A stretch of DNA of 64,000 bases from Subdoligranulum variabile. Lineage in GTDB: Bacteria; Bacillota; Clostridia; Oscillospirales; Ruminococcaceae. The notes under the pieces were generated by a model. It made no database searches. It saw only the letters and a program-made list of their open reading frames with translations, and was not told the origin of the DNA. Positions 1 to 64,000 of this stretch are shown here, in pieces. The DNA is taken from assembly GCF_025152575.1 (NCBI RefSeq), contig NZ_CP102293.1, forward strand, positions 2,418,001 to 2,482,000. Direction: 5' to 3'. A program made the position numbers and the translations under genes. The first letter of the stretch is position 1. Each line of letters begins with the position of its first letter.

Positions 1-3000
1 AAAGGCGGGCCAAAGGAAAAATTCTGGCGCAATATCAAAGCAATCGCCACACTGAAGCAGATCGAGCAGGAAAATCGCTATGCCACCCCGGAAGAACAGC
101 ATATTCTCTCGCAATATGTGGGCTGGGGCGGGCTGGCGGACGCCTTCGACCCGGACAAACCCGCGTGGGCCGCTGAGTATGCGGAGCTGAAGGAACTGCT
201 GACCCCGGAAGAATATGAAGCGGCCAGAGCCTCCACCCTCAACGCCCACTACACCAGCCCCACTGTGATTCGCGCCATCTACGACGCGGTAGAACAGATG
301 GGCTTTCGCACCGGCAACATTCTGGAGCCGTCCTGCGGTGTGGGCAATTTCTTCGGGATGCTGCCGGAGAGCATGGCCGGCAGCCGTCTGTACGGCGTGG
401 AACTGGATTCCATCAGCGGCCGGATTGCAAAGCAGCTCTACCCCAAGGCCGACATCACCGTGGCAGGATTTGAGACCACCGACCGGCGGGACTTCTATGA
501 CCTTGCCATCGGTAACGTCCCTTTCGGACAGTATCAGGTGAACGACAAAGCCTACAACAAACTGGGCTTCAACATTCACAACTACTTTTTCGCAAAATCG
601 TTGGACCAGGTGCGGCCGGGCGGCGTGGTGGCTTTCGTCACCAGCCGCTATACGATGGACGCCAAGGATTCCACCGTGCGCCGGTATCTGGCCCAGCGGG
701 CCGAGCTGCTGGGAGCCATCCGCCTGCCAAACAATGCGTTCAAGGCAAATGCCGGAACTGAGGTCGTTTCGGATATTCTCTTCCTGCAAAAGCGGGACCG
801 TCCGCTGGACATTACCCCGGACTGGACGCAGACCGGCCGGACCGAGGAAGGCTTCACGGTCAACCAGTATTTTCTCGACCACCCGGAGATGGTGCTGGGG
901 CAGCCCACCGCCGAAAGCACCCAATACGGCAAGCAGGATTACACCGTGGTCCCCATCGAGGGGCTGGAGCTGGCCGACCAGCTGCACGATGCCGTGAAGT
1001 ATATTCACGGCACCTACCAGGAGGCCGCGCTGCCGGAGCTGGGCGAGGGCGAGGACATCGACGATTCCCTCCCGGCTGACCCGGATGTAAAAAACTATTC
1101 CTACACGGTGGTGGACGGGGCGGTGTACTTTCGGGAAAACAGCCGCATGGTGCGCCCTGACTTAAACGCCACCGCCGAGGCCCGCGTCAAAGGGCTGGTG
1201 GGGCTGCGGGACTGTGTGCAGCAGCTCATCGACCTGGAGATGGACGCCGCCGCGCCGGATGCCGACATCCGGGCGCAGATGGCCGAACTGAACCGCCGCT
1301 ATGACGATTTCTCCGCTAAATATGGCCTTATCAACGACCGGGCAAACCGGCTGGCCTTTGCCGATGACAGCAGCTATTACCTGCTCTGTGCGCTGGAAGT
1401 GCTGGACGAGGACGGCAGGCTGGAACGCAAGGCGGATATGTTCACCAAGCGCACTATCAAACCCCATGAGGCCGTCACCACCGTGGACACGGCCAGCGAG
1501 GCGCTGGCGGTCTCCATCTCGGAGAAAGCCTGCGTGGACATGGCTTATATGGAACAGCTCACCGGCAAAACCGGCGAGGAACTGGCGGACGAGCTGCGGG
1601 GTGTCATCTTCCGTGTGCCGGGCCAGACCGAACCGGACGGGACGCCCCATTATGTGACCGCCGATGAATACCTCTCCGGCAACGTGCGCCGGAAGCTGCG
1701 CCAGGCCCAGCGGGCGGCGGAACAGGACCCGGCCTTTGCGGTCAACGTGGAGGCCCTCACCGCCGCCCAGCCCAAGGACCTGGACGCTTCCGAGATCGAG
1801 GTGCGGCTGGGGGCAACCTGGATTGACAAAGAGTACATTCAGCAATTCATGTACGAAACCTTTGACACGCCCTTTTACCTTCAGCGCAGCATTGAAGTCC
1901 ACTACTCTGCATTTACCGCCGAGTGGCAGATCTCCGGCAAAAACGCTGTGGGACAGAGAGATGTGGCAGCCTATACCACCTACGGGACCGGCCGCGCCAA
2001 CGCCTATAAAATCCTCGAAGATTCCCTCAACCTGCGGGATGTGCGTATCTACGATACTGTTGAAGATGCGGACGGCAAGGAGCGCCGGGTGCTGAACGCC
2101 AAGGAGACCACCCTGGCCGCCCAGAAGCAGCAGGCCATCCGGGAGGCGTTCAAGGACTGGATTTGGCGGGACCCGGAGCGGCGGCAGGCGCTGGTGCGCC
2201 AGTACAACGAGGAAATGAACGCCACCCGCCCCCGCGAGTATGACGGCAGCCACATTGTTTTCGGCGGCATGAACCCGTCCATCACCCTGCGGGAGCATCA
2301 GAAAAATGCCATCGCCCATGTGCTGTACGGCGGAAACACGCTGCTGGCCCACGAGGTGGGCGCGGGCAAGACCTTTGAAATGGTGGGGGCCGCGATGGAG
2401 GCCAAGCGCCTGGGGCTGTGCCAGAAATCCCTCTTTGTGGTGCCAAACCACCTGACCGAACAGTGGGCTTCGGAGTTCCTGCGTCTGTACCCGTCCGCCA
2501 ATATCCTGGTGACAACCAAAAAGGACTTTGAAAAGCACAACCGCAAGAAGTTTTGTGCCCGCATCGCCACCGGCGACTATGATGCCATCATTATGGGCCA
2601 CTCCCAGTTCGAGAAAATCCCCATCAGCAAGGAACGCCAGGAGCGGCTGCTGCATGAGCAGATTTGGGAAATCACCGAGGGCATCTCCGAGGTGGAGTCC
2701 AGCGGCGGGGAACGCTTCACGGTGAAACAGTTGGAGCGGACCAAGAAATCCCTGGAGGCCAGGCTGGAAAAGCTGCAAGCGGAAGGCCGCAAGGACGATG
2801 TGGTGACCTTTGAGCAGTTGGGCGTGGACCGGCTGTTCGTGGACGAGGCGCACAACTACAAGAACCTCTTTCTCTACACAAAAATGCGCAACGTGGCGGG
2901 CCTCTCCACGACGGACGCGCAGAAATCCAGCGATATGTTCGCCAAGTGCCGCTACATGGACGAGATCACCGGCAGCCGGGGCGTTATCTTTGCCACCGGC

Positions 3001-4887
3001 ACGCCGGTTTCCAACTCCATGACCGAGCTTTATACCATGCAGCGGTATCTCCAATATGACCGGCTGCAAGAGCTGGGCATGACCCATTTTGACTGCTGGG
3101 CCTCCCGGTTTGGCGAGACCGTGACGGCGCTGGAGCTGGCCCCGGAGGGCACCGGCTACCGGGCGCGGACCCGCTTCTCCAAGTTTTTTAACCTGCCGGA
3201 GCTAATGAACCTTTTCAAAGAAATCGCGGACATCAAGACCGCCGACCAGCTGCACCTGCCCACGCCCCAGGTGGAGTACCACAACATCGTGGCCCAGCCC
3301 ACCGACATCCAGAAAGAGATGGTAAAGGCCCTCTCTGAACGTGCGTCCGAAGTACACCGGGGCAGCGTGGACCCGTCAGTGGACAATATGCTCAAGATCA
3401 CGTCGGATGGGCGCAAGCTGGGCCTGGACCAGCGGATCATCAACCAGATGCTGCCGGACGAACCGGGCACCAAGGTCAACCAGTGCGTGGACAACATCAT
3501 GCAGATCTGGCGGGACGGCGAGGCCGACAAGCTGACCCAGATGGTGTTCTGCGACATCTCCACGCCCCAGGCCAAACCCGCCAAAAAGGTGGCGAAGGCC
3601 CTGGACAACCCGACCCTCCACGCTTTGGAGGACGCGGTGCCGCTGCCGGAGCCGGAACCGGCCTTTACGGTGTATGAGGACATCCGTCAAAAGCTCATCG
3701 CCAAAGGCGTGCCCGCCGAACAGATCGCCTTTATCCATGAGGCCAACACCGAAGTGCGCAAAAAGGAGTTGTTTTCCAAGGTCCGCACCGGCCAGGTGCG
3801 CGTCCTGCTGGGCAGCACCCAAAAGATGGGCGCAGGCACCAACGTCCAGGACCGCCTGGTGGCGCTGCATGACCTGGACTGCCCCTGGCGGCCCGGCGAC
3901 CTGGCCCAGCGGAAAGGCAGAATTGAACGACAGGGCAACCAAAACGAGACCGTCCATGTGTACCGTTACGTCACTGAGGGGACGTTTGATGCCTACCTCT
4001 GGCAGACGGTGGAAAACAAGCAGAAATTCATCAGTCAAATCATGACCTCCAAAAGCCCGGTACGCTCCTGTGATGATGTGGATGAAACGGCGCTCTCCTT
4101 TGCCGAGATCAAGGCCCTTTGCGCCGGGGACCCCCGCATCAAAGAGCGCATGGACCTGGATGTGGACGTGTCCCGGCTGAAGCTGCTGAAGGCCGACCAC
4201 CAGAGCAAGCAGTACCGGCTGGAGGACCAGCTGCTGAAAACCTTCCCGGAGGAGATCGAAAAAAATAAGGGCTTTATCGCCGGGCTGGAAACCGATATGA
4301 AAACGCTGGCGGAACACCCCCACCCGGAGGACGGCTTTGCTGGCATGGAAGTCCGTGGCGACACCCTCACCGACAAGGAGAATGCCGGTGCGGCGCTGCT
4401 GGACGCCTGCAAGGAGGTCAAGGGGTCCGACCCTGTGCCGGTGGGCAGCTACCGGGGCTTCGCTATGTCGGTGTCGTTTGACGCTTTCCGGCAGGAGTAT
4501 ATGCTCCTGCTGAAAAGCCAGATGACCCACCGGGCGACCCTCGGCACTGACCCGCGTGGAAATCTCACTCGCATCGACAATGCGCTCAGTCAGATGCCCC
4601 AGCGGCTGGAGGCGGTGAAGAACCAGCTTGACAACCTTTACCAGCAGCAGGCCGCCGCCAAGGCCGAAGTGGGCAAGCCCTTCCCCCAGGAACAGGAACT
4701 GCGAGACAAATCCGCCCGGCTGGCCGAGCTGGACGTACTGCTGAACATGGACGGCCGGGGCCGCCCTGCGCCGGAAGCGGTGCTTGCCAAGAGCGGCCGC
4801 CCCTCGGTGCTGGAAGGGCTGAAACGCCCGGTGCCGCCGCGCTGCCCTGAGAAGAAACCCAAACACCACGAACAGGAGGTGCGATAA
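1..4887 (+). CDS. ICE DNA methylase/SNF2-like helicase, 5'-partial
   Basis: Very large fused methylase-helicase found in clostridial conjugative elements, thought to protect or process transferred DNA. The reading frame is open from base 1, so the N-terminus lies outside the window; the GTG at 118 is internal. The methylase part shows motif I EPSCGVGNFFG near 330-360 and an NPPY-like motif IGNVPFG near 510. The helicase part shows Walker A AHEVGAGKT near 2350, VDEAHNYK near 2840, motif III ATGTPVSN near 2995 and motif VI QRKGRIERQGNQ near 3907. The C-terminus is helical and charged. It ends 1 bp before the next gene, whose ribosome binding site lies in its last codons. Methylase specificity cannot be read from the sequence. 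Confidence 0.93.
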   Translation, partial: KGGPKEKFWRNIKAIATLKQIEQENRYATPEEQHILSQYVGWGGLADAFDPDKPAWAAEYAELKELLTPEEYEAARASTLNAHYTSPTVIRAIYDAVEQMGFRTGNILEPSCGVGNFFGMLPESMAGSRLYGVELDSISGRIAKQLYPKADITVAGFETTDRRDFYDLAIGNVPFGQYQVNDKAYNKLGFNIHNYFFAKSLDQVRPGGVVAFVTSRYTMDAKDSTVRRYLAQRAELLGAIRLPNNAFKANAGTEVVSDILFLQKRDRPLDITPDWTQTGRTEEGFTVNQYFLDHPEMVLGQPTAESTQYGKQDYTVVPIEGLELADQLHDAVKYIHGTYQEAALPELGEGEDIDDSLPADPDVKNYSYTVVDGAVYFRENSRMVRPDLNATAEARVKGLVGLRDCVQQLIDLEMDAAAPDADIRAQMAELNRRYDDFSAKYGLINDRANRLAFADDSSYYLLCALEVLDEDGRLERKADMFTKRTIKPHEAVTTVDTASEALAVSISEKACVDMAYMEQLTGKTGEELADELRGVIFRVPGQTEPDGTPHYVTADEYLSGNVRRKLRQAQRAAEQDPAFAVNVEALTAAQPKDLDASEIEVRLGATWIDKEYIQQFMYETFDTPFYLQRSIEVHYSAFTAEWQISGKNAVGQRDVAAYTTYGTGRANAYKILEDSLNLRDVRIYDTVEDADGKERRVLNAKETTLAAQKQQAIREAFKDWIWRDPERRQALVRQYNEEMNATRPREYDGSHIVFGGMNPSITLREHQKNAIAHVLYGGNTLLAHEVGAGKTFEMVGAAMEAKRLGLCQKSLFVVPNHLTEQWASEFLRLYPSANILVTTKKDFEKHNRKKFCARIATGDYDAIIMGHSQFEKIPISKERQERLLHEQIWEITEGISEVESSGGERFTVKQLERTKKSLEARLEKLQAEGRKDDVVTFEQLGVDRLFVDEAHNYKNLFLYTKMRNVAGLSTTDAQKSSDMFAKCRYMDEITGSRGVIFATGTPVSNSMTELYTMQRYLQYDRLQELGMTHFDCWASRFGETVTALELAPEGTGYRARTRFSKFFNLPELMNLFKEIADIKTADQLHLPTPQVEYHNIVAQPTDIQKEMVKALSERASEVHRGSVDPSVDNMLKITSDGRKLGLDQRIINQMLPDEPGTKVNQCVDNIMQIWRDGEADKLTQMVFCDISTPQAKPAKKVAKALDNPTLHALEDAVPLPEPEPAFTVYEDIRQKLIAKGVPAEQIAFIHEANTEVRKKELFSKVRTGQVRVLLGSTQKMGAGTNVQDRLVALHDLDCPWRPGDLAQRKGRIERQGNQNETVHVYRYVTEGTFDAYLWQTVENKQKFISQIMTSKSPVRSCDDVDETALSFAEIKALCAGDPRIKERMDLDVDVSRLKLLKADHQSKQYRLEDQLLKTFPEEIEKNKGFIAGLETDMKTLAEHPHPEDGFAGMEVRGDTLTDKENAGAALLDACKEVKGSDPVPVGSYRGFAMSVSFDAFRQEYMLLLKSQMTHRATLGTDPRGNLTRIDNALSQMPQRLEAVKNQLDNLYQQQAAAKAEVGKPFPQEQELRDKSARLAELDVLLNMDGRGRPAPEAVLAKSGRPSVLEGLKRPVPPRCPEKKPKHHEQEVR

Positions 4888-4888
4888 C

Positions 4889-5956
4889 ATGAATACCAAT
4901 AAAAACACGGCCCTCTATGAGAAGATGGCCGCCGAACAGGATAAGTTTCGGGACTGGCTGAAAAGCCATCCCCCGGAGGAAATCTTAAATCATGCCTACG
5001 AGTATACCGTCCGAGAGGATATTCTGATGGCGATGGAGGAACTGGACCTGCCCCAAAGCCGGGCCGCCGCGCTGCTGGCCTCCCCGTCCCCGCTGGCGGA
5101 TGTCTACAAGGAGTTTGCCGACCGGGAGACTTCCTACATGGATGTGGTGCGGGACAGTATCGAGCAGCGGGCCGAGGCGGCGCTGGACGCCCAGCGGGAG
5201 CTTCCGCTCTACCGGCACGACGCCGCCTATGCCCGCGAACAGGGCGATCTGGATTTGTACCGGGCGTCCCGCCGCGCCAACATCGCCTGCAAGGAGGCCA
5301 TCGAGGCGTCCATTTCGGAACATTACCGGGACAACCGGCTGGACAAGGATGCGGTGCCCCAGGTGATTGAGCAGTTCGGCTATACCCGCACCCTCTATGT
5401 GCTGGCAAATACCGTGCAGCAGAAAGAGTGGGATGAGCGTTTCAGCCCGGCCAACAAGGCGTGGGCCAGGACGGTGGACATCCCGCCCAACCCGGACGGC
5501 TTTGGCGGCGAACGCAACCTGGACTTTGTGGTGGACAGCCACTCCGGCCTGGTCGATCTGTTCTTGAGCCAGGCGCGGCAGGATTATCTGCGGCTCCAGC
5601 CGCTGACATCGGAGGAGATTCACGCCGAGGCCGCCCGGCTGTTGCAGGAGCTTCGTGCGCCGGATACGCCCAACAGCCCCCACGGCACCCATTACATGGC
5701 CCGCATCTCGCCGGACTTTCTGGCCCGCGCCGGCACCCAGGCCCATGACCGGCTGATGGCGCTGCTGCCGTTCCGCAGCCTGGCGATCACCGGGCTGGTG
5801 GACCGCCCCGGCACCTATGTCACTATCCTGGCCAGCGAGGACCGTTCCAAAGAGCTGCGCCAGCGCCGCCCTTCGGTCCGCCGCCAGCTGAAACAGGAGC
5901 CGCGCCCCGCTGAAAAGAAAGCTCACATCCATAAGAAAAAGGAGCCGGAGCGGTGA
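4889..5956 (+). CDS. DUF3848/DUF3849 domain ICE protein
   Basis: 355-residue conserved protein that accompanies the helicase/methylase in clostridial ICEs; biochemical role unknown. Residues about 8-80 (LYEKMAAEQDKFRDWLKSHP and on) resemble DUF3848. Residues about 95-200 (YRHDAAYAREQGDLDLYRAS and on) resemble DUF3849. The C-terminal tail is lysine/arginine-rich. The start follows AGGAGG located in the end of the helicase gene, and the stop overlaps the GTG start of mobC, so the three genes look translationally coupled. Domain names are from memory of the families. Confidence 0.8.
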   Translation: MNTNKNTALYEKMAAEQDKFRDWLKSHPPEEILNHAYEYTVREDILMAMEELDLPQSRAAALLASPSPLADVYKEFADRETSYMDVVRDSIEQRAEAALDAQRELPLYRHDAAYAREQGDLDLYRASRRANIACKEAIEASISEHYRDNRLDKDAVPQVIEQFGYTRTLYVLANTVQQKEWDERFSPANKAWARTVDIPPNPDGFGGERNLDFVVDSHSGLVDLFLSQARQDYLRLQPLTSEEIHAEAARLLQELRAPDTPNSPHGTHYMARISPDFLARAGTQAHDRLMALLPFRSLAITGLVDRPGTYVTILASEDRSKELRQRRPSVRRQLKQEPRPAEKKAHIHKKKEPER

Positions 5957-6297
5957 GCGGCCCCAAACGCAAACGGGAGGTGCAGCTGAACTTCCGGGTC
6001 TCGCCGGAGGAACTGGCGCTGATTGAGCAGAAGATGGCCCAGCTGGGGACAAAGAACCGGGAAGCCTACCTGCGCAAGATGGCCCTGGACGGCTATGTGG
6101 TGCGCCTGGAACTGCCGGAGCTGAAGGAGTTGGTGTCCCTGATGCGCTATTCCAGCAACAACTTAAACCAGCTGACCCGCCGCGTGCATGAAACCGGGCG
6201 CATTTACGACGCCGACCTGGAGGATATAACCCGGAGGCAGGATGCTTTGTGGGATGGGGTGCATCGGATATTGACCCAGCTGGCAAAGCTGACGTGA
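5953..6297 (+). CDS. mobC: MobC-like relaxosome accessory protein
   Basis: 114-residue protein of the plasmid mobilization MobC type. Such proteins bind near oriT and help the relaxase reach its nick site. The N-terminus is basic (MSGPKRKREVQLNFRVSPEE), a ribbon-helix-helix-like start. The middle has the family segment LMRYSSNNLNQLTRRVHETG, and the C-terminus is helical. It starts with GTG overlapping the previous stop (GTGA). The matching relaxase is 2.7 kb downstream on the same strand. A second, unrelated MobC lies at 51476-51919. Confidence 0.85.
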   Translation: MSGPKRKREVQLNFRVSPEELALIEQKMAQLGTKNREAYLRKMALDGYVVRLELPELKELVSLMRYSSNNLNQLTRRVHETGRIYDADLEDITRRQDALWDGVHRILTQLAKLT

Positions 6298-6319
6298 CAG
6301 GGGCATACGCCCCGGCTTT

Positions 6320-6369
6320 GAGGGAGGTCCGGCGTGTGCAGGCTGCATCGCTGGCCTCCCTCTTTTTTT
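6320..6369 (+). terminator. Intrinsic terminator after mobC
   Basis: GAGGGAGG (6320-6327) pairs with CCTCCCTC (6355-6362), and seven T follow. It sits 22 bases after the mobC stop, so it should close the helicase-DUF3849-mobC transcript. Confidence 0.8.
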
Positions 6370-6438
6370 CTTTGCCCGTATCGTTGCACTTTTGCGGGCC
6401 GCAGGCGATAATATCATCAGAAACGGAGGTGAAGGCTG

Positions 6439-6744
6439 ATGTTGACATTTGAAAATATCTTGGAGTTGTTTCAAGAGTATCTGCTGCGTGACTCGGAGGA
6501 AGAAGTCCTCCCCTGCAAGCGTGGCTATGTCCGATTGACCTGGAACAAGGATTCCCGCTACTGCGTGGACGGCATCCTCTGCCGGACCCCGGAGGAACTG
6601 TTTGACCTGCTGCTCACGGATTACCAGGACTTTGAATTGCTCCGCCGGACGAAAGGCCGCCGAGAGGTTACAGAGGCCGATGAAAAAGCCGTGGGAAAAT
6701 TGTGCCAGCCCTACCTGGACTGGCGGAAGGAGGCGCTGAAATGA
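6439..6744 (+). CDS. Small conserved ICE protein, function unknown
   Basis: 101-residue acidic soluble protein (MLTFENILELFQEYLLRDSEE and on). It has no signal peptide or membrane segment and no motif I can name. The start has a good ribosome binding site, GGAGGTG at 6425-6431. Its last codons overlap the start of the following membrane protein (ATGA). The position between mobC and a CD1845-like protein is common in this ICE family, so it is probably part of the backbone rather than cargo. Confidence 0.7.
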   Translation: MLTFENILELFQEYLLRDSEEEVLPCKRGYVRLTWNKDSRYCVDGILCRTPEELFDLLLTDYQDFELLRRTKGRREVTEADEKAVGKLCQPYLDWRKEALK

Positions 6745-7052
6745 GAGCGGTGCTGTTTGTTTTGAAATTGGGGCTGAAAATCCTGGCTGCGCCGTTGGTG
6801 CTGGCGCTGATGTTGTTCACCTGGGTATGCTTCGGGCTGCTGTATGCGTCCAGCTTTATCTTCGGCCTGGCCTCCGCAGTGGTGGCGCTGCTGGGGATCG
6901 CGGTGCTTGTGACCTACTCGCCGCAAAACGGCCTGATCCTGCTGGTGATTGCCTTCCTGGTCAGCCCGCTGGGCCTGCCGATGGCCGCTGCCTGGCTGGT
7001 GGGTAAGGTGCAGGACCTGCGGTATGCGATCCAGGACGCGGTGTACGGCTGA
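6741..7052 (+). CDS. CD1845-like small membrane protein
   Basis: 103-residue very hydrophobic protein with about three membrane segments (roughly 5-30, 35-58 and 63-90) and a short polar C-terminus (VGKVQDLRYAIQDAVYG). The ATG at 6741 was chosen because it overlaps the previous stop as ATGA; an upstream in-frame GTG or ATG would lie deep inside the preceding gene. It resembles the CD1845 family of ICE proteins. Its role in transfer is unknown. Confidence 0.7.
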   Translation: MRAVLFVLKLGLKILAAPLVLALMLFTWVCFGLLYASSFIFGLASAVVALLGIAVLVTYSPQNGLILLVIAFLVSPLGLPMAAAWLVGKVQDLRYAIQDAVYG

Positions 7053-7065
7053 ATAGGAAGCGAAG

Positions 7066-7095
7066 AATTGCCGGGAGTGAAGCCCCGGCAATTTT
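7066..7095 (+). terminator. Intrinsic terminator before the AbiE operon
   Basis: A perfect 10-bp stem, AATTGCCGGG (7066-7075) with CCCGGCAATT (7084-7093), has an 8-base loop and a short T tail. It separates the ICE backbone transcript from the AbiE promoter that follows directly. Confidence 0.75.
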
Positions 7096-7098
7096 GAC

Positions 7099-7127
7099 TT
7101 TACTTTCGTGCTAATTTCGCGTATAAT
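7099..7127 (+). promoter_or_regulatory. Likely promoter of the abiE operon
   Basis: The -35-like TTTACT (7099-7104) and the perfect -10 TATAAT (7122-7127) are 17 bases apart. The predicted transcript starts about 20 bases before the abiEi start. A TTGACT at 7094-7099 is closer to consensus but would leave a 22-base spacer. Confidence 0.65.
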
Positions 7128-7153
7128 ATTAGCATGAAAGGAAGGTGAAGGAC

Positions 7154-7747
7154 GTGAGCCAATTTCAACAGCTGGACCAGCTGATGGAACGTCAGGACGG
7201 GATGCTGCGCACCGGGCAGGCCCTCGCGGCCGGGATCTCAAAACCTGTTTTTTATCAATTCGTGCAGTCTCGTGGGCTGGAACAGGCGGCGCATGGGATT
7301 TATCTTTCCAAAGACGCCTGGGTGGATGCCATGTATCTGCTGCATCTTCGCTGTCCGCAGGCGGTTTTTTCCCATGAAACGGCGCTGTTTTTCCACGACC
7401 TGACCGACCGGGAGCCGCTGGCCTATTCTGTCACGGTCAAGACGGGGTACAACCCCACCCGGCTTAAAGGTGAGGGCGTCCAGGTCTTTACCATCAAGGC
7501 GGAGCTGCATGAGGTCGGCCTGACAACCGCGCAGACCCCCTTCGGTCACGATGTGCCGGTCTATGATATGGAACGGACAATCTGCGATGTGCTGCGCAGC
7601 CGGAGCCACATTGAGATACAGACATTCCAAGACGCTCTGAAAGCGTATGCCCGCCGGAAAGATAAGGACCTGCGGACGCTGGTGCGCTATGCCAGGCTGT
7701 TCCGGGTCGAGAAGATTTTACGCCAGTATTTGGAGGTACTCCTATGA
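7154..7747 (+). CDS. abiEi: AbiEi-type antitoxin/regulator
   Basis: Antitoxin of a type IV toxin-antitoxin (abortive infection) system. It neutralises AbiEii without binding it and usually represses its own operon. The N-terminus is a winged-helix-like segment (FQQLDQLMERQDGMLRTGQA, then AGISKPVFYQFV) typical of AbiEi_4-like proteins. The C-terminal half carries YDMERTICDVLRSRS, the conserved antitoxin segment. GTG at 7154 is favoured because AAAGGAAGG lies 8 bases ahead; GTG at 7145 would overlap that site. The stop overlaps the abiEii start (ATGATAA). Confidence 0.85.
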   Translation: MSQFQQLDQLMERQDGMLRTGQALAAGISKPVFYQFVQSRGLEQAAHGIYLSKDAWVDAMYLLHLRCPQAVFSHETALFFHDLTDREPLAYSVTVKTGYNPTRLKGEGVQVFTIKAELHEVGLTTAQTPFGHDVPVYDMERTICDVLRSRSHIEIQTFQDALKAYARRKDKDLRTLVRYARLFRVEKILRQYLEVLL

Positions 7748-8592
7748 TAAAGACAGCCAGACAACTGAAAGATTTGATCCGTAACCTGTCAAAGAAAAAT
7801 GCTGCGGATGCGCAGGTTTTGACGCGCAACTATATGATGGAGCGTTTTCTGGAACGCATTTCTCTCTCGTCCTACCAGGACAAATTCATCCTCAAGGGCG
7901 GGATGCTGGTGGCCGCGATGGTCGGTCTGGACGCCCGCTCCACGATGGACCTGGACGCAACGGTCAAGGGGGCCAACGTCAGTGTCGAGGATGTGGAGAA
8001 CATGATGGCCGAGATCATCGCTGTTCCCATTGATGACGGCGTTACCTTCCAGGTGAAAAGCATTTCGGAAATCATGGATGAAGCGGAATATCCCGGCATT
8101 CGGGTCACGATGACAACGCTCTTTGACGGGGTGCGCACCCCGCTGAAAATCGACATTTCCACCGGCGACGCCATCACCCCTAAAGAGGTGCGGTACAGCT
8201 TCAAGCTCATGCTGGAGGACCGCTCCATTGACGTTTGGGCCTATAACCTGGAGACCGTGCTGGCTGAAAAGCTGGAAACCATCATCACCCGCACCACGAC
8301 CAACACCCGCATGAGAGATTTTTACGACATCGCCATTTTACAACAACTCTATGGCAGCACTCTGGACCCGCACGTTCTCCATGACGCGCTGCTGGCGACA
8401 GCCCACAAGCGCGGCACCGAGCGCCATCTGGCCGAGGCCGCCGAAGTCTTTGATGAAGTGGAGAACAGCCCGGTCATGCAGGACCTGTGGGCGGCCTATC
8501 AGAAAAAGTTCTCCTATGCGTCCGACCTTGGCTGGGATACGGTCATGGCTGCGGTCCGTCAGCTGTTCGCTCGTTGCGAGGGCACGGTATGA
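7744..8592 (+). CDS. abiEii: AbiEii nucleotidyltransferase toxin
   Basis: 282-residue putative nucleotidyltransferase toxin of the AbiE system. The family motif KGGMLVAAM (about residues 50-58), followed by RSTMDLD (about 64-70), matches the G-S/G-M and D-x-D parts of the DNA polymerase beta-like active site. Further conserved points are PLKIDISTGD and YNLETVLAEKLETI, the KLET-type segment seen in AbiEii. It is coupled to the antitoxin upstream and overlaps the zinc-ribbon gene downstream by 4 bases, which makes a three-gene operon. Family AbiEii proteins block growth by modifying nucleic acid targets such as tRNA; the target here is not known. Confidence 0.88.
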   Translation: MIKTARQLKDLIRNLSKKNAADAQVLTRNYMMERFLERISLSSYQDKFILKGGMLVAAMVGLDARSTMDLDATVKGANVSVEDVENMMAEIIAVPIDDGVTFQVKSISEIMDEAEYPGIRVTMTTLFDGVRTPLKIDISTGDAITPKEVRYSFKLMLEDRSIDVWAYNLETVLAEKLETIITRTTTNTRMRDFYDIAILQQLYGSTLDPHVLHDALLATAHKRGTERHLAEAAEVFDEVENSPVMQDLWAAYQKKFSYASDLGWDTVMAAVRQLFARCEGTV

Positions 8593-8939
8593 AAAAGCGT
8601 GGACACTACTGCAAGGTCTGTGGCGAGTATAAGGCAAACGAAAAGTTTTCTGGCAAGGGACACGCCGCGCACATTTGTAAAACCTGCGCCGCTCTCCCGC
8701 CAGAAAAGCAGGCAGAAGAAATGACGCTTACCCGGCTTGTCAACCTTCCCTGGCGATTATCCAAAGAACAACTTTCGTGGCTGAAGAAACGGATGAAGGA
8801 CAAGCGGGATGCCGTGCGAACCCTGGCGACGGAACAATATGAAATTCGGTTCCCTCCCAGGATAGAACTGGATGAATTGGAAGATGACTTTGAAGAAGAT
8901 TTCGATTTTTATATGGACGAGGAAACTGATATAGAGTAA
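8589..8939 (+). CDS. Zinc-ribbon protein coupled to abiE
   Basis: 117-residue protein with a treble-clef or HNH-like zinc-binding start: CKVCGEYKANEKFSGKGH, then CKTC, i.e. two CxxC pairs at about residues 8-11 and 30-33. The middle is basic and helical (LSKEQLSWLKKRMKDKRDA). The tail is strongly acidic (LDELEDDFEEDFDFYMDEE). The ATG at 8589 overlaps the abiEii stop (ATGA), so expression is coupled. AbiE is usually a two-gene system, and I do not recognise this third member. It could be an accessory regulator, or an ICE gene read through from the AbiE operon. Confidence 0.72.
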   Translation: MKKRGHYCKVCGEYKANEKFSGKGHAAHICKTCAALPPEKQAEEMTLTRLVNLPWRLSKEQLSWLKKRMKDKRDAVRTLATEQYEIRFPPRIELDELEDDFEEDFDFYMDEETDIE

Positions 8940-8997
8940 ACCGATGCGGTCTGTGATGAGCAGGCCGCTTATTTTTTGGAAAGGAGGCGGACCCCAC

Positions 8998-10407
8998 ATG
9001 GCCACCACCCGCATTATACCGCTGCACGCCGGCAAGGGCCGCACGGTCGGCAAGGCGATCAGCGACATCATCGACTATGTAAAAAATCCAGAAAAGACCG
9101 ACCACGGTAGGCTCATCACCAGCTACCAGTGTGACAGCCGCGTGGCCGATGCGCAGTTCCTGCTGGACAAGCAGACCTACGCCGCCCGCACCGGCCGGGT
9201 GCGCGGTGCGGACGACGTGATCGCCTACCACCTGCGGCAGTCCTTTGTGCCGGGCGAGATCACGCCGGAGGAAGCAAACCGCCTGGGCGTGGAGCTGGCC
9301 CGGCGCTTCACCAAGGGCAAGCACGCTTTCATCGTCTGTACCCACATCGACAAGGCTCACGTCCACAACCATATTATATGGAACTCCACCACGCTGGAGT
9401 GTGACCGCAAGTTCCGCAACTTTTGGGGCAGCACCCGCGCTGTCCACCGTCTGAGCGATACCATCTGCATCGAAAACGGCTACTCCATTGTGGAGGCTCC
9501 CAAGCGGCGCGGCCAGAGCTACAACAAGTGGCTGGGCAATGCGGCAAAGCCCTCCCACAAAGAGCAGCTGCGCCAGGCTATTGACCGGGCGCTGGCACAG
9601 AAACCGGCCAGCCTGGAGGAGTTGCTGCGCCTGTTGGAGCAGGACGGCTTTACCGTTCACCGGCGTGGAAAAACCATCTCCATCGGCGCGGAGGGCTGGG
9701 GCAACAACGTCCGCTTTGACCGGCTGGGGGACGGCTACACGCTGGACGATCTGTTGGCAGTTCTCTCCGGCCAGAAAGAGCATACGCCCCGCAAGCAAGC
9801 CGTCCCGCAGGCCGCCCCGCTCAAGGTCAATCTGCTGGTGGACATCCAGGCGAAATTGCAGGACGGGAAAGGTGCCGGGTATGCCCGCTGGGCCAAGGTG
9901 TTCAACCTCAAACAGATGGCGCAGACCCTCAACTACCTGTCCGAACACGGGCTGCTGGATTATGCCGATCTGGAAACAAAAACAACAGAGGCGACGGCCC
10001 GTTACCATGCGCTGTCCGACCAGATCAAGGCCGCCGAGAAGCGCATGGCCGAGATCGCCGTGCTGCGCACCCATATCGTCAACTACGCCAAGACCCGCGA
10101 CACCTATGTGGCTTACCGCAAGGCCGGGTATTCACGGAAATTCCGGCAGGAGCATGAGGAGGAAATCTTGCTGCACCAGGCCGCCAAGGAAGCCTTCAAC
10201 GAGCTGAATGTGAAGAAGCTGCCTACGGTCAAGGAGCTTCAGACCGAGTATGCCCAGCTGCTGGCGGATAAGAAAGCGGCTTACGGAGAGTACCGGCAGA
10301 CCCGCGCCACCATGCGGGAGCTGCTGACCGTCAAGAACAATGTGGATCGACTTATGAGCATGGAGGAAGAAAGACAGGAAGATAAAGACCATGGGCATGG
10401 CCGATAA
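8998..10407 (+). CDS. MobP-type relaxase
   Basis: 470-residue relaxase that nicks oriT and leads the strand during conjugation. The N-terminus begins MATTRIIPLHAGKG, and the nearby IDYVKNP may hold the catalytic tyrosine. The metal-binding histidine cluster HIDKAHVHNH lies at about residues 116-125, followed by GSTRAVHRLSD, which is the usual relaxase/mobilization nuclease order. The C-terminal third is helical and charged. The ATG at 8998 follows AAGGAGG. Shared ICE context with mobC (5953-6297) suggests the two form one relaxosome. Confidence 0.92.
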   Translation: MATTRIIPLHAGKGRTVGKAISDIIDYVKNPEKTDHGRLITSYQCDSRVADAQFLLDKQTYAARTGRVRGADDVIAYHLRQSFVPGEITPEEANRLGVELARRFTKGKHAFIVCTHIDKAHVHNHIIWNSTTLECDRKFRNFWGSTRAVHRLSDTICIENGYSIVEAPKRRGQSYNKWLGNAAKPSHKEQLRQAIDRALAQKPASLEELLRLLEQDGFTVHRRGKTISIGAEGWGNNVRFDRLGDGYTLDDLLAVLSGQKEHTPRKQAVPQAAPLKVNLLVDIQAKLQDGKGAGYARWAKVFNLKQMAQTLNYLSEHGLLDYADLETKTTEATARYHALSDQIKAAEKRMAEIAVLRTHIVNYAKTRDTYVAYRKAGYSRKFRQEHEEEILLHQAAKEAFNELNVKKLPTVKELQTEYAQLLADKKAAYGEYRQTRATMRELLTVKNNVDRLMSMEEERQEDKDHGHGR

Positions 10408-10599
10408 GACCTTATAAGCGGAAAAATTTGAAGCGAGGTCGTTTCATTTCATGTGCCCCTTGTTGTTATCGGCTTACTTTCTCTTAAACTGTTGCAACCT
10501 CTATTCCTTCCAAATTATTCTGCCCTCATTACGTTGGGCATAGAAAGTAGGCGTGGTTTACGGTATAATTAATGGTAACAACTGCGGGAGGGCAGATTT

Positions 10600-11118
10600 A
10601 TGCTAATATACTTGCAAATGATTGACACTCCAGCGGAACGGTCAAAATTTGAACAGATCTATCTGGAGTATAAAGGGCTCATGTTCCATGTGGCCTATGA
10701 TATTTTACATAATGAGCAGGATGCCGAGGATGCTGTACATCAGGCTTTTGTAAAGGTGGCGGAAAACATTAAAAGAATCGGTGAGCCGGTGTGTCCAAAA
10801 ACGCATAGCTACGTCGTTACTATTGTTGAGAATAAAGCAATAGATCAGTACCGAAAGCGGCAAAAACACCAGACTGTCGAACTAATTGATGATATTCAAG
10901 GGACAGAGGCACATTATGAAGGGAATAACGATTTAACAAAATGCATCTTAAAATTACCTGCCCGTTATCGAGAAATGATATTGCTTCGCTATCATCATGG
11001 ATACAGTGTTAGAGAGATTACCAACATAATGGACATCTCCCTTGCAGCTGCAATCAAATTGGATCAGCGGGCTAAAAACAAATTGAAAAAATTGTGTGAG
11101 GAGGCGGGAATCCTGTGA
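10600..11118 (+). CDS. ECF-like sigma-70 family factor
   Basis: 172-residue sigma factor. Region 2 is about residues 20-85 (YLEYKGLMFHVAYDILHNEQ, DAEDAVHQAF). Region 4 is about residues 115-165 (LPARYREMILLRYHHGYSVREI, then a recognition helix). It is followed, with stop/start overlap, by a single-pass DUF4367 protein, the standard place for an anti-sigma factor. Six genes for exported proteins follow on the same strand, so they are its likely regulon. A TATAAT (10564-10569) lies 30 bases before the start with no clear -35, and GGGAGGG serves as ribosome binding site. AT-richer than the ICE backbone before it. Confidence 0.88.
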   Translation: MLIYLQMIDTPAERSKFEQIYLEYKGLMFHVAYDILHNEQDAEDAVHQAFVKVAENIKRIGEPVCPKTHSYVVTIVENKAIDQYRKRQKHQTVELIDDIQGTEAHYEGNNDLTKCILKLPARYREMILLRYHHGYSVREITNIMDISLAAAIKLDQRAKNKLKKLCEEAGIL

Positions 11119-11789
11119 TAAGCGAAGAAATGCTGAAAAAAGCGGCAGCTGAAGCGGATCAGGCAATTAGGAATTCGCTCCCCGCTCCAGCAGACTGTAA
11201 ACATGAATTTTCCCCATCGTTTCAAAGAAAAATGCGCCGAATCTTCCGCAAAGCAAACCATCCTGTGATCTATCAACTGCCCAAATATGCAGCCTGCTTT
11301 GTTCTTGTGGTAGCTCTCGCTGGCGGTACATGGTTGACCGTTGATGTTGAAGCCAGAGCTGCTTTTTTCGCATGGGTGCGTGAGCAGTACGAGGCATTTG
11401 TTGAGTACAGATTTATTGGTGAAGCGCCGCAAGAAAGTGAAATTGTGGATTATGAGTTAACATGGCTGCCTGAAGGTTTTTCCTTTCAAAAAGAACAGAG
11501 TCTTGGTAACAGCACATATCTCACTTATACTGATAATTCTGGGCAGCGCATTATTTTTTCCTATTTGCAAGGAAATGATTCTACGAGTTTATTTATGGCA
11601 GCGGACTATACTGAAGTACAATCCATTCAAATTGGAAGCATAAAAGCAGACTTCTATCAAGCTAGCCAAGAAACATCTCCTAATGGGTTGGTTTGGGTAT
11701 CAGAGAAAGAAAACTTGTGTTTTTGCATTACGGCACCTTTGTCAAAAGATACGATAATCAAACTGGCTGAAGGCATCCAAAAAAAATAA
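11115..11789 (+). CDS. DUF4367 membrane protein, probable anti-sigma factor
   Basis: 224-residue protein. A cytoplasmic N-terminus of about 55 residues with basic patches is followed by one membrane helix (about 56-76, YAACFVLVVALAGGTWLTV) and an extracellular DUF4367-like domain (YELTWLPEGFSFQKEQSLGN and on). The GTG start overlaps the sigma stop. Layout and coupling match single-pass anti-sigma factors that hold an ECF sigma at the membrane until an outside signal arrives. Binding to the sigma is inferred from position only. Confidence 0.75.
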   Translation: MISEEMLKKAAAEADQAIRNSLPAPADCKHEFSPSFQRKMRRIFRKANHPVIYQLPKYAACFVLVVALAGGTWLTVDVEARAAFFAWVREQYEAFVEYRFIGEAPQESEIVDYELTWLPEGFSFQKEQSLGNSTYLTYTDNSGQRIIFSYLQGNDSTSLFMAADYTEVQSIQIGSIKADFYQASQETSPNGLVWVSEKENLCFCITAPLSKDTIIKLAEGIQKK

Positions 11790-11815
11790 TCAAAAAATCA
11801 AAGTAACTGTCCAAA

Positions 11816-11864
11816 ATGACCTCCTTCATTCGTTTACGGGGTATAAGCGAATGAAGGAGGTCAT
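11816..11864 (+). promoter_or_regulatory. Perfect hairpin covering a ribosome binding site
   Basis: ATGACCTCCTTCATTCG (11816-11832) is the exact reverse complement of CGAATGAAGGAGGTCAT (11848-11864), with a 15-base loop. The right arm contains AAGGAGG (11854-11860), the ribosome binding site of the secreted protein that starts at TTG 11869. Folding would hide that site. No T run follows, so it does not look like a terminator. Confidence 0.75.
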
Positions 11865-11868
11865 CTCA

Positions 11869-12222
11869 TTGAAAAAACGAATTCTTCCCATCTTGTTTGT
11901 CTTTCTTATGGTATTTTCCTCCACTGCCTATGCTGCCTCACCTCGAGTAGCACAAGTTGTTCCTGGTATCTCTTTTAGTGGGACAACGGCTACCTGTACG
12001 GTGTTCATTGCTGCAGAACAAATGACTGACGACATTGATGCAGTAATAAAGTTGTGGGAAGGAAGCCGGTGCATCGAAACTTGGAAACGATCTTCTGTTG
12101 GAGATCTAGCCTTTAGCGGAGAGGCAAGTGTTACCAGGGGGAAAACTTATAAATTAACGGTTGATGTTACTCTTGAAGGGAAAGCTTTGCCTGAGTTTTC
12201 TATCGAAGGAACTTGCCCATAA
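11869..12222 (+). CDS. Small secreted protein, function unknown
   Basis: 117-residue protein with a clear signal peptide (LKKRILPILFVFLMVFSSTAYA, cut before ASPRV). The mature part is about 95 residues and predicted beta-rich (ISFSGTTATCTVFIAAEQ, IDAVIKLWEGSRCIETWKRS), with three cysteines. The TTG at 11869 is preferred because AAGGAGG lies 8 bases upstream; the ATG at 11851 lies inside the hairpin and overlaps that site. First exported gene after the sigma/DUF4367 pair. I do not recognise the family. Confidence 0.75.
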   Translation: MKKRILPILFVFLMVFSSTAYAASPRVAQVVPGISFSGTTATCTVFIAAEQMTDDIDAVIKLWEGSRCIETWKRSSVGDLAFSGEASVTRGKTYKLTVDVTLEGKALPEFSIEGTCP

Positions 12223-12311
12223 TTCACCATAAAAAGGGGTGATTCCAATGGTTTGTTTTTTGTCGATCAGTTTTTAACAATAATTCGCTTCAAAGAATGG
12301 AGGAATATCTC

Positions 12312-12872
12312 ATGAAACATCGTTTGCTAACGTTCTCTATTGTTGTTGCGCTGTTTTTTGCCTTAGCTATTCCGGCTTTTGCGGCTTCAAAAACCCTGGG
12401 GGTTTCGGAAATTGACCAAAATAAAACGGAATGGTGTTGGGCAGCTTGTTCGGAAATGATTGGCAAATATTATGATAGCGGAAGTAACCGTGATCAGTAT
12501 GATCTAGTTGAATATATCAAAGGAAATACAGATAATCAGCCTGGTAATACTTCCAATATTTGCGACGCGATAAAATATGTGTCTAATAACAGTGTAACTT
12601 TCACGAGTAAATCAAGCGCGCTTTCTTTTAGTGAATGCGAAACGGAGATAGACAATAGCGATCCGTTTATCGTATGGTTGCAAGGAAAAAATGGTGCACT
12701 AAGCCATGTCATAGTAGCCAGTGGATATAAAACCGGTTCTACAAATTATCTGTATATCCTCGATCCATCACCTAATGTTGATGCACAGTATTTTTCGTAT
12801 ACAGGTCTTGTAAATGGTAGTACGGGAACACTGGGAACACGCTGTTATGAAACCACTATTTACAGACAGTAA
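12312..12872 (+). CDS. Secreted papain-like cysteine protease
   Basis: 186-residue protein with a signal peptide (to about AIPAFA). The mature N-terminus has the papain-like active-site segment QNKTEWCWAACSEMI: oxyanion glutamine, then the catalytic Cys of WCWAAC. The second catalytic residue is probably the His of GALSHVIVASGYK, followed by Asp in YLYILDPSP. This is the pattern of C39/C70-like papain-fold proteases. The ATG at 12312 is chosen for GGAGG 8 bases upstream. It lies among exported proteins of unknown role, and might process one of them or act on host or competitor proteins. Confidence 0.8.
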   Translation: MKHRLLTFSIVVALFFALAIPAFAASKTLGVSEIDQNKTEWCWAACSEMIGKYYDSGSNRDQYDLVEYIKGNTDNQPGNTSNICDAIKYVSNNSVTFTSKSSALSFSECETEIDNSDPFIVWLQGKNGALSHVIVASGYKTGSTNYLYILDPSPNVDAQYFSYTGLVNGSTGTLGTRCYETTIYRQ

Positions 12873-12919
12873 TCGGCCTATAAAGTCGTTGAACTTAATA
12901 TAGTTGGGAGGTAGCGACC

Positions 12920-13780
12920 ATGAAAAAATTCTTTGCTAGTCTATTAACGCTTTCGATGGCCTTTTTGCTGTCCATTCCAGCCTTTGCGACTGACTTTTCG
13001 GGAAACGCAGAATATGAGCTGGAGAGCGTATCAAACAAGATTGTAACAGCGATCAATGAAGTGTATGGTGATAAAAGTGTTACTGTCACAGCTGCGGACG
13101 TAGATTATGCTAAAGCCTATAAGGTTTATGTTGATACTGATGTATTTACATTAACCACTAATTCCGCGGCTGAGATTGAAGCAGCCCTTGAAAACGGAAA
13201 CTATGTTTATGTGCTTCCGGTTAATACAGCTAATGGAACAGTAGTAGTCAATCTTCAAAAAGGGCTTCCGTTAAGCGACAATGCCAAAGCTGTCCTCACA
13301 GAAGATGAACAACAGGAAGTTATCGACAATGTTGGAAAATGGACTGTTTCCAGTCTTGCTTTTTATAACTCGGGCAATTCAAATTACAATTACGAAGCAA
13401 GACTTTCTAACATAATCGGAGAGATACCGGAAGGAACATTGTTAGTTGGTAGCCTGCCTATTTTCCAAGATGTTGTAGCACTCATTCCAAACGATGCAGG
13501 AATGATTGATAGTCTTATCCCAGTTACTGATACAGAATATGACAGTAATCTGATTGGTCCTACCACAAGGGGCGGTTCTGAAATTTTCAGTTACGAACGG
13601 GTTAAAGATATAGCCAATAACTTGCCGGAAGCAGATCCTGAGTTAGCTGGAGGAACAGTGGTTGATAATATTGAAGCCAGACACCCAATGTTCCTTTTTT
13701 ACGGAGTGATTATCGCATTAGTCGTTATTGTTTGCAGTATTTCTTTCTTTTTTGCAAGGAAAAAAACAACAGCTAAATAG
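12920..13780 (+). CDS. Exported protein with C-terminal membrane anchor
   Basis: 286-residue protein with a signal peptide (MKKFFASLLTLSMAFLLSIP, cut near AFAT), an extracellular domain of about 220 residues and one C-terminal membrane helix (about 257-277, MFLFYGVIIALVVIVCSISF) followed by RKKTTAK. There is no LPXTG motif, so it is held by the membrane helix rather than sortase. The start follows GGGAGG. No known domain recognised; the extracellular part is acidic and low in cysteine. Immediately downstream the cluster is broken by an IS110 element. Confidence 0.78.
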   Translation: MKKFFASLLTLSMAFLLSIPAFATDFSGNAEYELESVSNKIVTAINEVYGDKSVTVTAADVDYAKAYKVYVDTDVFTLTTNSAAEIEAALENGNYVYVLPVNTANGTVVVNLQKGLPLSDNAKAVLTEDEQQEVIDNVGKWTVSSLAFYNSGNSNYNYEARLSNIIGEIPEGTLLVGSLPIFQDVVALIPNDAGMIDSLIPVTDTEYDSNLIGPTTRGGSEIFSYERVKDIANNLPEADPELAGGTVVDNIEARHPMFLFYGVIIALVVIVCSISFFFARKKTTAK

Positions 13781-13891
13781 TTCCGAGGAGAAATAAAGGT
13801 TGAAACATTGTAATCTAAGTACCATTCCGAAAAAGGACGCACAAAACCAAGCCCCCTAAGAGCGGGCGAAAAATGCAGTTATGCTTAAAGT

Positions 13892-15136
13892 CTAAGTGGT
13901 GGATGGAGCAGTCACCAGATATCCCTGCCGCTGGAGGATAAAGATGGCCTCGTCTACGGAAACCTCACGGTGTGCAGGCGGCCGGTCTGCCTTCCGGTAT
14001 AGTTCAGGATTGTAAGGCTCATTTTTCTTGAGCATATTGTAAATGGCGGTGAGCAGCATCCTGGCAATAGCGATGATTGCTTTTTTGTTGCCTCTGCGTT
14101 TCTTGAGTGCAAGGTAGCGATTGCGGACTTCCGGGAACTGCTTGGCACGAATGGCGCAGAGAGCGCACTGAACAAGCAATGGCTTGATGTAAGCTCCGGC
14201 CCGGCTGATTCTGGTGGTTTTCTTCTTTCCGGCACTCTCATTGTTCTGCGGCGTAAGCCCAGCCCATGAGCACAGGTGCTTCGAGGTGGGGAACACGGAC
14301 ATATCCACTCCGATTTCAGAAATAATGCCAATTGCGGCAAAGGATTGGATACCCGGCGCCGTCATAACAAGATTGAGTTGGGGAAGGTACTTCTCAGCGG
14401 TAGACAGAATCAGAGATTCCAGATCGAGTTTGCACAGTTGGAGACTACTCATGTGGGAGCGGATGATGCGGAGCTTTTCAGCCTGTTCTTCACACATCTC
14501 TCCATCCACAGCAGAGAGCACCCGTTCGTCGGTCGCTTTCATGCCTTTGGTTCGGAAGGCAGAAATATCTGTAATTTTCTCCGTTGGATGTTCCAGAATC
14601 CAAGCAGTAATTGCGGAGGCTGCTTTACCAAACACATCCGAGAACACATCGTCCAGTTTGAAATTGGAGACTGTCAAACAGTTTTGCGCCCGGTTTTTCT
14701 CGCCGGTAGTAAAGTTAGTGAGTTTCCAACGATAGCGGAACAGATCTCTAAGCTGACGGATATCTGCCGGAGGGATAAAACTCCCTGAGACAAGATCGTG
14801 CTTGAAGATGTCGGCAATCCACTTGGCGTCTCGTTTGTCGGTCTTCTTGCCCCGGATGGCCTTCACATACTTAGGGTGGGCGAGGACGATGTTGCAGGTG
14901 GGTTCCAGAATGTTATAAACAGGAATCCAATACTTCCCGGTGGATTCCATGCACACATCCTTGCAGTTGTTCTCAGAAAGCCAATCCGCACACCGTCGTA
15001 AATCCCCAGTGAAGGTGGAAAAACGTTTGCTCTTGTAGGTTGTCACACCCTGCTCATTGGTAGAAGCAATACAGGCAACGACAAAAGATTTGTGGATATC
15101 CATTCCACAGCAGATACGGTAGACGATTTTAAGCAT
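13892..15136 (-). mobile_element. IS110 family transposase (recombinase)
   Basis: 414-residue recombinase coded by an IS110 element inserted on the minus strand inside the exported-protein cluster. The N-terminal RuvC-like DEDD domain shows GMDIHKSF (Asp near residue 13), MESTGKYW and KKTDKRDA. The C-terminal Transposase_20 part shows [17 protein letters not shown] and [19 protein letters not shown], which includes the region of the catalytic serine. The frame looks intact. IS110 elements lack long inverted repeats and usually make no target duplication, so the exact ends are not visible: the left end lies in 13781-13891 and the right end in 15137-15440. Confidence 0.93.
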
Positions 15137-15448
15137 AACACATCCCCTCGAAACAGTATTTGAGGGGAACAGGCAGGGACTGGCCGCTCACTGAAAGATT
15201 GAAGTAGTCCGTCTCTCCAAAGATAAGGTTACAGGGTACAATGCCCTACTCATCGGTGCTTGAAAGAGCGTCCGGCACACATAAATATTCAGTCCAACAC
15301 AATGTTGAGCCTACTCACCTTCACGTGCTCTGTAGTGTGCCTGCTTCCTCAAGCCTATTCTAACAAATTACGACTGGCTGCGTTAGAGGTACCGGGTTTC
15401 ATATTCCTTTGGTGCCTTGGAGCGCAGCGGAAAGGAATGGTCATAAAT
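15137..15448 (-). other. IS110 upstream non-coding end, candidate bridge RNA
   Basis: A 312-base stretch without a gene, upstream of the IS110 recombinase start. For IS110-group elements the non-coding end before the recombinase encodes the bridge RNA that pairs with donor and target. Visible structure includes TCCCCTC (15143-15149) facing GAGGGGA (15162-15168) and AGGG/CCCT at about 15233-15248. An open frame through this stretch joins the next secreted protein but is probably a by-product of the insertion. The IS border was not located. Confidence 0.5.
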
Positions 15449-16033
15449 ATGAAAAAAATCTTATCATTATTAACCGTTTTTGCGTTGATTTTCAGTATCT
15501 CCATTCCGGCATTTGCTGCTGATTTCAATGAAGCACAGACGGGTCAATCATTTGAAATATCGCTGGAAGAAGCTCTCTCGTTGGCCAATCCCGCTGATAT
15601 TACTGTTCAAAATGGAATCACATCTATCCCTGTTACGCTAAATATAGATGAAGAGGTTTATACCGAAATCATTATCCGGGTCGATAATTTAAGCCGTAGC
15701 AGTGCTAAAAGTTTTTCTATGGAAGGCTGGTTCCGTTTAACATCAAACAAGGAAATTGTTTCAGTATACGGCTTAGAAGGAACCTTTGAATATACTGGGA
15801 GCAAAGCATCACCAACTGGTTCCAGCGGCTATCATAATTCGGCGGCTACTGGATGGAGTGGATCGTATAATCTGAATGACGAAGAAAATGATGATGGAAG
15901 TGCGGCAATCATCGGGAACTATACACTCAAAAAAGATGGAAAATATAATAACAGTGCCAGCTGCAAAGCAAAATGCACTAAAAATGGAACCATCACTTTT
16001 TCTGGGAACTATGATGAATCAACCATTATCTAA
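15449..16033 (+). CDS. Secreted protein, paralogue of next gene
   Basis: 194-residue protein with a signal peptide (MKKILSLLTVFALIFSISIP, cut near AFAAD). The mature part is beta-rich and glycine/serine-rich. Its last 100 residues (GTFEYTGS, then GNYTLKKDGKYNNSASCKAK, then NGTITFSGNYD) align with the end of the next gene (GTFTYDGS, GVFNLYKEG, SATITVSCNQNGKTNCEFNG), so the two look like diverged duplicates. The ATG at 15449 with AAAGGAA upstream was chosen; the frame is open far upstream only because of the IS110 junction. Function unknown. Confidence 0.75.
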   Translation: MKKILSLLTVFALIFSISIPAFAADFNEAQTGQSFEISLEEALSLANPADITVQNGITSIPVTLNIDEEVYTEIIIRVDNLSRSSAKSFSMEGWFRLTSNKEIVSVYGLEGTFEYTGSKASPTGSSGYHNSAATGWSGSYNLNDEENDDGSAAIIGNYTLKKDGKYNNSASCKAKCTKNGTITFSGNYDESTII

Positions 16034-16058
16034 GATTTGAAATGGGGTGAAAGACACA

Positions 16059-16598
16059 ATGTTAAAGAGATTGAAAAAAATCTTTGCTGTCGTTGTTGCG
16101 GCATTTATGCTTTGTATTGCATTGCCTACCAATTCATTCGCAACTGATATTCCTCCGGTTGAACCTGTACATAATGGTTCCCTTATTCTGAACACAAATA
16201 ATCCAGAGGTTGGCATTGAAATTTATATTTCCAACCCCATCACAACTTTTGCTTATCGGGAAAAATCTGCATGGCAATCTGGTCGATTTTATTTGAAGTC
16301 GGATAATTCAACGCTGGGGGAATTTAAGACCACCGGAACGTTCACATATGATGGGTCTATCTGTAATGTGACAGACTGCCAAAACAGTATTTGGAATGTC
16401 GCTGACGGCTGGCGGGTAGAAGATACCCCGTCAGAAGAACAGGTATCGCCCACTCTTGCAAAAGCAGTTGGAGTTTTTAATCTTTACAAAGAAGGTTTCT
16501 GGGGAGATACACTTTCTTCGTCTGCAACCATAACCGTAAGCTGTAATCAAAACGGGAAAACCAACTGTGAATTTAATGGAGACGAAGCTGTGAACTGA
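16059..16598 (+). CDS. Secreted protein, paralogue of previous gene
   Basis: 179-residue protein with a signal peptide (MLKRLKKIFAVVVAAFMLCI, cut near SFATD) and a beta-rich mature part. It shares the GTFxYxGS and SAxxxxxCxxNGxxxFxG pattern with the preceding protein. Two cysteine pairs may form disulphides. The ATG at 16059 follows GGGGTG at 16043-16048; a GTG at 16047 would overlap that site. Part of the same exported set; function unknown. Confidence 0.72.
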   Translation: MLKRLKKIFAVVVAAFMLCIALPTNSFATDIPPVEPVHNGSLILNTNNPEVGIEIYISNPITTFAYREKSAWQSGRFYLKSDNSTLGEFKTTGTFTYDGSICNVTDCQNSIWNVADGWRVEDTPSEEQVSPTLAKAVGVFNLYKEGFWGDTLSSSATITVSCNQNGKTNCEFNGDEAVN

Positions 16599-16618
16599 AG
16601 CAAAGGAGATTGTGGGCA

Positions 16619-17023
16619 ATGAAAAAGTGCAGGATCGGGCTTCTTTGTGTTCTGTTTATTTTCTCCCTTTTCTCTGGATGTGGTCAACAAAAGCAAACAA
16701 CAGCACTGGCTCTATTCCCTGATGATGTCACTTCAATAGAAGTTACCCATGAGAAAAACACTTCTATTACATCACGAAAAATGAGTGGTGTTGAGCTAAG
16801 TGCTATTAAAGAATGGGCAGAAAACCTTGAACTTCACTACACAACCTTTGCCGAGGGAGAGGCTCCAAACGAAACTTATGCCGGTGGAGAATCTTGGCTC
16901 TTTGACATAAATAGTGGAGAAGTGCGCTTTCGTTATCTGAGCATAGATGACTGCTATATTTGGATTAACGAAGAATGGTATTTAGTTAAAACTCCCGCTG
17001 ATCCTCCTCTCGAAACAGCGTAG
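16619..17023 (+). CDS. Lipoprotein, function unknown
   Basis: 134-residue protein with a lipoprotein signal (MKKCRIGLLCVLFIFSLFSG, then Cys): the lipobox is LFSGC and lipidation is expected at that Cys. The mature domain is about 110 residues (IEVTHEKNTSITSRKMSGVE and so on), with no family I can name. ATG at 16619 follows AAAGGAG with 10-base spacing. It is the last gene of the exported cluster before the terminator at 17140. Confidence 0.78.
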   Translation: MKKCRIGLLCVLFIFSLFSGCGQQKQTTALALFPDDVTSIEVTHEKNTSITSRKMSGVELSAIKEWAENLELHYTTFAEGEAPNETYAGGESWLFDINSGEVRFRYLSIDDCYIWINEEWYLVKTPADPPLETA

Positions 17024-17387
17024 CTCCCGCAGTCGTGAATTCCTATGGTGAATTCTGTGTTTTACTCTTCGTTCATAAGTATCTGTTCACCTGTACGACT
17101 TAAGGGGGAATAAAAATATACTATCCCCAGTCATATACGAATCGGGCGGCAATTCTGCCGCCCGATTTATTTTTTACCAACAAACAGATCCCTCAAAAGT
17201 CATATTCAGGGCTATTCTTAGCCTGGCTAAAAGCGTCCAACGGACGCGCAGCCGCAGAATGAAATTCTGCGTTCATGGGGGCTTGGGGGATACCCTCAAC
17301 AAGCAGCGCCGGAAGCCGAATGGCTATCCAGGGGCATTGCTTGCCGGTCACTCCCGTCCTTATCTTACAATATTACAAAGTCTGATT
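17024..17387. other. Gene-free stretch between cargo blocks
   Basis: 364 bases between the lipoprotein stop and the end of the VanZ-RDD gene on the other strand. It holds the terminator at 17140-17175 and a short hairpin (CGCAGAAT facing ATTCTGCG, about 17255-17273). I see no convincing small gene. The part at 17210-17345 is GC-richer and may be a remnant of another element. Confidence 0.5.
17140..17175 (+). terminator. Strong intrinsic terminator of the exported-protein cluster
   Basis: AATCGGGCGGCA (17140-17151) pairs perfectly with TGCCGCCCGATT (17156-17167) across a 4-base loop. The tail is TATTTTTT. Confidence 0.9.
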
Positions 17388-18512
17388 TTATGTGCGTTTT
17401 ACTGTACTTATTAACTTTGTCCTCGACCATCGCTCGTAGAACAAGGGTTTGTGCAGGGCCATGCGAATCCCGGCAAAGAATAGCCAGAACAAATACCCGC
17501 CGACCAGTAATCCGTGAAGTACAAGAGATGCCAGGCTGTCCAGGTGTAGTACATTCATCAGAATAAACAGCAGCCGGTTCAACCAGTATGGAACCCCGAC
17601 CAGACCAGTTATCAGCAGGCCATACCGAAGAAAATATTGATACCAATGCGCTGTGTCGCTGTTCGCTTGCACGATTTTCATTCGTGTCAGCCGCTTACCT
17701 GGGGTCTGCCCGTGACAAAAAGCAGGAAGCAGCCCAAAGTATAGAAGAAATAGAACCGGCAGCCATTGAATGGAAAGGGTGATTCCAAACGGAACTACGA
17801 ACACGGCCAGGATGCACGATGCAAAGGTCAGGCAAGCCATATCGGCCAGAAATGAGAAAACACGCCGCGTAAAGGAGATGGATGCACCCCGCCGGAAACT
17901 GACGGTATCCAATTCTTGTCGGGTAGGCAGTAGACGGCTCACTGGTCCAGCCAAGGCAAATCCAATCATGCTGCCCGCAGTGTTGACGATCAGGTCGTCT
18001 ACGTCAAATAGGCGGTAGCTGCCTGGATAGACAAAATACAGGCCGCTGAGTTGGGTCAGCTCGAAAAACAGAGAGAGCAAAAAAGATAGTCGCAAAGTTT
18101 TGCGCCAATTATAGCAGAAGTAGTAACGCAGATAGACACCGAAAGGCATTGTCATAAACAGATTGAATACGGTGGTCCAGAAGGCACTGCCGGTGAAAAT
18201 GCTAAGCCAACTTGCAGGCTGTCCAGGCTGGATCTGCGCTTGTTTGGCTATATCAGCTACGAAAGAAAAAGGGACAAGCTGTGCTTTATGTCCATGCAGC
18301 GTAGCAGCTTTCTCCGGCGTAGGTAATGGAAGAATGACCAGGCAGTAAACGCAGAGAAGATATAGGATAAAGCTGTACACAATCAGCACTCGTAAACTGA
18401 GAACTGACCCATATTTGTGATAGCTCCATGCGATGTATGGCACCGTGAACAGAATCACGATTATCGGAAAGATGAACATGGCTTGTTGTAATGCTTCTAA
18501 ATATTGGCTCAT
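17388..18512 (-). CDS. VanZ-RDD fusion membrane protein
   Basis: 374-residue polytopic membrane protein. Residues about 1-190 are VanZ-like (LLCVYCLVILPLPTPEKAA; FNLFMTMPFGVYLRYYF; FELTQLSGLYFVYPGSYRLF with DVDDLIVNTAG). Residues about 205-365 form an RDD domain (RRVFSFLADMACLTFASCIL; CHGQTPGKRLTRMKIV). VanZ proteins are linked to low-level resistance to glycopeptides and related envelope antibiotics; RDD domains are of uncertain, possibly transport, role. Thirty bases upstream is a sensor kinase on the same strand, so it is probably in the same operon as the two-component system. The start follows AGGAAGG. Confidence 0.85.
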   Translation of the reverse strand: MSQYLEALQQAMFIFPIIVILFTVPYIAWSYHKYGSVLSLRVLIVYSFILYLLCVYCLVILPLPTPEKAATLHGHKAQLVPFSFVADIAKQAQIQPGQPASWLSIFTGSAFWTTVFNLFMTMPFGVYLRYYFCYNWRKTLRLSFLLSLFFELTQLSGLYFVYPGSYRLFDVDDLIVNTAGSMIGFALAGPVSRLLPTRQELDTVSFRRGASISFTRRVFSFLADMACLTFASCILAVFVVPFGITLSIQWLPVLFLLYFGLLPAFCHGQTPGKRLTRMKIVQANSDTAHWYQYFLRYGLLITGLVGVPYWLNRLLFILMNVLHLDSLASLVLHGLLVGGYLFWLFFAGIRMALHKPLFYERWSRTKLISTVKRT

Positions 18513-18541
18513 CCATTTTTCCTTCCTGCTCTTTTAGCAAT

Positions 18542-19915
18542 TTATCCTCTTGTTGGGCTTACCCGAAAGGATAAGGTAGTTTGGCATCCCTGATTTGAAA
18601 TACTATCCATTCTCATAGATCCGCCATGCGCCTCAACGATTTGGCGCACAAGCAAAAGCCCTAACCCGTGCCGCAAATCGAGCCGTTCATCGGTGCTTTC
18701 CATATAGTGTGGCTTTTCTTCTAATTCTTGCAGCTTTTCAGGGGTAAGCCCTACACCATTGTCTGCAACAATTAGACTAAGTGCCTCGCCGGTGCTTTTA
18801 AGGGAAAGCTGGATTTTGCAGCCTTGCGGATTATGCTTGATACTGTTCTGGACAAGGTTGTTGACCGCCCGTGAAATCAATCGAGCATCACATTCCAACA
18901 TGGCGTTTTCCGCTTCGGGTGCTACATCAATTTCAATCGTATAGGCATCAGAAAGCCCGGAGTTGAGCAATTCGGCCACATAGGAACGAATGAGTTTAGA
19001 CAGGCGTATTTTTTCCTTGTGAAGCGGCTGCATTTCATATTCCAGTTGGGATACTAAATTCAAATCCTGCACAAGTTCTTTGATTTTGACGCTTTGTTTT
19101 CGCACGATTTCTGCCTGCTCCCTAACTGTATCACTGGTTGCTTCGTTTGCAGCAATCCGGCCAGCATACCCCATAATCATAGAAAGCGGTGTGCGGATGT
19201 CATGGGAGACGCCGCTGATCCAGTTGGCGCGGGCTTCGTTCTGTCTGCTTATTATCTGAGATGCTTTATTTACACTGCCTGCAATCTCAGACAACTCACC
19301 TTCAACATGAAGCGAAGCAGGTTTGCCATCAGCCAATGTTTCAATGGCATCTACAATCGGCTCTGTATTCTGGATGATCCTGCGTTTTGAAAAATAATAG
19401 GCCAAAAACAGACACAGTGCATCCATGCCTACCATTCCTATCACATAGAGAGGAATTTTTTGAATTGCCTCAATGGAATAGTAGTTGCTGGTGAGCTTCA
19501 TGTAGCTATTCTTTGGATACCCTAAAACTAACAATCCCTCATCCGTATTCCAGACAAAAACGGGATAATCTTCCAGATAGCCTTTTGAAAATAGGGCTAC
19601 ATCCTGAATGTTATAGTTTTGCGGCACTTCTTCCGGCAGATCGAGCGTCCAAAAGCATTTGCCTGTTGGCGTCAGATACATGGCCCAAATATTGTACTGG
19701 CGCAATTTCTGTACCGCGTTATCGGGCAAGCCTTCGGTGGTTGCCGCAGTAGAGGTCATCTCAAGCATAGCGCGTGGGGACGATTCTCCGTAATCCTCTG
19801 AAACCGTGTGATAAAAGGTCATGCCAAACAGAATGATGTTGACGATCACCAGTATTAGGAGAAATACAGCGAAAGACGCCAAATGCTTTGAAATATATGT
19901 TCCAAAAGATTTCAT
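18542..19915 (-). CDS. Sensor histidine kinase
   Basis: 457-residue membrane kinase. A first membrane helix (about 12-36) is followed by an extracellular sensor of about 110 residues, a second helix (about 155-175), then a HAMP-like linker. The dimerisation box is SGVSHDIRTPLSMIMGY, with the phosphorylated His near residue 240. The ATPase boxes are NNLVQNSIKHN, DNGVGL and HGLGLLLVRQIVEAHGG. It lies 4 bases after the response regulator gene. The pair faces an immunity-type ABC operon, typical of kinases that sense cationic or lanthionine peptides. The ligand is inferred. Confidence 0.92.
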   Translation of the reverse strand: MKSFGTYISKHLASFAVFLLILVIVNIILFGMTFYHTVSEDYGESSPRAMLEMTSTAATTEGLPDNAVQKLRQYNIWAMYLTPTGKCFWTLDLPEEVPQNYNIQDVALFSKGYLEDYPVFVWNTDEGLLVLGYPKNSYMKLTSNYYSIEAIQKIPLYVIGMVGMDALCLFLAYYFSKRRIIQNTEPIVDAIETLADGKPASLHVEGELSEIAGSVNKASQIISRQNEARANWISGVSHDIRTPLSMIMGYAGRIAANEATSDTVREQAEIVRKQSVKIKELVQDLNLVSQLEYEMQPLHKEKIRLSKLIRSYVAELLNSGLSDAYTIEIDVAPEAENAMLECDARLISRAVNNLVQNSIKHNPQGCKIQLSLKSTGEALSLIVADNGVGLTPEKLQELEEKPHYMESTDERLDLRHGLGLLLVRQIVEAHGGSMRMDSISNQGCQTTLSFRVSPTRG

Positions 19916-19919
19916 GGCG

Positions 19920-20621
19920 TCACTTCCTTGTAATCAATTTATAGCCCAGCCCCTTAATCGTAATCAAGGAAACAGGCTTTGAGGGATCGGCTTCAATTTT
20001 TTCCCGAACACGCCGCACATGGGCGTTCAAGCTGTTTTCATAGCCGAAAGGATTGTCACCCCATAATGCTTCACAAAGGGCATCAACCGTAACAATCTTT
20101 CCCTCGTTGCGAGCCAGCGTTTCCAATAGAGTATGTTCTTTTGCGGTCAGGGGGATAATCTTGCCGCCTTTGTTGACCTCTGCCCGGCTAAAATCAATCG
20201 TGCATCCATCCAGGACAACCAGAGGGCTGTCCTCTTTGTAAGTGCGGCGCAAGACCGCATAGACACGCAGCAATAGCTCCTGTGGCATGAATGGCTTTGA
20301 AATGTAATCATCCGCACCAAGGCCAAGACCGGCCAGTTTGTCAGCCGCTTCGTCTTTTGCAGTCAGAAAAATAACCGGCACATCAGTAAAGGTGCGGAGC
20401 TGCTCCATCAGGGAAAAGCCGTCTCCATCCGGCAGCATGACATCCAATATCATCAAATCAGGTTTTTCCTGTTTTGCCGCCATGACAGCTTCTTTCACTG
20501 ATCCGGCAGTAAGAACAGTTTCAAAACCGGCATCTTTCAAAATATCTGATACCATTTTCAGCAGCTCCGGCTCGTCATCTACAAGCAGGAGCTTTTTTCG
20601 ATGCAGAAAAGAGTTGTCCAT
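19920..20621 (-). CDS. OmpR/PhoB-type response regulator
   Basis: 233-residue regulator. The receiver domain has the acidic pair DDEPELL, phosphorylatable Asp in LMILDVMLPDGDG, Thr in VIFLTAKDE and Lys in YISKPFMPQE. The C-terminal winged helix has NPFGYENSLNAHVRRVREKI and ITIKGLGYKL. First gene of the operon regulator-kinase-VanZ/RDD. It is divergent from the ABC operon, and the intergenic region carries two direct repeats 11 bases apart at 20681-20700 that suit binding by this family. Confidence 0.94.
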   Translation of the reverse strand: MDNSFLHRKKLLLVDDEPELLKMVSDILKDAGFETVLTAGSVKEAVMAAKQEKPDLMILDVMLPDGDGFSLMEQLRTFTDVPVIFLTAKDEAADKLAGLGLGADDYISKPFMPQELLLRVYAVLRRTYKEDSPLVVLDGCTIDFSRAEVNKGGKIIPLTAKEHTLLETLARNEGKIVTVDALCEALWGDNPFGYENSLNAHVRRVREKIEADPSKPVSLITIKGLGYKLITRK

Positions 20622-20680
20622 AGCGTCACCTCCTGAAATTATTATAGCACAGGATGCCAGCCTGTGACGGGTATTCCGAA

Positions 20681-20700
20681 AAAGTAAGGTAAAAGTAAGG
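20681..20700 (+). promoter_or_regulatory. Direct repeats, candidate response-regulator site
   Basis: AAAGTAAGG occurs at 20681-20689 and again at 20692-20700, with an 11-base period (about one helical turn). This is the usual layout for OmpR-family tandem binding. It lies between the divergent two-component and ABC operons. A TATAAT for the minus-strand operon is at 20646-20641. Confidence 0.55.
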
Positions 20701-20762
20701 ACGCGAGAATGTAGAAGTCAGGTTGATGTTTTATGATGAAGTCAATGAAAGGAGATGTTCTT

Positions 20763-21527
20763 ATGGATTACATGATTACTACGGAACAGTTGACGAAGAA
20801 ATATAAGAACTTCACTTCTGTCAACCATGTTTCGCTTCATATCCGCAAAGGCAGTATTTATGGTTTTCTCGGCCCGAATGGGGCAGGCAAATCCACCACT
20901 ATGAAAATGCTGCTGGGGTTGACCGCCCCCACAAAAGGCAGCTTTACCATTGATGGAAAGCAATTCCCGACTGACCGTATTGCGATTTTGAAGGAGGTCG
21001 GCTCGTTCATTGAGTCACCTTCGTTTTACGCGAACCTGACGGGCCGGGAAAATCTCGATGTTATCCGCAGGATTTTGGGCCTGCCGAAAAGTGCCGTGGA
21101 GGATGCACTGGACCTTGTTGGCTTGACTGAGTTTGGTGATCGGCTGGCAAAAAAATATTCGCTGGGAATGAAACAGCGTCTCGGCCTCGCTGGTGCGCTG
21201 CTGGGCAGACCCCCGATCCTGATTTTAGATGAGCCGACAAACGGGCTTGACCCGTCCGGAATCCATGAAATCCGCAACCTGGTGAAGTCCCTGCCGGATC
21301 TGTACGACTGCACCATCCTGATCTCGTCCCACATGCTGTCAGAGATCGAACTGATCGCGGATGATATTGGTATTCTCAATCATGGCCGGCTTCTGTTTGA
21401 AGGAAGTCTGGATGAGCTTCGCCAAAGTGCTTTACGGGCCGGTTTCGCGGCGGACAATTTGGAGGATATGTTCCTCTCGATGGTAGAGAAAGATAACGCG
21501 GCCAGAAAGCAGAGGGCACAGCTATGA
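20763..21527 (+). CDS. Lantibiotic-immunity-type ABC transporter ATPase
   Basis: 254-residue ATPase. Walker A is GPNGAGKST (about residue 40), signature YSLGMKQRLGLAGALLG, Walker B PPILILDEPTNGLDPSG and the switch His in ILISSHMLSEIE. The C-terminal extension (SLDELRQSALRAGF, LEDMFLSMVEKDNAAR) resembles the MutF/NisF/EpiF group that protects cells from lantibiotics by pumping them off the membrane. The ATG at 20763 follows AAAGGAG at 8 bases. The next gene overlaps by 4 bases, so the three ABC genes form one operon. Substrate is inferred. Confidence 0.9.
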   Translation: MDYMITTEQLTKKYKNFTSVNHVSLHIRKGSIYGFLGPNGAGKSTTMKMLLGLTAPTKGSFTIDGKQFPTDRIAILKEVGSFIESPSFYANLTGRENLDVIRRILGLPKSAVEDALDLVGLTEFGDRLAKKYSLGMKQRLGLAGALLGRPPILILDEPTNGLDPSGIHEIRNLVKSLPDLYDCTILISSHMLSEIELIADDIGILNHGRLLFEGSLDELRQSALRAGFAADNLEDMFLSMVEKDNAARKQRAQL

Positions 21528-22249
21528 ATGTACTGTCAATCGAACTTCGGAAAGAAAAGCGAACCGGCGTCATTCCTGTGTTGCTGGCTGTTGGCGTGTT
21601 AGGTGCAGCCTACGCATTTGTAAATTTCCTTGTGAGGAAAGACACGCTTCTCAATTTGCCGCTGGCCCCGATGGATGTTCTGCTGACCCAGCTCTACGGT
21701 GTAATTATGATCCTGAACCTGTTCGGCATCGTGGTTGCCACCTGCATGATCTACAACATGGAGTTTAAGGGCAGCGCCATTAAGAAGATGTATATGCTCC
21801 CTATGAGCGTTCCGGCTATGTACCTATGCAAATTTCTGATTCTGACGGTCATGTTTTTGATTGCAATCGTACTGCAAAATTTAGCGCTTATGCAGATCGG
21901 CATGACAGACTTGCCGGAAGGAGCATTTGAGATGGGAACACTGGTGCGCTTTGCCGGATACTCTTTCCTCACATCCATGCCGGTGTTATCGTTTATGTTG
22001 CTGATTTCTTCGCGCTTTGAAAATATGTGGATACCACTCGGTGTAGGGGTAGCTGGATTTTTAAGCGGTATGGCGCTGGCCAGTTCAAATCTTGCTGTCC
22101 TGATGGCTCATCCTTTTGTGCTTATGCTGAAACCGGCAGTTGCCATGAGCGCCCAGCCCGATATGACTGTGAGCGTGGTATCTCTGATAGAGACTGTTTT
22201 GTTCCTTGCTATCGCACTGTGGCTGGCGAAAAGCAAACGCTATGAGTAA
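21524..22249 (+). CDS. ABC permease, lantibiotic immunity MutE/EpiE type
   Basis: 241-residue ABC-2-type permease with about six membrane helices. The N-terminus LSIELRKEKRTGVIPVLLAV is typical of the family (cytoplasmic start followed by the first helix). It overlaps the ATPase stop (ATGA). It works with the permease encoded next to form a heterodimeric exporter. No accessory lantibiotic biosynthesis gene is present, so this is a resistance module. Confidence 0.85.
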   Translation: MNVLSIELRKEKRTGVIPVLLAVGVLGAAYAFVNFLVRKDTLLNLPLAPMDVLLTQLYGVIMILNLFGIVVATCMIYNMEFKGSAIKKMYMLPMSVPAMYLCKFLILTVMFLIAIVLQNLALMQIGMTDLPEGAFEMGTLVRFAGYSFLTSMPVLSFMLLISSRFENMWIPLGVGVAGFLSGMALASSNLAVLMAHPFVLMLKPAVAMSAQPDMTVSVVSLIETVLFLAIALWLAKSKRYE

Positions 22250-22264
22250 GGAGGGATTGAAGAT

Positions 22265-23029
22265 ATGAGCTTTTTGGAACTGCTCAAAATTGAGTTTATG
22301 AAGGTAAAACGTTCAAAGATCGTGCCGCTGATCTTTATCGCACCACTGTTGGTGGTTGCCTCCGGGGTTGCAAGCCTGAGCCGCTATTTTACCCCGGAAT
22401 ATACAAACGCATGGCCTGCCATGTTCATTCAGAGCGCACTGGTTTATGCGTATTACCTGTTGCCGTTCAGTATGATTGTTGTCTGTGTAATGATTGCAGG
22501 CCGGGAAACCGGTAACAATGGCATCTTAAAAATGCTGGCGTTGCCGGTCAGCCGATACGCGCTTTCGATTGCCAAGTTCTGTGTGCTGGCATTTTACCTG
22601 TTCATGGAAATGGTGGTGTTTCTTGCAGTGTTTGTAATTGCGGGATTGATTGCGACACAGACGATGGGAGTAACAGAAACCTTGCCGATCCTGTATCTGC
22701 TGAAATGGTGCCTGGGGCTGTTCCTGACAATGCTGCCGTGTATTGCGGCTATGTGGGCAATCACGGTTCTGTTTGAAAAGCCGCTTCTTTCCGTTGGGTT
22801 GAATTTGCTGCTTGTAATTCCCGGTATCTTGGTTGCGAATACGCCGCTGTGGATTGTTTATCCGTACTGTTACAGTGGCTATCTCGTTTCCTGCTCTCTC
22901 CATGACTTTACAGCAGAAACCTCCGATGCCGCTTTTTCGCTGTTTCCGTTCCTGCCATGTGCGATCATCGTGTTCGGTCTGCTTTTCGCGCTGGCTGTCA
23001 CCCGCTTTGGGAAAAAAGAAATGAGGTAA
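22265..23029 (+). CDS. ABC permease, lantibiotic immunity MutG/EpiG type
   Basis: 254-residue ABC-2-type permease with six predicted helices. It starts with the family-like segment LLKIEFMKVKRSKIVPLIFI. AAGGAGG lies 9 bases before the ATG. It is the second membrane subunit of the exporter whose ATPase starts at 20763, and the small membrane protein at 23034 follows after 4 bases. Confidence 0.85.
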   Translation: MSFLELLKIEFMKVKRSKIVPLIFIAPLLVVASGVASLSRYFTPEYTNAWPAMFIQSALVYAYYLLPFSMIVVCVMIAGRETGNNGILKMLALPVSRYALSIAKFCVLAFYLFMEMVVFLAVFVIAGLIATQTMGVTETLPILYLLKWCLGLFLTMLPCIAAMWAITVLFEKPLLSVGLNLLLVIPGILVANTPLWIVYPYCYSGYLVSCSLHDFTAETSDAAFSLFPFLPCAIIVFGLLFALAVTRFGKKEMR

Positions 23030-23033
23030 ATCT

Positions 23034-23330
23034 ATGGAAAAGAAAAAACTTCAATCAATCAGTATTGCTGCGCTCATTGTGAGCATCCTGCCGCTGGCAG
23101 CCCTTGTCCCGTCCTTTCTGCACCTCTCGCTGTCGGACGGCATCCGAACTGTTTGGGCCGGAGCCAATATCGTCTTTGTCCTGCTGGGCCTGATTCTTTC
23201 GGTAGTTTGTGTGCGGAACAGGGAAAGCCGCAGTGTTATCAATATCGTATCAACAGCAGTCAGTGCTTTTTGGTTGTTGCTGATGGTAGGAATTGTCGCA
23301 CTCGCTTTGTTCCTTTCTTTCGTTCAGTGA
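23034..23330 (+). CDS. Small three-helix membrane protein
   Basis: 98-residue hydrophobic protein with three predicted membrane helices (about 8-28, 37-60, 70-95). It starts 4 bases after the permease stop and is clearly in the same operon. No known domain recognised. Such small proteins often accompany immunity transporters, but a role in resistance is only inferred from position. Confidence 0.7.
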   Translation: MEKKKLQSISIAALIVSILPLAALVPSFLHLSLSDGIRTVWAGANIVFVLLGLILSVVCVRNRESRSVINIVSTAVSAFWLLLMVGIVALALFLSFVQ

Positions 23331-23340
23331 GGAAATGGTT

Positions 23341-23832
23341 ATGCGTAAAATCGGAAAAATTTTTGGGTGCTGTCTGATTACTCTTTCTTTACTATCCTGT
23401 ACTGCCTGTTCCGGCCTCGAAAGATTAAGTGATAATTTGAAGGACGGGGCAGAGCAACTCAGTGACGATGTGGTAATTGGGAAAAGCAACGCACTTATAA
23501 CACCTTATCAGTCCTTTGAGGGCAGCCGTACTTCGGACAGCGATGCTTTTCAAGCTACTTATGACGCTTCTGTAATGGGCTTCGATGGACAGGATATTTT
23601 GGTAGCAGATACCGACCTCAAAGAAAATGAGTGCCGGGAAATCACCATCCAGTATAGTTTTGATGTTCAATCTGGGAACTGCCAGCTCATCTATATTTCC
23701 CCTGAATTAGAGGAAAAAGTGCTTGCTGAATCCGGCAACGGGAGCGTTACCGTTCAACTTCAAGCAGGAGCTAACTATATCGGTATCAGCGGAACCGACT
23801 ATTCAGGCTATATTCAGATCGCAATAGAATAA
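23341..23832 (+). CDS. Lipoprotein at the end of the immunity operon
   Basis: 163-residue lipoprotein. The signal MRKIGKIFGCCLITLSLLSC runs into TACSGL; the likely lipidated Cys is in LSCTAC. The mature part is acidic and beta-rich (ITIQYSFDVQSGNCQLIYIS, VQLQAGANYIGISGTDYSGY). ATG at 23341 has GAGG 8 bases upstream; an ATG at 23335 is possible. It could be a peptide-binding partner of the exporter, as NisI is for NisFEG, but there is no visible similarity to NisI. The stop lies 15 bases before cassette A. Confidence 0.72.
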   Translation: MRKIGKIFGCCLITLSLLSCTACSGLERLSDNLKDGAEQLSDDVVIGKSNALITPYQSFEGSRTSDSDAFQATYDASVMGFDGQDILVADTDLKENECREITIQYSFDVQSGNCQLIYISPELEEKVLAESGNGSVTVQLQAGANYIGISGTDYSGYIQIAIE

Positions 23833-23846
23833 GGGTAAACAATGTC

Positions 23847-24280
23847 TCTGCCGGGCGACGGCAAAAGAAAAAAAGCCGTCGTTCAGCAGGCAATCGCCAT
23901 GCCCTAAATACACCTACGGCGGCTTTGACAAAATCAAGGCCGCCGTTCCTTATGCCCTCGACAAAGGAGTGACGACTACACGCTGACACGGCGGCTTTAG
24001 GAGGGAGCCGCCGTGAAGCAAAGACCGCTTCGACATAATTCGGCAGGGATTTACCTGTCAAAAAAAGCCTGACCGTCAATCGGCCTCCATCTGCTTATGA
24101 ACAGGCACTATCGTGGCTGGTTCGGAAGCACTATCAACCCCCTTTCAAAAGCGCCAGCCGCCGTTCTTCGGATGCTGGCGCTTTTGCTTGTCGTTTTTTC
24201 GGGAATTTCCCCGAACGGTGTCGCCCACCGCCTTCGTTTCGGTTCACCTGTCAACCAGTGAATTGAAACGGAGGTACATC
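23847..24280 (+). ncRNA. Structured leader of sigma cassette, copy A
   Basis: 434 bases without a gene, nearly wholly made of hairpins. CGACGGC/GCCGTCG lies at 23856/23875. ACGGCGGCTTTGA (23916) faces TCAAGGCCGCCGT (23934). ACGGCGGCT (23988) faces AGCCGCCGT (24006), with AGGAGGG in the loop. GAAGC/GCTTC is at 24015/24027 and GGCAGG/CCTGTC at 24042/24054. AAAAGCGCCAGC (24147) faces GCTGGCGCTTTT (24174), which is terminator-like, and TTCGGG/CCCGAA is at 24198/24210. The right arm at 23936-23946 can also pair with the left arm at 23988-23998, so the second and third hairpins are mutually exclusive. Repeated at 33683 and 42800. Confidence 0.6.
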
Positions 24281-24706
24281 ATGCAGAAGATCAATCTTCG
24301 GGACCTGTATCCCGATACATATAAAACTGATGTCTTTGTGGACGTAGCCGAGGAAGTCTTGGCCGCAATCCGGGGCCAGGAGCAGGACGATGCCGCCTAT
24401 GAGCGCCGGAAGTTCCGGCACAAGGCCCATTACTCTCTGAACCGGGAGGATGGCATTGAAAACGATGCCCTCAACCGGCCACTCACCCCGGAGGAAATCC
24501 TGGAGCAGAAGCAGCTGCGGGAAGAAGTGTATGCCGCGCTGATGAAGCTACCCGCCATCCAGGCCCGGCGTATCTACGCCCGGTTTTACCTGGGCATGAC
24601 AGTGGCCGAGATCGCCCAGATCGAGGGCACCGACCGCCGCCGTGTGTGGGACAGCATCCGGCGCGGGCTGAAGAAGCTGGCGCGTCTGCTGGACACGGCC
24701 CGGTAA
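24281..24706 (+). CDS. Sigma-70 region-4 protein, cassette copy A
   Basis: 141-residue sigma-like protein. Only a region-4 helix-turn-helix is clear (about residues 88-140: LMKLPAIQARRIYARFYLGM, VAEIAQIEGTDRRRVWDSIR). The N-terminal 85 residues are short and acidic and do not match region 2 well. Ribosome binding site ACGGAGG. It differs from copies B and C at five residues (Asp7, Thr12, Arg31, Asp36, and Asp for Ala in the VWDSI segment). Such sigma-like proteins recur in Tn916-type elements and are thought to regulate the element; the promoter it serves is unknown. Confidence 0.85.
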   Translation: MQKINLRDLYPDTYKTDVFVDVAEEVLAAIRGQEQDDAAYERRKFRHKAHYSLNREDGIENDALNRPLTPEEILEQKQLREEVYAALMKLPAIQARRIYARFYLGMTVAEIAQIEGTDRRRVWDSIRRGLKKLARLLDTAR

Positions 24707-24734
24707 CCTGACCGCCGCATAGCGGCAAAAAGAG

Positions 24735-24776
24735 AGCCGGTGGGGGTTCATTTATTCCTCCACCGGCTATTTACTT
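24735..24776 (+). terminator. Terminator of sigma cassette A
   Basis: AGCCGGTGG (24735-24743) pairs with CCACCGGCT (24760-24768) and ATTTACTTT follows. The same stem follows copies B and C. Confidence 0.7.
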
Positions 24777-24781
24777 TCCAA

Positions 24782-24892
24782 TTTAGCTCATCAGCCAATG
24801 CACGGGTCGAATTCAATAGAATCTTTCTGGCTGCCGGAGGACACGAAAGACAAAGTTGCAACATCTCATTCGCAGTTTGCTAATCTTCAGTC
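24782..24892 (-). pseudogene. Remnant of XRE regulator gene
   Basis: On the minus strand this piece reads QTANEMLQLCLSCPPAARK, then LLNSTRALADELN, preceded by an in-frame stop. It matches the C-terminal third of the intact XRE protein at 43737-44111 (QSANDMRQLYLSCPPAARK, ALADELKEM). The N-terminal DNA-binding half is missing. It follows sigma cassette A exactly as the intact gene follows cassette C, so copy A once had the same flank. Confidence 0.7.
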
Positions 24893-24919
24893 ATAGTGTC
24901 TTTTGCCTCTGGAACAATC

Positions 24920-24948
24920 TTGTGCTATTCGAGAAAACGAATTATAAT
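24920..24948 (+). promoter_or_regulatory. Likely promoter of HTH-regulator-kinase operon
   Basis: TTGTGC (24920-24925) and the perfect TATAAT (24943-24948) are spaced 17 bases apart, just ahead of GGAGGTG and the ATG at 24967. Confidence 0.65.
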
Positions 24949-24966
24949 AAGTTTGGAGGTGCATCT

Positions 24967-25161
24967 ATGGACTATATGACACTGAAGGAAGCAAGTGCAA
25001 TATGGGGAGTAACCCCACGCTGGATAAACTATTATTGTTCTTCTGGACGGATTCCTGGCGCAATAAAAATGGGAACCGTCTGGTTGATACCTAAAGATTC
25101 TCAAAAGCCCGCCGACAGAAGATTCAAAAGCACACGCTGTAAGGATGGTGAAAACAAATGA
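24967..25161 (+). CDS. Small helix-turn-helix protein
   Basis: 64-residue DNA-binding protein: LKEASAIWGVTPRWINYYC is a MerR/excisionase-like helix-turn-helix, followed by the wing GRIPGAIKMGTVWLIPKD. The ATG at 24967 follows TTGGAGGTG. Its stop overlaps the start of the response regulator (ATGA), so it is cotranslated with the two-component system. It may regulate the operon or be a leftover excisionase; neither is provable here. Confidence 0.78.
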   Translation: MDYMTLKEASAIWGVTPRWINYYCSSGRIPGAIKMGTVWLIPKDSQKPADRRFKSTRCKDGENK

Positions 25162-25850
25162 AGCACATTTTCTTTGTGGAGGATGACTTGAGTTTAATCA
25201 ACGGCCTATCCTTTGCAATCAAGAAGCAAGGCTATGAACTGACGATTGCGCGTACCAGCGTTGAAGCTGAACAGTTGTGGACGAATGGTAACTATGATCT
25301 TGTGATTTTGGATGTGACATTGCCGGACGGATCAGGCTTTGACCTGTGCCGGAAAATCCGGGCATCCTCCAAAGTGCCGATCATGTTTTTGACGGCTGCC
25401 GACGAAGAAACGGATATTATCATGGGTCTTGACATTGGCGGCGATGACTATATGACAAAACCATTCAAACTGGCTGTGTTCCTTTCCAGGATCAATGCCT
25501 TGCTGCGGCGTAGTGAAAACTTTAATCAGGAACAGGCTGAGACAGAGCTGCAATCCAATGGTATACAGATTCAGCTTCTCAAGCAAAAGGTTATTAAAAA
25601 CGGGACACCGCTTGACTTAACAGCCAGCGAATATAAATTACTGTGCCTGTTTATGGAAAACCCGAACATCATTCTTTCTCCAGAGCAAATTCTGAGCAAG
25701 CTCTGGGATTGTGATGAGAAATACATTGATAACAATACTCTGACTGTGTATATCCGGCGACTCCGAACAAAAGTAGAAGATAACCCTGCCGATCCTCAAA
25801 AGATTGTGACGGTCCGACGTATGGGGTATAAATGGAACACAACGGGATGA
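25158..25850 (+). CDS. OmpR-type response regulator (BceR/VanR-like)
   Basis: 230-residue regulator. The receiver has EDDLSLI, phosphorylatable Asp in LVILDVTLPDGSGF, and Lys in YMTKPFKLAV. The winged helix has CDEKYIDNNTLTVYIRRLRT and VTVRRMGYKW. It starts inside the stop of the HTH gene and ends 8 bases before the kinase. Two exporter operons downstream each carry the same palindrome at their -35 region, so it is the likely activator of both. Confidence 0.93.
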   Translation: MKHIFFVEDDLSLINGLSFAIKKQGYELTIARTSVEAEQLWTNGNYDLVILDVTLPDGSGFDLCRKIRASSKVPIMFLTAADEETDIIMGLDIGGDDYMTKPFKLAVFLSRINALLRRSENFNQEQAETELQSNGIQIQLLKQKVIKNGTPLDLTASEYKLLCLFMENPNIILSPEQILSKLWDCDEKYIDNNTLTVYIRRLRTKVEDNPADPQKIVTVRRMGYKWNTTG

Positions 25851-25858
25851 GGTGAGCC

Positions 25859-26896
25859 ATGAAAATACTGGTCAATCGAAAAATTAAACGGCTATTTCTG
25901 TGTGTGTTGCTATCGGTGGCAGTGTTCACCGCAGCTTCCGTTCTCACAATTTGCCTGGGACTGAATAACGCGGCCCTTTATGTGGCAATCGCTGCCGTGC
26001 TGATGACGCTCATCATTTTTGCTGCCCTGTATTGGTATTTTCGGGATCAAAGCAAAACCATGAATGAAGCCATAGCACAAATTCGGGAATATATTGCTGG
26101 GAACCGAAATGCCCGTATCGAATGCGATGATGAGGGTGATCTGTACAAGCTGTTCCATGAGGTCAATTCCCTGGTAACAATTTTGAACGCTCATGCCGAG
26201 AACGAAGGGCGCGCAAAAACCTTTATGAAGGATACCATTTCAGACATTTCCCATCAGTTGAAAACGCCATTGGCCGCTCTCAATATTTATAATGGTCTAA
26301 TGCAGCAGGAGGTAAACGACAGCCCGGAACTGAAAGAGTTCACCTCTCTCTCCGAGCAGGAATTAGATCGGATTGAAAACCTTGTCCAAAACCTTTTGAA
26401 AATCACAAAATTGGACGCGGGAACCATTACACTGGAAAAGCAGCCCCAAAATGTTGCGGATATGATGGGATATATTGAAAGGCACTTCGCTTACCAGGCA
26501 CAGCAGCAGGGAAAAACTCTTATTCTTTCAGGGGATGAGGAAGTCACCCTTGTTTGCGACCAGACCTGGCTGATCGAAGCAATCAGCAATATCGTGAAAA
26601 ACGCTTTCGACCACACAAAAGCAGGAGCTACCATCCGTATTGCATGGCGTGCTTTCGCTTCTATGGTGCAGATTATCGTAAGCGATAATGGCAGCGGTAT
26701 CCACCCGGAGGATCTGCCCCATATTTTTAAGCGGTTTTACCGCAGCCGTTTTTCCAAAGATACCCAGGGAATTGGCCTGGGATTGCCATTGGCGAAAGCG
26801 ATTATAGAAGATCATAATGGAACGATTGAGGTGAATAGTACGTTAGGTGTCGGTACGACCTTTACCATCAATTTTCTGAATCCTACAAAATTGTAG
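25859..26896 (+). CDS. Sensor histidine kinase
   Basis: 345-residue kinase with two close membrane helices (about 11-33 and 39-61) and almost no extracellular loop, the intramembrane-sensing layout of BceS-like kinases. A HAMP-like linker is followed by SDISHQLKTPLAALNIYNGL (phosphorylated His), then NIVKNAFDHTKAG, DNGSGIHPEDLPHIFKRFY and GIGLGLPLAKAI. Kinases of this layout usually need their ABC exporter to sense the antibiotic peptide; the exporter genes follow directly. Its last codons contain the left arm of the palindrome at 26879. Confidence 0.93.
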   Translation: MKILVNRKIKRLFLCVLLSVAVFTAASVLTICLGLNNAALYVAIAAVLMTLIIFAALYWYFRDQSKTMNEAIAQIREYIAGNRNARIECDDEGDLYKLFHEVNSLVTILNAHAENEGRAKTFMKDTISDISHQLKTPLAALNIYNGLMQQEVNDSPELKEFTSLSEQELDRIENLVQNLLKITKLDAGTITLEKQPQNVADMMGYIERHFAYQAQQQGKTLILSGDEEVTLVCDQTWLIEAISNIVKNAFDHTKAGATIRIAWRAFASMVQIIVSDNGSGIHPEDLPHIFKRFYRSRFSKDTQGIGLGLPLAKAIIEDHNGTIEVNSTLGVGTTFTINFLNPTKL

Positions 26897-26911
26897 GATT
26901 CCAGTCATAAT
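26879..26911 (+). promoter_or_regulatory. Palindrome over promoter of exporter copy 1
   Basis: AATCCTACA (26879-26887) and TGTAGGATT (26892-26900) form an inverted repeat. The -35-like CCTACA (26882-26887) is 18 bases from the -10-like CATAAT (26906-26911). The same core, with the same 78-base distance from TGTAGG to the start codon, occurs before copy 2 at 30554. Candidate response-regulator operator. Confidence 0.6.
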
Positions 26912-26969
26912 GCAGTAGGGTTGACGTGCTACTCTTTCTATACCAAAACAGAAAGAGGTGAACCACGAT

Positions 26970-27649
<680 letters not shown>

Positions 27650-27653
<4 letters not shown>

Positions 27654-29467
27654 GAAGTTATTTGAGCCTGATCCCCATCTCTGCAAAGGTTCACCGGCGG
27701 CAAAACCGCATGACGCTGCTCTGCATCATTTTCGCCGTGTTTATGGTCACAGCTATTTTCAGCATGGCGGAAATGGGCGCTCGGATTGAACAATCCAGGC
27801 TGTCAGATAAACATGGTGATTTTTCGCTCGTTGACAGTCTGGTGGACACCGTAATGGGACAGACGCTGATGGTTACGGCGGTTGTAATGTTTCTGCTGGT
27901 TCTGATTGCCGGGGTACTGATGATCTCCAGCAGCATGAACAGCAGTGTGGCGCAGCGCACTCAGTTCTTTGGCATGATGCGCTGCATCGGCATGAGTAAG
28001 CAGCAGATTATCCGCTTTGTCCGTCTGGAAGCCCTGAACTGGTGCAAAACCGCCGTTCCCATTGGCCTTGTCTTGGGAATTTTGGCTTCCTGGGTATTAT
28101 GCGCTGTCTTACGATTTCTTGTCGGGGAAGAATTCTCCAACATTCCGCTGTTTGGTATCAGCGGCATTGGAATTGTCAGTGGTATTTTGGTTGGTGTGAT
28201 TAGCGTCCTGTTGGCAGCGAGGACTCCGGCCAAACACGCCGCAAAGGTTTCTCCCGTTGCGGCGGTTACTGGAAATTCTGAAACGGTAAAAACGGGTCAC
28301 CACGCCGTCCATACAGGCTTTCTCAGGATTGAAACAACGCTGGGGGTTCATCATGCTGTGGCCGCAAAGAAGAACCTGTTTTTAATGATTAGCTCCTTTG
28401 CCCTGAGTATTATTCTGTTTTTGAGCTTTTCTGTCCTGATTGATTTTGTCGATCACCTGATGCCGCAATCGGCTGCCACCTCTGATATTGACATTTCAAG
28501 CAGCGATGGGGCTAATTCTATTGACAGCGATCTGGTGCAGACACTTACAAATATGGAAGGTGTCAAACAGGTTTACGGACGCAGAAGCAGCTTCGACGTG
28601 GCTGCTGGCCTGGACGGAGACACGACCCTTTCCAGCACTGTGGATTTGGTTTCCTTTGACGATTTTGACCTGAAGGCTCTCCAAAAAGACGGTACGCTTC
28701 GTTGGGGCAGTGACTTATCAAAGGTCTATGGCGACAGCGGGTATGTCCTTGCAACCTGGGATCAGAACAGTTCCTGGGCCGTAGGTGATACCATCCTTGT
28801 AGGGAACGAGCAGCTCACGATTGCCGGGCTGTTGAAATATGACCCGTTCAGCGGAGATGGCCTTACTGGCGGGAAGATCACGCTGATTACATCTGGCGAG
28901 ACATTCACCCGGTTGACTGGTATCACCGACTATTCACTGATTATGATTCAGACAACTTCCGGTGTAACGGATGAGGAAGTGGCCGCAATTCGTCAGATCG
29001 TGGAGCAAAACGGTTATACCATGAACGATAAGCGGGACGAGCGTACATCCGGCACCTATTTTGCCTTTGTTGCCTGCGTCTATGCTTTCCTTGGTATTAT
29101 CACGCTGGTTACTGTGATGAACATCATGAACAGCATCTCTATGAGTGTATCGGCCCGCATCAAGCAGTATGGTTCCATGCGGGCGGTGGGCATGGATGGC
29201 CGCCAGCTTTCCAAGATGATTCTGGCAGAAGCCTTCACCTATGCTTTTTGGGGCTGCTTCATTGGCTGCGCGATTGGCTTGCCCTTCAGCAAAATGATGT
29301 ACGATTTCCTTATCACAAACCAATTCCCTTATGCGTCCTGGAGCCTGCCTGTCGGGTCGCTGGCCGTCATCGTCCTGTTTGTCATTGCCGCGGCGGTGCT
29401 TGCCGCTTATTCTCCGGCAAAACGGATACGAACCATCTCGGTGACGGAAACCATCAACGAACTGTAA
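27650..29467 (+). CDS. FtsX/BceB-type permease, copy 1, short form
   Basis: 605-residue permease with FtsX domains: an N-terminal helix (about 20-38), a helix set around 65-190 (VLMISSSMNSSVAQRTQFFG, MRCIGMSKQQIIRFVRLEAL), a helix at about 240, a large extracellular domain, and C-terminal helices (YGSMRAVGMDGRQLSKMILA). Compared with copy 2 (776 residues) it lacks about 170 residues between the first and second helices, where copy 2 has a MacB-like periplasmic domain; only a stub remains (LSDKHGDFSLVDSLVD). The frame is open and the ribosome binding site good, so it may be a working short form. Coupled to the ATPase by ATGA. Confidence 0.9.
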
Positions 29468-29508
29468 CGGCAGTTATGAGCCGATACAAACATAGGGAAA
29501 AGCGCGCC

Positions 29509-30210
29509 ATGAGGACATTGAGAAAAACCATTGTGCGGCTGTTGCTTCTGGTAATTGCCGCAGCGGTTATGGCAGGATGTGTGTTGATTGGCCGTGGCTA
29601 CCAGATGTATCAGGCGGCGCTGACCCAGCAAAGTCTTGAAAGCAAAGTAGAGGAAATTCAGTCAGATCCGGGCTATACGGAATTATCAGGACTTCCTGAA
29701 ATGTATCTGAATGCCGTTGTGGCCGTTGAGGATCATCGTTTTGAACAGCATTTTGGAATTGATCTGATTGCCATAGGACGGGCCGCATGGAATAACCTAA
29801 CCACTTGGAGCCTGCGGGAAGGCGGCAGCACAATTACGCAACAGCTTGCAAAAAATATGTATTTCACGCAGGAAAAGAGCTTTATTCGCAAGGTAGCAGA
29901 AATGTTTATGGCGTTCCGGCTGGAACGCGCTTACACGAAAGAGGAAATTCTGGAGTTGTATGTCAATTCCATTTATTTTGGAGATGGCTATTACGGCATT
30001 GGTGACGCCTGCGAAGGTTATTTGAGTGAATCTCCCATTGAAATGACGGATTATGAGTGTACCCTCATGGCGGGGATTCCCAATGCGCCCTCCGTGTACT
30101 CCTTGACAGAAAATCCCGCTTTGGCGGAGCAGCGGCAGAAATATGTGGTCAAACAGATGGTAAAGTACGACTATATTACCGAAGATCAGGCAAAGACAAT
30201 TACAAAATAA
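29509..30210 (+). CDS. Monofunctional peptidoglycan glycosyltransferase (GT51)
   Basis: 233-residue membrane-anchored transglycosylase that polymerises lipid II into glycan. One N-terminal membrane helix (TIVRLLLLVIAAAVMAGC) is followed by the GT51 domain: AVVAVEDHRFEQHFGID with catalytic Glu near residue 73, EGGSTITQQLAKNMYF, RKVAEMFMAFRLERAYTKEE with second Glu and substrate-binding residues, and NSIYFGDGYYGI. No transpeptidase domain. The ATG at 29509 has AGGGAAA upstream; an ATG at 29476 would add MSRYKHREKRA and is a real alternative. It lies 41 bases after the exporter, so probably in the same operon. Extra glycosyltransferase could help survive lipid II-binding antibiotics. Confidence 0.9.
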   Translation: MRTLRKTIVRLLLLVIAAAVMAGCVLIGRGYQMYQAALTQQSLESKVEEIQSDPGYTELSGLPEMYLNAVVAVEDHRFEQHFGIDLIAIGRAAWNNLTTWSLREGGSTITQQLAKNMYFTQEKSFIRKVAEMFMAFRLERAYTKEEILELYVNSIYFGDGYYGIGDACEGYLSESPIEMTDYECTLMAGIPNAPSVYSLTENPALAEQRQKYVVKQMVKYDYITEDQAKTITK

Positions 30211-30224
30211 ATAGCGTCATACAT

Positions 30225-30267
30225 AAAAGCAACGGCTTTGAGATAACCATCAAGGCCGTTGCTTTTA
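30225..30267 (+). terminator. Terminator after the glycosyltransferase
   Basis: AAAAGCAACGGC (from 30225) pairs with GCCGTTGCTTTT (ending near 30265), with a second inner stem CTTTGA/TCAAGG. Strong intrinsic terminator. Confidence 0.85.
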
Positions 30268-30285
30268 TTGGCGCCGAATAGGCAT

Positions 30286-30545
30286 GATAAAATCCCCCAG
30301 TTCAACTGGGGGTCAATAAAATTACTTCAGTAAATGGAATAGGTTCCGGCGTTAGCCGGAACCTAAAGTGAAGGAATATGGTTTTGAATAGTGTACAGAT
30401 TGCTTGATATAGCCCCGTATAAGGGGCTTGCAGTGCAAAAGGTGTGATTGAAAAATAGTTCAATGCCCTCTTTAGAGGGCTACCACAGGAGATAGGCCCT
30501 TATAGGGCCTGTTCAAACCACCCGTTCAACGGGTGGTTTTGATTT
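30286..30545. mobile_element. IS200/IS605-like palindromic mini-element (PATE)
   Basis: A 260-base gene-free segment made of six short hairpins: CCCCCAG/CTGGGGG at 30294-30312; TAGGTTCCGGC/GCCGGAACCTA at 30340-30365; GCCCC/GGGGC at 30412-30426; GCCCTC/GAGGGC at 30465-30480; AGGCCC/GGGCCT at 30493-30510; and AAACCACCCG/CGGGTGGTTT at 30515-30539. The outer two hairpins have the same TTCAA loop and look like the left and right end hairpins of IS200/IS605-type elements. No TnpA gene is inside, so it would be non-autonomous. It separates the two exporter copies. Confidence 0.55.
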
Positions 30546-30553
30546 CTGCAATT

Positions 30554-30583
30554 CCTACAAAATTGTAGGGTTCTTGTCATAAT
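30554..30583 (+). promoter_or_regulatory. Palindrome over promoter of exporter copy 2
   Basis: CCTACA (30554-30559) and TGTAGG (30564-30569) are followed by CATAAT (30578-30583) at an 18-base spacing from CCTACA. It has the same layout as at 26879. Distance to the start codon is conserved, which argues that the palindrome is functional. Confidence 0.58.
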
Positions 30584-30641
30584 GCAGTAGGATTGACGTG
30601 TTACTCTTTCTACATCAAAACAGAAAGAGGTGTTACACGAT

Positions 30642-31321
<680 letters not shown>

Positions 31322-31325
<4 letters not shown>

Positions 31326-33649
31326 AAAGTTATCTGAGCTTGATCCCGATTTCTGCAAAGGTGCATAGGCGGCAAAGCCGCATGACACGCATTTGTATCA
31401 TTCTTGCTGTCTTTCTTGTCACCTCGATTTTTTCTTTGTTAGAGATGTGGACAAATGGACAAACAATGGCAATGAGGAGTAATCATGGCGATTGGCACAT
31501 TATTCTTCAAAATATGTCCGAAGATGAAGCAAAACAGATTATAGATAGCTCTGATGTAGCGTATTCTTCTTGGTATGATGATATAAATGTTAATGCAGAC
31601 CAGGGTTATTATATCAATGGGAAAAATGCTGTGCTGTATGGTATTGAGGAAACTTATGTTACGGATATTATGAAATATCCGTTGGAAGGCTCATATCCAC
31701 AAAACGAAAAAGAAGTTGCTCTTAGTGCAGACGCAAAGGAACTCTTTAACGTCCAGATAGGCGACAACATTATCTTGAATACACCTGCGGGAGATTTTAA
31801 TTATACTATATCAGGGTTTTATGAAGATGACGAGGATTTTAACGATATTATTGACGGGACCTGTGTGTATATGTGCAGAGCCACGTTTGATGAAGTGCGA
31901 AGCCTAAATGGGTTGGAATCCATGTCTCGATTTTATGTTCGCTTTAAGAATGAGAACGGTTTGAAAAAAACGATTGCCAATATAAAAGAGCAGTATTCCC
32001 TCACATCTGAAAATGTCAGTGAGAATACACCCGTTTTGAGCCTGTTGGGAGCAAGTACAAATGAAAGTATAAATGCGCTTTATCCTTTAGCGGTAGCTTG
32101 CTTTGTTATCATTCTAATCGCAGGAATTTTTATGATTTCAAGCTGTATGAACAGCAATGTGGCGCAACGGACAAAATTTTTTGGAATGATGCGCTGTATT
32201 GGTGCAAGCAAACAGCAGATTGTACGTTTTGTTAGGCTTGAGGCGTTGAATTGGTGTAAAACCGCAATTCCTATTGGCTGTGCATTGGGAACAGTAACTT
32301 GTTGGGTATCGTGTGCGGTATTAAAATTTATCGTAAAAGGCGAATGGGTAGATATGCCGCTGTTTTCGGTGAGTATAAACGGTATCCTTTGTGGAGCTGC
32401 CGTCGGTATTATCACTGTATTTATCGCAGCCCAATCACCGGCTAAACAGGCGTCAAAGGTTTCCCCTGTGGCAGCAATATCTGGTAACACAGGCGTATCG
32501 GGAAAAATTGTCCATGCAGCAAATACCAAATTTCTCAAAGTGGAAACCTCTCTTGGTATCCATCATGCAACAGGAGCTAAGAAAAATTTAATCCTTATGA
32601 CAGGCTCCTTTGCACTTACGATTATGCTCTTTCTGACATTCTCAGCCTGCCTTGATATTGTTCATAAGCTGCTTCCGTCGGTGAGTGATTTTACTCCGGA
32701 CATTACGATCGCAAGTCAAGATGATTCGAATTCCATAGACCCGAGTTTGGCAGAAGAAATTTCGGAGATACCAGGAATAGAGTCTGTTTTTGGCATGATG
32801 TATAGTATAGAATGTCCTGCTGAAATTAACGGAAATGCGGAAACGGTTGATCTATATTCCTACGGGGATACCATGATGGACAGCTTCAAAAAATCCGTTA
32901 TCAGCGGAGATATGTCAAAGATATATGGAAATTCCAAATATGTGTTGGCAGTATATAGTGAATACACCGCCTTGAATGTCGGAGATAAGGTTAAAATTGG
33001 AGACGAAGAACTTGAAATTGGGTGCGTTGTGTCCGAGGGTGTAGGAAGCGTTAGTGGTTCAGCAGTTGTGGTATGTTCGGAAGAAACTTATACGCGCTTA
33101 ACAGGAGAACAGGATTACGCTATGGTAGGCGTTGTATTGGAAAAAGATGTGTCCGAAATGGCAGTAAATAAAATTTACGATTTGGCAGAGGGAAATATAA
33201 TTGCAGATAGCAGGGAGAAAAACAGCGAAGTAAGTGGCTCTTATTGGGTATTCCGAATTGCTGCGTATAGTTTTTTGGCGATTATTTCCCTTATTACCAT
33301 ATTGAATATTATGAACAGCGTTTCAATGGGCGTATCTGCAAGAATTAAGCAATATGGGGTCATGCGTGCGGTTGGAATGGGAAGCAGACAGGTAACAAAA
33401 ATGATAGCTGCTGAAGCTGCTACATACTCTATTTGCGGCACAGTAGCCGGGGTTGTACTTGGATTGCTGCTGCACCATCTGATTTATGTAAAGGTTGTTA
33501 TTACCCATTTTGGTGGTATTTGGAAGATTCCTTTTACTTCGATTGCAATCATACTTTTACTGGTCATTTTCTCATGTGTTATATCCGTTTACGCTCCGGC
33601 AAAACGCATACGCAACTTGGCAATTACTGAAACAATCAACGAATTATAA
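31322..33649 (+). CDS. FtsX/MacB-type permease, copy 2, full form
   Basis: 776-residue permease: N-terminal helix (about 20-40), MacB-like extracellular domain (about 45-260, with YPLEGSYPQNEKEVALSADA), helices at about 270-400 (FMISSCMNSNVAQRTKFFGM), a further helix and second extracellular domain (about 440-640), then C-terminal FtsX helices (YGVMRAVGMGSRQVTKMIAA). The first 20 residues match copy 1, after which identity drops and base use turns AT-rich, as if the coding region was replaced by recombination. Stop lies 33 bases before cassette B. Confidence 0.92.
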
Positions 33650-33682
33650 TTGCAATCTACTTTAGAAAATTTCTTATCAACA

Positions 33683-34119
33683 TCTGCCGGACGACGGCAA
33701 AAGAAAAAAAGCCGTCGTTCAGCAGGCAATTACCATGCCTTTATCATGTACCGGCGGCTTTGAAGAAATTCAGGGCCGCCGCTCTTTTGTACCCTTCGAA
33801 GGAATGACGACCATACGCTAAAGATTACGGCGGCTTTAGGAGGGAGCCGCCGTGAAGCGAGAACAGCTTCGACATAATTCGGCAGGGATTTACCTGCCAA
33901 AAAAAGTCTGACCGTTAATCGGCCTCCATCTGCTTATGAACAGGCACTATCGTGGCTGGTCCATAAGCGTCATAAGTCCTCTTTTAGCAGCGCCAGCCGC
34001 CGTTCTTCGGATGCTGGCGCTTTTGCTTGTCGTTTTTTCGGGAATTTCCCCGAACGGTGTCGCCCACCGCCTTCATTTCGCTTCACCCGTCAACCCGTGA
34101 ATCGAAATGGAGGTACATA
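33683..34119 (+). ncRNA. Structured leader of sigma cassette, copy B
   Basis: 437 bases aligned with copy A. The same hairpins are kept: GACGGC/GCCGTC, CGGCGGC/GCCGCCG, ACGGCGGCT/AGCCGCCGT with AGGAGGG in the loop, GAAGC/GCTTC, GGCAGG/CCTGCC (a C-G pair where copy A has a wobble), GCGCCAGC/GCTGGCGC and TTCGGG/CCCGAA. Changes between copies mostly fall in loops. It begins 33 bases after the exporter permease. Confidence 0.6.
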
Positions 34120-34545
34120 ATGCAGAAGATCAATCTTCGGGAGCTGTATCCCGATGTGTATAAAACCGATGTCTTTGTGGATGTGGCCGAGGAAGTGCTG
34201 GCCGCGATCCAGGGACAGGAGCAGGGCGATGCGGCCTATGAGCGTCGGAAGTTCCGGCACAAGGCCCATTACTCTCTGAACCGGGAGGATGGCATTGAAA
34301 ACGATGCCCTCAACCGGCCGCTCACCCCGGAGGAAATTCTGGAGCAGAAGCAACTGCGGGAAGAAGTGTATGCTGCGCTGATGAAGCTGCCCGCCATCCA
34401 GGCCCGGCGTATCTACGCCCGGTTCTACCTGGGCATGACGGTGGCCGAGATCGCCCAGATCGAGGGCACCGACCGCCGCCGCGTGTGGGCGAGCATCCGT
34501 CGCGGGCTGAAGAAGCTGGCGCGCCTGCTGGACACAGCCCGATAA
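34120..34545 (+). CDS. Sigma-70 region-4 protein, cassette copy B
   Basis: 141-residue sigma-like protein, identical in protein sequence to copy C (43251-43676); by eye the DNA of the two genes is identical too. It has the same region-4 helix-turn-helix as copy A. ATG follows GGAGGTAC. Near-perfect identity over the gene and terminator points to recent duplication or gene conversion. Confidence 0.85.
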   Translation: MQKINLRELYPDVYKTDVFVDVAEEVLAAIQGQEQGDAAYERRKFRHKAHYSLNREDGIENDALNRPLTPEEILEQKQLREEVYAALMKLPAIQARRIYARFYLGMTVAEIAQIEGTDRRRVWASIRRGLKKLARLLDTAR

Positions 34546-34573
34546 CCTGACCGCCGCACAGCGGCAAAAAAAG

Positions 34574-34607
34574 AGCCGGTGGGGGCAATTTGTCTCCATC
34601 GGCTTTT
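34574..34607 (+). terminator. Terminator of sigma cassette B
   Basis: AGCCGGTGG (34574-34582) pairs with CCATCGGCT (34596-34604, one G-T wobble) and a T tail follows. The same stem as in copies A and C. Confidence 0.75.
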
Positions 34608-34775
34608 ACTAAGGCCGCGCGTGAACGGATGGACGCCATATTGCCCCGCATGATGGAGGCGGCAGGCGTCACCGAGGAATTGAAAGCCCGCGACCCTATG
34701 CGCTGGGTAGGGCTAATGAACACGCCGAAAGCACAGGCGGAGGAAGTTTTATTTCAAGAACTAATCTACATATAA
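34603..34775 (+). pseudogene. tnpV: tnpV remnant (C-terminal part)
   Basis: A short frame reads FTKAARERMDAILPRMMEAA, then GVTEELKARDPMRWVGLMNT and EEVLFQELIYI. This matches the C-terminal half of TnpV, a small protein of about 120 residues carried by clostridial transposons. The N-terminal half is missing and the frame begins inside the sigma terminator, so it is a broken copy joined to cassette B. Confidence 0.65.
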
Positions 34776-34792
34776 ATTTAGTGATATAGCAG

Positions 34793-34841
34793 AAGTCGGG
34801 AGCAAAATACTGTAAGGTGTATTTCCCCGGCTTTTGCTTTT
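34793..34841 (+). terminator. Terminator after the tnpV remnant
   Basis: AAGTCGGG (34793-34800) pairs with CCCGGCTT (34826-34833, one G-T wobble) and a T-rich tail follows. Confidence 0.5.
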
Positions 34842-34900
34842 ATGTTCTTAGAGTTGTTTGAATGACACCATGTAAACGGCAAAGAGAAAAAAGTCTTATC

Positions 34901-34952
34901 GGAACAAAAAAGGCCGATTGGAGCGGAAAAGACTTTTCAGGTCTGCTATGAT
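34901..34952 (+). promoter_or_regulatory. Candidate AraC operator and promoter of ECF operon
   Basis: The 29-base motif at 34901-34929 (core AAAAAAGGCCG, then TGGAGCGGAAA) recurs at 38753-38781. In both places a -10-like hexamer begins 18 bases after the motif: TATGAT at 34947-34952 here, TAGCAT there. The copies flank the araC-type gene and precede the two transporter operons, as expected for an activator site replacing a -35 box. Confidence 0.6.
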
Positions 34953-35028
34953 GGTTACTGTAAGCGCCGAAGGGCGCTTTCAAAAAGCCTATGGGTTAGC
35001 AAAACCTAACTAAAAGGAGGAATGTTCA

Positions 35029-35634
35029 ATGTCTGAAGTGAGTACGGACAAAAAACTGAAAGGAAAAGACCTCATTACAATCGGTATCTTTTCCGCAATC
35101 TACTTTGTCATCAACTTTGCCTTCATGCTTCTGGGAGGGATTCACCCTGTTCTTTGGATGCTGATGCCCGGCTTCATTGCTGCGTTTGCAGGCATTCCTT
35201 TTATGCTGATGGTCGCAAAGGTTCAAAAACTGGGTGCAGTTTTCCTGATGGGGCTTATCACTGCTCTTATCTATTTTGTCACTGGACAATTTACCCTGGT
35301 AATTCTGATCTCGATGGCTTCTACCTGTATTTTGGCCGAAGTTGTCCGAGCTGTGACTAAGTATAACAGCTTCAAGGGAAATTCGATTGCCTATGTGATT
35401 TTTTCGCTGGGAATGGTTGGTTCTCCCCTTCCCATCTGGTTGTTTAAGGCCGATTTCCTGGCGCAGATTACAGAACAGGGAATGCCCGCTGATTATGTTG
35501 CGGCAGTTGAAGCTCTGTCGTCCAATGCAATGTTAATCGTTCTGTTTGTTGCTCCAATCATCGGTGGTATCATCGGTGCATTTATTGCCAGAGGTTTGTT
35601 CAAAAAGCACTTTGTAAAGGCAGGAATTGTGTGA
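35029..35634 (+). CDS. ECF transporter substrate-binding (S) component, MptD-like
   Basis: 201-residue membrane protein with about six helices. The N-terminus KLKGKDLITIGIFSAIYFVI and central FALMLL/GGIHPVLWMLMPGF-type segments fit the MptD family of putative ECF S components (TIGR02185-like). S components catch the small-molecule substrate outside the cell. Strong AAGGAGG before the ATG. Followed by the T and A components with overlapping ends. The substrate is not readable; context with a DtxR-like regulator suggests a metal chelate or cofactor. Confidence 0.85.
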   Translation: MSEVSTDKKLKGKDLITIGIFSAIYFVINFAFMLLGGIHPVLWMLMPGFIAAFAGIPFMLMVAKVQKLGAVFLMGLITALIYFVTGQFTLVILISMASTCILAEVVRAVTKYNSFKGNSIAYVIFSLGMVGSPLPIWLFKADFLAQITEQGMPADYVAAVEALSSNAMLIVLFVAPIIGGIIGAFIARGLFKKHFVKAGIV

Positions 35635-36317
35635 TGAATGGGGCGGGCAAAAAACATACATTAAGGTTCGATCCACGGACGGAATTGCTTTTGCTGGTGC
35701 TGGCAAATATTGTGGCCTTTACCCAGCACTCCGTATGGGTCGAAATTACATGGGTTGTTTTTCTGCTCCTGCTGATTGTTGCCTGCGGGTGCCAAAAATC
35801 CGCAGGCAAACTGGCAATCGCATTTGGGATTTGTCTGGCGCTGCAATACTATGTATTCCCAAACGGGCCAAAAATTTTAGCCAGCAGCTTCACGATCATC
35901 GTATCGTATGCAAGAAAGATTTTCCCTTGTTTGATTGTCGGTACGATGGTTTTACAGAAAACGCCCGTCCGGGAATTGATGGTTGCCCTTCGGAAATGGC
36001 ATATCCCGCAGGGACTGATTATTCCTTTGTCTGTAACCGTCCGGTATTTTCCGGCCTTGAAAGAAGAAACCAGCTATATCCGGGATGCCATGAAGCTCCG
36101 TAATATTCATGGGGTACAAAAAATTGAGTGCTTATTGGTGCCGACCATGATCTCTGCAACAACGACAGCGGAAGAATTGTCCGCAGCCGCTGTTACGCGG
36201 GGCATTGAAAATCCTGCGCCAAAGACCAGCATGATTGAAATGAAGTTCGGCGTGCAGGACTTTTTATGTTTGGCGGCAGGTGTGGTTTTCTGTGTGATTT
36301 CAATTACAGTGGGATAA
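35634..36317 (+). CDS. ECF transporter T component (CbiQ/EcfT-like)
   Basis: 227-residue membrane protein linking the S component to the ATPase. It has about five helices and the coupling segment RELMVALRKWHIPQGLIIPL, which holds the conserved Ala-Arg-Lys/Gly-type motif; TRGIENPAPKTS lies near the end. The ATG at 35634 overlaps the S-component stop (TGATG); a GTG at 35631 is possible. Stop is 13 bases before the ATPase start, and AAGGAGG lies between. Confidence 0.88.
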   Translation: MNGAGKKHTLRFDPRTELLLLVLANIVAFTQHSVWVEITWVVFLLLLIVACGCQKSAGKLAIAFGICLALQYYVFPNGPKILASSFTIIVSYARKIFPCLIVGTMVLQKTPVRELMVALRKWHIPQGLIIPLSVTVRYFPALKEETSYIRDAMKLRNIHGVQKIECLLVPTMISATTTAEELSAAAVTRGIENPAPKTSMIEMKFGVQDFLCLAAGVVFCVISITVG

Positions 36318-36330
36318 GGAGGTGTTCCAT

Positions 36331-37755
36331 GTGATCCAAATTCAGGATGTATCGTTTGAATATGAGAAAGAGCAGGGAACGCTTTCCCATATTGATTTGA
36401 ATATCCAACAGGGAGAATGCGTTGTCCTTACAGGGGAGTCGGGCTGTGGCAAAACAACAGTGACAAAACTGATTAACGGCTTAATTCCTCATTTTGTCGA
36501 GGGCGGCACTTTATCTGGCCGGGCGATTGTAAACGGTATGGAAGTGCCGAAAACAGAAATGTACCGTCTGGCAGAGCAGGTTGGATCTGTGTTCCAAAAT
36601 CCGAAATCTCAGTTTTTCAATATTGACTCGGACAGCGAAATCACTTTCGGTCTGGAAAATGCGGGTGTCGAACCAAAGAAAATCAAAGAGCGATATGAGG
36701 CCACTGTTTCCGCCCTGAAAATTCAATCGCTTTTGGGAAGGAACATTTTTTCCATGTCTGGCGGAGAAAAACAAAGTCTTGCGTTTGCCTCTGTATATGC
36801 CATGAACCCATCTATTTTTGTACTGGACGAGCCGACGGCAAATCTGGATGCTGACGCGATTGACACCTTACGCCAGCAGATTATCCAGATCAAAAAAGAA
36901 GGACGGACGGTTGTTATTGCCGAACACCGCCTGTATTTCCTGATGGACCTGATTGACCGCGCAATCTTCATTCAAAAGGGGAAAATCGTTCAGATATTTT
37001 CCGGGGATGAGTTTCGTAATCTTTCAGATGAGCAGCGTATCAGTATGGGGCTTAGAAGTCTTGTCCATCCTGTGCTGGAGCTGCCTCCCGCCGATCCGCC
37101 AGGAGCGCAGGAAGGCTTATCCGTAGAAAATCTTTCCTGTGCCTTTGATAAGCAGCCGGTATTCAGCGGCCTCGGCTTTTCTGCAAAACGGGGTGAAGTG
37201 TTGGGGATTGTCGGTCATAACGGCGCAGGAAAAACGACGATGACACGCTGCCTGTGCGGGCTTTTGAAAGAAGTGAATGGAACGGTCCGGCTGGACGGAC
37301 AAACACTGAAAGCAAAACAGCGTAATAAGGCCAGCTTCTGCGTGATGCAGGATGTGAACCATCAGCTTTTTTCAGACAGCGTATGGAACGAATGTGAACT
37401 GGCGCAGCCGGATTGTCCGCCGGAGCGGATTGAAGAAATTCTCAGGTCTTTTGATTTGCTGGATTTCAAAGACCGTCATCCGATGGCCCTGTCAGGAGGA
37501 CAGAAACAGCGCCTTGCGGTGGCAACCGCTATTCTCTCCGACAAGGATGTGCTTGTCTTTGACGAGCCTACCAGTGGGCTGGACTATCATCGTATGCTGG
37601 AAGTAAGCGACATGATCCGCAAGTTGAATGATGAAAATAAAGTTATCATCATTGTTTCCCATGATTTTGAGTTTTTGGGCCGGACTTGTGATAAAATATT
37701 TAATATGGAGGGATGCTCCAAAGAAACACCCTGTGGGTGTAACTGGAGGGCGTGA
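36331..37755 (+). CDS. ECF transporter double ATPase (EcfA1-EcfA2 fusion)
   Basis: 474-residue protein with two ABC ATPase domains in one chain. Domain 1 has Walker A GESGCGKTT, signature MSGGEKQSLAFAS and Walker B IFVLDEPTANLD. Domain 2 (from about residue 265) has GHNGAGKTT, LSGGQKQRLAVAT and VLVFDEPTSGLD. It energises the S/T pair. GTG at 36331 is chosen because AAGGAGG lies 7 bases ahead; a GTG at 36322 overlaps that site. A fused ATPase is usual for this transporter type. Confidence 0.92.
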   Translation: MIQIQDVSFEYEKEQGTLSHIDLNIQQGECVVLTGESGCGKTTVTKLINGLIPHFVEGGTLSGRAIVNGMEVPKTEMYRLAEQVGSVFQNPKSQFFNIDSDSEITFGLENAGVEPKKIKERYEATVSALKIQSLLGRNIFSMSGGEKQSLAFASVYAMNPSIFVLDEPTANLDADAIDTLRQQIIQIKKEGRTVVIAEHRLYFLMDLIDRAIFIQKGKIVQIFSGDEFRNLSDEQRISMGLRSLVHPVLELPPADPPGAQEGLSVENLSCAFDKQPVFSGLGFSAKRGEVLGIVGHNGAGKTTMTRCLCGLLKEVNGTVRLDGQTLKAKQRNKASFCVMQDVNHQLFSDSVWNECELAQPDCPPERIEEILRSFDLLDFKDRHPMALSGGQKQRLAVATAILSDKDVLVFDEPTSGLDYHRMLEVSDMIRKLNDENKVIIIVSHDFEFLGRTCDKIFNMEGCSKETPCGCNWRA

Positions 37756-37790
37756 AAAGCACGCCAAACAGAGGAAAGGAGGCAGCGTCT

Positions 37791-38750
37791 ATGCCGGAAT
37801 TATTCCAGGAAATGTACTACGGCCCGAATGTTCAAAACCTGGTCGAGTCCGATGATTGTAAGGTCATGCGTTTAAGTGATAACTCCGGTGAAGGCATGAT
37901 GACGCTCTATCATGTCTTTCCCGGTGTATTTCTCATGTATAATGATTTCCACATGAAGGAGTGCATTTCGGGCTTCCAGACAGATATGGATCTGCTCTGT
38001 ATTGACCACTGCCGGGAAGGGCGCATTGAACAGGAAGTCGGCCAGAATGCCTTTAGCTATTTGGAGGCTGGCGATCTTCGGGTGGATCGCCGCATCCATC
38101 ATTCCGGCAAGGTGGAATTTCCACTTTCTCACTACCACGGCATTTCCATTGGCTTTCAGATGGAGATTGCGGCAAAAGAAATCCCGGCCTCTATGAAAGG
38201 CTTTTCTGTGGATCTTTATGAATTGCAGAAAAAGTATTGCAGTGACCGTACACCCTATGTCATTCCAGGAGAACCGGCCATTGAGCATATTTTTTCCGAA
38301 CTCTACAATGTGCCGGTCAAAATCAAAAAGGACTATTTCAAGATTAAGGTGTTGGAGCTGCTGCTGTATCTGGACGCGCTGGAACTTTCAGGCCATACAG
38401 AAGAACGCCCCTATTTTTATAAAGGCCAGATTGAAAAAATCAAAGCGATCCAGGCACTTCTGACGCAGGATTTGACAAAAAACTATACTTTGGAAGAACT
38501 CTCCGCGCGGTTTGATATTGCCCTGACCCCTATGAAAAACTGTTTCAAATCGGTATATGGCAGCCCGATTTTTACATACATGAGAAACTATCGCATGAAC
38601 TATGCTGCCTCTTTACTGAAATCAGATAAGTCGTTGAAAGTGGCTGAGATTGCGGGACTTGTGGGATATGACAGTCCCAGCAAATTTGCGTCCGCATTTC
38701 ATCAGACAATGGGGAAAACGCCGCTGGAATATCGAAAATCAATTATCTGA
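37791..38750 (+). CDS. AraC-family regulator
   Basis: 319-residue activator. The N-terminal domain is about 190 residues (MPELFQEMYYGPNVQNLVES), with a YLEAGDLRVDRR region, and would bind the effector. The C-terminal domain has two helix-turn-helices: YTLEELSARFDIALTPMKNC, and VAEIAGLVGYDSPSKFASAF with the end HQTMGKTPLEYRK. This architecture is that of YbtA/PchR-like regulators that respond to siderophores. ATG at 37791 follows AAGGAGG. The repeated motif at 34901 and 38753 is its probable binding site. Confidence 0.9.
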   Translation: MPELFQEMYYGPNVQNLVESDDCKVMRLSDNSGEGMMTLYHVFPGVFLMYNDFHMKECISGFQTDMDLLCIDHCREGRIEQEVGQNAFSYLEAGDLRVDRRIHHSGKVEFPLSHYHGISIGFQMEIAAKEIPASMKGFSVDLYELQKKYCSDRTPYVIPGEPAIEHIFSELYNVPVKIKKDYFKIKVLELLLYLDALELSGHTEERPYFYKGQIEKIKAIQALLTQDLTKNYTLEELSARFDIALTPMKNCFKSVYGSPIFTYMRNYRMNYAASLLKSDKSLKVAEIAGLVGYDSPSKFASAFHQTMGKTPLEYRKSII

Positions 38751-38752
38751 TT

Positions 38753-38804
38753 GGAATAAAAAAGGCCGTGTGGAGCGGAAAGAAAAATTGAATTGTGATA
38801 GCAT
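38753..38804 (+). promoter_or_regulatory. Candidate AraC operator before the exporter pair
   Basis: Second copy of the 29-base motif (38753-38781), with TAGCAT at 38799-38804, at the same 18-base distance as upstream. It begins 3 bases after the araC stop. A terminator hairpin follows at 38807, so if the promoter is real the first bases of its transcript enter that stem. Confidence 0.5.
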
Positions 38805-38806
38805 TG

Positions 38807-38839
38807 AGGATGGTTAGCGAAGATTAACCATCCTTTTTT
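38807..38839 (+). terminator. Terminator or attenuator between araC and exporter genes
   Basis: AGGATGGTTA (38807-38816) pairs perfectly with TAACCATCCT (38825-38834), and five more T follow. It can end the ECF-araC transcript, or act as a leader attenuator for the exporter. Confidence 0.8.
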
Positions 38840-38876
38840 CTTTGCTGGCTAAATTGATCGAGAGAGGTGAATTGAT

Positions 38877-40658
38877 ATGAAGCAGCAAAAAGAGCATTGG
38901 GTCAAAACACTTTTCTCTTTTGCAGGTCCCTGCAAGGGGAAAATGACCCTCTCGGTTTTGTGTGCCATTTTAAGTGTTGTCGGAGGCTTTGTTCCGTTTT
39001 GGGCGGTGTATGAAATCCTGCTCCTGTTCATTAACCGGACCGCTACTTTGAACAACATTATGCTCTGGTGTTTGGTGGGCGTGGGCGGATACCTGATCCG
39101 CGTCATCTGCTTTGGCATTTCCACAATTTTGGCACATATCTCCGCTTACACGATACTGGAAGGCATCCGCCTGAAAATTGCAAACCGTCTGATGAGGGCG
39201 CCTCTTGGCGAAGTAATGGGACGAAGGATTGGGTATTTGAAGAATATTATCATGGACAAGGTGGAGGATTTGGAGCCGCCTCTGGCCCACATGATCCCGG
39301 AGCTGACATCGAACCTGCTCCTTCCGATTGCCATTTTTATCTGGATGCTGGCGATTGACTGGCGTTTGGGCCTTGCAGTCCTGATTGCCCCGGTTCTGGC
39401 CATGATCCCCATGTTCTTTCTCATGCGGAACTATAACAGCCAGTACGCAGCTTATATGGAGGCAAACAATCATGTAAACAATGTCATTATTGAGTATGTG
39501 GAAGGCATTGAGGTTGTTAAGGCGTTCAATCAAAGCACCAGTTCCTATGAAAAGTTTGTAGGAGCGGTAAAGTCCTTTAAGGATTTTACTCTGGCATGGT
39601 TCAAGAGTACCTGGAAAACAATGAACCTGATGATGGCGATTATGCCCACCACCCTGTTGGGGGTACTTCCCATCGGTTTGCTGCTGGCGCAGAGTGGAAG
39701 TATCACGCCTGCTGAATTGGCGATGGGAATTATTCTTTCGCTGAGTATTGTCGGCCCGCTGATGAAAGCTACTACTTTTATCAACGAGGCAAAGTCAATG
39801 GAGTATGCAGTAGAAGCCGCAAATGAACTTCTGAACCTGCCTGTATTGCCGGACTCTGGAAAGATTGTTCCGATCAGGCACACAGATATTGTTTTACAGA
39901 ATGTGTCTTTCTCCTATGATGGCACCGGGCAAAACGAAGTGCTGCATGACATCAGCCTGAAAATGCCGCAGGGAAGTTTTACAGCCCTGGTTGGGCCATC
40001 CGGCGGGGGCAAGTCCACCGTTGCCCGACTGATTGCTCGATTTTGGGATGTGACCGGCGGCAGTATCTCCATAGGCGGTACGAATATCAAGGAACTTTCC
40101 ATCCGGCAGCTTTCCGAATTGGTCAGTTTCGTGACACAGGACAATTTCCTGTTCAACTGCTCTCTCAAAGAGAACATCCGCCTGGGTAATCCAAATGCTA
40201 CGGATGAGGAAGTATATGCCGCCGCAAAAGCGGCCTGCTGTGATGATTTCATTGTCCGGCTGGAAAAAGGATATGATACCCCGGCCGGTGACGCTGGCAA
40301 GCGGCTCTCCGGCGGAGAAAAGCAACGAATTGCCATTGCGAGAGCAATCCTGAAAAATGCGCCTATTGTGATTTTGGACGAGGCAACTGCCTTCACTGAC
40401 CCGCAGAACGAAGATAAAATCCAGAAATCCATCATGGCCCTTTCCAAAGGAAAGACCCTGCTGGTGATCGCACATCGTCTGTCTACCATTCAAAACGCAG
40501 ATCAGATTGTCGTTCTGAAGAAAGGGCAGATTGTTGACTGCGGAAAGCAGGAGGAACTTTTGGAACGCTGCCCGCTTTATACAGATATGTGGCAGGCGCA
40601 TATTGGCGCAAAGAACTGGTCTGTGGGCGAGAAAAAGGAGGTGGGTGTCAATGTTTAA
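38877..40658 (+). CDS. ABC half-transporter (permease-ATPase), first of pair
   Basis: 593-residue fused ABC protein. Six membrane helices (about 15-300) are followed by an ATPase with Walker A GPSGGGKST, signature LSGGEKQRIAIARAIL and Walker B IVILDEATAFTD (Ala-Phe-Thr-Asp where ATSALD is common). It resembles YbtP/YbtQ-type exporters/importers that handle siderophore complexes. The next gene overlaps by 8 bases, and the two proteins should form a heterodimer. Substrate inferred from context. Confidence 0.9.
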   Translation: MKQQKEHWVKTLFSFAGPCKGKMTLSVLCAILSVVGGFVPFWAVYEILLLFINRTATLNNIMLWCLVGVGGYLIRVICFGISTILAHISAYTILEGIRLKIANRLMRAPLGEVMGRRIGYLKNIIMDKVEDLEPPLAHMIPELTSNLLLPIAIFIWMLAIDWRLGLAVLIAPVLAMIPMFFLMRNYNSQYAAYMEANNHVNNVIIEYVEGIEVVKAFNQSTSSYEKFVGAVKSFKDFTLAWFKSTWKTMNLMMAIMPTTLLGVLPIGLLLAQSGSITPAELAMGIILSLSIVGPLMKATTFINEAKSMEYAVEAANELLNLPVLPDSGKIVPIRHTDIVLQNVSFSYDGTGQNEVLHDISLKMPQGSFTALVGPSGGGKSTVARLIARFWDVTGGSISIGGTNIKELSIRQLSELVSFVTQDNFLFNCSLKENIRLGNPNATDEEVYAAAKAACCDDFIVRLEKGYDTPAGDAGKRLSGGEKQRIAIARAILKNAPIVILDEATAFTDPQNEDKIQKSIMALSKGKTLLVIAHRLSTIQNADQIVVLKKGQIVDCGKQEELLERCPLYTDMWQAHIGAKNWSVGEKKEVGVNV

Positions 40659-42399
40659 GTCAATGAAACGCATTATCCGATGGGCTGGTAAATATAAAGG
40701 CCGCCTCTATCTTGGCTCTGTGTGTTCCTTTTTCAGCAGTTTGTCTACTGCCATTCCTACAATGGTAGCCGCATTCGCACTGGATAAAGCGATCCAGGCA
40801 TACTGGACGAATACTGCGATTGATACTGTTTTAATCTGGCAAATGCTGGGGATCATTATTGGCTCGATTGCACTGAACTTCCTGCTTTCTTATCTCCGGG
40901 CAGTATTGCAGGAAAGCATTGGATATGAAGTGGCCGCCGGACAGCGCATTCATTTGGGCGATGTACTGAAACGGGTTCCCCTTGGATACTTTTCGCAGAA
41001 CAGTGTCGGTGACATTCTGGCAGGTGTTACCACGGAATTGTCTACTTTGGAATTACAGGGCATGAAAATGGTGGATGTCATCATCAATGGATACGCAAAG
41101 TTTATTGCCATCGTTTTATGTCTGATCTTCTTCAGCCCCGTTGCTGCGGTTATTTCCATTGTCGGCGTTGCTCTTTCGGCGCTGGCTTTGCAAGGGATCA
41201 GCAGACACAGTGAAAAAACCGCTGCAACAACCCATAAAGCAATGGAAGATATGTCCGGCGCAGCGATTGAATACATCCGGGGACTTTCCATTGTGAAGTC
41301 TTTTGGACAGGAAGGAGCCTCTATTGAGAACTTTCGTAATGCCAGTAAAGACCTGAAAGATATTCATATCAAGGTGGAAAAAGGCTTTACCCCCTTTAAC
41401 TGTCTGCATTTGTTTGCCTTAAAACTGGCTTCGATGGGAATTGTCTTTATTTGTGCATGGCAGGCGTTGCAGGGACAAATGAGTATAGCATTCTTCCTGA
41501 TGTTTGTTCTGTTCTCTTTTGTGATGTTTGGCAGCGTGGAGAATATCAATGACGCAGCCCATATGCTTGGAGTTGTGGACTCTGCTATGAATAAGCTGGA
41601 AGCATTGGAGAATGTAAACTATATCGACCAGGATGGCACCGACATAAAACCGGCAACCTATGATATTGAGTTTAGGGATGTTTCTTTCGGATATGACAGC
41701 CGGATTGTTCTGCATGACCTGAACTTCAAAATTCCGCAGAATAGTACAACGGCCATCGTGGGGCCATCTGGCAGTGGAAAATCTACGCTGTGTAACCTGA
41801 TTGCCCGTTTTTACGATGTTAACAGCGGAATGATTACCATTGGTGGAACGGATATTCGCAGATTTACCTGCGATAGTCTGCTCAAAAATATCAGTATGGT
41901 TTTTCAGAATGTCTATTTGTTCCGGGATACCATCAAGAATAACATTAAATTCGGCAGCCCGGACGCTACGGATGAGCAGATTGTCGCCGCCGCAAAAGCC
42001 GCCCGCTGTCATGACTTCATAATGGCTTTGCCAGACGGATATGACACGGTGATTGGTGAAGGGGGTTCTTCTCTTTCCGGCGGTGAAAAGCAAAGAATTT
42101 CTATCGCCAGGGCAATGCTCAAGGATGCTCCCATTGTTATCTTGGATGAGGCAACAGCAAGCATTGACCCTGAGAATGAGCATTTGATCCAGGAAGCTAT
42201 TTCTGCCCTGACACATGGCAAGACCATTATTACGATTGCCCATCGCCTGGCTACGATTGAAAACGCCGACCAAATCCTTGTGATTGATGGCGGGACGGTG
42301 GCCCAGAGAGGTACACATAGGGAACTGCTGCAACAGGAAGGGACTTATAAAAAGTTCATCCAAATCCGTGAACAAGCCGAAGGCTGGCGGATAGAGTAA
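40651..42399 (+). CDS. ABC half-transporter (permease-ATPase), second of pair
   Basis: 582-residue partner. Six membrane helices, then an ATPase with Walker A GPSGSGKST, signature LSGGEKQRISIARAML, Walker B IVILDEATASIDPENE and switch His in ITIAHRLATIE. The start overlaps the first half-transporter (GGAGG lies 10 bases before the ATG). Followed after 11 bases by a DtxR-like regulator, which favours metal or siderophore traffic over drug efflux. Confidence 0.9.
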   Translation: MFKSMKRIIRWAGKYKGRLYLGSVCSFFSSLSTAIPTMVAAFALDKAIQAYWTNTAIDTVLIWQMLGIIIGSIALNFLLSYLRAVLQESIGYEVAAGQRIHLGDVLKRVPLGYFSQNSVGDILAGVTTELSTLELQGMKMVDVIINGYAKFIAIVLCLIFFSPVAAVISIVGVALSALALQGISRHSEKTAATTHKAMEDMSGAAIEYIRGLSIVKSFGQEGASIENFRNASKDLKDIHIKVEKGFTPFNCLHLFALKLASMGIVFICAWQALQGQMSIAFFLMFVLFSFVMFGSVENINDAAHMLGVVDSAMNKLEALENVNYIDQDGTDIKPATYDIEFRDVSFGYDSRIVLHDLNFKIPQNSTTAIVGPSGSGKSTLCNLIARFYDVNSGMITIGGTDIRRFTCDSLLKNISMVFQNVYLFRDTIKNNIKFGSPDATDEQIVAAAKAARCHDFIMALPDGYDTVIGEGGSSLSGGEKQRISIARAMLKDAPIVILDEATASIDPENEHLIQEAISALTHGKTIITIAHRLATIENADQILVIDGGTVAQRGTHRELLQQEGTYKKFIQIREQAEGWRIE

Positions 42400-42410
42400 G
42401 GGAGGTCTTA

Positions 42411-42782
42411 ATGAAACTTCATGCGTCCGGGGAGGACTACCTGGAAACCATCCTTGTTCTCCAAAAGAAACTCGGTATGGTACGCTCCGTAGATGTGGCC
42501 CGGCACATGGAGGTGTCAAAGCCCAGCGTGTGCCATGCAGTGGCTACCTTGCGGGACGGCGGCTTTCTCACGATGGACGAAGATCACTTTCTCCATCTGA
42601 CCGATGTGGGCCGCGAGGTTGCCGAAAAAATCTATGAGAGACATTGTTTCTTTACCGAGCAGCTTATTGCCGCAGGTGTTGACCCCAAAACTGCGGAGGC
42701 CGACGCCTGCCGGATTGAACACATCATCAGTGATGAGAGCTTTTCACGGCTGAAAGAGGCAGCCGAACAAGAACAGGACTAA
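42411..42782 (+). CDS. DtxR/MntR-like metal-dependent regulator
   Basis: 123-residue regulator. The winged helix is ASGEDYLETILVLQKKLGMV, then RSVDVARHMEVSKPSVCHAV with the recognition helix. The dimer and metal-binding part contains RHCFFTEQLIAAGVDPKTAE, DACRIEHIISDE, whose His and Glu residues fit metal ligands of the family. It lacks the SH3-like domain, as MntR does. Last gene of the block; it ends 18 bases before cassette C. It probably reports metal status to this cluster. Confidence 0.88.
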   Translation: MKLHASGEDYLETILVLQKKLGMVRSVDVARHMEVSKPSVCHAVATLRDGGFLTMDEDHFLHLTDVGREVAEKIYERHCFFTEQLIAAGVDPKTAEADACRIEHIISDESFSRLKEAAEQEQD

Positions 42783-42799
42783 ATTAAATAATCGAGACT

Positions 42800-43250
42800 A
42801 TCCTGCCCCGGTAAACGGGGAAAGAAAAAAACCGTTGCTGGGGTAGGTAGTTTCGTGCGCCCATTACATAACTTTATCCAGACGGCGGTTTTGAAATACA
42901 TTTCAAGGCCGCCGTTCTCTATGCCCTTATGAGGATGACGACCCTGTGCTGAATGTAACGGCGGCTTTAGGAGGGAGCCGCCGTGAAGCGAGAACAGCTT
43001 CGACATAATTCGGCAGGGATTTACCTGCCAAAAAAAGCCAGGCCGCCAACCGGCCCCCATCTGCTTATGAACAGGCACTATCGTGGATGGTTCATAAGAC
43101 CTATAAGACGCATATAAAAAGCGCCAGCCACCGTACATCGGAAGCTGGCGCTTTTCCTTGTCGTTTTTTCGGGAATTTCCCCGAACGGTGTCGCCCGCCG
43201 CCTTCGTTTCGGTTCACCCGTCAACCAGTGAATTGAAACGGAGGTACATA
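42800..43250 (+). ncRNA. Structured leader of sigma cassette, copy C
   Basis: 451 bases. From about 42891 it aligns with copies A and B: ACGGCGG-TTTTGAAA facing TTTCAAGGCCGCCGT, with a longer stem and a G-T pair where A has G-C; then ACGGCGGCT/AGCCGCCGT, GAAGC/GCTTC, GGCAGG/CCTGCC, AAAAGCGCCAGC/GCTGGCGCTTTT and TTCGGG/CCCGAA. The first 90 bases differ in sequence, but a hairpin in the same place (CCCCGGTAA with TTGCTGGGG) is kept. Structure is thus better kept than sequence. Confidence 0.6.
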
Positions 43251-43676
43251 ATGCAGAAGATCAATCTTCGGGAGCTGTATCCCGATGTGTATAAAACCGA
43301 TGTCTTTGTGGATGTGGCCGAGGAAGTGCTGGCCGCGATCCAGGGACAGGAGCAGGGCGATGCGGCCTATGAGCGTCGGAAGTTCCGGCACAAGGCCCAT
43401 TACTCTCTGAACCGGGAGGATGGCATTGAAAACGATGCCCTCAACCGGCCGCTCACCCCGGAGGAAATTCTGGAGCAGAAGCAACTGCGGGAAGAAGTGT
43501 ATGCTGCGCTGATGAAGCTGCCCGCCATCCAGGCCCGGCGTATCTACGCCCGGTTCTACCTGGGCATGACGGTGGCCGAGATCGCCCAGATCGAGGGCAC
43601 CGACCGCCGCCGCGTGTGGGCGAGCATCCGTCGCGGGCTGAAGAAGCTGGCGCGCCTGCTGGACACAGCCCGATAA
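43251..43676 (+). CDS. Sigma-70 region-4 protein, cassette copy C
   Basis: 141-residue sigma-like protein identical to copy B. Region-4 helix-turn-helix at about residues 88-140; start after GGAGGTAC. It converges with an XRE regulator gene, and the two share a bidirectional terminator. This copy has the most complete flank and may be the ancestral arrangement. Confidence 0.85.
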   Translation: MQKINLRELYPDVYKTDVFVDVAEEVLAAIQGQEQGDAAYERRKFRHKAHYSLNREDGIENDALNRPLTPEEILEQKQLREEVYAALMKLPAIQARRIYARFYLGMTVAEIAQIEGTDRRRVWASIRRGLKKLARLLDTAR

Positions 43677-43704
43677 CCTGACCGCCGCACAGCGGCAAAA
43701 AAAG

Positions 43705-43737
43705 AGCCGGTGGGGGATTTTTATTCCTCCACCGGCT
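43705..43737. terminator. Bidirectional terminator between sigma C and XRE gene
   Basis: AGCCGGTGG (43705-43713) pairs with CCACCGGCT (43729-43737). The minus strand has a run of seven T after the stem; the plus strand has TTATTT. Confidence 0.75.
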
Positions 43738-44111
43738 TATTTCTCCTCTGCTTTTTTATCTTGGTCACATTCGTCTGCCTGCGTCATCTCTTTTAGTTCA
43801 TCAGCCAGCGCACGGGCCGAGTTTAACAGCGCCTTTCTGGCCGCCGGAGGGCACGAAAGGTAGAGCTGCCGCATATCGTTGGCGGATTGTTCATCTTCGG
43901 GCAGATCAAGATTCATCAGGGAGTCCAAGGACAAATTCAAAACTTTACCAAAAGCACGCAGAACCTCAAAAGAAGGGTTCTTTTCCCCTCTTTCACAACT
44001 TTGAACGTGCTTCAGCGAAACATGGCTCAAATCAGCGAGTTCCTGTTGTGTAAGTTTTTTCACCTTACGGGCTTTTTGAATTCGCCGTCCCAGTTCTTTT
44101 AACATCTCCAT
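43737..44111 (-). CDS. XRE-family repressor
   Basis: 124-residue regulator. The N-terminal helix-turn-helix is LGRRIQKARKVKKLTQQELA, then LSHVSLKHVQSCERGEKNPS. The C-terminal half (YLSCPPAARKALLNSARALA, DELKEM) is helical. Part of the same half survives as a remnant at 24782-24892. A 14-base motif overlaps its start codon, with an inverted copy 80 bases upstream, so it probably represses itself. It sits beside the recombinase block, a usual place for an element's control gene. Confidence 0.88.
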   Translation of the reverse strand: MEMLKELGRRIQKARKVKKLTQQELADLSHVSLKHVQSCERGEKNPSFEVLRAFGKVLNLSLDSLMNLDLPEDEQSANDMRQLYLSCPPAARKALLNSARALADELKEMTQADECDQDKKAEEK

Positions 44112-44204
44112 AGGTACTATCGTCTCCTTAATAATATTTTATCGTTCCCATTCTCTGTCTGGAAGAACCTTATAGGAGGCTCGTTTGGGCACGATAGTAC
44201 CTAT
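44110..44204. promoter_or_regulatory. Inverted operator pair around the XRE promoter
   Basis: ATAGGTACTATCGT (44110-44123) and its exact reverse complement ACGATAGTACCTAT (44191-44204) flank the presumed promoter of the XRE gene. The first overlaps the start codon. The symmetry and 81-base spacing suit a looping repressor. Confidence 0.65.
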
Positions 44205-44813
44205 TTTATTTTGTTTACCAGATGCTTGCTCTGTGTACAGCCCCGGCCAGGCGGCAAGGCTAAAAATTTTTTCAAAAAATTTGCGTAACAGGCAGGACAA
44301 ATCGCCTGTTTTTGTCATGGTTATCAAGAAGGGGATTTTTCCTTCGCTGATCTTTGACAACCGAATACACGGCAGAACAGGTACATAACCCGCGTATGAG
44401 CGAGTGCAGGACGCCGCGAAGATGGAACAGCCAGGAGGTGATGGACAAGCTGTTTCGGAGCGATCAACGGCCCTGTACCCCGGATGGTGGCACATCCGGC
44501 GCGATGAGGACGCGGGGGCTTAAAGATACTTCCTCACGGCCCGCCAAAGACTTGGGGGGAACCCTGCGGCGCACGCTATGAACGACGTTGCGGAGTTATG
44601 ACAGCCGCGCCAGCGGAGACCTGTTCTGTCCCCAGCGTCAGGGATGCGTGGCAAATGTGGCGTGATAACCAAATTGTTTTCGCGGCGATTCCCCATCGGT
44701 GCATGAGCGCCGATGGGGGTTGCCTTTCAAAGTTAGATACCATGCGCTGGCAGTTTCGGCTGCCAGCGTATTCATGTAACTTTGAACACGACCACAAAGA
44801 AAGGAGTATCCCT
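44112..44813. other. Gene-free control region before the recombinases
   Basis: 702 bases without a convincing gene. It holds the operator pair, a terminator-like hairpin (AACAGGC 44287-44293 with GCCTGTT 44304-44310, T tail), a 12-bp hairpin (CCCCATCGGTGC with GCGCCGATGGGG, 44691-44718) and the compound palindrome at 44726-44786. An open frame at 44396-44581 has no ribosome binding site and no recognisable protein. The density of symmetry suggests an element end, oriT or regulatory RNA. Confidence 0.5.
44726..44786. repeat. Compound palindrome (nested inverted repeats)
   Basis: Outer arms TTCAAAGTTA (44726-44735) and TAACTTTGAA (44777-44786) match perfectly. Inside is a second perfect hairpin, CGCTGGCAG (44745-44753) with CTGCCAGCG (44760-44768), loop TTTCGG. 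It ends 28 bases before the DUF6870 start. Possible recombinase binding site, transfer origin or RNA switch. Confidence 0.7.
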
Positions 44814-45038
44814 ATGAGCCAGTTGATGCAAACTTGTTCACCAGCTACAACCGATGAATTGGTTGACATCCGTGAAGTTGCGGTAGATAAGGCACTACCC
44901 AAAGAGGAACGGATTGCAGCCTTTCTTCACCAAATCAAAAATCCATATCGTTTCCGCTGCGGCGATTTTGTGGTAAACGCTGCTTTTGCCAACAACGGGG
45001 TCACATTGGAGGAATGCCTGCAAGGGATTTTGAGATGA
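44814..45038 (+). CDS. DUF6870-like small protein
   Basis: 74-residue protein (VDIREVAVDKALPKEERIAA, FLHQIKNPYRFRCGDFVVNA), similar to the DUF6870 group that recurs in front of recombinases in clostridial elements. ATG at 44814 follows AAAGGAG. Its stop overlaps an ATG that opens a 19-codon frame (45035-45094), which may be a coupling device rather than a gene. Function unknown. Confidence 0.75.
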   Translation: MSQLMQTCSPATTDELVDIREVAVDKALPKEERIAAFLHQIKNPYRFRCGDFVVNAAFANNGVTLEECLQGILR

Positions 45039-45160
45039 TCGACATCCTCGATTTTTTCCAGAGCCCATGTTACGATGGACTTGGAAAAGGATGAAAACTG
45101 AAAACCTCAAAAACCTCTCTTTTCTTGCGGGAGCTTCCGGGAGGAAAGGAGTGCTTTTTC

Positions 45161-46789
45161 ATGCCAAAATATCAGGCAACCTCTTACATTCGTCTGTCTT
45201 ACACAGATGACCGCTCCAGCGAGAGCGACAGCGTTACCAATCAGCGAAAGCTGATTGAGAATTTTATTGAACGGAACCCGGACATTGAAATCATATCCGA
45301 AAAAATCGACGATGGTTACAGCGGTATCATTTTTGACCGTCCGGCGTTTAAGGAAATGATGCAGGATATTACCGATGGCAAGATCAACTGCGTCATAGTC
45401 AAAGACCTTTCCCGCCTGGGGCGGGAATACATCGAAACCGGGCGCTACCTGCGGCGGGTGTTTCCCGCTTATGGAGTCCGTTTTATTGCGATTACGGACA
45501 ACATCGACACCGCCCATGAAAACAGCGGGGACGACTTGACCGTATCCGTCAAGAACATTATGAACGAAGCCTACTGCCGGGACATTTCCATCAAAACCCG
45601 TACCTCTTTGGATATAAAGCGGCGGAACGGAGATTTTGTTGGGGCTTTCCCTGTTTACGGCTATATGAAGTCAGAGGAAGACAAAAACCTGCTTGTACCA
45701 GACCCGTATGCGGCCCGTGTTGTCCAGGACATTTTCCGTATGCGCCTGGATGGGACAAGCGCACTGCGGATCGCCACTACCTTAAATGAGATGGGCGTCC
45801 TGTCGCCACTGGCCTATAAGAAAAACAACGGTTTCCCTTATGCCAAACATGGATACACAGACAAAGAGGACTGTAAATGGTCTGCTACGACGGTTATCCG
45901 CATTTTGCAGGACGAAACCTATACTGGCACGCTGGTACAGGGAAAACAGGGTACGCCGCACTATAAAATCAAGCAGATGGAGCAGCGGCCATCCTCTGAA
46001 TGGATTCGCGTTCCTGACGCTCATGAGGCGCTGATCCCCAAGCAGGATTTCGAGCTTGTTCAGCGTATCCGCAGACTGGATACCCGCACGTCACCAAAGA
46101 AAGACACTGTGTATTTGTTCTCCGGCATCTTAATCTGCGGCTGCTGCGGGGCGCGCATGACGCGGAAAACGAACCGGGTCAAGGGCAAGGAATACCACTA
46201 TTATTACTGCCCCACCGGGAAAAAGCATGGCTGTGCCAATCCTGTGATGCTCAAGGAGAGCGATCTGGTGGAGTGTGTCAAAGACAGCCTGAAGGGGTAC
46301 ATAGACAATGTGACCTGCCTGCAAGCCATTCTGGACGGCATCGACCAGAGCAGCATCAACCAGGCGCTGGCGAATGAATACGCTTCCCACATCGCAGCCA
46401 ATGAGCGGCAGTTGGCGCAGGCGTTGGAGTTTAAGGCCCGCCTTTACGAAAACCTGGTTACCGGCACAATCAACAAAGAAGAATACACCGATTATAAAGC
46501 CAAATACACAAGGGCTGCGGAAAATGCGAAAGAAGCGATCCGCACTCTGAAAGATAAGCTGTCCGATGTGTTGGAAAACCGAAGTGAGCGAAACCGTTGG
46601 ATTTCTCATTTCACGCAGTTTTCCACGATGGAGACCCTGGACCGCAAAGCTGTGGTCCACATGATACAGAGTATCAAGGTGATTGGGAAAAAGGAACTGG
46701 AGATCACCTTCACATATCAGGATGAATATCAGAAAGCCATTCAGCTGATTCAGCTGGCGGAGCAGACAAGCCAAAGAAAGGTGGGATGA
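45161..46789 (+). CDS. Large serine recombinase 1
   Basis: 542-residue site-specific recombinase. The N-terminal resolvase domain has ATSYIRLSYTDDRSSESD (catalytic Ser in RLS) and INCVIVKDLSRLGREYIETG. A recombinase domain follows (about 160-280), then a zinc ribbon (GILICGCCGARM, YYYCPTGKKHGC) and a coiled coil. The ATG at 45161 has AAAGGAG upstream. First of three tandem recombinases with 3-base and overlapping joints, so they are likely made together. Confidence 0.93.
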   Translation: MPKYQATSYIRLSYTDDRSSESDSVTNQRKLIENFIERNPDIEIISEKIDDGYSGIIFDRPAFKEMMQDITDGKINCVIVKDLSRLGREYIETGRYLRRVFPAYGVRFIAITDNIDTAHENSGDDLTVSVKNIMNEAYCRDISIKTRTSLDIKRRNGDFVGAFPVYGYMKSEEDKNLLVPDPYAARVVQDIFRMRLDGTSALRIATTLNEMGVLSPLAYKKNNGFPYAKHGYTDKEDCKWSATTVIRILQDETYTGTLVQGKQGTPHYKIKQMEQRPSSEWIRVPDAHEALIPKQDFELVQRIRRLDTRTSPKKDTVYLFSGILICGCCGARMTRKTNRVKGKEYHYYYCPTGKKHGCANPVMLKESDLVECVKDSLKGYIDNVTCLQAILDGIDQSSINQALANEYASHIAANERQLAQALEFKARLYENLVTGTINKEEYTDYKAKYTRAAENAKEAIRTLKDKLSDVLENRSERNRWISHFTQFSTMETLDRKAVVHMIQSIKVIGKKELEITFTYQDEYQKAIQLIQLAEQTSQRKVG

Positions 46790-46792
46790 TTT

Positions 46793-48451
46793 GTGGCAAG
46801 AAAAAGCAGAAAAGAAACCGTGGTGCTTCCTGCACCGGAGATAGATACAACTTGCCGTGCCGGAGTTTATGTGCGGCTTTCCGTTGAGGATAAGCATACC
46901 CGTACTGCCTCTATTGAAACCCAGCAGTTGATTATCGCCCGGTGTCTGGAGCAGAACCCGGAAATCATCGTGGTTCAAACCTACATTGACAACGGTGCAA
47001 CGGGTACGAATTTTCACCGGCCCGGCTTCCAGCAGATGCTCTCCGATATTGAAGCGGGCCTTATCAACTGTGTCATTGTCAAAGATCTTTCCCGCCTGGG
47101 GAGGAATGTCATCGACACTGGCTACTATATCGAGCGGTATTTTCCTGCACAGGGGGTTCGATTTATCGCTGTGAATGACCGCTATGATTCTTCCTCCCCG
47201 GATCATGCCCATGATGGCATCATCATTCCTCTGCGGAACATGATTAACGAAGCCTATGCGCTGGATATAGCGAAAAAGATCAAAGCGCAGCAGCGGCAGG
47301 CAATGAAAGATGGCAAGTACGTTGGCGGGCGTACACCCTATGGATATTTGAAAGCCCCCGATGATTGCCACCAGCTGATCGTTGACCCGGTGGCGGCTGA
47401 GGTGGTCAAAACTATGTTTCAGTGGGCCGCTGAAGGCGATGGCCTGAACACTATTGCGGTTCGATTAAACGAGGCCGGAGTCCTCGCCCCAAGTCACTAT
47501 AAGAAAAGGCTGGGCGAGATTACCCATGAGAATTTGATTGGAAATGGGAATTGGCAGACGCGCACGGTTGCCAAAATTCTCCGGGCAGGCGTTTATGCCG
47601 GCGATCTTGTGCAGGGCGTTTCCAAGGTCATCGACCACAAACAGGTCAGGGCCAGCGCCGATGAATGGACGGTCGTTCGTGATACGCATGAGGCCATTGT
47701 GAGCAGAGAGCTGTTCGATGCTGTACAAAAAGTCTTAGACTGTGCCGCACAACAGGCCAAAGACAGGGAAATACATTCCTGGTCCCCCAATCTTTTGAGA
47801 GGGAAAATTTTCTGCGCCCACTGCGGACACAGCCTCCACCGGCAAAAATGCGTCCGCAAAAAGACGCCGGATGTATATGTCTACCATTGTATCAGCAATA
47901 ACCGCATCAAAAAGGGTGCTTGCCCCGGCGTTTTCATTGATGAAATGAACCTGCTGGATGCGTTGGCGGATATATTGCAGGAACAGCTCGATACCACGCT
48001 GGGGCAATACTCCCTCAGCCCGGAAAATCTCTCCAAAGAAGCTAAGGAACAGAAAAGTATTCAGGATAAAATTGCCAGCCGGAAACAGGAAATCCAACAG
48101 CTGCGTACCTACCAGCGCGGATTGTATGAGGGTCTGATCCAGAACCATCTGTCACAAGACGAGTATTTTGCCTTAAAGGACAAGTACGAAGCCAAAATCG
48201 AGGCGGTCAGCAAGGAAATCGAGCAGCTGAAAGCAGGGCTTGCGATTATTGCCAGGCAGCTGGAACAGTATAAAATGCTGTCCCAGGATGCACAGCATAT
48301 CAAGGAAGATCGCCATCTGACGGCAGCCCTGATTGACCGGCTGATTGAACGTGTGGAGGTTTCCAGGGAGAAACAGATTACAGTTCATTTCCGTTTTCAA
48401 AGCGAATTTGAGCATTGCGAGGAGGTGCTGAACCAATGCAGAAATATGTAA
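46793..48451 (+). CDS. Large serine recombinase 2
   Basis: 552-residue recombinase. The resolvase domain has RAGVYVRLSVEDKHTRTASI and CVIVKDLSRLGRNVIDTGYY. The zinc ribbon is KIFCAHCGHSLHR with YHCISNNRIKKGACPG, followed by a long coiled coil. GTG start 3 bases after the first recombinase, with AAAGGTGGG as ribosome binding site. The third recombinase begins inside its last codons. Confidence 0.93.
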   Translation: MARKSRKETVVLPAPEIDTTCRAGVYVRLSVEDKHTRTASIETQQLIIARCLEQNPEIIVVQTYIDNGATGTNFHRPGFQQMLSDIEAGLINCVIVKDLSRLGRNVIDTGYYIERYFPAQGVRFIAVNDRYDSSSPDHAHDGIIIPLRNMINEAYALDIAKKIKAQQRQAMKDGKYVGGRTPYGYLKAPDDCHQLIVDPVAAEVVKTMFQWAAEGDGLNTIAVRLNEAGVLAPSHYKKRLGEITHENLIGNGNWQTRTVAKILRAGVYAGDLVQGVSKVIDHKQVRASADEWTVVRDTHEAIVSRELFDAVQKVLDCAAQQAKDREIHSWSPNLLRGKIFCAHCGHSLHRQKCVRKKTPDVYVYHCISNNRIKKGACPGVFIDEMNLLDALADILQEQLDTTLGQYSLSPENLSKEAKEQKSIQDKIASRKQEIQQLRTYQRGLYEGLIQNHLSQDEYFALKDKYEAKIEAVSKEIEQLKAGLAIIARQLEQYKMLSQDAQHIKEDRHLTAALIDRLIERVEVSREKQITVHFRFQSEFEHCEEVLNQCRNM

Positions 48452-49962
48452 TCGCCCTATATATCCGTCTTTCCCTGGAGGATTACAAATACGACAGCAT
48501 GAGCATTGAGAACCAGCACCTTGTGCTGAACGAGTTCGTTTCTTCCATGCCGGAGTCCACTGACGCAGAGGTTCTGGAATTTATCGACAACGGATATAGC
48601 GGGACAAATTTTGAGCGTCCCAAAGTCCAGGAACTGATTGAACTGGTTCGGGCCAATCAGATTGACTGCATCATTGTCAAAGATTTTTCTCGATTTGGGC
48701 GAAACAGCATCGAAACCGGATACTTCATCGAGCGGGTGTTCCCATTGTTTCACACCCGGTTCATCTCCATCAATGACGATTTCGACAGCGATCAGCACAA
48801 AGGCGATACCGGCGGGATGGATGTGGCTTTCAAATATTTGATCAGCGAGTATTACAGCCGCGATATGTCCATGAAAACCAAAAGCGCCAAGTACGCCAAA
48901 ATGCAGCGCGGAGAATATCAGAGTAAGATTTGCCCGTATGGGTATCGCAAAAGCGCCGATGGCAGAATGGAGCCAAACCCGGAAACTGCTGCGGTGGTAC
49001 AGCTCATTTTCCAGCTTGCGGCAACCGGCATTGGGGCGGCAGCCATTACCAGGGAACTATTTAAGCGAGGCATCCCAACCCCAGGGGAATATAAAGCCGC
49101 TCATGGACAGCAGTACCACGATGTCTCACGCTCTCGTGGCCGCTGGAGCAGTTCTACGGTTCTCCACATCCTGGAGGACGAACGCTATATCGGTTCCTAC
49201 GTCATTGGACGGCGGGCAGTCATTGAAGTGGGAGGTACACGGAGCCGCATGAAGGACCGTGACAAATGGTTCATTATTCCCGACCACCATCCGGCAATTA
49301 TTGAGAAAGAGCTGTTTGAGAAGGTGCAGGCCGTGCAGCGCCGGTTTTCCTTACCGACCCGGAAAATCAGGGAGTATCCACTGAAAGGCAAGGTCTATTG
49401 TGGCTGCTGTGACCATGCACTTTCCCGCATTGCTCAAAAGAAGCCGTTTTATATGTGCCGTCATTCGACTGCCGACGTAAACAGCCGCTGCCATACTATA
49501 CGAGCGGACGCTGCCGGGCTGGAAGAAGCGGTGCTTATCACATTGAAAAAACAGCTGGAAATCCTGCTGCCTGCACATGAGGACGGAACCCTTCACCTGG
49601 ACGCCACCGCCGCTAAATGCTCCGAATATGAGAAACAGTTGGAAGATTTGAGGGATCAGAAGCAAGCTCTCTTTGAACGGTATCTCCTGGGGCAGATCGA
49701 GCTGGACACTTATAAATCGCGGAAAACAGATTATGACGCAGAAATACGGAAAGTCAAAAATGCCTATGCTGCTGTCACCGCCCAGGCAAAACTGAAGCGA
49801 GAAGAACAGGACCGCCAAAGCAACCGGCAAGAGATCGTTCACTCGATTGCAGAAGCGGATGCGCTAACTTCCGAGCTGACCGATCTGCTGATTGAAAAGG
49901 TATATATATTCCCCGACAACCGCATTGGGATTGTTTACAAGGTCCATGACCGCTTTGAATAA
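48436..49962 (+). CDS. Large serine recombinase 3
   Basis: 508-residue recombinase. The resolvase domain has VIALYIRLSLEDYKYDSMSI and IDCIIVKDFSRFGRNSIETG. The zinc ribbon is KVYCGCCDHALSR with YMCRHSTADVNSRCH; a coiled coil follows. ATG at 48436 follows GGAGGTG and overlaps recombinase 2 by 16 bases. Its last 28 bases overlap, on the other strand, the false tail of a truncated integrase, which shows that this block's right end was inserted there. Confidence 0.93.
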   Translation: MQKYVIALYIRLSLEDYKYDSMSIENQHLVLNEFVSSMPESTDAEVLEFIDNGYSGTNFERPKVQELIELVRANQIDCIIVKDFSRFGRNSIETGYFIERVFPLFHTRFISINDDFDSDQHKGDTGGMDVAFKYLISEYYSRDMSMKTKSAKYAKMQRGEYQSKICPYGYRKSADGRMEPNPETAAVVQLIFQLAATGIGAAAITRELFKRGIPTPGEYKAAHGQQYHDVSRSRGRWSSSTVLHILEDERYIGSYVIGRRAVIEVGGTRSRMKDRDKWFIIPDHHPAIIEKELFEKVQAVQRRFSLPTRKIREYPLKGKVYCGCCDHALSRIAQKKPFYMCRHSTADVNSRCHTIRADAAGLEEAVLITLKKQLEILLPAHEDGTLHLDATAAKCSEYEKQLEDLRDQKQALFERYLLGQIELDTYKSRKTDYDAEIRKVKNAYAAVTAQAKLKREEQDRQSNRQEIVHSIAEADALTSELTDLLIEKVYIFPDNRIGIVYKVHDRFE

Positions 49963-51386
49963 CAGACGAAACAAAAACAGAAACCCCAGGCTATCAAATC
50001 CACAATCTTGGTAGCTTGGGTTTTCTGCTTTTCAGAATTATATTTTTTTGTCGTGTGCTTGACATACGGGTGGCGAAGGTCGTGGAAACGGATTTTTTTC
50101 AGCCCGTTATTTTTCAGTGTGATCTCAAAATGTTGGGTGATAAAATTTGGCTTCACAAGCTCGCCCATCGCATTGACATAGATGTAATCAAGGTACTTCT
50201 GGCAATAGGCTGTTCCACACACCTTCTGATTGACCAGTTGCTCCTGTCTGAGCCGGTGCAGTAATTCCTCAAAAGGCGGGACCAGCGGCAGCGTGCGATA
50301 GCTGGATTTCGTCTTGGTTCGGTCTTTCTGGATCGTGACTTCCTTACCGTCCACCGTAACCTGCGTTACTGTGTGTTTAATGGTGAACGTCTTTTTTTCA
50401 AAGTCGATGGCGTCCCATTTCAGTCCAACAACCTCACTGCGGCGCAAGCCATAAAATGCGGCAAGAATAACAGCCAGCTCAATCGGGTCGCCACGCACCA
50501 CATTGAAAAGAGTTTCAAGCTCATCCTGATTGTAGATAGTAGCAACGTATTTGGCCTTTCTGGGCCGTTCCACGCGGTCGGCAGGATTAGACTTAATCAG
50601 GCCGATTTGGAACGCATATTGCAGGCATTTGCGAATGTTCGCGTGGCGGTGGATGACCGTATTCGCGGATAGCCCTGCGTTCAGTTCTTGCTGATAGTAT
50701 TCCTGGATGTACTTTGGGTGCTTTTCCAGGTCTTGAAGCGTGAGCTTTTTGTCCTGGAAATATGGGATGATGCTGCTTTTGATGGATGTGCAGTAGGAAG
50801 CATACGTTGTGACTTCCACGCTGTTCTTCATCATATCCAGCCATTCCAGCAAAAAATCCGTAAACAGAATCGGGGCTTCATCCGCGCAGGGATTGACCTG
50901 CGCCATGATGTTTTCTTTGACCCATTCCAGATCGACCGCATATTGAAAAGTCGCAACGATGATCTCATGGTACATCAGCAGCTCATTGGCAGTCGCTTCG
51001 TTTTGCTGACGCTCATGGCGGTAGAAACTCTCCAAGTCTCTGGCCGTCATCTTTAAGAGAGCTATCGGATGGTCCTGGAAATAGGGCATGATGTAGTTTT
51101 TGATGTCGTAGGCATACTCAGCATAGGTGCTGGTGCCAAGCGCCACAGCTTTGTCCTTGAGCCATTTAGAGAGGAAGTCCGTGAAAAGCATATCTGCATT
51201 TTCCATAAGGTTGTCCGGGTTAAATTCTTTGCGTGTTTTGAGCAATATTGCCTCCGCCCGCTTCTTATTGCCTTTGACCGGCAGCCCGGTACTAATGGAT
51301 TTGCCTTTGCGCTTTCCATCCTTGCCTTTCCAGCTCAGAATCATTTGATAGTAACCATTTTGTTCTCTCAGGTGTCCTGCTACCAT
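49935..51386 (-). pseudogene. int: Truncated tyrosine integrase with two core-binding domains
   Basis: 483-residue open frame of a Tn916/phage-type integrase. The N-terminal arm-binding part is followed by two similar core-binding domains in tandem (LFTDFLSKWLKDKA, about 66-150; LFTDFLLEWLDMMK, about 170-260), then the catalytic domain with Arg in FYGLRRSEVVGLKW and HDLRH. After HDLRH the sequence no longer resembles an integrase and ends FVCYSKRSWTL, so the second His/Trp and the catalytic Tyr are lost. The break, near 50070, coincides with the end of the recombinase block. Inactive unless the tail is supplied elsewhere. Confidence 0.85.
49978..50032. terminator. Terminator of the recombinase operon
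   Basis: A long imperfect stem: CAGAAACCC and GGCTATCAA (from 49978) pair with TTGGTAGC and GGGTTTTCTG (to 50027). T-rich bases follow. It may work in both directions. Confidence 0.7.
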
Positions 51387-51475
51387 TGTTTTCCTCCTTC
51401 CAAGCAGTAGCTGTATTCACCCGCTGTTGACGCTTATATCGTAGCAGTTGCGGAAGAATGCGGCAAGGATACGGA

Positions 51476-51919
51476 TTAGCGCACCTCCACTTCCTCGGTC
51501 AGCGTCAGCTGGTATTGGGCTGCGAAGATGCGTTCCAACTCCGCCTGGGCGCTTGCCCGCGTGTAGCCCTGCAAGACGGCGGCCAGATAGGCCGCCAGCT
51601 CATGCGGGTCGTGGCCGATCATGTCCAGGTCATAGTAGGGTACGCCGTATTCGTTCAGATACCGGGCAATCTGATTGAGGTTGCCGCCGATCCTGCCGTA
51701 CTCGGCTGTCAGCTTCCCGACAGCGGAAAGCAACTCGTCATTGACCGACGACACATGGACAACCGGGCGTATGGTCGCCCGCCGTATCGCCTGCCGGAGA
51801 AATTCGGACTGGCTGATACCATAGGGCGCAAGCCGCGCTGTGAAGTCGGCATACTCATCTTCGGACAGCCGGGTTTTCACAACGCGGCTGCGGTGGGGCG
51901 TGTTGTATTTCTTTCGCAT
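51476..51919 (-). CDS. mobC: MobC-like relaxosome protein without a relaxase
   Basis: 147-residue MobC-type protein (MRKKYNTPHRSRVVKTRLSE, DEYADFTARL, then GGNLNQIARYLNEYG). The start is chosen at 51919 with GGAGGTC 6 bases upstream. Normally the relaxase gene follows directly; here the truncated integrase follows, so the relaxase has been lost from this fragment. Distinct from the MobC at 5953. Confidence 0.85.
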   Translation of the reverse strand: MRKKYNTPHRSRVVKTRLSEDEYADFTARLAPYGISQSEFLRQAIRRATIRPVVHVSSVNDELLSAVGKLTAEYGRIGGNLNQIARYLNEYGVPYYDLDMIGHDPHELAAYLAAVLQGYTRASAQAELERIFAAQYQLTLTEEVEVR

Positions 51920-52416
51920 GGTGTGACCTCCTTTCTCGCCCGTAAGGGCGCATGAGCAGGGTTTGGGGAAGGCACTCCCCAACAAGTTTCCCGCGAGGGG
52001 CAAAACTGCAGAATTGCGGATTTTGGCACCGTGGTAGAAACTTGCTCTCCGTGACTGCAAACTTTCTCTCACTTCCGTCCGCCACTTTTTTGGAAAACTG
52101 CAACCACAAAAGTTTGTTTCTCTTTTTCTGCTACTACTAATCCTGTAAAGGGCATTCCTGCCCGCTTTCGCTAAAATGACACCGGACGCAGTGGTTTCTA
52201 CCCGGTGTTGGAGAAATCCTTTCTCTTTGCCCTCTACTACGGGTAAATGCTCCAAATGCCAAACACCAGGGCAGAAAAATTCCCTCCTCGCTTACTACTA
52301 CAACCGGCAGGGGGCAAAATGGCCGGGAGCGGAGCCGGACAACAAAAAAAGCAGTAAATCTTTTTCAAGACTTACTGCTTTCGCTGGCCGCGTCGGTGGC
52401 GGCTGGTATTCAGTTT
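51920..52416. other. Gene-free region upstream of mobC, possible oriT
   Basis: 497 bases with no gene. It has CGCCC/GGGCG at 51938-51951 and TTGGGGA (51963-51969) facing TCCCCAA (51976-51982), followed by a cytosine- and T-rich stretch. Hairpins just upstream of mobC are typical of a transfer origin, but no nick site is recognised. Confidence 0.4.
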
Positions 52417-52629
52417 TTATGACTTGTCCGGTGGTTCGTCAAGCCGGAACTTGAATTGACAGTCAATTAACCGCTGCTTTACATAGTCCTCCACCTCGGC
52501 GTTGACCTGCCCGTTCACTTTTGAGAAATAGCGGATATATCCGGCGTAGTGGAGCAGGACAGCGTTCACGGCTTCTGGGTCGCCCTCACGGGCTTTGAGG
52601 ATTGTTTCATAGGGGAGAAGTCTACTCAT
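52417..52629 (-). CDS. Helix-turn-helix protein (Tn916 type)
   Basis: 70-residue protein (YETILKAREGDPEAVNAVLL, HYAGYIRYFSKVNGQVN), of the small HTH_16-type group next to the sigma-like gene in Tn916/Tn1549 elements. It overlaps the sigma gene stop by 8 bases and is translated after it. Probably a regulatory partner; its targets are unknown. Confidence 0.75.
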   Translation of the reverse strand: MSRLLPYETILKAREGDPEAVNAVLLHYAGYIRYFSKVNGQVNAEVEDYVKQRLIDCQFKFRLDEPPDKS

Positions 52630-53044
52630 ACCGGCTCACCCCCATTTCTTCGCGTAGCCGCTGCAAGGCAAGCTGGATATGCCGCCCCGCTGTGCTGCGT
52701 GACCGGCCAATACACGCGCCGATCACGCGCTGCGGCTGGCGCAGAAAGTAATAGCGCAGGATTTCTTCCCGCGTCTGCTCCGGCAAAACAGAGATCGCGT
52801 CGGCAAGGGCGGCGTTGCAGAGCAGGACGGTCTGACCGCAGACGGTAAATGGGTATTCCTCGTCCGGCTCCGACGCGGCAAACTGGACAAACTTCTCGTT
52901 CATCAGATAGTCAAGGGAAACTTGCCGTTCCCATTGCCGTTTAAGCTTCAAAATCTTGTCCAAGGCGGCACAGCGGATAACAGTCTTGCAAAAGGCGTTG
53001 TACCTGCGCTGGATATATTCTTGATAGGCTATCTGGTCGGTCAT
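52622..53044 (-). CDS. Tn916-type sigma-70-like regulator
   Basis: 140-residue sigma-like protein with region-4 helix-turn-helix near the end (LPEQTREEILRYYFLRQPQR, VIGACIGRSRSTAGRHIQLA). It is not close in sequence to the cassette sigma proteins at 24281, 34120 and 43251, but has the same length and plan. Start at 53044; a longer frame upstream lacks a ribosome binding site. In Tn916 such a gene controls transfer-gene expression. Confidence 0.82.
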   Translation of the reverse strand: MTDQIAYQEYIQRRYNAFCKTVIRCAALDKILKLKRQWERQVSLDYLMNEKFVQFAASEPDEEYPFTVCGQTVLLCNAALADAISVLPEQTREEILRYYFLRQPQRVIGACIGRSRSTAGRHIQLALQRLREEMGVSRYE

Positions 53045-53215
53045 GGAAATTCCCCTTTCTGAATAATAGTGCGGGGCGGTGGCACTTCTTGCTGTCGCCC
53101 CTTGATTGCCTACCAGCAAAGGCGGGCGGGGCTGTCAACGGCTGCGCATATGCGCCGTTCATCTTGACCGTTGACTGGCTCGGCTGGGTTTGCTATTTAC
53201 CCGACAAACTTGAAT

Positions 53216-53983
53216 TTATTTTAAGCTATCACGTTTTACCTTCTTAAGCCTTACTATCATTACCATAGGAATTTCTTTGTTGGTTTTAAAACATTCTTCA
53301 TAAAATCCATCAATGACAAATCCAGCTCTAAAACAAAGGTTAAAAATATCTTGTATGGAACGATGATAATAAATCTGCTCTTTCGGTTGCCCTTCAATCG
53401 CTATATCATAGTAACTGTGCGGTGTCATATATTTTTCAGTCAACGTGACAAAACAAGGGTGTTGCGTTGCAAAGACAAAAATTCCGCTTTCCTGCAACAG
53501 TTCATAAACAGCCATAAGAAGTGGTTCAATATCCGTAATATCCATAATTGCCATATTAGAAACTGCTTTCGTAAAGGCTCGATTTCTTTTTAATTCTAAT
53601 ATACTTTTTCTATCGGTCGCATCCGCCACACAAAATTCAATTTGTTTTGCATATTGTGATTGCCGTCTTTTAGCCAATTCTATCATTTTTTTGCTGTAAT
53701 CAAAAGCGACAACCGAAGCGCCTCTTTGTGCAAGATACGAAGAATAATTTCCATTGCCACACGCAATATCCAAAATGTAATCCGCAGGATTAGGAGATAG
53801 AAGTTCCGTTACTTTGGGACGCACTACCTCTCTGTGAAATTCATTAGATTCGTCACCCATTGCATTATCCCAAAATTGTGCGTTCTCCTCCCAGATTTTT
53901 TTACTTTCCTCTGTTCCCATGTTCTCTCCCACTCCCCAAATTTGCTTTTTTGCTTCCATTAAATCTTCCTTACTATATTCCAT
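53216..53983 (-). CDS. SAM-dependent methyltransferase
   Basis: 255-residue class I methyltransferase. The SAM site is ADYILDIACGNGNYSSYLAQ, then VVAFDYSKKMIELAKR, with acidic residue in FCVADATDR. AT-rich compared with tet(W) and the ICE genes, so probably acquired from another source. ATG at 53983 follows GGAGGG. Target unknown: resistance methyltransferase, tRNA or small-molecule methylation are all open. It is 50 bases downstream of tet(W) and may be read from the same promoter. Confidence 0.85.
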   Translation of the reverse strand: MEYSKEDLMEAKKQIWGVGENMGTEESKKIWEENAQFWDNAMGDESNEFHREVVRPKVTELLSPNPADYILDIACGNGNYSSYLAQRGASVVAFDYSKKMIELAKRRQSQYAKQIEFCVADATDRKSILELKRNRAFTKAVSNMAIMDITDIEPLLMAVYELLQESGIFVFATQHPCFVTLTEKYMTPHSYYDIAIEGQPKEQIYYHRSIQDIFNLCFRAGFVIDGFYEECFKTNKEIPMVMIVRLKKVKRDSLK

Positions 53984-54033
53984 TGTTACCCTCCATAACT
54001 TCTGATTGTTGCCGTCTTGACGATTATGTATCT

Positions 54034-55953
54034 TTACATTACCTTCTGAAACATATGGCGCACCTTGTCCAGGCGGCTGTTTGGACGGCGGGGCTGGATG
54101 ACCGGCTGACCGACAGCGGCCTGATATCCTTTCAGCTCTGTAAGGCATACGCTCCGCCCGTTGGTGTAAAAGGCCAGATCAGTACGGTATGCCTGTATAC
54201 AGCGGGCGGGAATCTCGCCAGTAAAGACAACTTCATCCTTTTTTACCTGGGCCGTTTCGATGGTGGCACAGTATTTCGGTGCATCATGATAAGCCCTGGA
54301 AAGGTATTCCTGGGGCGCATAGAGGATGAAGGAGAGATAAGGTTCCAGCAGCTGCGTCCCCGATTCCTTCAATGCCTGTTCCAATACAATCGGGGCCAAT
54401 GAGCGGAAGTCCGCCGGCGTGCTGACCGGACTGTAATAAAGCCCGTATTCAAAGCAAATCTTACAGTCCGTTACGTTCCAGCCGAACAAGCCCTGCTCCA
54501 GCCCGTAACGGATACCATCCCTGACAGCGTTTTGAAAACTCTGGTTCAAGTATCCCAGCGAAACCCGGCTCTCGTATTGTACACCGGAGCCAAGCGAGAG
54601 TGGTGTAACAGACAGTCCTATGGATGCCCAAAACGGGTTGGGCGGCACCTCGATATGGATGGTGTGGCTGGCTGCTTTGAGCGGCCGCTCCATATAAATG
54701 ACGGAGGGTTCCTTTACCACTGTTTCAAGCTTGTATTTTTCCGACAGCAAAGCGGAAACAACCTCCAACTGCACCCGGCCCAAAAAAGAAAGAATGATCT
54801 CATGGGTGATGGAATCCACTTCGCAACGCAAAAGCGGGTCAGTATCCGCAAGTTGCGTAAGAGCGTCCAGCAGCCGTTCTCTTTGCGCTGCCGTTTTCGG
54901 CGCAATCGTCGTCCGCAGCATGGGGAGGGGGTCCTCGCGCCACCTTTTACGAGGGAGCCGGGTTTGGTCCCCTAATACATCGTTTAACCTCACGCTGTCG
55001 CTGGGAAGGATAACAATTTCACCCTGATAAGCGGTGTCTGTCCGAACAATTTCCCCTTTGGATGGAATACGCATCTCTGTGATTTTCAGCTTTTCTCTCC
55101 CGGCCAGGGCCACCGTATCCCGCAGGCGCAGCGTTCCGCTGTATAACCGTAGATAGACACGCCGCTGGCCGCAATCGGTGTACTCAACCTTGAAAACGCT
55201 GCCGCATAGGGCGGCGCCCCCCTGTTCCCCAATCGGTTGGAACAGCCCTGTCACCGCATCCATCAACGGTTGAATGCCAAGGCCATTTTTGGCGCTGCCA
55301 TGATAGACTGGGAACAGGGAGGCGTCTTGAACCCGCTGCTGTTCCTCCCGCGCAAGTTTTTCCCGGCTGATTGGTTCTCCTGCGATATACTTTTCCAATA
55401 ATTCATCGTTATTTTCGATGACCGCATCCCATGCTTCTATGTCGGTATTTTCCTCCAGGACTATTTCCGGGGACAGCGACACCGTCTGCTTGATGATAAT
55501 ATCGGCGGAGAGCTTATCCCGAACAGACTGAACCACGCTCTGCAAATCAACGCCAGCCTGGTCGATCTTGTTGATAAAGATAACGGTGGGAATGTTCATT
55601 TTCCGCAGGGCATGGAACAGAATACGGGTCTGGGCCTGCACGCCATCTTTAGCGGAGATCACCAAGATGGCCCCATCTAAAACAGCCAAAGAGCGGTACA
55701 CCTCCGCCAAAAAATCCATGTGGCCGGGCGTATCCACAATGTTAACTTTACATCTGTGCCACTGGAAGGAAGTGACTGCCGCTTGAATGGTAATCCCACG
55801 CTGCCGCTCCAAAAACATGGTGTCCGTCCTCGTTGTCCCTTTTTCGACGCTCCCCGGTTCTGAAATGGCTCCGCTGGCATATAGCAGGCTCTCCGTCAAG
55901 GTCGTCTTTCCAGCGTCTACATGGGCAAGAATTCCAATATTGATTATTTTCAT
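54034..55953 (-). CDS. tet(W): Tetracycline resistance ribosomal protection protein Tet(W)
   Basis: 639-residue GTPase of the EF-G-like Tet(M) group that removes tetracycline from the ribosome. G1 is [10 protein letters not shown]3 DTPGHMDF and G4 NKID. The N-terminus ([31 protein letters not shown]) and the full length match Tet(W) as I remember it, not Tet(M) or Tet(O). A mosaic with a close relative cannot be excluded without alignment. The start follows GGGAGG. Upstream is a short leader peptide and attenuator. Confidence 0.93.
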
Positions 55954-55990
55954 GTGATTGTCCTCCCTTTACAGCCCCAAAGGGCATAAA

Positions 55991-56027
55991 AATCCCCAGC
56001 AGTAAAATACTTTTACCACTGGGGATT
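55991..56027 (-). terminator. tet(W) attenuator hairpin
   Basis: On the minus strand ATCCCCAG and its partner CTGGGGAT flank GTAAAA/TTTTAC, followed by TTTTTA. It overlaps the stop of the leader peptide, as in tet(M)-type attenuation, where tetracycline-stalled ribosomes prevent the terminator. Confidence 0.75.
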
Positions 56028-56057
56028 ATAAGTTGCGGACATACACATATACAGCAT
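56013..56057 (-). CDS. tet(W) leader peptide (14 residues)
   Basis: ATG at 56057 to TAA at 56013 reads MLYMCMSATYNPQW. It lies between the promoter region and the attenuator, 60 bases before tet(W). Short peptides of this kind control tet(M)-group genes by ribosome stalling. Confidence 0.65.
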   Translation of the reverse strand: MLYMCMSATYNPQW

Positions 56058-56592
56058 ACACCTGTTTGTGATTGCTGTTTTTGGGGATATGTCAAAATTG
56101 ATAAGGCAAAAGTATTCTTAAATTGGGTACAAAAAATAAGCCCCTACAAAAGGAGCTATCATAATCCTTTGTTCCCACTATTTGATTATAGTTTTATTTA
56201 AGAATACCTTGCCGCATATTTTTTACTCCTTTTCTGGATTAAATCATTGTATCACATCAGTTTTAGGAAAGCAAGTACCTAAAAGAAATTTTTCTTCCCC
56301 TTATATGTAACAATCATACCGGCTTCCTAGCGTTCAGAATGTTTTCTGCTGTCTGCTGTGGTGTTTGGTTGGAATTGTCCAACCAAAAGCCGATCCGTGG
56401 TGTTGTCTGCATTTTACTAAATACAAATTCAATGTATACAGAAAGATATAAGGAGTGGGAGGGATTCCGCCGTAGTTGGCATTGTAGGAAAATCCAAAAG
56501 TTTAGATTTTCCCACAATGCTTATCTTTTGGTCTTTGGTTCGGAATAGTGTAGTGCTGGCGGTCTATCTCTTGTTTTCGGTTGCTTGCTTCC
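56058..56592 (-). promoter_or_regulatory. tet(W) upstream region with hairpins
   Basis: 535 bases without a larger gene. On the minus strand TATAAT occurs near 56188-56183. GTATTCTTAAAT (56112-56123) and ATTTAAGAATAC (56196-56207) are a perfect inverted pair. AGCTCC/GGGGCT with a T run (about 56156-56132) is a second terminator-like hairpin. The rest, 56220-56592, shows no clear feature and is the joint to the truncated maff2 gene. Confidence 0.55.
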
Positions 56593-56733
56593 TTACCGTA
56601 CATGAGCATTGGCACCAGGGTTGTCGTTGCCGTAACCTTCCAAGAGGTTAATCACGCCCCACACGCCGAGACCGGCACCGAGGGCGATAACGAGGGTCTG
56701 GAGAACGGTGATTGCCTGATTAAAAAATTCCAT
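56593..56733 (-). pseudogene. maff2: Maff2-like mobile element protein, truncated
   Basis: 46 residues: MEFFNQAITVLQTLVIALGA, GLGVWGVINLLEGYGNDNPG, then ANAHVR and stop. The start and the membrane helix match Maff2, a small (about 70 residues) membrane protein downstream of virD4 in clostridial ICEs. The usual C-terminal second helix is missing and replaced by six unrelated residues, so the gene is cut at 56593 where the tet(W) region begins. Confidence 0.8.
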
Positions 56734-56770
56734 AAATAAAGTTGGCCGGAATCTGTTTTGAAATTGGTTT

Positions 56771-56950
56771 TTAGTCATGGTTCATAGGCATACAAAAGCC
56801 GGACAATCTGCCGCCCGGTTTTCGGGCTGGCTGACTCCGGCCTTCCTCCTTTTTCATTTTTTGATAGAGATCGTCCGCTTTGTACGCCGATGGCCCCGTC
56901 CGGGGCGGTTGTGGCGGGTAGATAGGACCCCTCCTTTCATAGCGGAACAT
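56771..56950 (-). CDS. Small proline-rich protein between virD4 and maff2
   Basis: About 59 residues (MFRYERRGPIYPPQPPRTGP, SAYKADDLYQKMKKEEGR and on), basic and proline-rich. The ATG at 56950 touches the virD4 stop; a TTG at 56953 is possible. A ribosome binding site for this start would lie in virD4. No family recognised. Base use and position suit a real ICE gene, but it could be a chance frame. Confidence 0.45.
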   Translation of the reverse strand: MFRYERRGPIYPPQPPRTGPSAYKADDLYQKMKKEEGRSQPARKPGGRLSGFCMPMNHD

Positions 56951-58779
56951 CAATCGTCGGCTGCGGCGTCGATCTCATACACGTCGCAGACCTGGTTGGG
57001 TTTCAGCTTCAGCCTGGCCCGCAGGAAATCTTCAATGCTGAACGCATTTTTCGGGTCGGCGTCGGCGGTGTACTTGTAGTTGGGGTGCTGGGTGATGTCG
57101 TACTTGTCCGACAGAAACGGCCGCACCCCGCGCAGCTGGAGGATGCACTTGCCGCCGTCCATGACGGCCAGCTCATCCTGGCTCATCAGCTCTTTGCCGA
57201 GCTTCTGGTAGTTGAGCGAGTGGGAAGTTTCCCGCCCACGGCTCTCGCCGGTGTTGTAGGTGTCGATGGTCTCCTTGCCCAGCACGGCGGCCAACTCTTT
57301 GAGCGTGGTCGGCTCCTTGCCGCCCAGGAAGATGGAGCTGTCCATATTGCCGATGATGGTATCAGCGTTGTCCTTGTAGATGGCCTTGAGCTGGCTCTGC
57401 GCCTGCAACACCAGACAGGCAGAGATTTCTCGACTGCGGATGGTGGCGACCAACTTCTCCAGCTTGGGGATCTGGCCAATGTTGGCGCACTCATCAATGA
57501 GGCAGCGCACATGAACCGGCAGCCGCCCGCCGTACACATCGTCGGCCTTTTCACAGAGCAGGTTGAACAGCTGGGTGTAGCACATGGAGATGAGGAAGTT
57601 AAAACTGTCATCGGTGTCGCTCATAATCAGGAACAATGCGGTTCGTCGGTCTCCCAGGGTGTCCAGCTCCAGCTCGTCATAGGCTGTGACCTCCCGCAGC
57701 TCGGCAATGTCGAACACCGCCAGCCGTGCGCCGCAGCTCACCAAAATCGACTTCGCAGTTTTGCCTGCGGCCAATTTATATTTGGCATATTGGCGCACCG
57801 CAAAGTGGTTGGGTTCCCGCTCTTTCAGCTCATCAAACATCAGGTCAACGGCATTTTTGAACTCCTCATCGTCCTCCCGGACCTCCATGCTGTTTATCAT
57901 CTCGATGAGTGTGGAAAAGTTCTGTTCCTCCACCGGGGCCTCGTAGTGGATGTAGCCGATGAGCGCGCAGTACAGCAGCGTCTCGGCCTTGACCCAGAAA
58001 TCGTCCCCGGCCTTGCCCTCGCCCTTGGTATTGGCGATGAGCGTTGTCACCAGCTTCAAAATATCCTTTTCGCTGTGAATGTAGCTGAAAGGGTTATAGT
58101 GCATGGACTTCTTGAAGTTGATGGTGTTCAGCACCTTGATCTGGTACGGCTCATAGATGACTTTGCCGTTTTTGTCCTTCACCGGCTTGCCGTCCTTGCC
58201 CAGCTTGGGCGCGCCCCGCTGAAGCATTTTGCCGCACTCCACCAGGATGGTGCCCTTTGGGTCGGTGACCACATAGGAACTGTGCATCTGCATCAGATTG
58301 GGCTTGAGCCAGAAGCGGGTCTTGCCGGAGCCGGAACCGCCGATGACCAGCACGTTTTTGTTGCGGGCATACTTGGGGTTCTTGGGGCGGCTGGACATGG
58401 TGAGCCGTTCGGTCTGGGTCAGAATGACATTATTCTGGAACACCGGGTCGATGTAGGGGGCAATATCGTCATGGGTGCCCCAACGGGCCGAACCATACTC
58501 CACATTGTGGCGGTACTTCTTGGCGTTCTTACCGTGCAGATACACCGCCAGACGCAGGCCGGCGCCGCAGCACAGGCCAACAGCCAGGTCCAGCGGGTGC
58601 AGGCTGGGCCACCAGCTTCCCAGGGCCACCGGCAGGGTGGAAAAGAACGAGAGCATTTTGGCCGAGGCATCCGCCCCAACAGCCAGCCGCCAGGCTTCGC
58701 CCAAGTTGGTGGCAAACAGGCCCAGCAGAAAATAGGGCAGGTTCAGCAGCACCAGTTTTTTTACATTCAGCTGCTTCAT
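56950..58779 (-). CDS. virD4: VirD4-like conjugative coupling protein (CD1115 type)
   Basis: 609-residue coupling ATPase that brings the relaxase-DNA complex to the transfer channel. Two N-terminal membrane helices (about 8-30 and 45-75) precede SARWGTHDDIAPYIDP. Walker A is VIGGSGSGKTR, and TDPKGTILVECGK follows. Walker B is in CLIDECANIGQIPK, then VLQAQSQLKAIYKDN. This order is that of the CD1115 family. It overlaps pcfB by 4 bases. The transfer genes that normally follow maff2 (trbL, virB4 and others) are missing here. Confidence 0.94.
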   Translation of the reverse strand: MKQLNVKKLVLLNLPYFLLGLFATNLGEAWRLAVGADASAKMLSFFSTLPVALGSWWPSLHPLDLAVGLCCGAGLRLAVYLHGKNAKKYRHNVEYGSARWGTHDDIAPYIDPVFQNNVILTQTERLTMSSRPKNPKYARNKNVLVIGGSGSGKTRFWLKPNLMQMHSSYVVTDPKGTILVECGKMLQRGAPKLGKDGKPVKDKNGKVIYEPYQIKVLNTINFKKSMHYNPFSYIHSEKDILKLVTTLIANTKGEGKAGDDFWVKAETLLYCALIGYIHYEAPVEEQNFSTLIEMINSMEVREDDEEFKNAVDLMFDELKEREPNHFAVRQYAKYKLAAGKTAKSILVSCGARLAVFDIAELREVTAYDELELDTLGDRRTALFLIMSDTDDSFNFLISMCYTQLFNLLCEKADDVYGGRLPVHVRCLIDECANIGQIPKLEKLVATIRSREISACLVLQAQSQLKAIYKDNADTIIGNMDSSIFLGGKEPTTLKELAAVLGKETIDTYNTGESRGRETSHSLNYQKLGKELMSQDELAVMDGGKCILQLRGVRPFLSDKYDITQHPNYKYTADADPKNAFSIEDFLRARLKLKPNQVCDVYEIDAAADD

Positions 58780-59276
58780 CGTTCCAGCTCCTTCCGCTTT
58801 GTCCTGTCCACCACCGCATTTTTAATAAGCTCCTTGAAGTGGCTGAGCTTCTCCAGCACCGACGGGCGCTCGCTGCGGTCGGCCTTCTTGACCTTCCTCT
58901 GGGTGTACTCCGAGAATGCCGCCGTCAGGGCGTCGGCATCGCGGGCCTTGAAGAAGATCAGGTACTTGGGCGGCGAGGTGCTGCGGTCCTTTTTCACCGC
59001 ATAGTCCACGCCGTACTTGCGGGCGATGCGCTCAAAATCCCGAATGGACGGGTCGTTGATCTCGATGTTGGAGACGCCCTGGTTCTGCCCGATGAGCTGC
59101 TTCACCGTCTGCTTGCCCTTCGGGGTAACGGGAGAATCCCGGCTGCGCTGCTTTTCCAGCTTTTTCTCCCTGCGGTGGGCCATGTACTTGGATATGGCGG
59201 CCTTGAACAGCCTGCCGGTGAACTTGGTGCCGCTGACTACCAGCGTCAAAGTCCTGTTTTCCACTTCCTCCTGCAT
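58776..59276 (-). CDS. PcfB-like protein
   Basis: 166-residue basic protein (MQEEVENRTLTLVVSGTKFT, GRLFKAAISKYMAHRREKKL), of the PcfB family (DUF3801-type), an accessory of the relaxosome or coupling protein in enterococcal pCF10-like systems. It ends inside the virD4 start, so it is coupled to it. No catalytic motif is visible. Confidence 0.85.
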   Translation of the reverse strand: MQEEVENRTLTLVVSGTKFTGRLFKAAISKYMAHRREKKLEKQRSRDSPVTPKGKQTVKQLIGQNQGVSNIEINDPSIRDFERIARKYGVDYAVKKDRSTSPPKYLIFFKARDADALTAAFSEYTQRKVKKADRSERPSVLEKLSHFKELIKNAVVDRTKRKELER

Positions 59277-59363
59277 AGGTCATCCCTCCCTTCGTCGGTT
59301 ATGCAGTGGATGGTCTTGAATACTAAGGCGGGACCACCAGCCGCCGCAAAAGATACCGGCCCG

Positions 59364-59666
59364 TCATACCGTCACCAGAATCAGGTCACGCAGACCGGCA
59401 AAGTGCAGTTTGCCCTTGGGCGTCACCAGCGTGTAGGAGCCGGTGTGGCCGTTGCGGTAGTAGTCCCGCACACAGAACAGCCCATCATTGGCGCTCTTGG
59501 CGTAGGGCAGCACGCAGCCGGAAGGAGCGCGGTAGACAAATCGCCGTTCCAGCAGGAAGCGGACGAACCGCCGCTCCGGCACGTCCAGCTCCTTGGCGGT
59601 GGTGCGCAGGTTGGTACTGTGGTGCAGGTCGATGAACAGGTCATAGTAACGGTACACATAATTCAT
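59364..59666 (-). CDS. KilAC/antirepressor-like protein
   Basis: 100-residue protein. The segment TAKELDVPERRFVRFLLERR, then GCVLPYAKSANDGLFCVRDY and LVTPKGKLHF, follows the pattern of the phage antirepressor KilAC domain (winged-helix-like DNA binding). Between parB-side genes and pcfB on the same strand. Probably regulatory; its target is unknown. Confidence 0.7.
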   Translation of the reverse strand: MNYVYRYYDLFIDLHHSTNLRTTAKELDVPERRFVRFLLERRFVYRAPSGCVLPYAKSANDGLFCVRDYYRNGHTGSYTLVTPKGKLHFAGLRDLILVTV

Positions 59667-59689
59667 TCCTTTCTTGGTAGATGGCAGGT

Positions 59690-59968
59690 TTACGGGTGAC
59701 GGCGTTTCTTTCTCGGTTTGAAATCGAGGATATGGCCCTCTACAACGTGGGCATACCGCTTGATTTTGATTTGCTGGCTGCGCTGGGCGTCCAGGGCCTG
59801 CCGGTAGCCGTCCTCGGTGAGAAACAGGCGAACCTCATCGCCGGGGCTGCCGTAGGGGGTACGGGGCTTGCGGACCGCAAATTCAATCATCCATCGGGTG
59901 CTGTCCTGAAATCGCTCCACAGCCAAAATGTTATGTCCTTTCAGCTCACGGGCTGAAATATCCCTCAT
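59690..59968 (-). CDS. Conserved ICE protein, function unknown
   Basis: 92-residue basic soluble protein (MRDISARELKGHNILAVERF, QDSTRWMIEFAVRKPRTPYG). The start at 59968 has AAAGGAG 8 bases upstream. No motif recognised. It lies 13 bases after parB and is surely in the same operon. Confidence 0.7.
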   Translation of the reverse strand: MRDISARELKGHNILAVERFQDSTRWMIEFAVRKPRTPYGSPGDEVRLFLTEDGYRQALDAQRSQQIKIKRYAHVVEGHILDFKPRKKRRHP

Positions 59969-59981
59969 AGGCTCTCCTTTC

Positions 59982-60917
59982 TCAGCGGTCGTGCTGTTGC
60001 TGGCGCTTGCGCTGCCACTGTTCCAGCAGCTTGATGATGGTCTCCTGCATCCGCTGGGGCGTGTAGCTCCGGGGAAAATATTTGCGCAGGGTGTCGCTGG
60101 TGAAGGTGATCTTGTCCAGGTCACTTTTCTTTTCCTCGCCCATGATGACCCGCATCATGTCGAGGGTCAGGTGGCCCTCCTGGCTGTACTTTTTCAGCCG
60201 CTGGGCCTGGGAGAGGGAGGGGGTGGCCTGTTCGCTCTCCATCGCGTCCAGCAGGTCAACCTGTTCCTCTTTTTTGAGGAAAGACAGCTCGTAGGCGGGG
60301 TTGAAGGCGATTTTCTTTTCATCCACCATGTCCAGCAGTTCGGGGATCAGCTCGGTGAGGCGGATATAGCGGAAAATCTGATTTTTGCTCTGGCCGACCT
60401 GTTCAGCCAATACCTCGCTGGATTTCTTTCCTGGCAACTTGTTCCCAACTTGGGAACAAGTTAAATCGGCGCGGGCACCTTGATGGTTCATAGCTTCCAG
60501 CTTCATCTTGTAAGCAAAAGCCCGCTCACTGGGGAGCAGGCTTTCCCGCTGCAAATTGCTGTCAACCATGATAATGGTGGCCTGATCGTCGTCCAGGTCA
60601 CGGACAATGACCGGCATGGTATCCTTGCCAGCCAGTTCGCTGGCCCGGTGACGCCGGTGCCCGGCGACCAGCTCATAGCCGCCGTTCGGGTCCGGGCGGG
60701 CGATGGCTGGGACCAGCACGCCATACTGCCGGATGCTGTCGGCGGTTTCCATCATGGCCCCGTCATCCTTGACCTTGAAGGGGTGGTCTTTGAACGGGTG
60801 CAGCTCCGACAAGGGAATTTCCAGAACCTTTTCCCGCTGGGCGTCGGCCCGACTTTCCTCGGTGGAAAACAGGTCATCGACCGAAGCCAGCTCTACTTTT
60901 TTCGCGCTGCTTTTCAA
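59982..60917 (-). CDS. parB: ParB-like partition protein
   Basis: 311-residue protein. The N-terminal ParB/Srx domain has IPLSELHPFKDHPF and YELVAGHRRHRASE (arginine patch). A helix-turn-helix in the middle (KSSEVLAEQVGQSKNQIFRY, IRLTEL) would bind parS-like sites. Overlaps the parA end by 44 bases. With ParA it may stabilise the excised circular form of the ICE or control its genes. No parS was identified. Confidence 0.93.
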   Translation of the reverse strand: MKSSAKKVELASVDDLFSTEESRADAQREKVLEIPLSELHPFKDHPFKVKDDGAMMETADSIRQYGVLVPAIARPDPNGGYELVAGHRRHRASELAGKDTMPVIVRDLDDDQATIIMVDSNLQRESLLPSERAFAYKMKLEAMNHQGARADLTCSQVGNKLPGKKSSEVLAEQVGQSKNQIFRYIRLTELIPELLDMVDEKKIAFNPAYELSFLKKEEQVDLLDAMESEQATPSLSQAQRLKKYSQEGHLTLDMMRVIMGEEKKSDLDKITFTSDTLRKYFPRSYTPQRMQETIIKLLEQWQRKRQQQHDR

Positions 60918-61695
60918 GTTTCAACACCTCCTTCGTCAGATCTCGGTAGCCTTCGGCCACCTTGCCGCCGGGGTCGTGAGCATAGATGCTCTTGCCCTCG
61001 GCGCTGGTCTCCTTGGCCCGGACGGAATGGGGTATCTCGGTGCCGAACACCTTGATTTTGCTGCCGTAGGTCTCCCGCAGCAGGGCGGCGATCTCCTTGG
61101 CAAAGTTGGTGCGGTTGTCCACCATCGTCAGCAGAATTCCGTCAATCTGGAGCTTGGGGTTCAGCTGCCGCTTGACCTTGTTGATGGTGGACAGTAGCTG
61201 TTCCAGGCCCTTGGCGGGCAGATACTCCGCCTGGACGGGGACTATGATCCTGTTGGCGGCGGCCAGCGCGTTGACCGTGAGCATCCCCAGGGAGGGCTGG
61301 CAGTCAATCAGGATATGGGAATACTGTCCTTTGAGCGTGTCCAGATACTGCCGCAGGATGGTCTCTCGGCTCATGGCGTTCACCAAGCTGACCTCCATGC
61401 CGGAGAGCTGGATGTCGGCGGGCATCAGGTCCACACCCTCCGGGTGGTGCAGGATACCCTCGTCGGGTTTGATCGGCTCGTCCATCAGGATGCGGCCCAT
61501 CGCGTCCGAGAGGGTAAAGGGCAGCTTGTCCGGCTGCGGGTTGCCCAGGCTGATGGTAAGGCTGGCCTGGGGATCGGCGTCCACCAGCAGCACCTTCTTC
61601 CCGGCCTGGGCCAGCCCGATGCCCAAGTTCGCGCAGGTGGTCGTTTTGCCGACGCCGCCCTTCTGGTTGGCGACGGCGATGATTTGTGGGTTCAT
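60874..61695 (-). CDS. parA: ParA-like ATPase
   Basis: 273-residue Soj/ParA ATPase. The deviant Walker A is NQKGGVGKTTTCANLG, then VLLVDADPQASLT, and Walker B-like ILIDCQPSLGMLTVNAL. First gene of the transcript that runs parA-parB-two small genes-pcfB-virD4-maff2. It starts after CGGGAGGTGA. The shape is the common proximal module of this ICE family. Confidence 0.95.
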   Translation of the reverse strand: MNPQIIAVANQKGGVGKTTTCANLGIGLAQAGKKVLLVDADPQASLTISLGNPQPDKLPFTLSDAMGRILMDEPIKPDEGILHHPEGVDLMPADIQLSGMEVSLVNAMSRETILRQYLDTLKGQYSHILIDCQPSLGMLTVNALAAANRIIVPVQAEYLPAKGLEQLLSTINKVKRQLNPKLQIDGILLTMVDNRTNFAKEIAALLRETYGSKIKVFGTEIPHSVRAKETSAEGKSIYAHDPGGKVAEGYRDLTKEVLKLEKQREKSRAGFGR

Positions 61696-61723
61696 AGATT
61701 ATATTCACCTCCCGTATGGGCAT

Positions 61724-61751
61724 AAAAATAGGCACCCATTTCTGAGTGCCT
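61724..61751 (-). terminator. Terminator between xis-like gene and parA
   Basis: AGGCAC and GTGCCT (61730-61751) form a hairpin, and on the minus strand the tail is ATTTTTAT. It separates the xis-like transcript from parA. Confidence 0.6.
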
Positions 61752-61779
61752 TTCGATGCCGGTATGGAGAAGGGCAGGG

Positions 61780-62022
61780 CTAAACCTGGACCTTCAGTTG
61801 TTCCTTGTACTCCGCATAATGTTCGCTTAGAACATAGTCAATCACCCAATCCTTGGGGATCAGATAAGTCATGCGGATGTAATAATGTTTCACGCGATTT
61901 TCTCTCATCAGCTTCCGAGCGGTGCTGTCGCCTATCCCGCCTAACATCCCGCGAAACTGTGTAAGCGTCACAACGCTGGGATAGTCTGCGAAAAGATTTT
62001 CGTAATATTTTCGGTTTTTCAT
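61780..62022 (-). CDS. Xis-like helix-turn-helix protein
   Basis: 80-residue basic protein (MKNRKYYENLFADYPSVVTL, QFRGMLGGIGDSTARKLMRE, then YYIRMTYLIPKDWVIDYVLS). The helix-turn-helix and wing fit excisionase-like proteins. Start 62022 follows GGAGG. It is the last gene before the attachment site, the usual place for an excisionase; a direct role in excision is inferred. Confidence 0.7.
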   Translation of the reverse strand: MKNRKYYENLFADYPSVVTLTQFRGMLGGIGDSTARKLMRENRVKHYYIRMTYLIPKDWVIDYVLSEHYAEYKEQLKVQV

Positions 62023-62342
62023 TGAGCATATTCCTCCAAAATGTATTGCCAACAGCGGGGAAGATCTGCTACAATGATGTTAATTTCGCAGTGGCAGCGC
62101 CACTCGAATCATAATTAAGTTCGTGGGTATCCCGCACACATCCCTTCCGCATCCCGCAAACGGCTCAAAAACAGCTCCAAAGCGGTTAGAATTTGGATGG
62201 CTGGGAAATGCCCGGTTTTTAAGGCTTTTGTTCTGGAAATGCCGATTTTATCAGTATTTCAGCGGTTTTTGACCCCTCAGTAGGTGTCCGAGAAGTCCAG
62301 TTGGTTCCACTAGAGGGTAGCAGGTTCGGGATTGTCCCGAAA
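62023..62342. other. Element end with short repeats
   Basis: 320 gene-free bases between the xis-like gene and the tRNA fragment. Features: palindrome AGTGGC-AGC-GCCACT (62090-62104); repeated GCGGTT/CGGTTTTT words (about 62180-62270) that could be integrase arm sites; and TTCGGGA (62325-62331) facing TCCCGAA (62335-62341) right at the joint with the tRNA. This is the terminal region of the integrative element. Confidence 0.55.
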
Positions 62343-62395
62343 ACTCAAAATCCGTTGGTGGTGACACCGTGTGGGTTCGACCCCCACCACCGGCA
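62343..62395 (+). tRNA. 3' half of tRNA-Leu (CAA), attachment site
   Basis: From the anticodon loop CTCAAAA (62344-62350) onward the sequence is a normal tRNA-Leu: stem end TCCGT, long variable arm with GGTG/CACC, T arm GTGGG-TTCGACC-CCCAC, and acceptor strand CACCGGC plus discriminator A. The 5' half is missing and what precedes is element DNA that cannot pair with it. This is an att joint: integration crossed over in the anticodon region, and the whole tRNA should be at the other end of the element. Confidence 0.8.
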
Positions 62396-62404
62396 TACAA
62401 AAAG

Positions 62405-62441
62405 GCGTCCCCAGGCGTGTCCCGCCTGGGGACGCTTTTTT
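62405..62441 (+). terminator. tRNA terminator
   Basis: GCGTCCCCAGGCG (62405-62417) pairs perfectly with CGCCTGGGGACGC (62423-62435), followed by six T. It belonged to the original tRNA-Leu gene. Confidence 0.9.
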
Positions 62442-62542
62442 GTATGGACGTGGGGAGAAAGTGAACAGGGCTGTCTGCGCAAGACCCTATCCCTCAAGGA
62501 AAAATGCACGTCAGTCCGGGCACAAACCGTTCCGCTACGCAT

Positions 62543-62587
62543 AAATCCCTCCCTTGGGTGGCATACTGCTACCCAAAGGAGGGATTT
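62543..62587 (+). promoter_or_regulatory. Hairpin covering ribosome binding site of DUF378 gene
   Basis: AAATCCCTCC-C-TTGGGT (62543-62559) pairs with ACCCAA-A-GGAGGGATTT (62571-62587), 16 pairs with one mismatch. The right arm holds AAAGGAGGG, the ribosome binding site for the ATG at 62590, and a T run follows the stem. It can be a terminator, a translation block or both. Confidence 0.65.
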
Positions 62588-62589
62588 TT

Positions 62590-62811
62590 ATGTCCATGTT
62601 CAAAAAGATTCTGTTGCTGCTCGCCATTGTGGGCGGCATCAACTGGGGTATCTACGGCATCTGGGGCTTCAACGCCGTGGGCTGGCTCACCGGCGGCAGC
62701 CTGAACTGGCTGGCCCGCACCATCTTCATTGTGGTCGGTGTAGCGGCGCTCTGCCTGGTGCCCAGCCTTTTTATGGGCGACGAACCCCAGGCGCAGCCTC
62801 ATACCCATTGA
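62590..62811 (+). CDS. DUF378 small membrane protein
   Basis: 73-residue protein with two membrane helices (about 4-28 and 40-60) and the DUF378 pattern LLAIVGGINWGIYGIWGFNAV, then RTIFIVVGVAALCLV. Its tail is histidine-containing (PQAQPHTH). The ATG at 62590 has AAAGGAGGG ahead. Chromosomal, beyond the element end. Function of DUF378 is unknown. Confidence 0.85.
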   Translation: MSMFKKILLLLAIVGGINWGIYGIWGFNAVGWLTGGSLNWLARTIFIVVGVAALCLVPSLFMGDEPQAQPHTH

Positions 62812-62835
62812 AAAAGGCGGGCAATAGCCCGCCTT
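62811..62835 (-). terminator. Terminator of the rodA-like gene
   Basis: AAGGCGGGC (62814-62822) pairs with GCCCGCCTT (62827-62835). On the minus strand the stem is followed by five T, so it closes the rodA-like transcript. Confidence 0.8.
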
Positions 62836-62842
62836 ACATAGT

Positions 62843-64000
62843 TTACAGTACCGGTCCCGCCTGCAGATGACTGCTGCGGGCATGCATGCCCACGCTGAGC
62901 ACCAATCCCACACAGAAGTACATCATGACCACGCTGGAACCGCCCGCCGAGAAAAAGGGCAGCGTCACACCAATGACCGGCAACACCTGCAGATTCATGC
63001 CCAGGTTGATGACGCTCTGCACAAACAGGGCGGCAAAAATGCCCACACAGATATAACGCCCCAGAGCGTCGGCGCTGCGCAGTGCCGTCTGCAGGGTGCG
63101 CAGGCAGAGGGCGAACAGCAGAATCAGGGCCGCTGCCGCTCCCAGAAATCCCAGCACATTGGCCAGATAGGCGAAGATGAAGTCGTTCCAGGCATTGGGC
63201 ACGAAGATGTGGTCGCCGCTGAACAGGCCCTGCCCGGTCAGGCCGCCGGTGCCGATGGCCATGGCGCCTTTGTTCTGCTGGTAGGTGATATCGGACAGCG
63301 CAGGATCTTCCGGCGTCAGGATCGCCATGATCCGCTGGAACTGATAGCCTTTGAGCAGGTCGGGCTTGAGCATCAGCAGGGCGCCGCCGCCCGCAATCCC
63401 GGCGGCCAGTACGCCGCCCACCAGCCAGTGGGAAAGCCCGCCGGCGTAAAGCATCACCAGGCCGATGCCCAAAAAGACCAGTGCTGTTCCGTCGTCGCCC
63501 TGGATATGGATGAGGAAGGGCGGAACGATCATGTGCACCAGCAGCAAAAACAGATTCTTCGGCCGGTTGACCTGCCCCCGCAGTTGGCTCAGATGGAGGG
63601 CCAGGGTCAGGATGAAGCTGATCTTGGCCAGTTCCGCGGGCTGAAAGGTCATGCCGCCCACGCGGTACCAGCTGTAGTTGGAGGTGCCGCCGGCGTCGTA
63701 GCCGATGGTCAGCACGCCGAAGTTTACATTGTGGAAAAACAGGGTGGGCAGGACCAGGCCCCAGGCCACGGTGGCGTGCAGCGGCCAGGCACGTGCCAGG
63801 GCGCGGTAATCTACGGTGGAGAAGACGATGGCCAGCATCACCCCCAGCAGACTGGCGATGACCTGCACCGATGCCTTGTTGTTGGAGCCCAGCTGGCTGT
63901 ACCCCAGCGAGACCAGCACCACAACGCTGAGTGCCGAGCACAGCACGCACAGGGCGAGATAAAGCACATCCACGCGGTGCAGATATCGGCGGATCAGTGG
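62843..64000 (-). CDS. rodA: RodA/FtsW-family lipid II polymerase, 5'-partial
   Basis: SEDS-family membrane glycosyltransferase that polymerises lipid II during cell elongation or division. The frame is still open at the window edge (LIRRYLHRVDVLYLALCVLC), so the start is outside; the GTG at 63973 is internal. Ten membrane helices are expected. Family motifs visible are YSWYRVGGMTFQPAELAKIS (conserved Trp-Tyr-Arg and PaE-type segment), HIQGDDGTALVFLGIGLVML and FPFFSAGGSSV-type LPFFSAGGSSVVMMYFCVGL near the end. RodA fits better than FtsW by the short loops, but the choice is not certain. Chromosomal gene. Confidence 0.9.
   Translation of the reverse strand, partial: PLIRRYLHRVDVLYLALCVLCSALSVVVLVSLGYSQLGSNNKASVQVIASLLGVMLAIVFSTVDYRALARAWPLHATVAWGLVLPTLFFHNVNFGVLTIGYDAGGTSNYSWYRVGGMTFQPAELAKISFILTLALHLSQLRGQVNRPKNLFLLLVHMIVPPFLIHIQGDDGTALVFLGIGLVMLYAGGLSHWLVGGVLAAGIAGGGALLMLKPDLLKGYQFQRIMAILTPEDPALSDITYQQNKGAMAIGTGGLTGQGLFSGDHIFVPNAWNDFIFAYLANVLGFLGAAAALILLFALCLRTLQTALRSADALGRYICVGIFAALFVQSVINLGMNLQVLPVIGVTLPFFSAGGSSVVMMYFCVGLVLSVGMHARSSHLQAGPVL

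Follow-up and report, generated by a model that had tools for sequence, protein, structure and literature searches.

A leader and sigma gene unit closes each of three cargo blocks in a mobile element of Subdoligranulum variabile and is a candidate shared regulatory end

A mobile element of Subdoligranulum variabile carries three direct copies of a unit of about 0.9 kb, consisting of a structured leader, a gene for a 141-aa sigma-70 region-4 protein and a terminator, and each copy closes a different block of cargo genes. The element lies in a stretch of 64,000 nt, referred to here as the window. We favor, at a probability of roughly 0.55, the reading that each copy is the regulatory 3' end of a cargo unit, that these units collected in one slot, and that the sigma gene is fed by read-through from the cargo. 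An earlier note on this DNA had proposed three direct copies, each placed 15-35 bp behind the stop codon of a different cargo block, and this description is borne out: hairpin A of the leader lies 14, 33, and 18 nt downstream of stop codons at 23832, 33649, and 42782, the third copy begins at 42802 rather than 42800, and the blocks are built around a LanFEG-type exporter, BceAB-like pairs, and an ECF transporter (Table 1).

Table 1. Features of the cargo array and flanking backbone, with positions given in the window.
Feature	Position	Strand	Basis or remark
Relaxase	8944..10407	+	Pfam PF03432
LB, conserved left border of cargo slot	17222..17358		directly behind relaxase gene in L039, L041, L044
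Cargo block 1: VanZ/RDD protein, HK, RR (minus strand); LanFEG-type ABC exporter and 179-aa protein (plus strand)	17388..23832		Pfam/NCBIfam
Copy 1 hairpin A	23847..23890	+	A-rich loop
Copy 1 hairpin B	23917..23945	+	terminator-like; no flag in simple terminator scan
Copy 1 hairpin C	23988..24014	+	encloses leader-peptide SD
Copy 1 leader peptide	24013..24072	+	19 aa, C-terminal SKKA
Copy 1 hairpin D, before sigma	24150..24182	+	terminator-like sequence; no flag in simple scan
Copy 1 sigma-70 region-4 gene	24281..24706	+	141 aa; Pfam PF08281; dN/dS 0.08 vs copies 2/3
Copy 1 terminator, after sigma	24734..24768	+	
Remnant, C-terminal part of backbone HTH gene	24769..24888	-	
Cargo block 2: HTH, RR, HK, two BceAB-like pairs, transglycosylase	24889..33649	+	Pfam
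Copy 2 hairpin A	33683..33726	+	
Copy 2 hairpin B	33752..33781	+	terminator-like
Copy 2 hairpin C	33827..33853	+	
Copy 2 leader peptide	33852..33911	+	19 aa
Copy 2 hairpin D	33989..34021	+	no flag in simple scan
Copy 2 sigma-70 region-4 gene	34120..34545	+	141 aa; coding sequence identical to copy 3
Copy 2 terminator	34573..34604	+	
tnpV remnant, C-terminal half only	34611..34775	+	Pfam PF14198, profile 61-111 of 111
Cargo block 3: ECF S component, CbiQ, ABC, AraC, two ABC exporters, DtxR/MntR-like repressor	35029..42782	+	
Copy 3 hairpin A	42802..42847	+	divergent subtype, compensating changes
Copy 3 hairpin B	42883..42914	+	
Copy 3 hairpin C	42958..42984	+	
Copy 3 leader peptide	42983..43117	+	long form, 44 aa
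Copy 3 hairpin D	43120..43152	+	
Copy 3 sigma-70 region-4 gene	43251..43676	+	141 aa
Copy 3 terminator	43704..43737	+	
Backbone HTH_3 gene	43737..44111	-	
Backbone DUF6870 gene	44598..45038	+	
Three large serine recombinases	45125..49962	+	

The copies are 85-93% alike overall. PF08281 is matched in all three sigma proteins, of which those of copies 2 and 3 are the same and that of copy 1 is 96% identical; the differences between copy 1 and copies 2/3 are mostly synonymous (dN/dS 0.08, from few pairwise comparisons). The coding sequences of copies 2 and 3 differ at none of 426 nt despite leaders that are only 76% alike, and the copy 3 leader starts as the divergent one of two leader subtypes. 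We regard it as very improbable that one segment was simply duplicated in tandem or that the array arose in assembly. The overall likeness of the copies and the identical coding sequence of copies 2 and 3 would fit such an origin, but the blocks between copies are unrelated, the leaders differ, include two subtypes, and match different relatives (over a 60-column stretch the copy 3 leader equals that of G026, and the copy 2 leader those of G014 and G007), and the genome is one 3.24-Mb contig holding two further, diverged copies 6.7 kb apart. Simple tandem duplication, which the earlier note had set against its own proposal, is ruled out by the differing leaders and blocks, and equally by the backbone remnants that lie between the blocks.

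The array is best read as the serial growth of one cargo slot by recombination with related elements. The HTH gene is intact behind copy 3 and a remnant behind copy 1, and the remnant behind copy 2 is the 3' half of tnpV. Relatives follow a backbone plan of relaxase, border sequence, one cargo slot, sigma, DUF6870, and integrase (slot in L039, L041, and L044); what follows sigma is HTH, DUF6870, and serine recombinases in the window, and a tyrosine integrase in L036, L037, and L039. Block 1 and its cassette are joined straight to the backbone in G014/L037, which is 96% identical over 7.7 kb, and L038 has a cassette with the backbone of copy 3 and different upstream DNA. The proposed order of the element is relaxase, LB, cargo, leader plus sigma, HTH, DUF6870, and recombinases. 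Blocks would have been added singly via recombination with related elements carrying the leader and sigma unit, each addition would have left pieces of backbone genes stranded between one block and the next, and the likeness of the sigma genes may be due to gene conversion, with recent transfer as an alternative cause of the coding identity of copies 2 and 3. Sigma itself belongs to the backbone, and in L040, L041, and L044 it occurs without leader hairpins.

The leader is a widespread, conserved RNA without an Rfam match: none of 4227 models reached its gathering cut-off in the window, and the best hit in 33600-34800 had an E-value of 1.4 (19.9 bits against a cut-off of 67). From 5' to 3' it comprises hairpin A, whose loop is A-rich, the terminator-like hairpin B, hairpin C, which encloses the SD of a predicted Lys-Lys-Ala leader peptide, and hairpin D. 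The two copies that were folded are far more stable than shuffles (z of -9.73 for copy 1 and -9.05 for copy 3), and two-sided changes occur in 18 of 22 modelled pairs compared to 5.1 in shuffles. The leader alignment started from 106 of 154 contexts, which were thinned to 50 dissimilar ones; 37 of these were used, with copy 3 and L048 added by hand and 13, mostly shorter or odd, dropped. Terminator-like D is present in 16 of 32 distinct leaders, compared to 2.5% in shuffles; a simple terminator scan of copies 1 and 2 picked up hairpin B of copy 2 but not that of copy 1, and missed D in both. Helix B is rich in G-U pairs, in line with a structure formed by RNA. Pairing of the A-rich loop AAAAGAAA with the U-tract UUUCUUU behind hairpin B was considered, as the two are complementary, and dropped, since the loops hardly vary and hence give no covariation; in the two of 130 scored leaders whose loop lacks the G, the C of the tail is kept. 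The titles and abstract openings screened, mostly from outside subscription journals, yielded no name for the leader and no mention of per-block copies; one name considered, the transposase-resistance motif, led to a paper of 2010. With no Rfam entry to date, the leader offers an RNA whose function is accessible to simple reporters.

The region between hairpin B and the sigma gene resembles ribosome-mediated attenuators in having an SD and a short predicted peptide and, in the 16 of 32 leaders noted above, a terminator-like stem before the gene. Lys-Lys (AAA-AAA) stands in frame 0 of the predicted peptide in 91 of 101 scorable loci, 46 of 147 sequences being unscorable for want of an SD/start or an A-run, and many peptides stop right after KKA in frame 0, a point that concerns a possible A7 frameshift. 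Unlike such attenuators, the leader adds an upstream hairpin A and an extra terminator-like hairpin, and a mutually exclusive antiterminator, in which sequence at the 3' side of the peptide would pair with hairpin D, gave no signal (mean z -0.05 over 16 leaders); the antiterminator pairing of classical attenuation was rejected on this basis.

In mobile elements of gut bacteria, this leader closes blocks of defence and transport genes, and a small regulator gene usually comes next. Removing identical contexts from 178 matches left 154, and in 97 of the 144 used for the count a same-strand ORF of at least 100 aa ends within -12 to 60 nt of the hairpin, against 7.4% for positions drawn at random from these loci. 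The nearest upstream ORFs (at least 90 aa, ending within 90 nt), found in 111 of the 154 contexts, belong to 44 families. Exceptions include L036, whose first leader has no preceding same-strand gene, and L204, whose first leader lies 373 nt past the nearest ORF. The leader may be of practical use as a sequence handle for locating where cargo stops, even when the limits of the element are difficult to draw. Multi-copy loci recur: L204 has three copies (L097 is the same DNA and was counted once), and L205, L207, and the second element of the source genome have two each. Across 394 genomes, many of them in short contigs, 13 of 48 canonical hairpins have a same-strand neighbor within 20 kb, four of these 13 being in the source genome.

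These counts divide the expectations of the earlier note. Its view of the unit is supported in so far as the unit marks gene ends widely and recurs in several copies per locus, but the unit does not look like an autonomous module: the only gene is sigma, the right border is ragged, and sigma occurs elsewhere without the hairpins. Most canonical hairpins, moreover, stand alone. Its statement that no insertion sequence explains the unit stands: sigma is the only gene, there is no common right end, and neither a bounding transposase nor terminal repeats (judged by eye) were found in the unit. Given the ragged right border, the sigma genes without hairpins, and the solitary hairpins, we favor leader plus sigma as a putative shared regulatory unit, with docking as a possible alternative.

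In a more specific form of docking, recombination at the 5' base of hairpin A would join new cargo, by attC-like logic, through an unnamed recombinase or a process that cuts folded DNA. Shared sequence ends 8-12 nt 5' of GACGGC, at the base of the hairpin or no more than about 3 nt from it, in 117 of 123 locus pairs with leaders at least 88% alike and unrelated upstream genes (49 loci, 25 families). The search pattern, however, fixes the first 9 nt at most loci, so the informative part is the failure of likeness to extend further, and a sharp edge is equally expected where functional constraint begins. The right borders are ragged, and the G-U pairs of helix B point to RNA; we consider such a site quite unlikely. 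Integron attC sites have RYYYAAC/GTTRRRY cores at both hairpin ends, and an integron cassette usually holds one promoterless gene. By eye on the alignment, this core is absent at the ends of hairpin A, which starts TCTGCC and ends GCAGA, and the blocks in the window and in L204, unlike integron cassettes, are multi-gene and include two-component systems.

Returning to the read-through reading, we find the most likely function of the leader to be passing part of cargo transcription to the element regulator. Promoter-like sites occur in 7 of 32 leaders compared to 17% in shuffles, showing no enrichment in a scan for the sigma-70 consensus, and we infer from this that sigma is made mainly by read-through. 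Cargo transcripts would run on past B and D, with the leader and its predicted peptide as the gate. Induction of any block, by an antimicrobial or by metal, would then raise sigma, which would act on element or cargo promoters, so that three blocks would be three inputs to one regulator. Through the unit, the element may in this way be controlled according to which blocks are in use; if so, transfer or maintenance of the element would respond to every antimicrobial that induces a cargo block.

Downstream genes bear on this coupling. Of the 154 contexts, 28 were too short and a first ORF was found in 116, behind 116 different leaders that include four copies from the source genome. This ORF is Sigma70_r4_2 (E <= 0.01) in 79 of the 116 and something else in 37, which, with the lacking antiterminator signal, counts against read-through coupling. 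An OmpR-type winged helix lies downstream in nine further places, six in one genome, with one additional weak match. Some loci have the hairpins without any regulator, and A and B must therefore have a role independent of one. A possible, though clearly less probable, alternative is that A and B primarily form the 3' end of cargo mRNA as stabilizer and terminator, sigma being an independent neighbor and the extra copies hitch-hiking on block transfer. It would account for the presence of the hairpins beside sigma or an OmpR-type regulator and also where both are missing, for the terminator-like nature of B, and for homology in sigma-less loci that often ends at +59 to +143, after B or C. It does not readily account for three intact sigma genes with mostly synonymous changes, or for the SD, predicted leader peptide, and second terminator-like stem that recur between B and sigma.

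In Tn916, orf7 encodes a sigma-like protein of about 140 aa between the tet(M) cargo and xis/int. The window sigma, a region-4 protein of about the same size, likewise sits between cargo and recombination module; unlike orf7, it is present in three copies behind a structured, Rfam-less leader, with no consensus promoter enrichment in 32 leaders. Transcription of the Tn916 element genes runs from Porf7, and canT, between orf8 and xis, is described as a structured cis RNA of processive antitermination acting on terminators (PMC11658703). The leader is likewise a structured cis RNA in an integrative element, with a putative action on terminators, and it differs in lying between cargo and sigma gene.

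Similar leaders are found on Enterococcus plasmids. A match to some portion of the unit, be it leader nt 1-107 or a different stretch, is present in 152 plasmid records, 146 of them from Enterococcus. In the three bcrABD plasmids examined, the leader lies 26 nt behind bcrD at 77-79% identity; unlike the window, each stretch has one copy, and two of the leaders end prematurely near +118, one of them being followed by an IS6-family transposase. We would extend the argument only tentatively, and think it rather unlikely, that A and B mark cargo ends generally in mobile elements of Bacillota, as a new class of RNA that lets transcription of any resistance or transport operon read through, under its control, into a sigma-r4 or OmpR-type mobility regulator, its first base being the joining point of new sensor-plus-cargo units that report to the same regulator. 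If the link between cargo and control of the element holds, one conserved RNA would connect antimicrobial-peptide defence in gut Clostridia with the bacitracin resistance that Enterococcus plasmids carry. In one of the three bcrABD plasmids the leader is followed by a sigma-70 gene, and relatives of the sigma protein (<60% identity) occur in 36 plasmid records, 33 from Enterococcus.

Comparison of the window with itself reveals a unit of approximately 0.9 kb in three direct copies, each consisting of a leader of 434-451 nt, a 141-aa ORF with a Sigma70_r4_2 domain, and a terminator. The earlier note had described a sigma cassette repeated three times in direct orientation at the ends of cargo blocks, and this arrangement is borne out by the ORFs and by the short gaps to the preceding stop codons (see table). 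For copies 1 and 3, the leader beats its shuffles in folding by approximately 9 standard deviations.

Coordinates of the three cassettes and of other features in the window (LB, conserved left border of the cargo slot)
Feature	Position	Orientation	Gap after cargo stop (nt)	Context
Sigma (regions 2 + 4) and DUF4367 genes	10600-11789			open an extra block between relaxase and LB
IS110-family transposase	13892-15136	minus		in the block before LB
LB	17222-17358			
Cassette 1	from 23847	direct	14	block 1: LanFEG-type exporter and its two-component system
Duplicated BceA-like gene region	26873-31431			inside block 2; 92% over 889 nt
Cassette 2	from 33683	direct	33	block 2: BceAB-like, two transporter pairs
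Cassette 3	from 42800	direct	18	block 3: ECF/ABC/DtxR-like
Sigma-like match	52625-53026	minus		past the recombinases

Duplication was rejected as the source of the copies. Copies 2 and 3 differ at none of 426 coding positions, yet their leaders are only 76% alike, and in one 60-column stretch the leader of copy 3 is identical to that of genome G026 and the leader of copy 2 to those of G014 and G007; the simple tandem duplication that the earlier note had named as an alternative thus does not hold. Between copy 1 and the other two there are about 22 synonymous and 7 non-synonymous differences (dN/dS 0.08). The sequences fit recombination between cassettes combined with selection on the protein.

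From the cargo stop onward, the leader contains hairpin A with an A-rich loop of ~12 nt, the terminator-like hairpin B, and hairpin C, which surrounds a Shine-Dalgarno (SD) sequence plus start codon; a leader peptide and then hairpin D come last before the sigma gene. Among 147 leaders of sufficient length, the SD and start codon are at the expected place in 125 and an A-run is present in 107; 91 of the 101 leaders having both carry AAA AAA, two Lys codons, in frame. The peptide ends directly after ...KKA or, in many leaders, ~16-18 codons further on. Across 36 distinct sequences, 96% of cells in hairpins A and B (A+B) pair, and two-sided changes occur in 18 of 22 pairs (shuffles 5.1, slid controls 5-7) when the sequences are aligned to the covariance model, a procedure that favors the structure; plain alignment shows almost no variation in hairpin A. 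The stems vary while the A-rich loop is kept. The copy 3 leader is a divergent subtype also seen at loci L223 and L224 and in one copy at L226. No Rfam family matches the leader, and both this RNA and its use once per block look undescribed in the literature searched.

Within the order, the hairpin A pattern has 48 matches, spread over 28 of 394 genomes (reversed pattern, one match); it also occurs in at least 119 stretches from named genomes and in six viral contigs. Among the matches listed (80 of the at least 119 stretches), most hosts belong to Lachnospiraceae, Oscillospiraceae, or other Clostridia, and one is Enterococcus cecorum. The A+B covariance model (E <= 1e-4) has hits in 16 of 391 genomes from the class and in 5 of 299 from the phylum, both counts including the window's own genome. 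At one locus (L133, ~6110) the sequence immediately 3' of hairpin B resembles, by eye, a group II intron start; group II introns that target terminators would be expected behind a terminator-like hairpin.

Promoter matches are not enriched in the leaders (7 of 32 distinct leaders, versus 17% in shuffles), and a terminator-like stem precedes sigma in 16 of the 32 (2.5% in shuffles), mostly ending 108-137 nt upstream of the gene. Because of these results and the short distance to the cargo stops, read-through from the cargo appears the likeliest source of sigma mRNA and would supply most of it. A simple terminator scan, run on two of the window copies, gives a less clear picture, flagging hairpin B just in copy 2 and hairpin D not at all, and no antiterminator supporting classical attenuation by the leader was found; the leader may act by termination, antitermination, or attenuation. 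The nearest studied parallel is Tn916, whose transfer genes are under the control of Porf7 and of canT, an antitermination RNA (PMC11658703).

In 97 of 144 contexts an ORF of at least 100 aa has its end -12 to 60 nt from the hairpin, as against 7.4% at random positions in the same loci. The nearest upstream ORFs (n = 111) fall into 44 families, whose representatives (one each) include ABC-2 permeases, FtsX, BacA, VanY, MATE, an ABC exporter, an ECF transporter, and a beta-lactamase-like protein. Matches to part of the unit, mostly to its first 107 nt, occur in 152 plasmid records (Enterococcus in 146 cases); the leader lies 26 nt 3' of bcrD in all three plasmids examined, with a sigma-70 gene next in one. 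Relatives of the window recombinases, relaxase, HTH, or DUF6870 genes, or of a tyrosine integrase, flank 49 of 119 named-genome loci, a raw count without control.

Downstream, a sigma region-4 gene is the first ORF in 79 of 116 loci. In nine other places it is replaced by an OmpR-type DNA-binding protein that lacks a receiver domain (PF00486, based on two proteins tested singly and two members of the first-ORF set): six in genome G174 (three at L204, two at L205, one at L065) and one each at L037, L061, and L179. A weak match to this protein is listed at L074. The second and third leaders of L204 close an RR-HK-unknown block (gap 11 nt) and an RR-HK-ABC-FtsX-VanY block (gap 9 nt), while the first lies 373 nt beyond the nearest ORF. 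That another regulator occurs in a like arrangement suggests that selection may act on the arrangement itself. In other elements (L021-L023), one leader is followed by runs of differing sigma region-4 genes.

In 117 of 123 pairs of loci with leaders at least 88% alike and unrelated upstream genes, shared sequence ends 8-12 nt before the GACGGC motif, a position that coincides with the hairpin A base to within ~3 nt; the named-genome search pattern fixes the first 9 nt, and only the halt of shared sequence is informative. These borders would allow a joining point at hairpin A, and an onset of functional constraint there would give the same picture. Overall, the cassette is better supported as a shared regulatory unit than as a docking module for cargo.

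Loci L039, L041, and L044 run from relaxase through LB, of which ~85-130 bp behind the relaxase gene is conserved, and several kb of other, partly annotated DNA to sigma and then DUF6870. LB is possibly, as a guess, part of the transfer origin. Because L040, L041, and L044 have the sigma gene with no significant A+B match (best L044, E 0.33), sigma belongs to the backbone and the hairpins appear to arrive with cargo. The sigma/DUF4367 genes before LB, likely a sigma/anti-sigma pair, have no leader hairpin detectable by the A+B search.

A second element in the same genome carries two leader-sigma cassettes, the first 57 nt after a BceAB-like stretch and the second preceded by a block 1 relative. 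At L037, the backbone follows immediately on block 1 and its cassette (96% identity), and L038 carries a cassette plus the backbone of copy 3 (94% over 7.2 kb) with different DNA upstream. In the window, an HTH gene remnant lies 3' of cassette 1 and the C-terminal half of tnpV 3' of cassette 2. Two or three leaders share one orientation in nine loci (the window, L036, L037, L039, L204-L207, and L226) and are opposed in two (L209, G171:C23), most multi-leader loci having been picked because the search had shown several copies. Two loci speak against a strict rule of leaders at cargo ends: the first leader of L036 has no same-strand gene before it and keeps only a sigma fragment, and at L206 the relaxase separates the first leader from the slot and the second has no sigma match. 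Beyond sigma and DUF6870, tyrosine integrases follow in L036, L037, and L039 and large serine recombinases in the window, L038, and L040, which amounts to a swap of the integration module.
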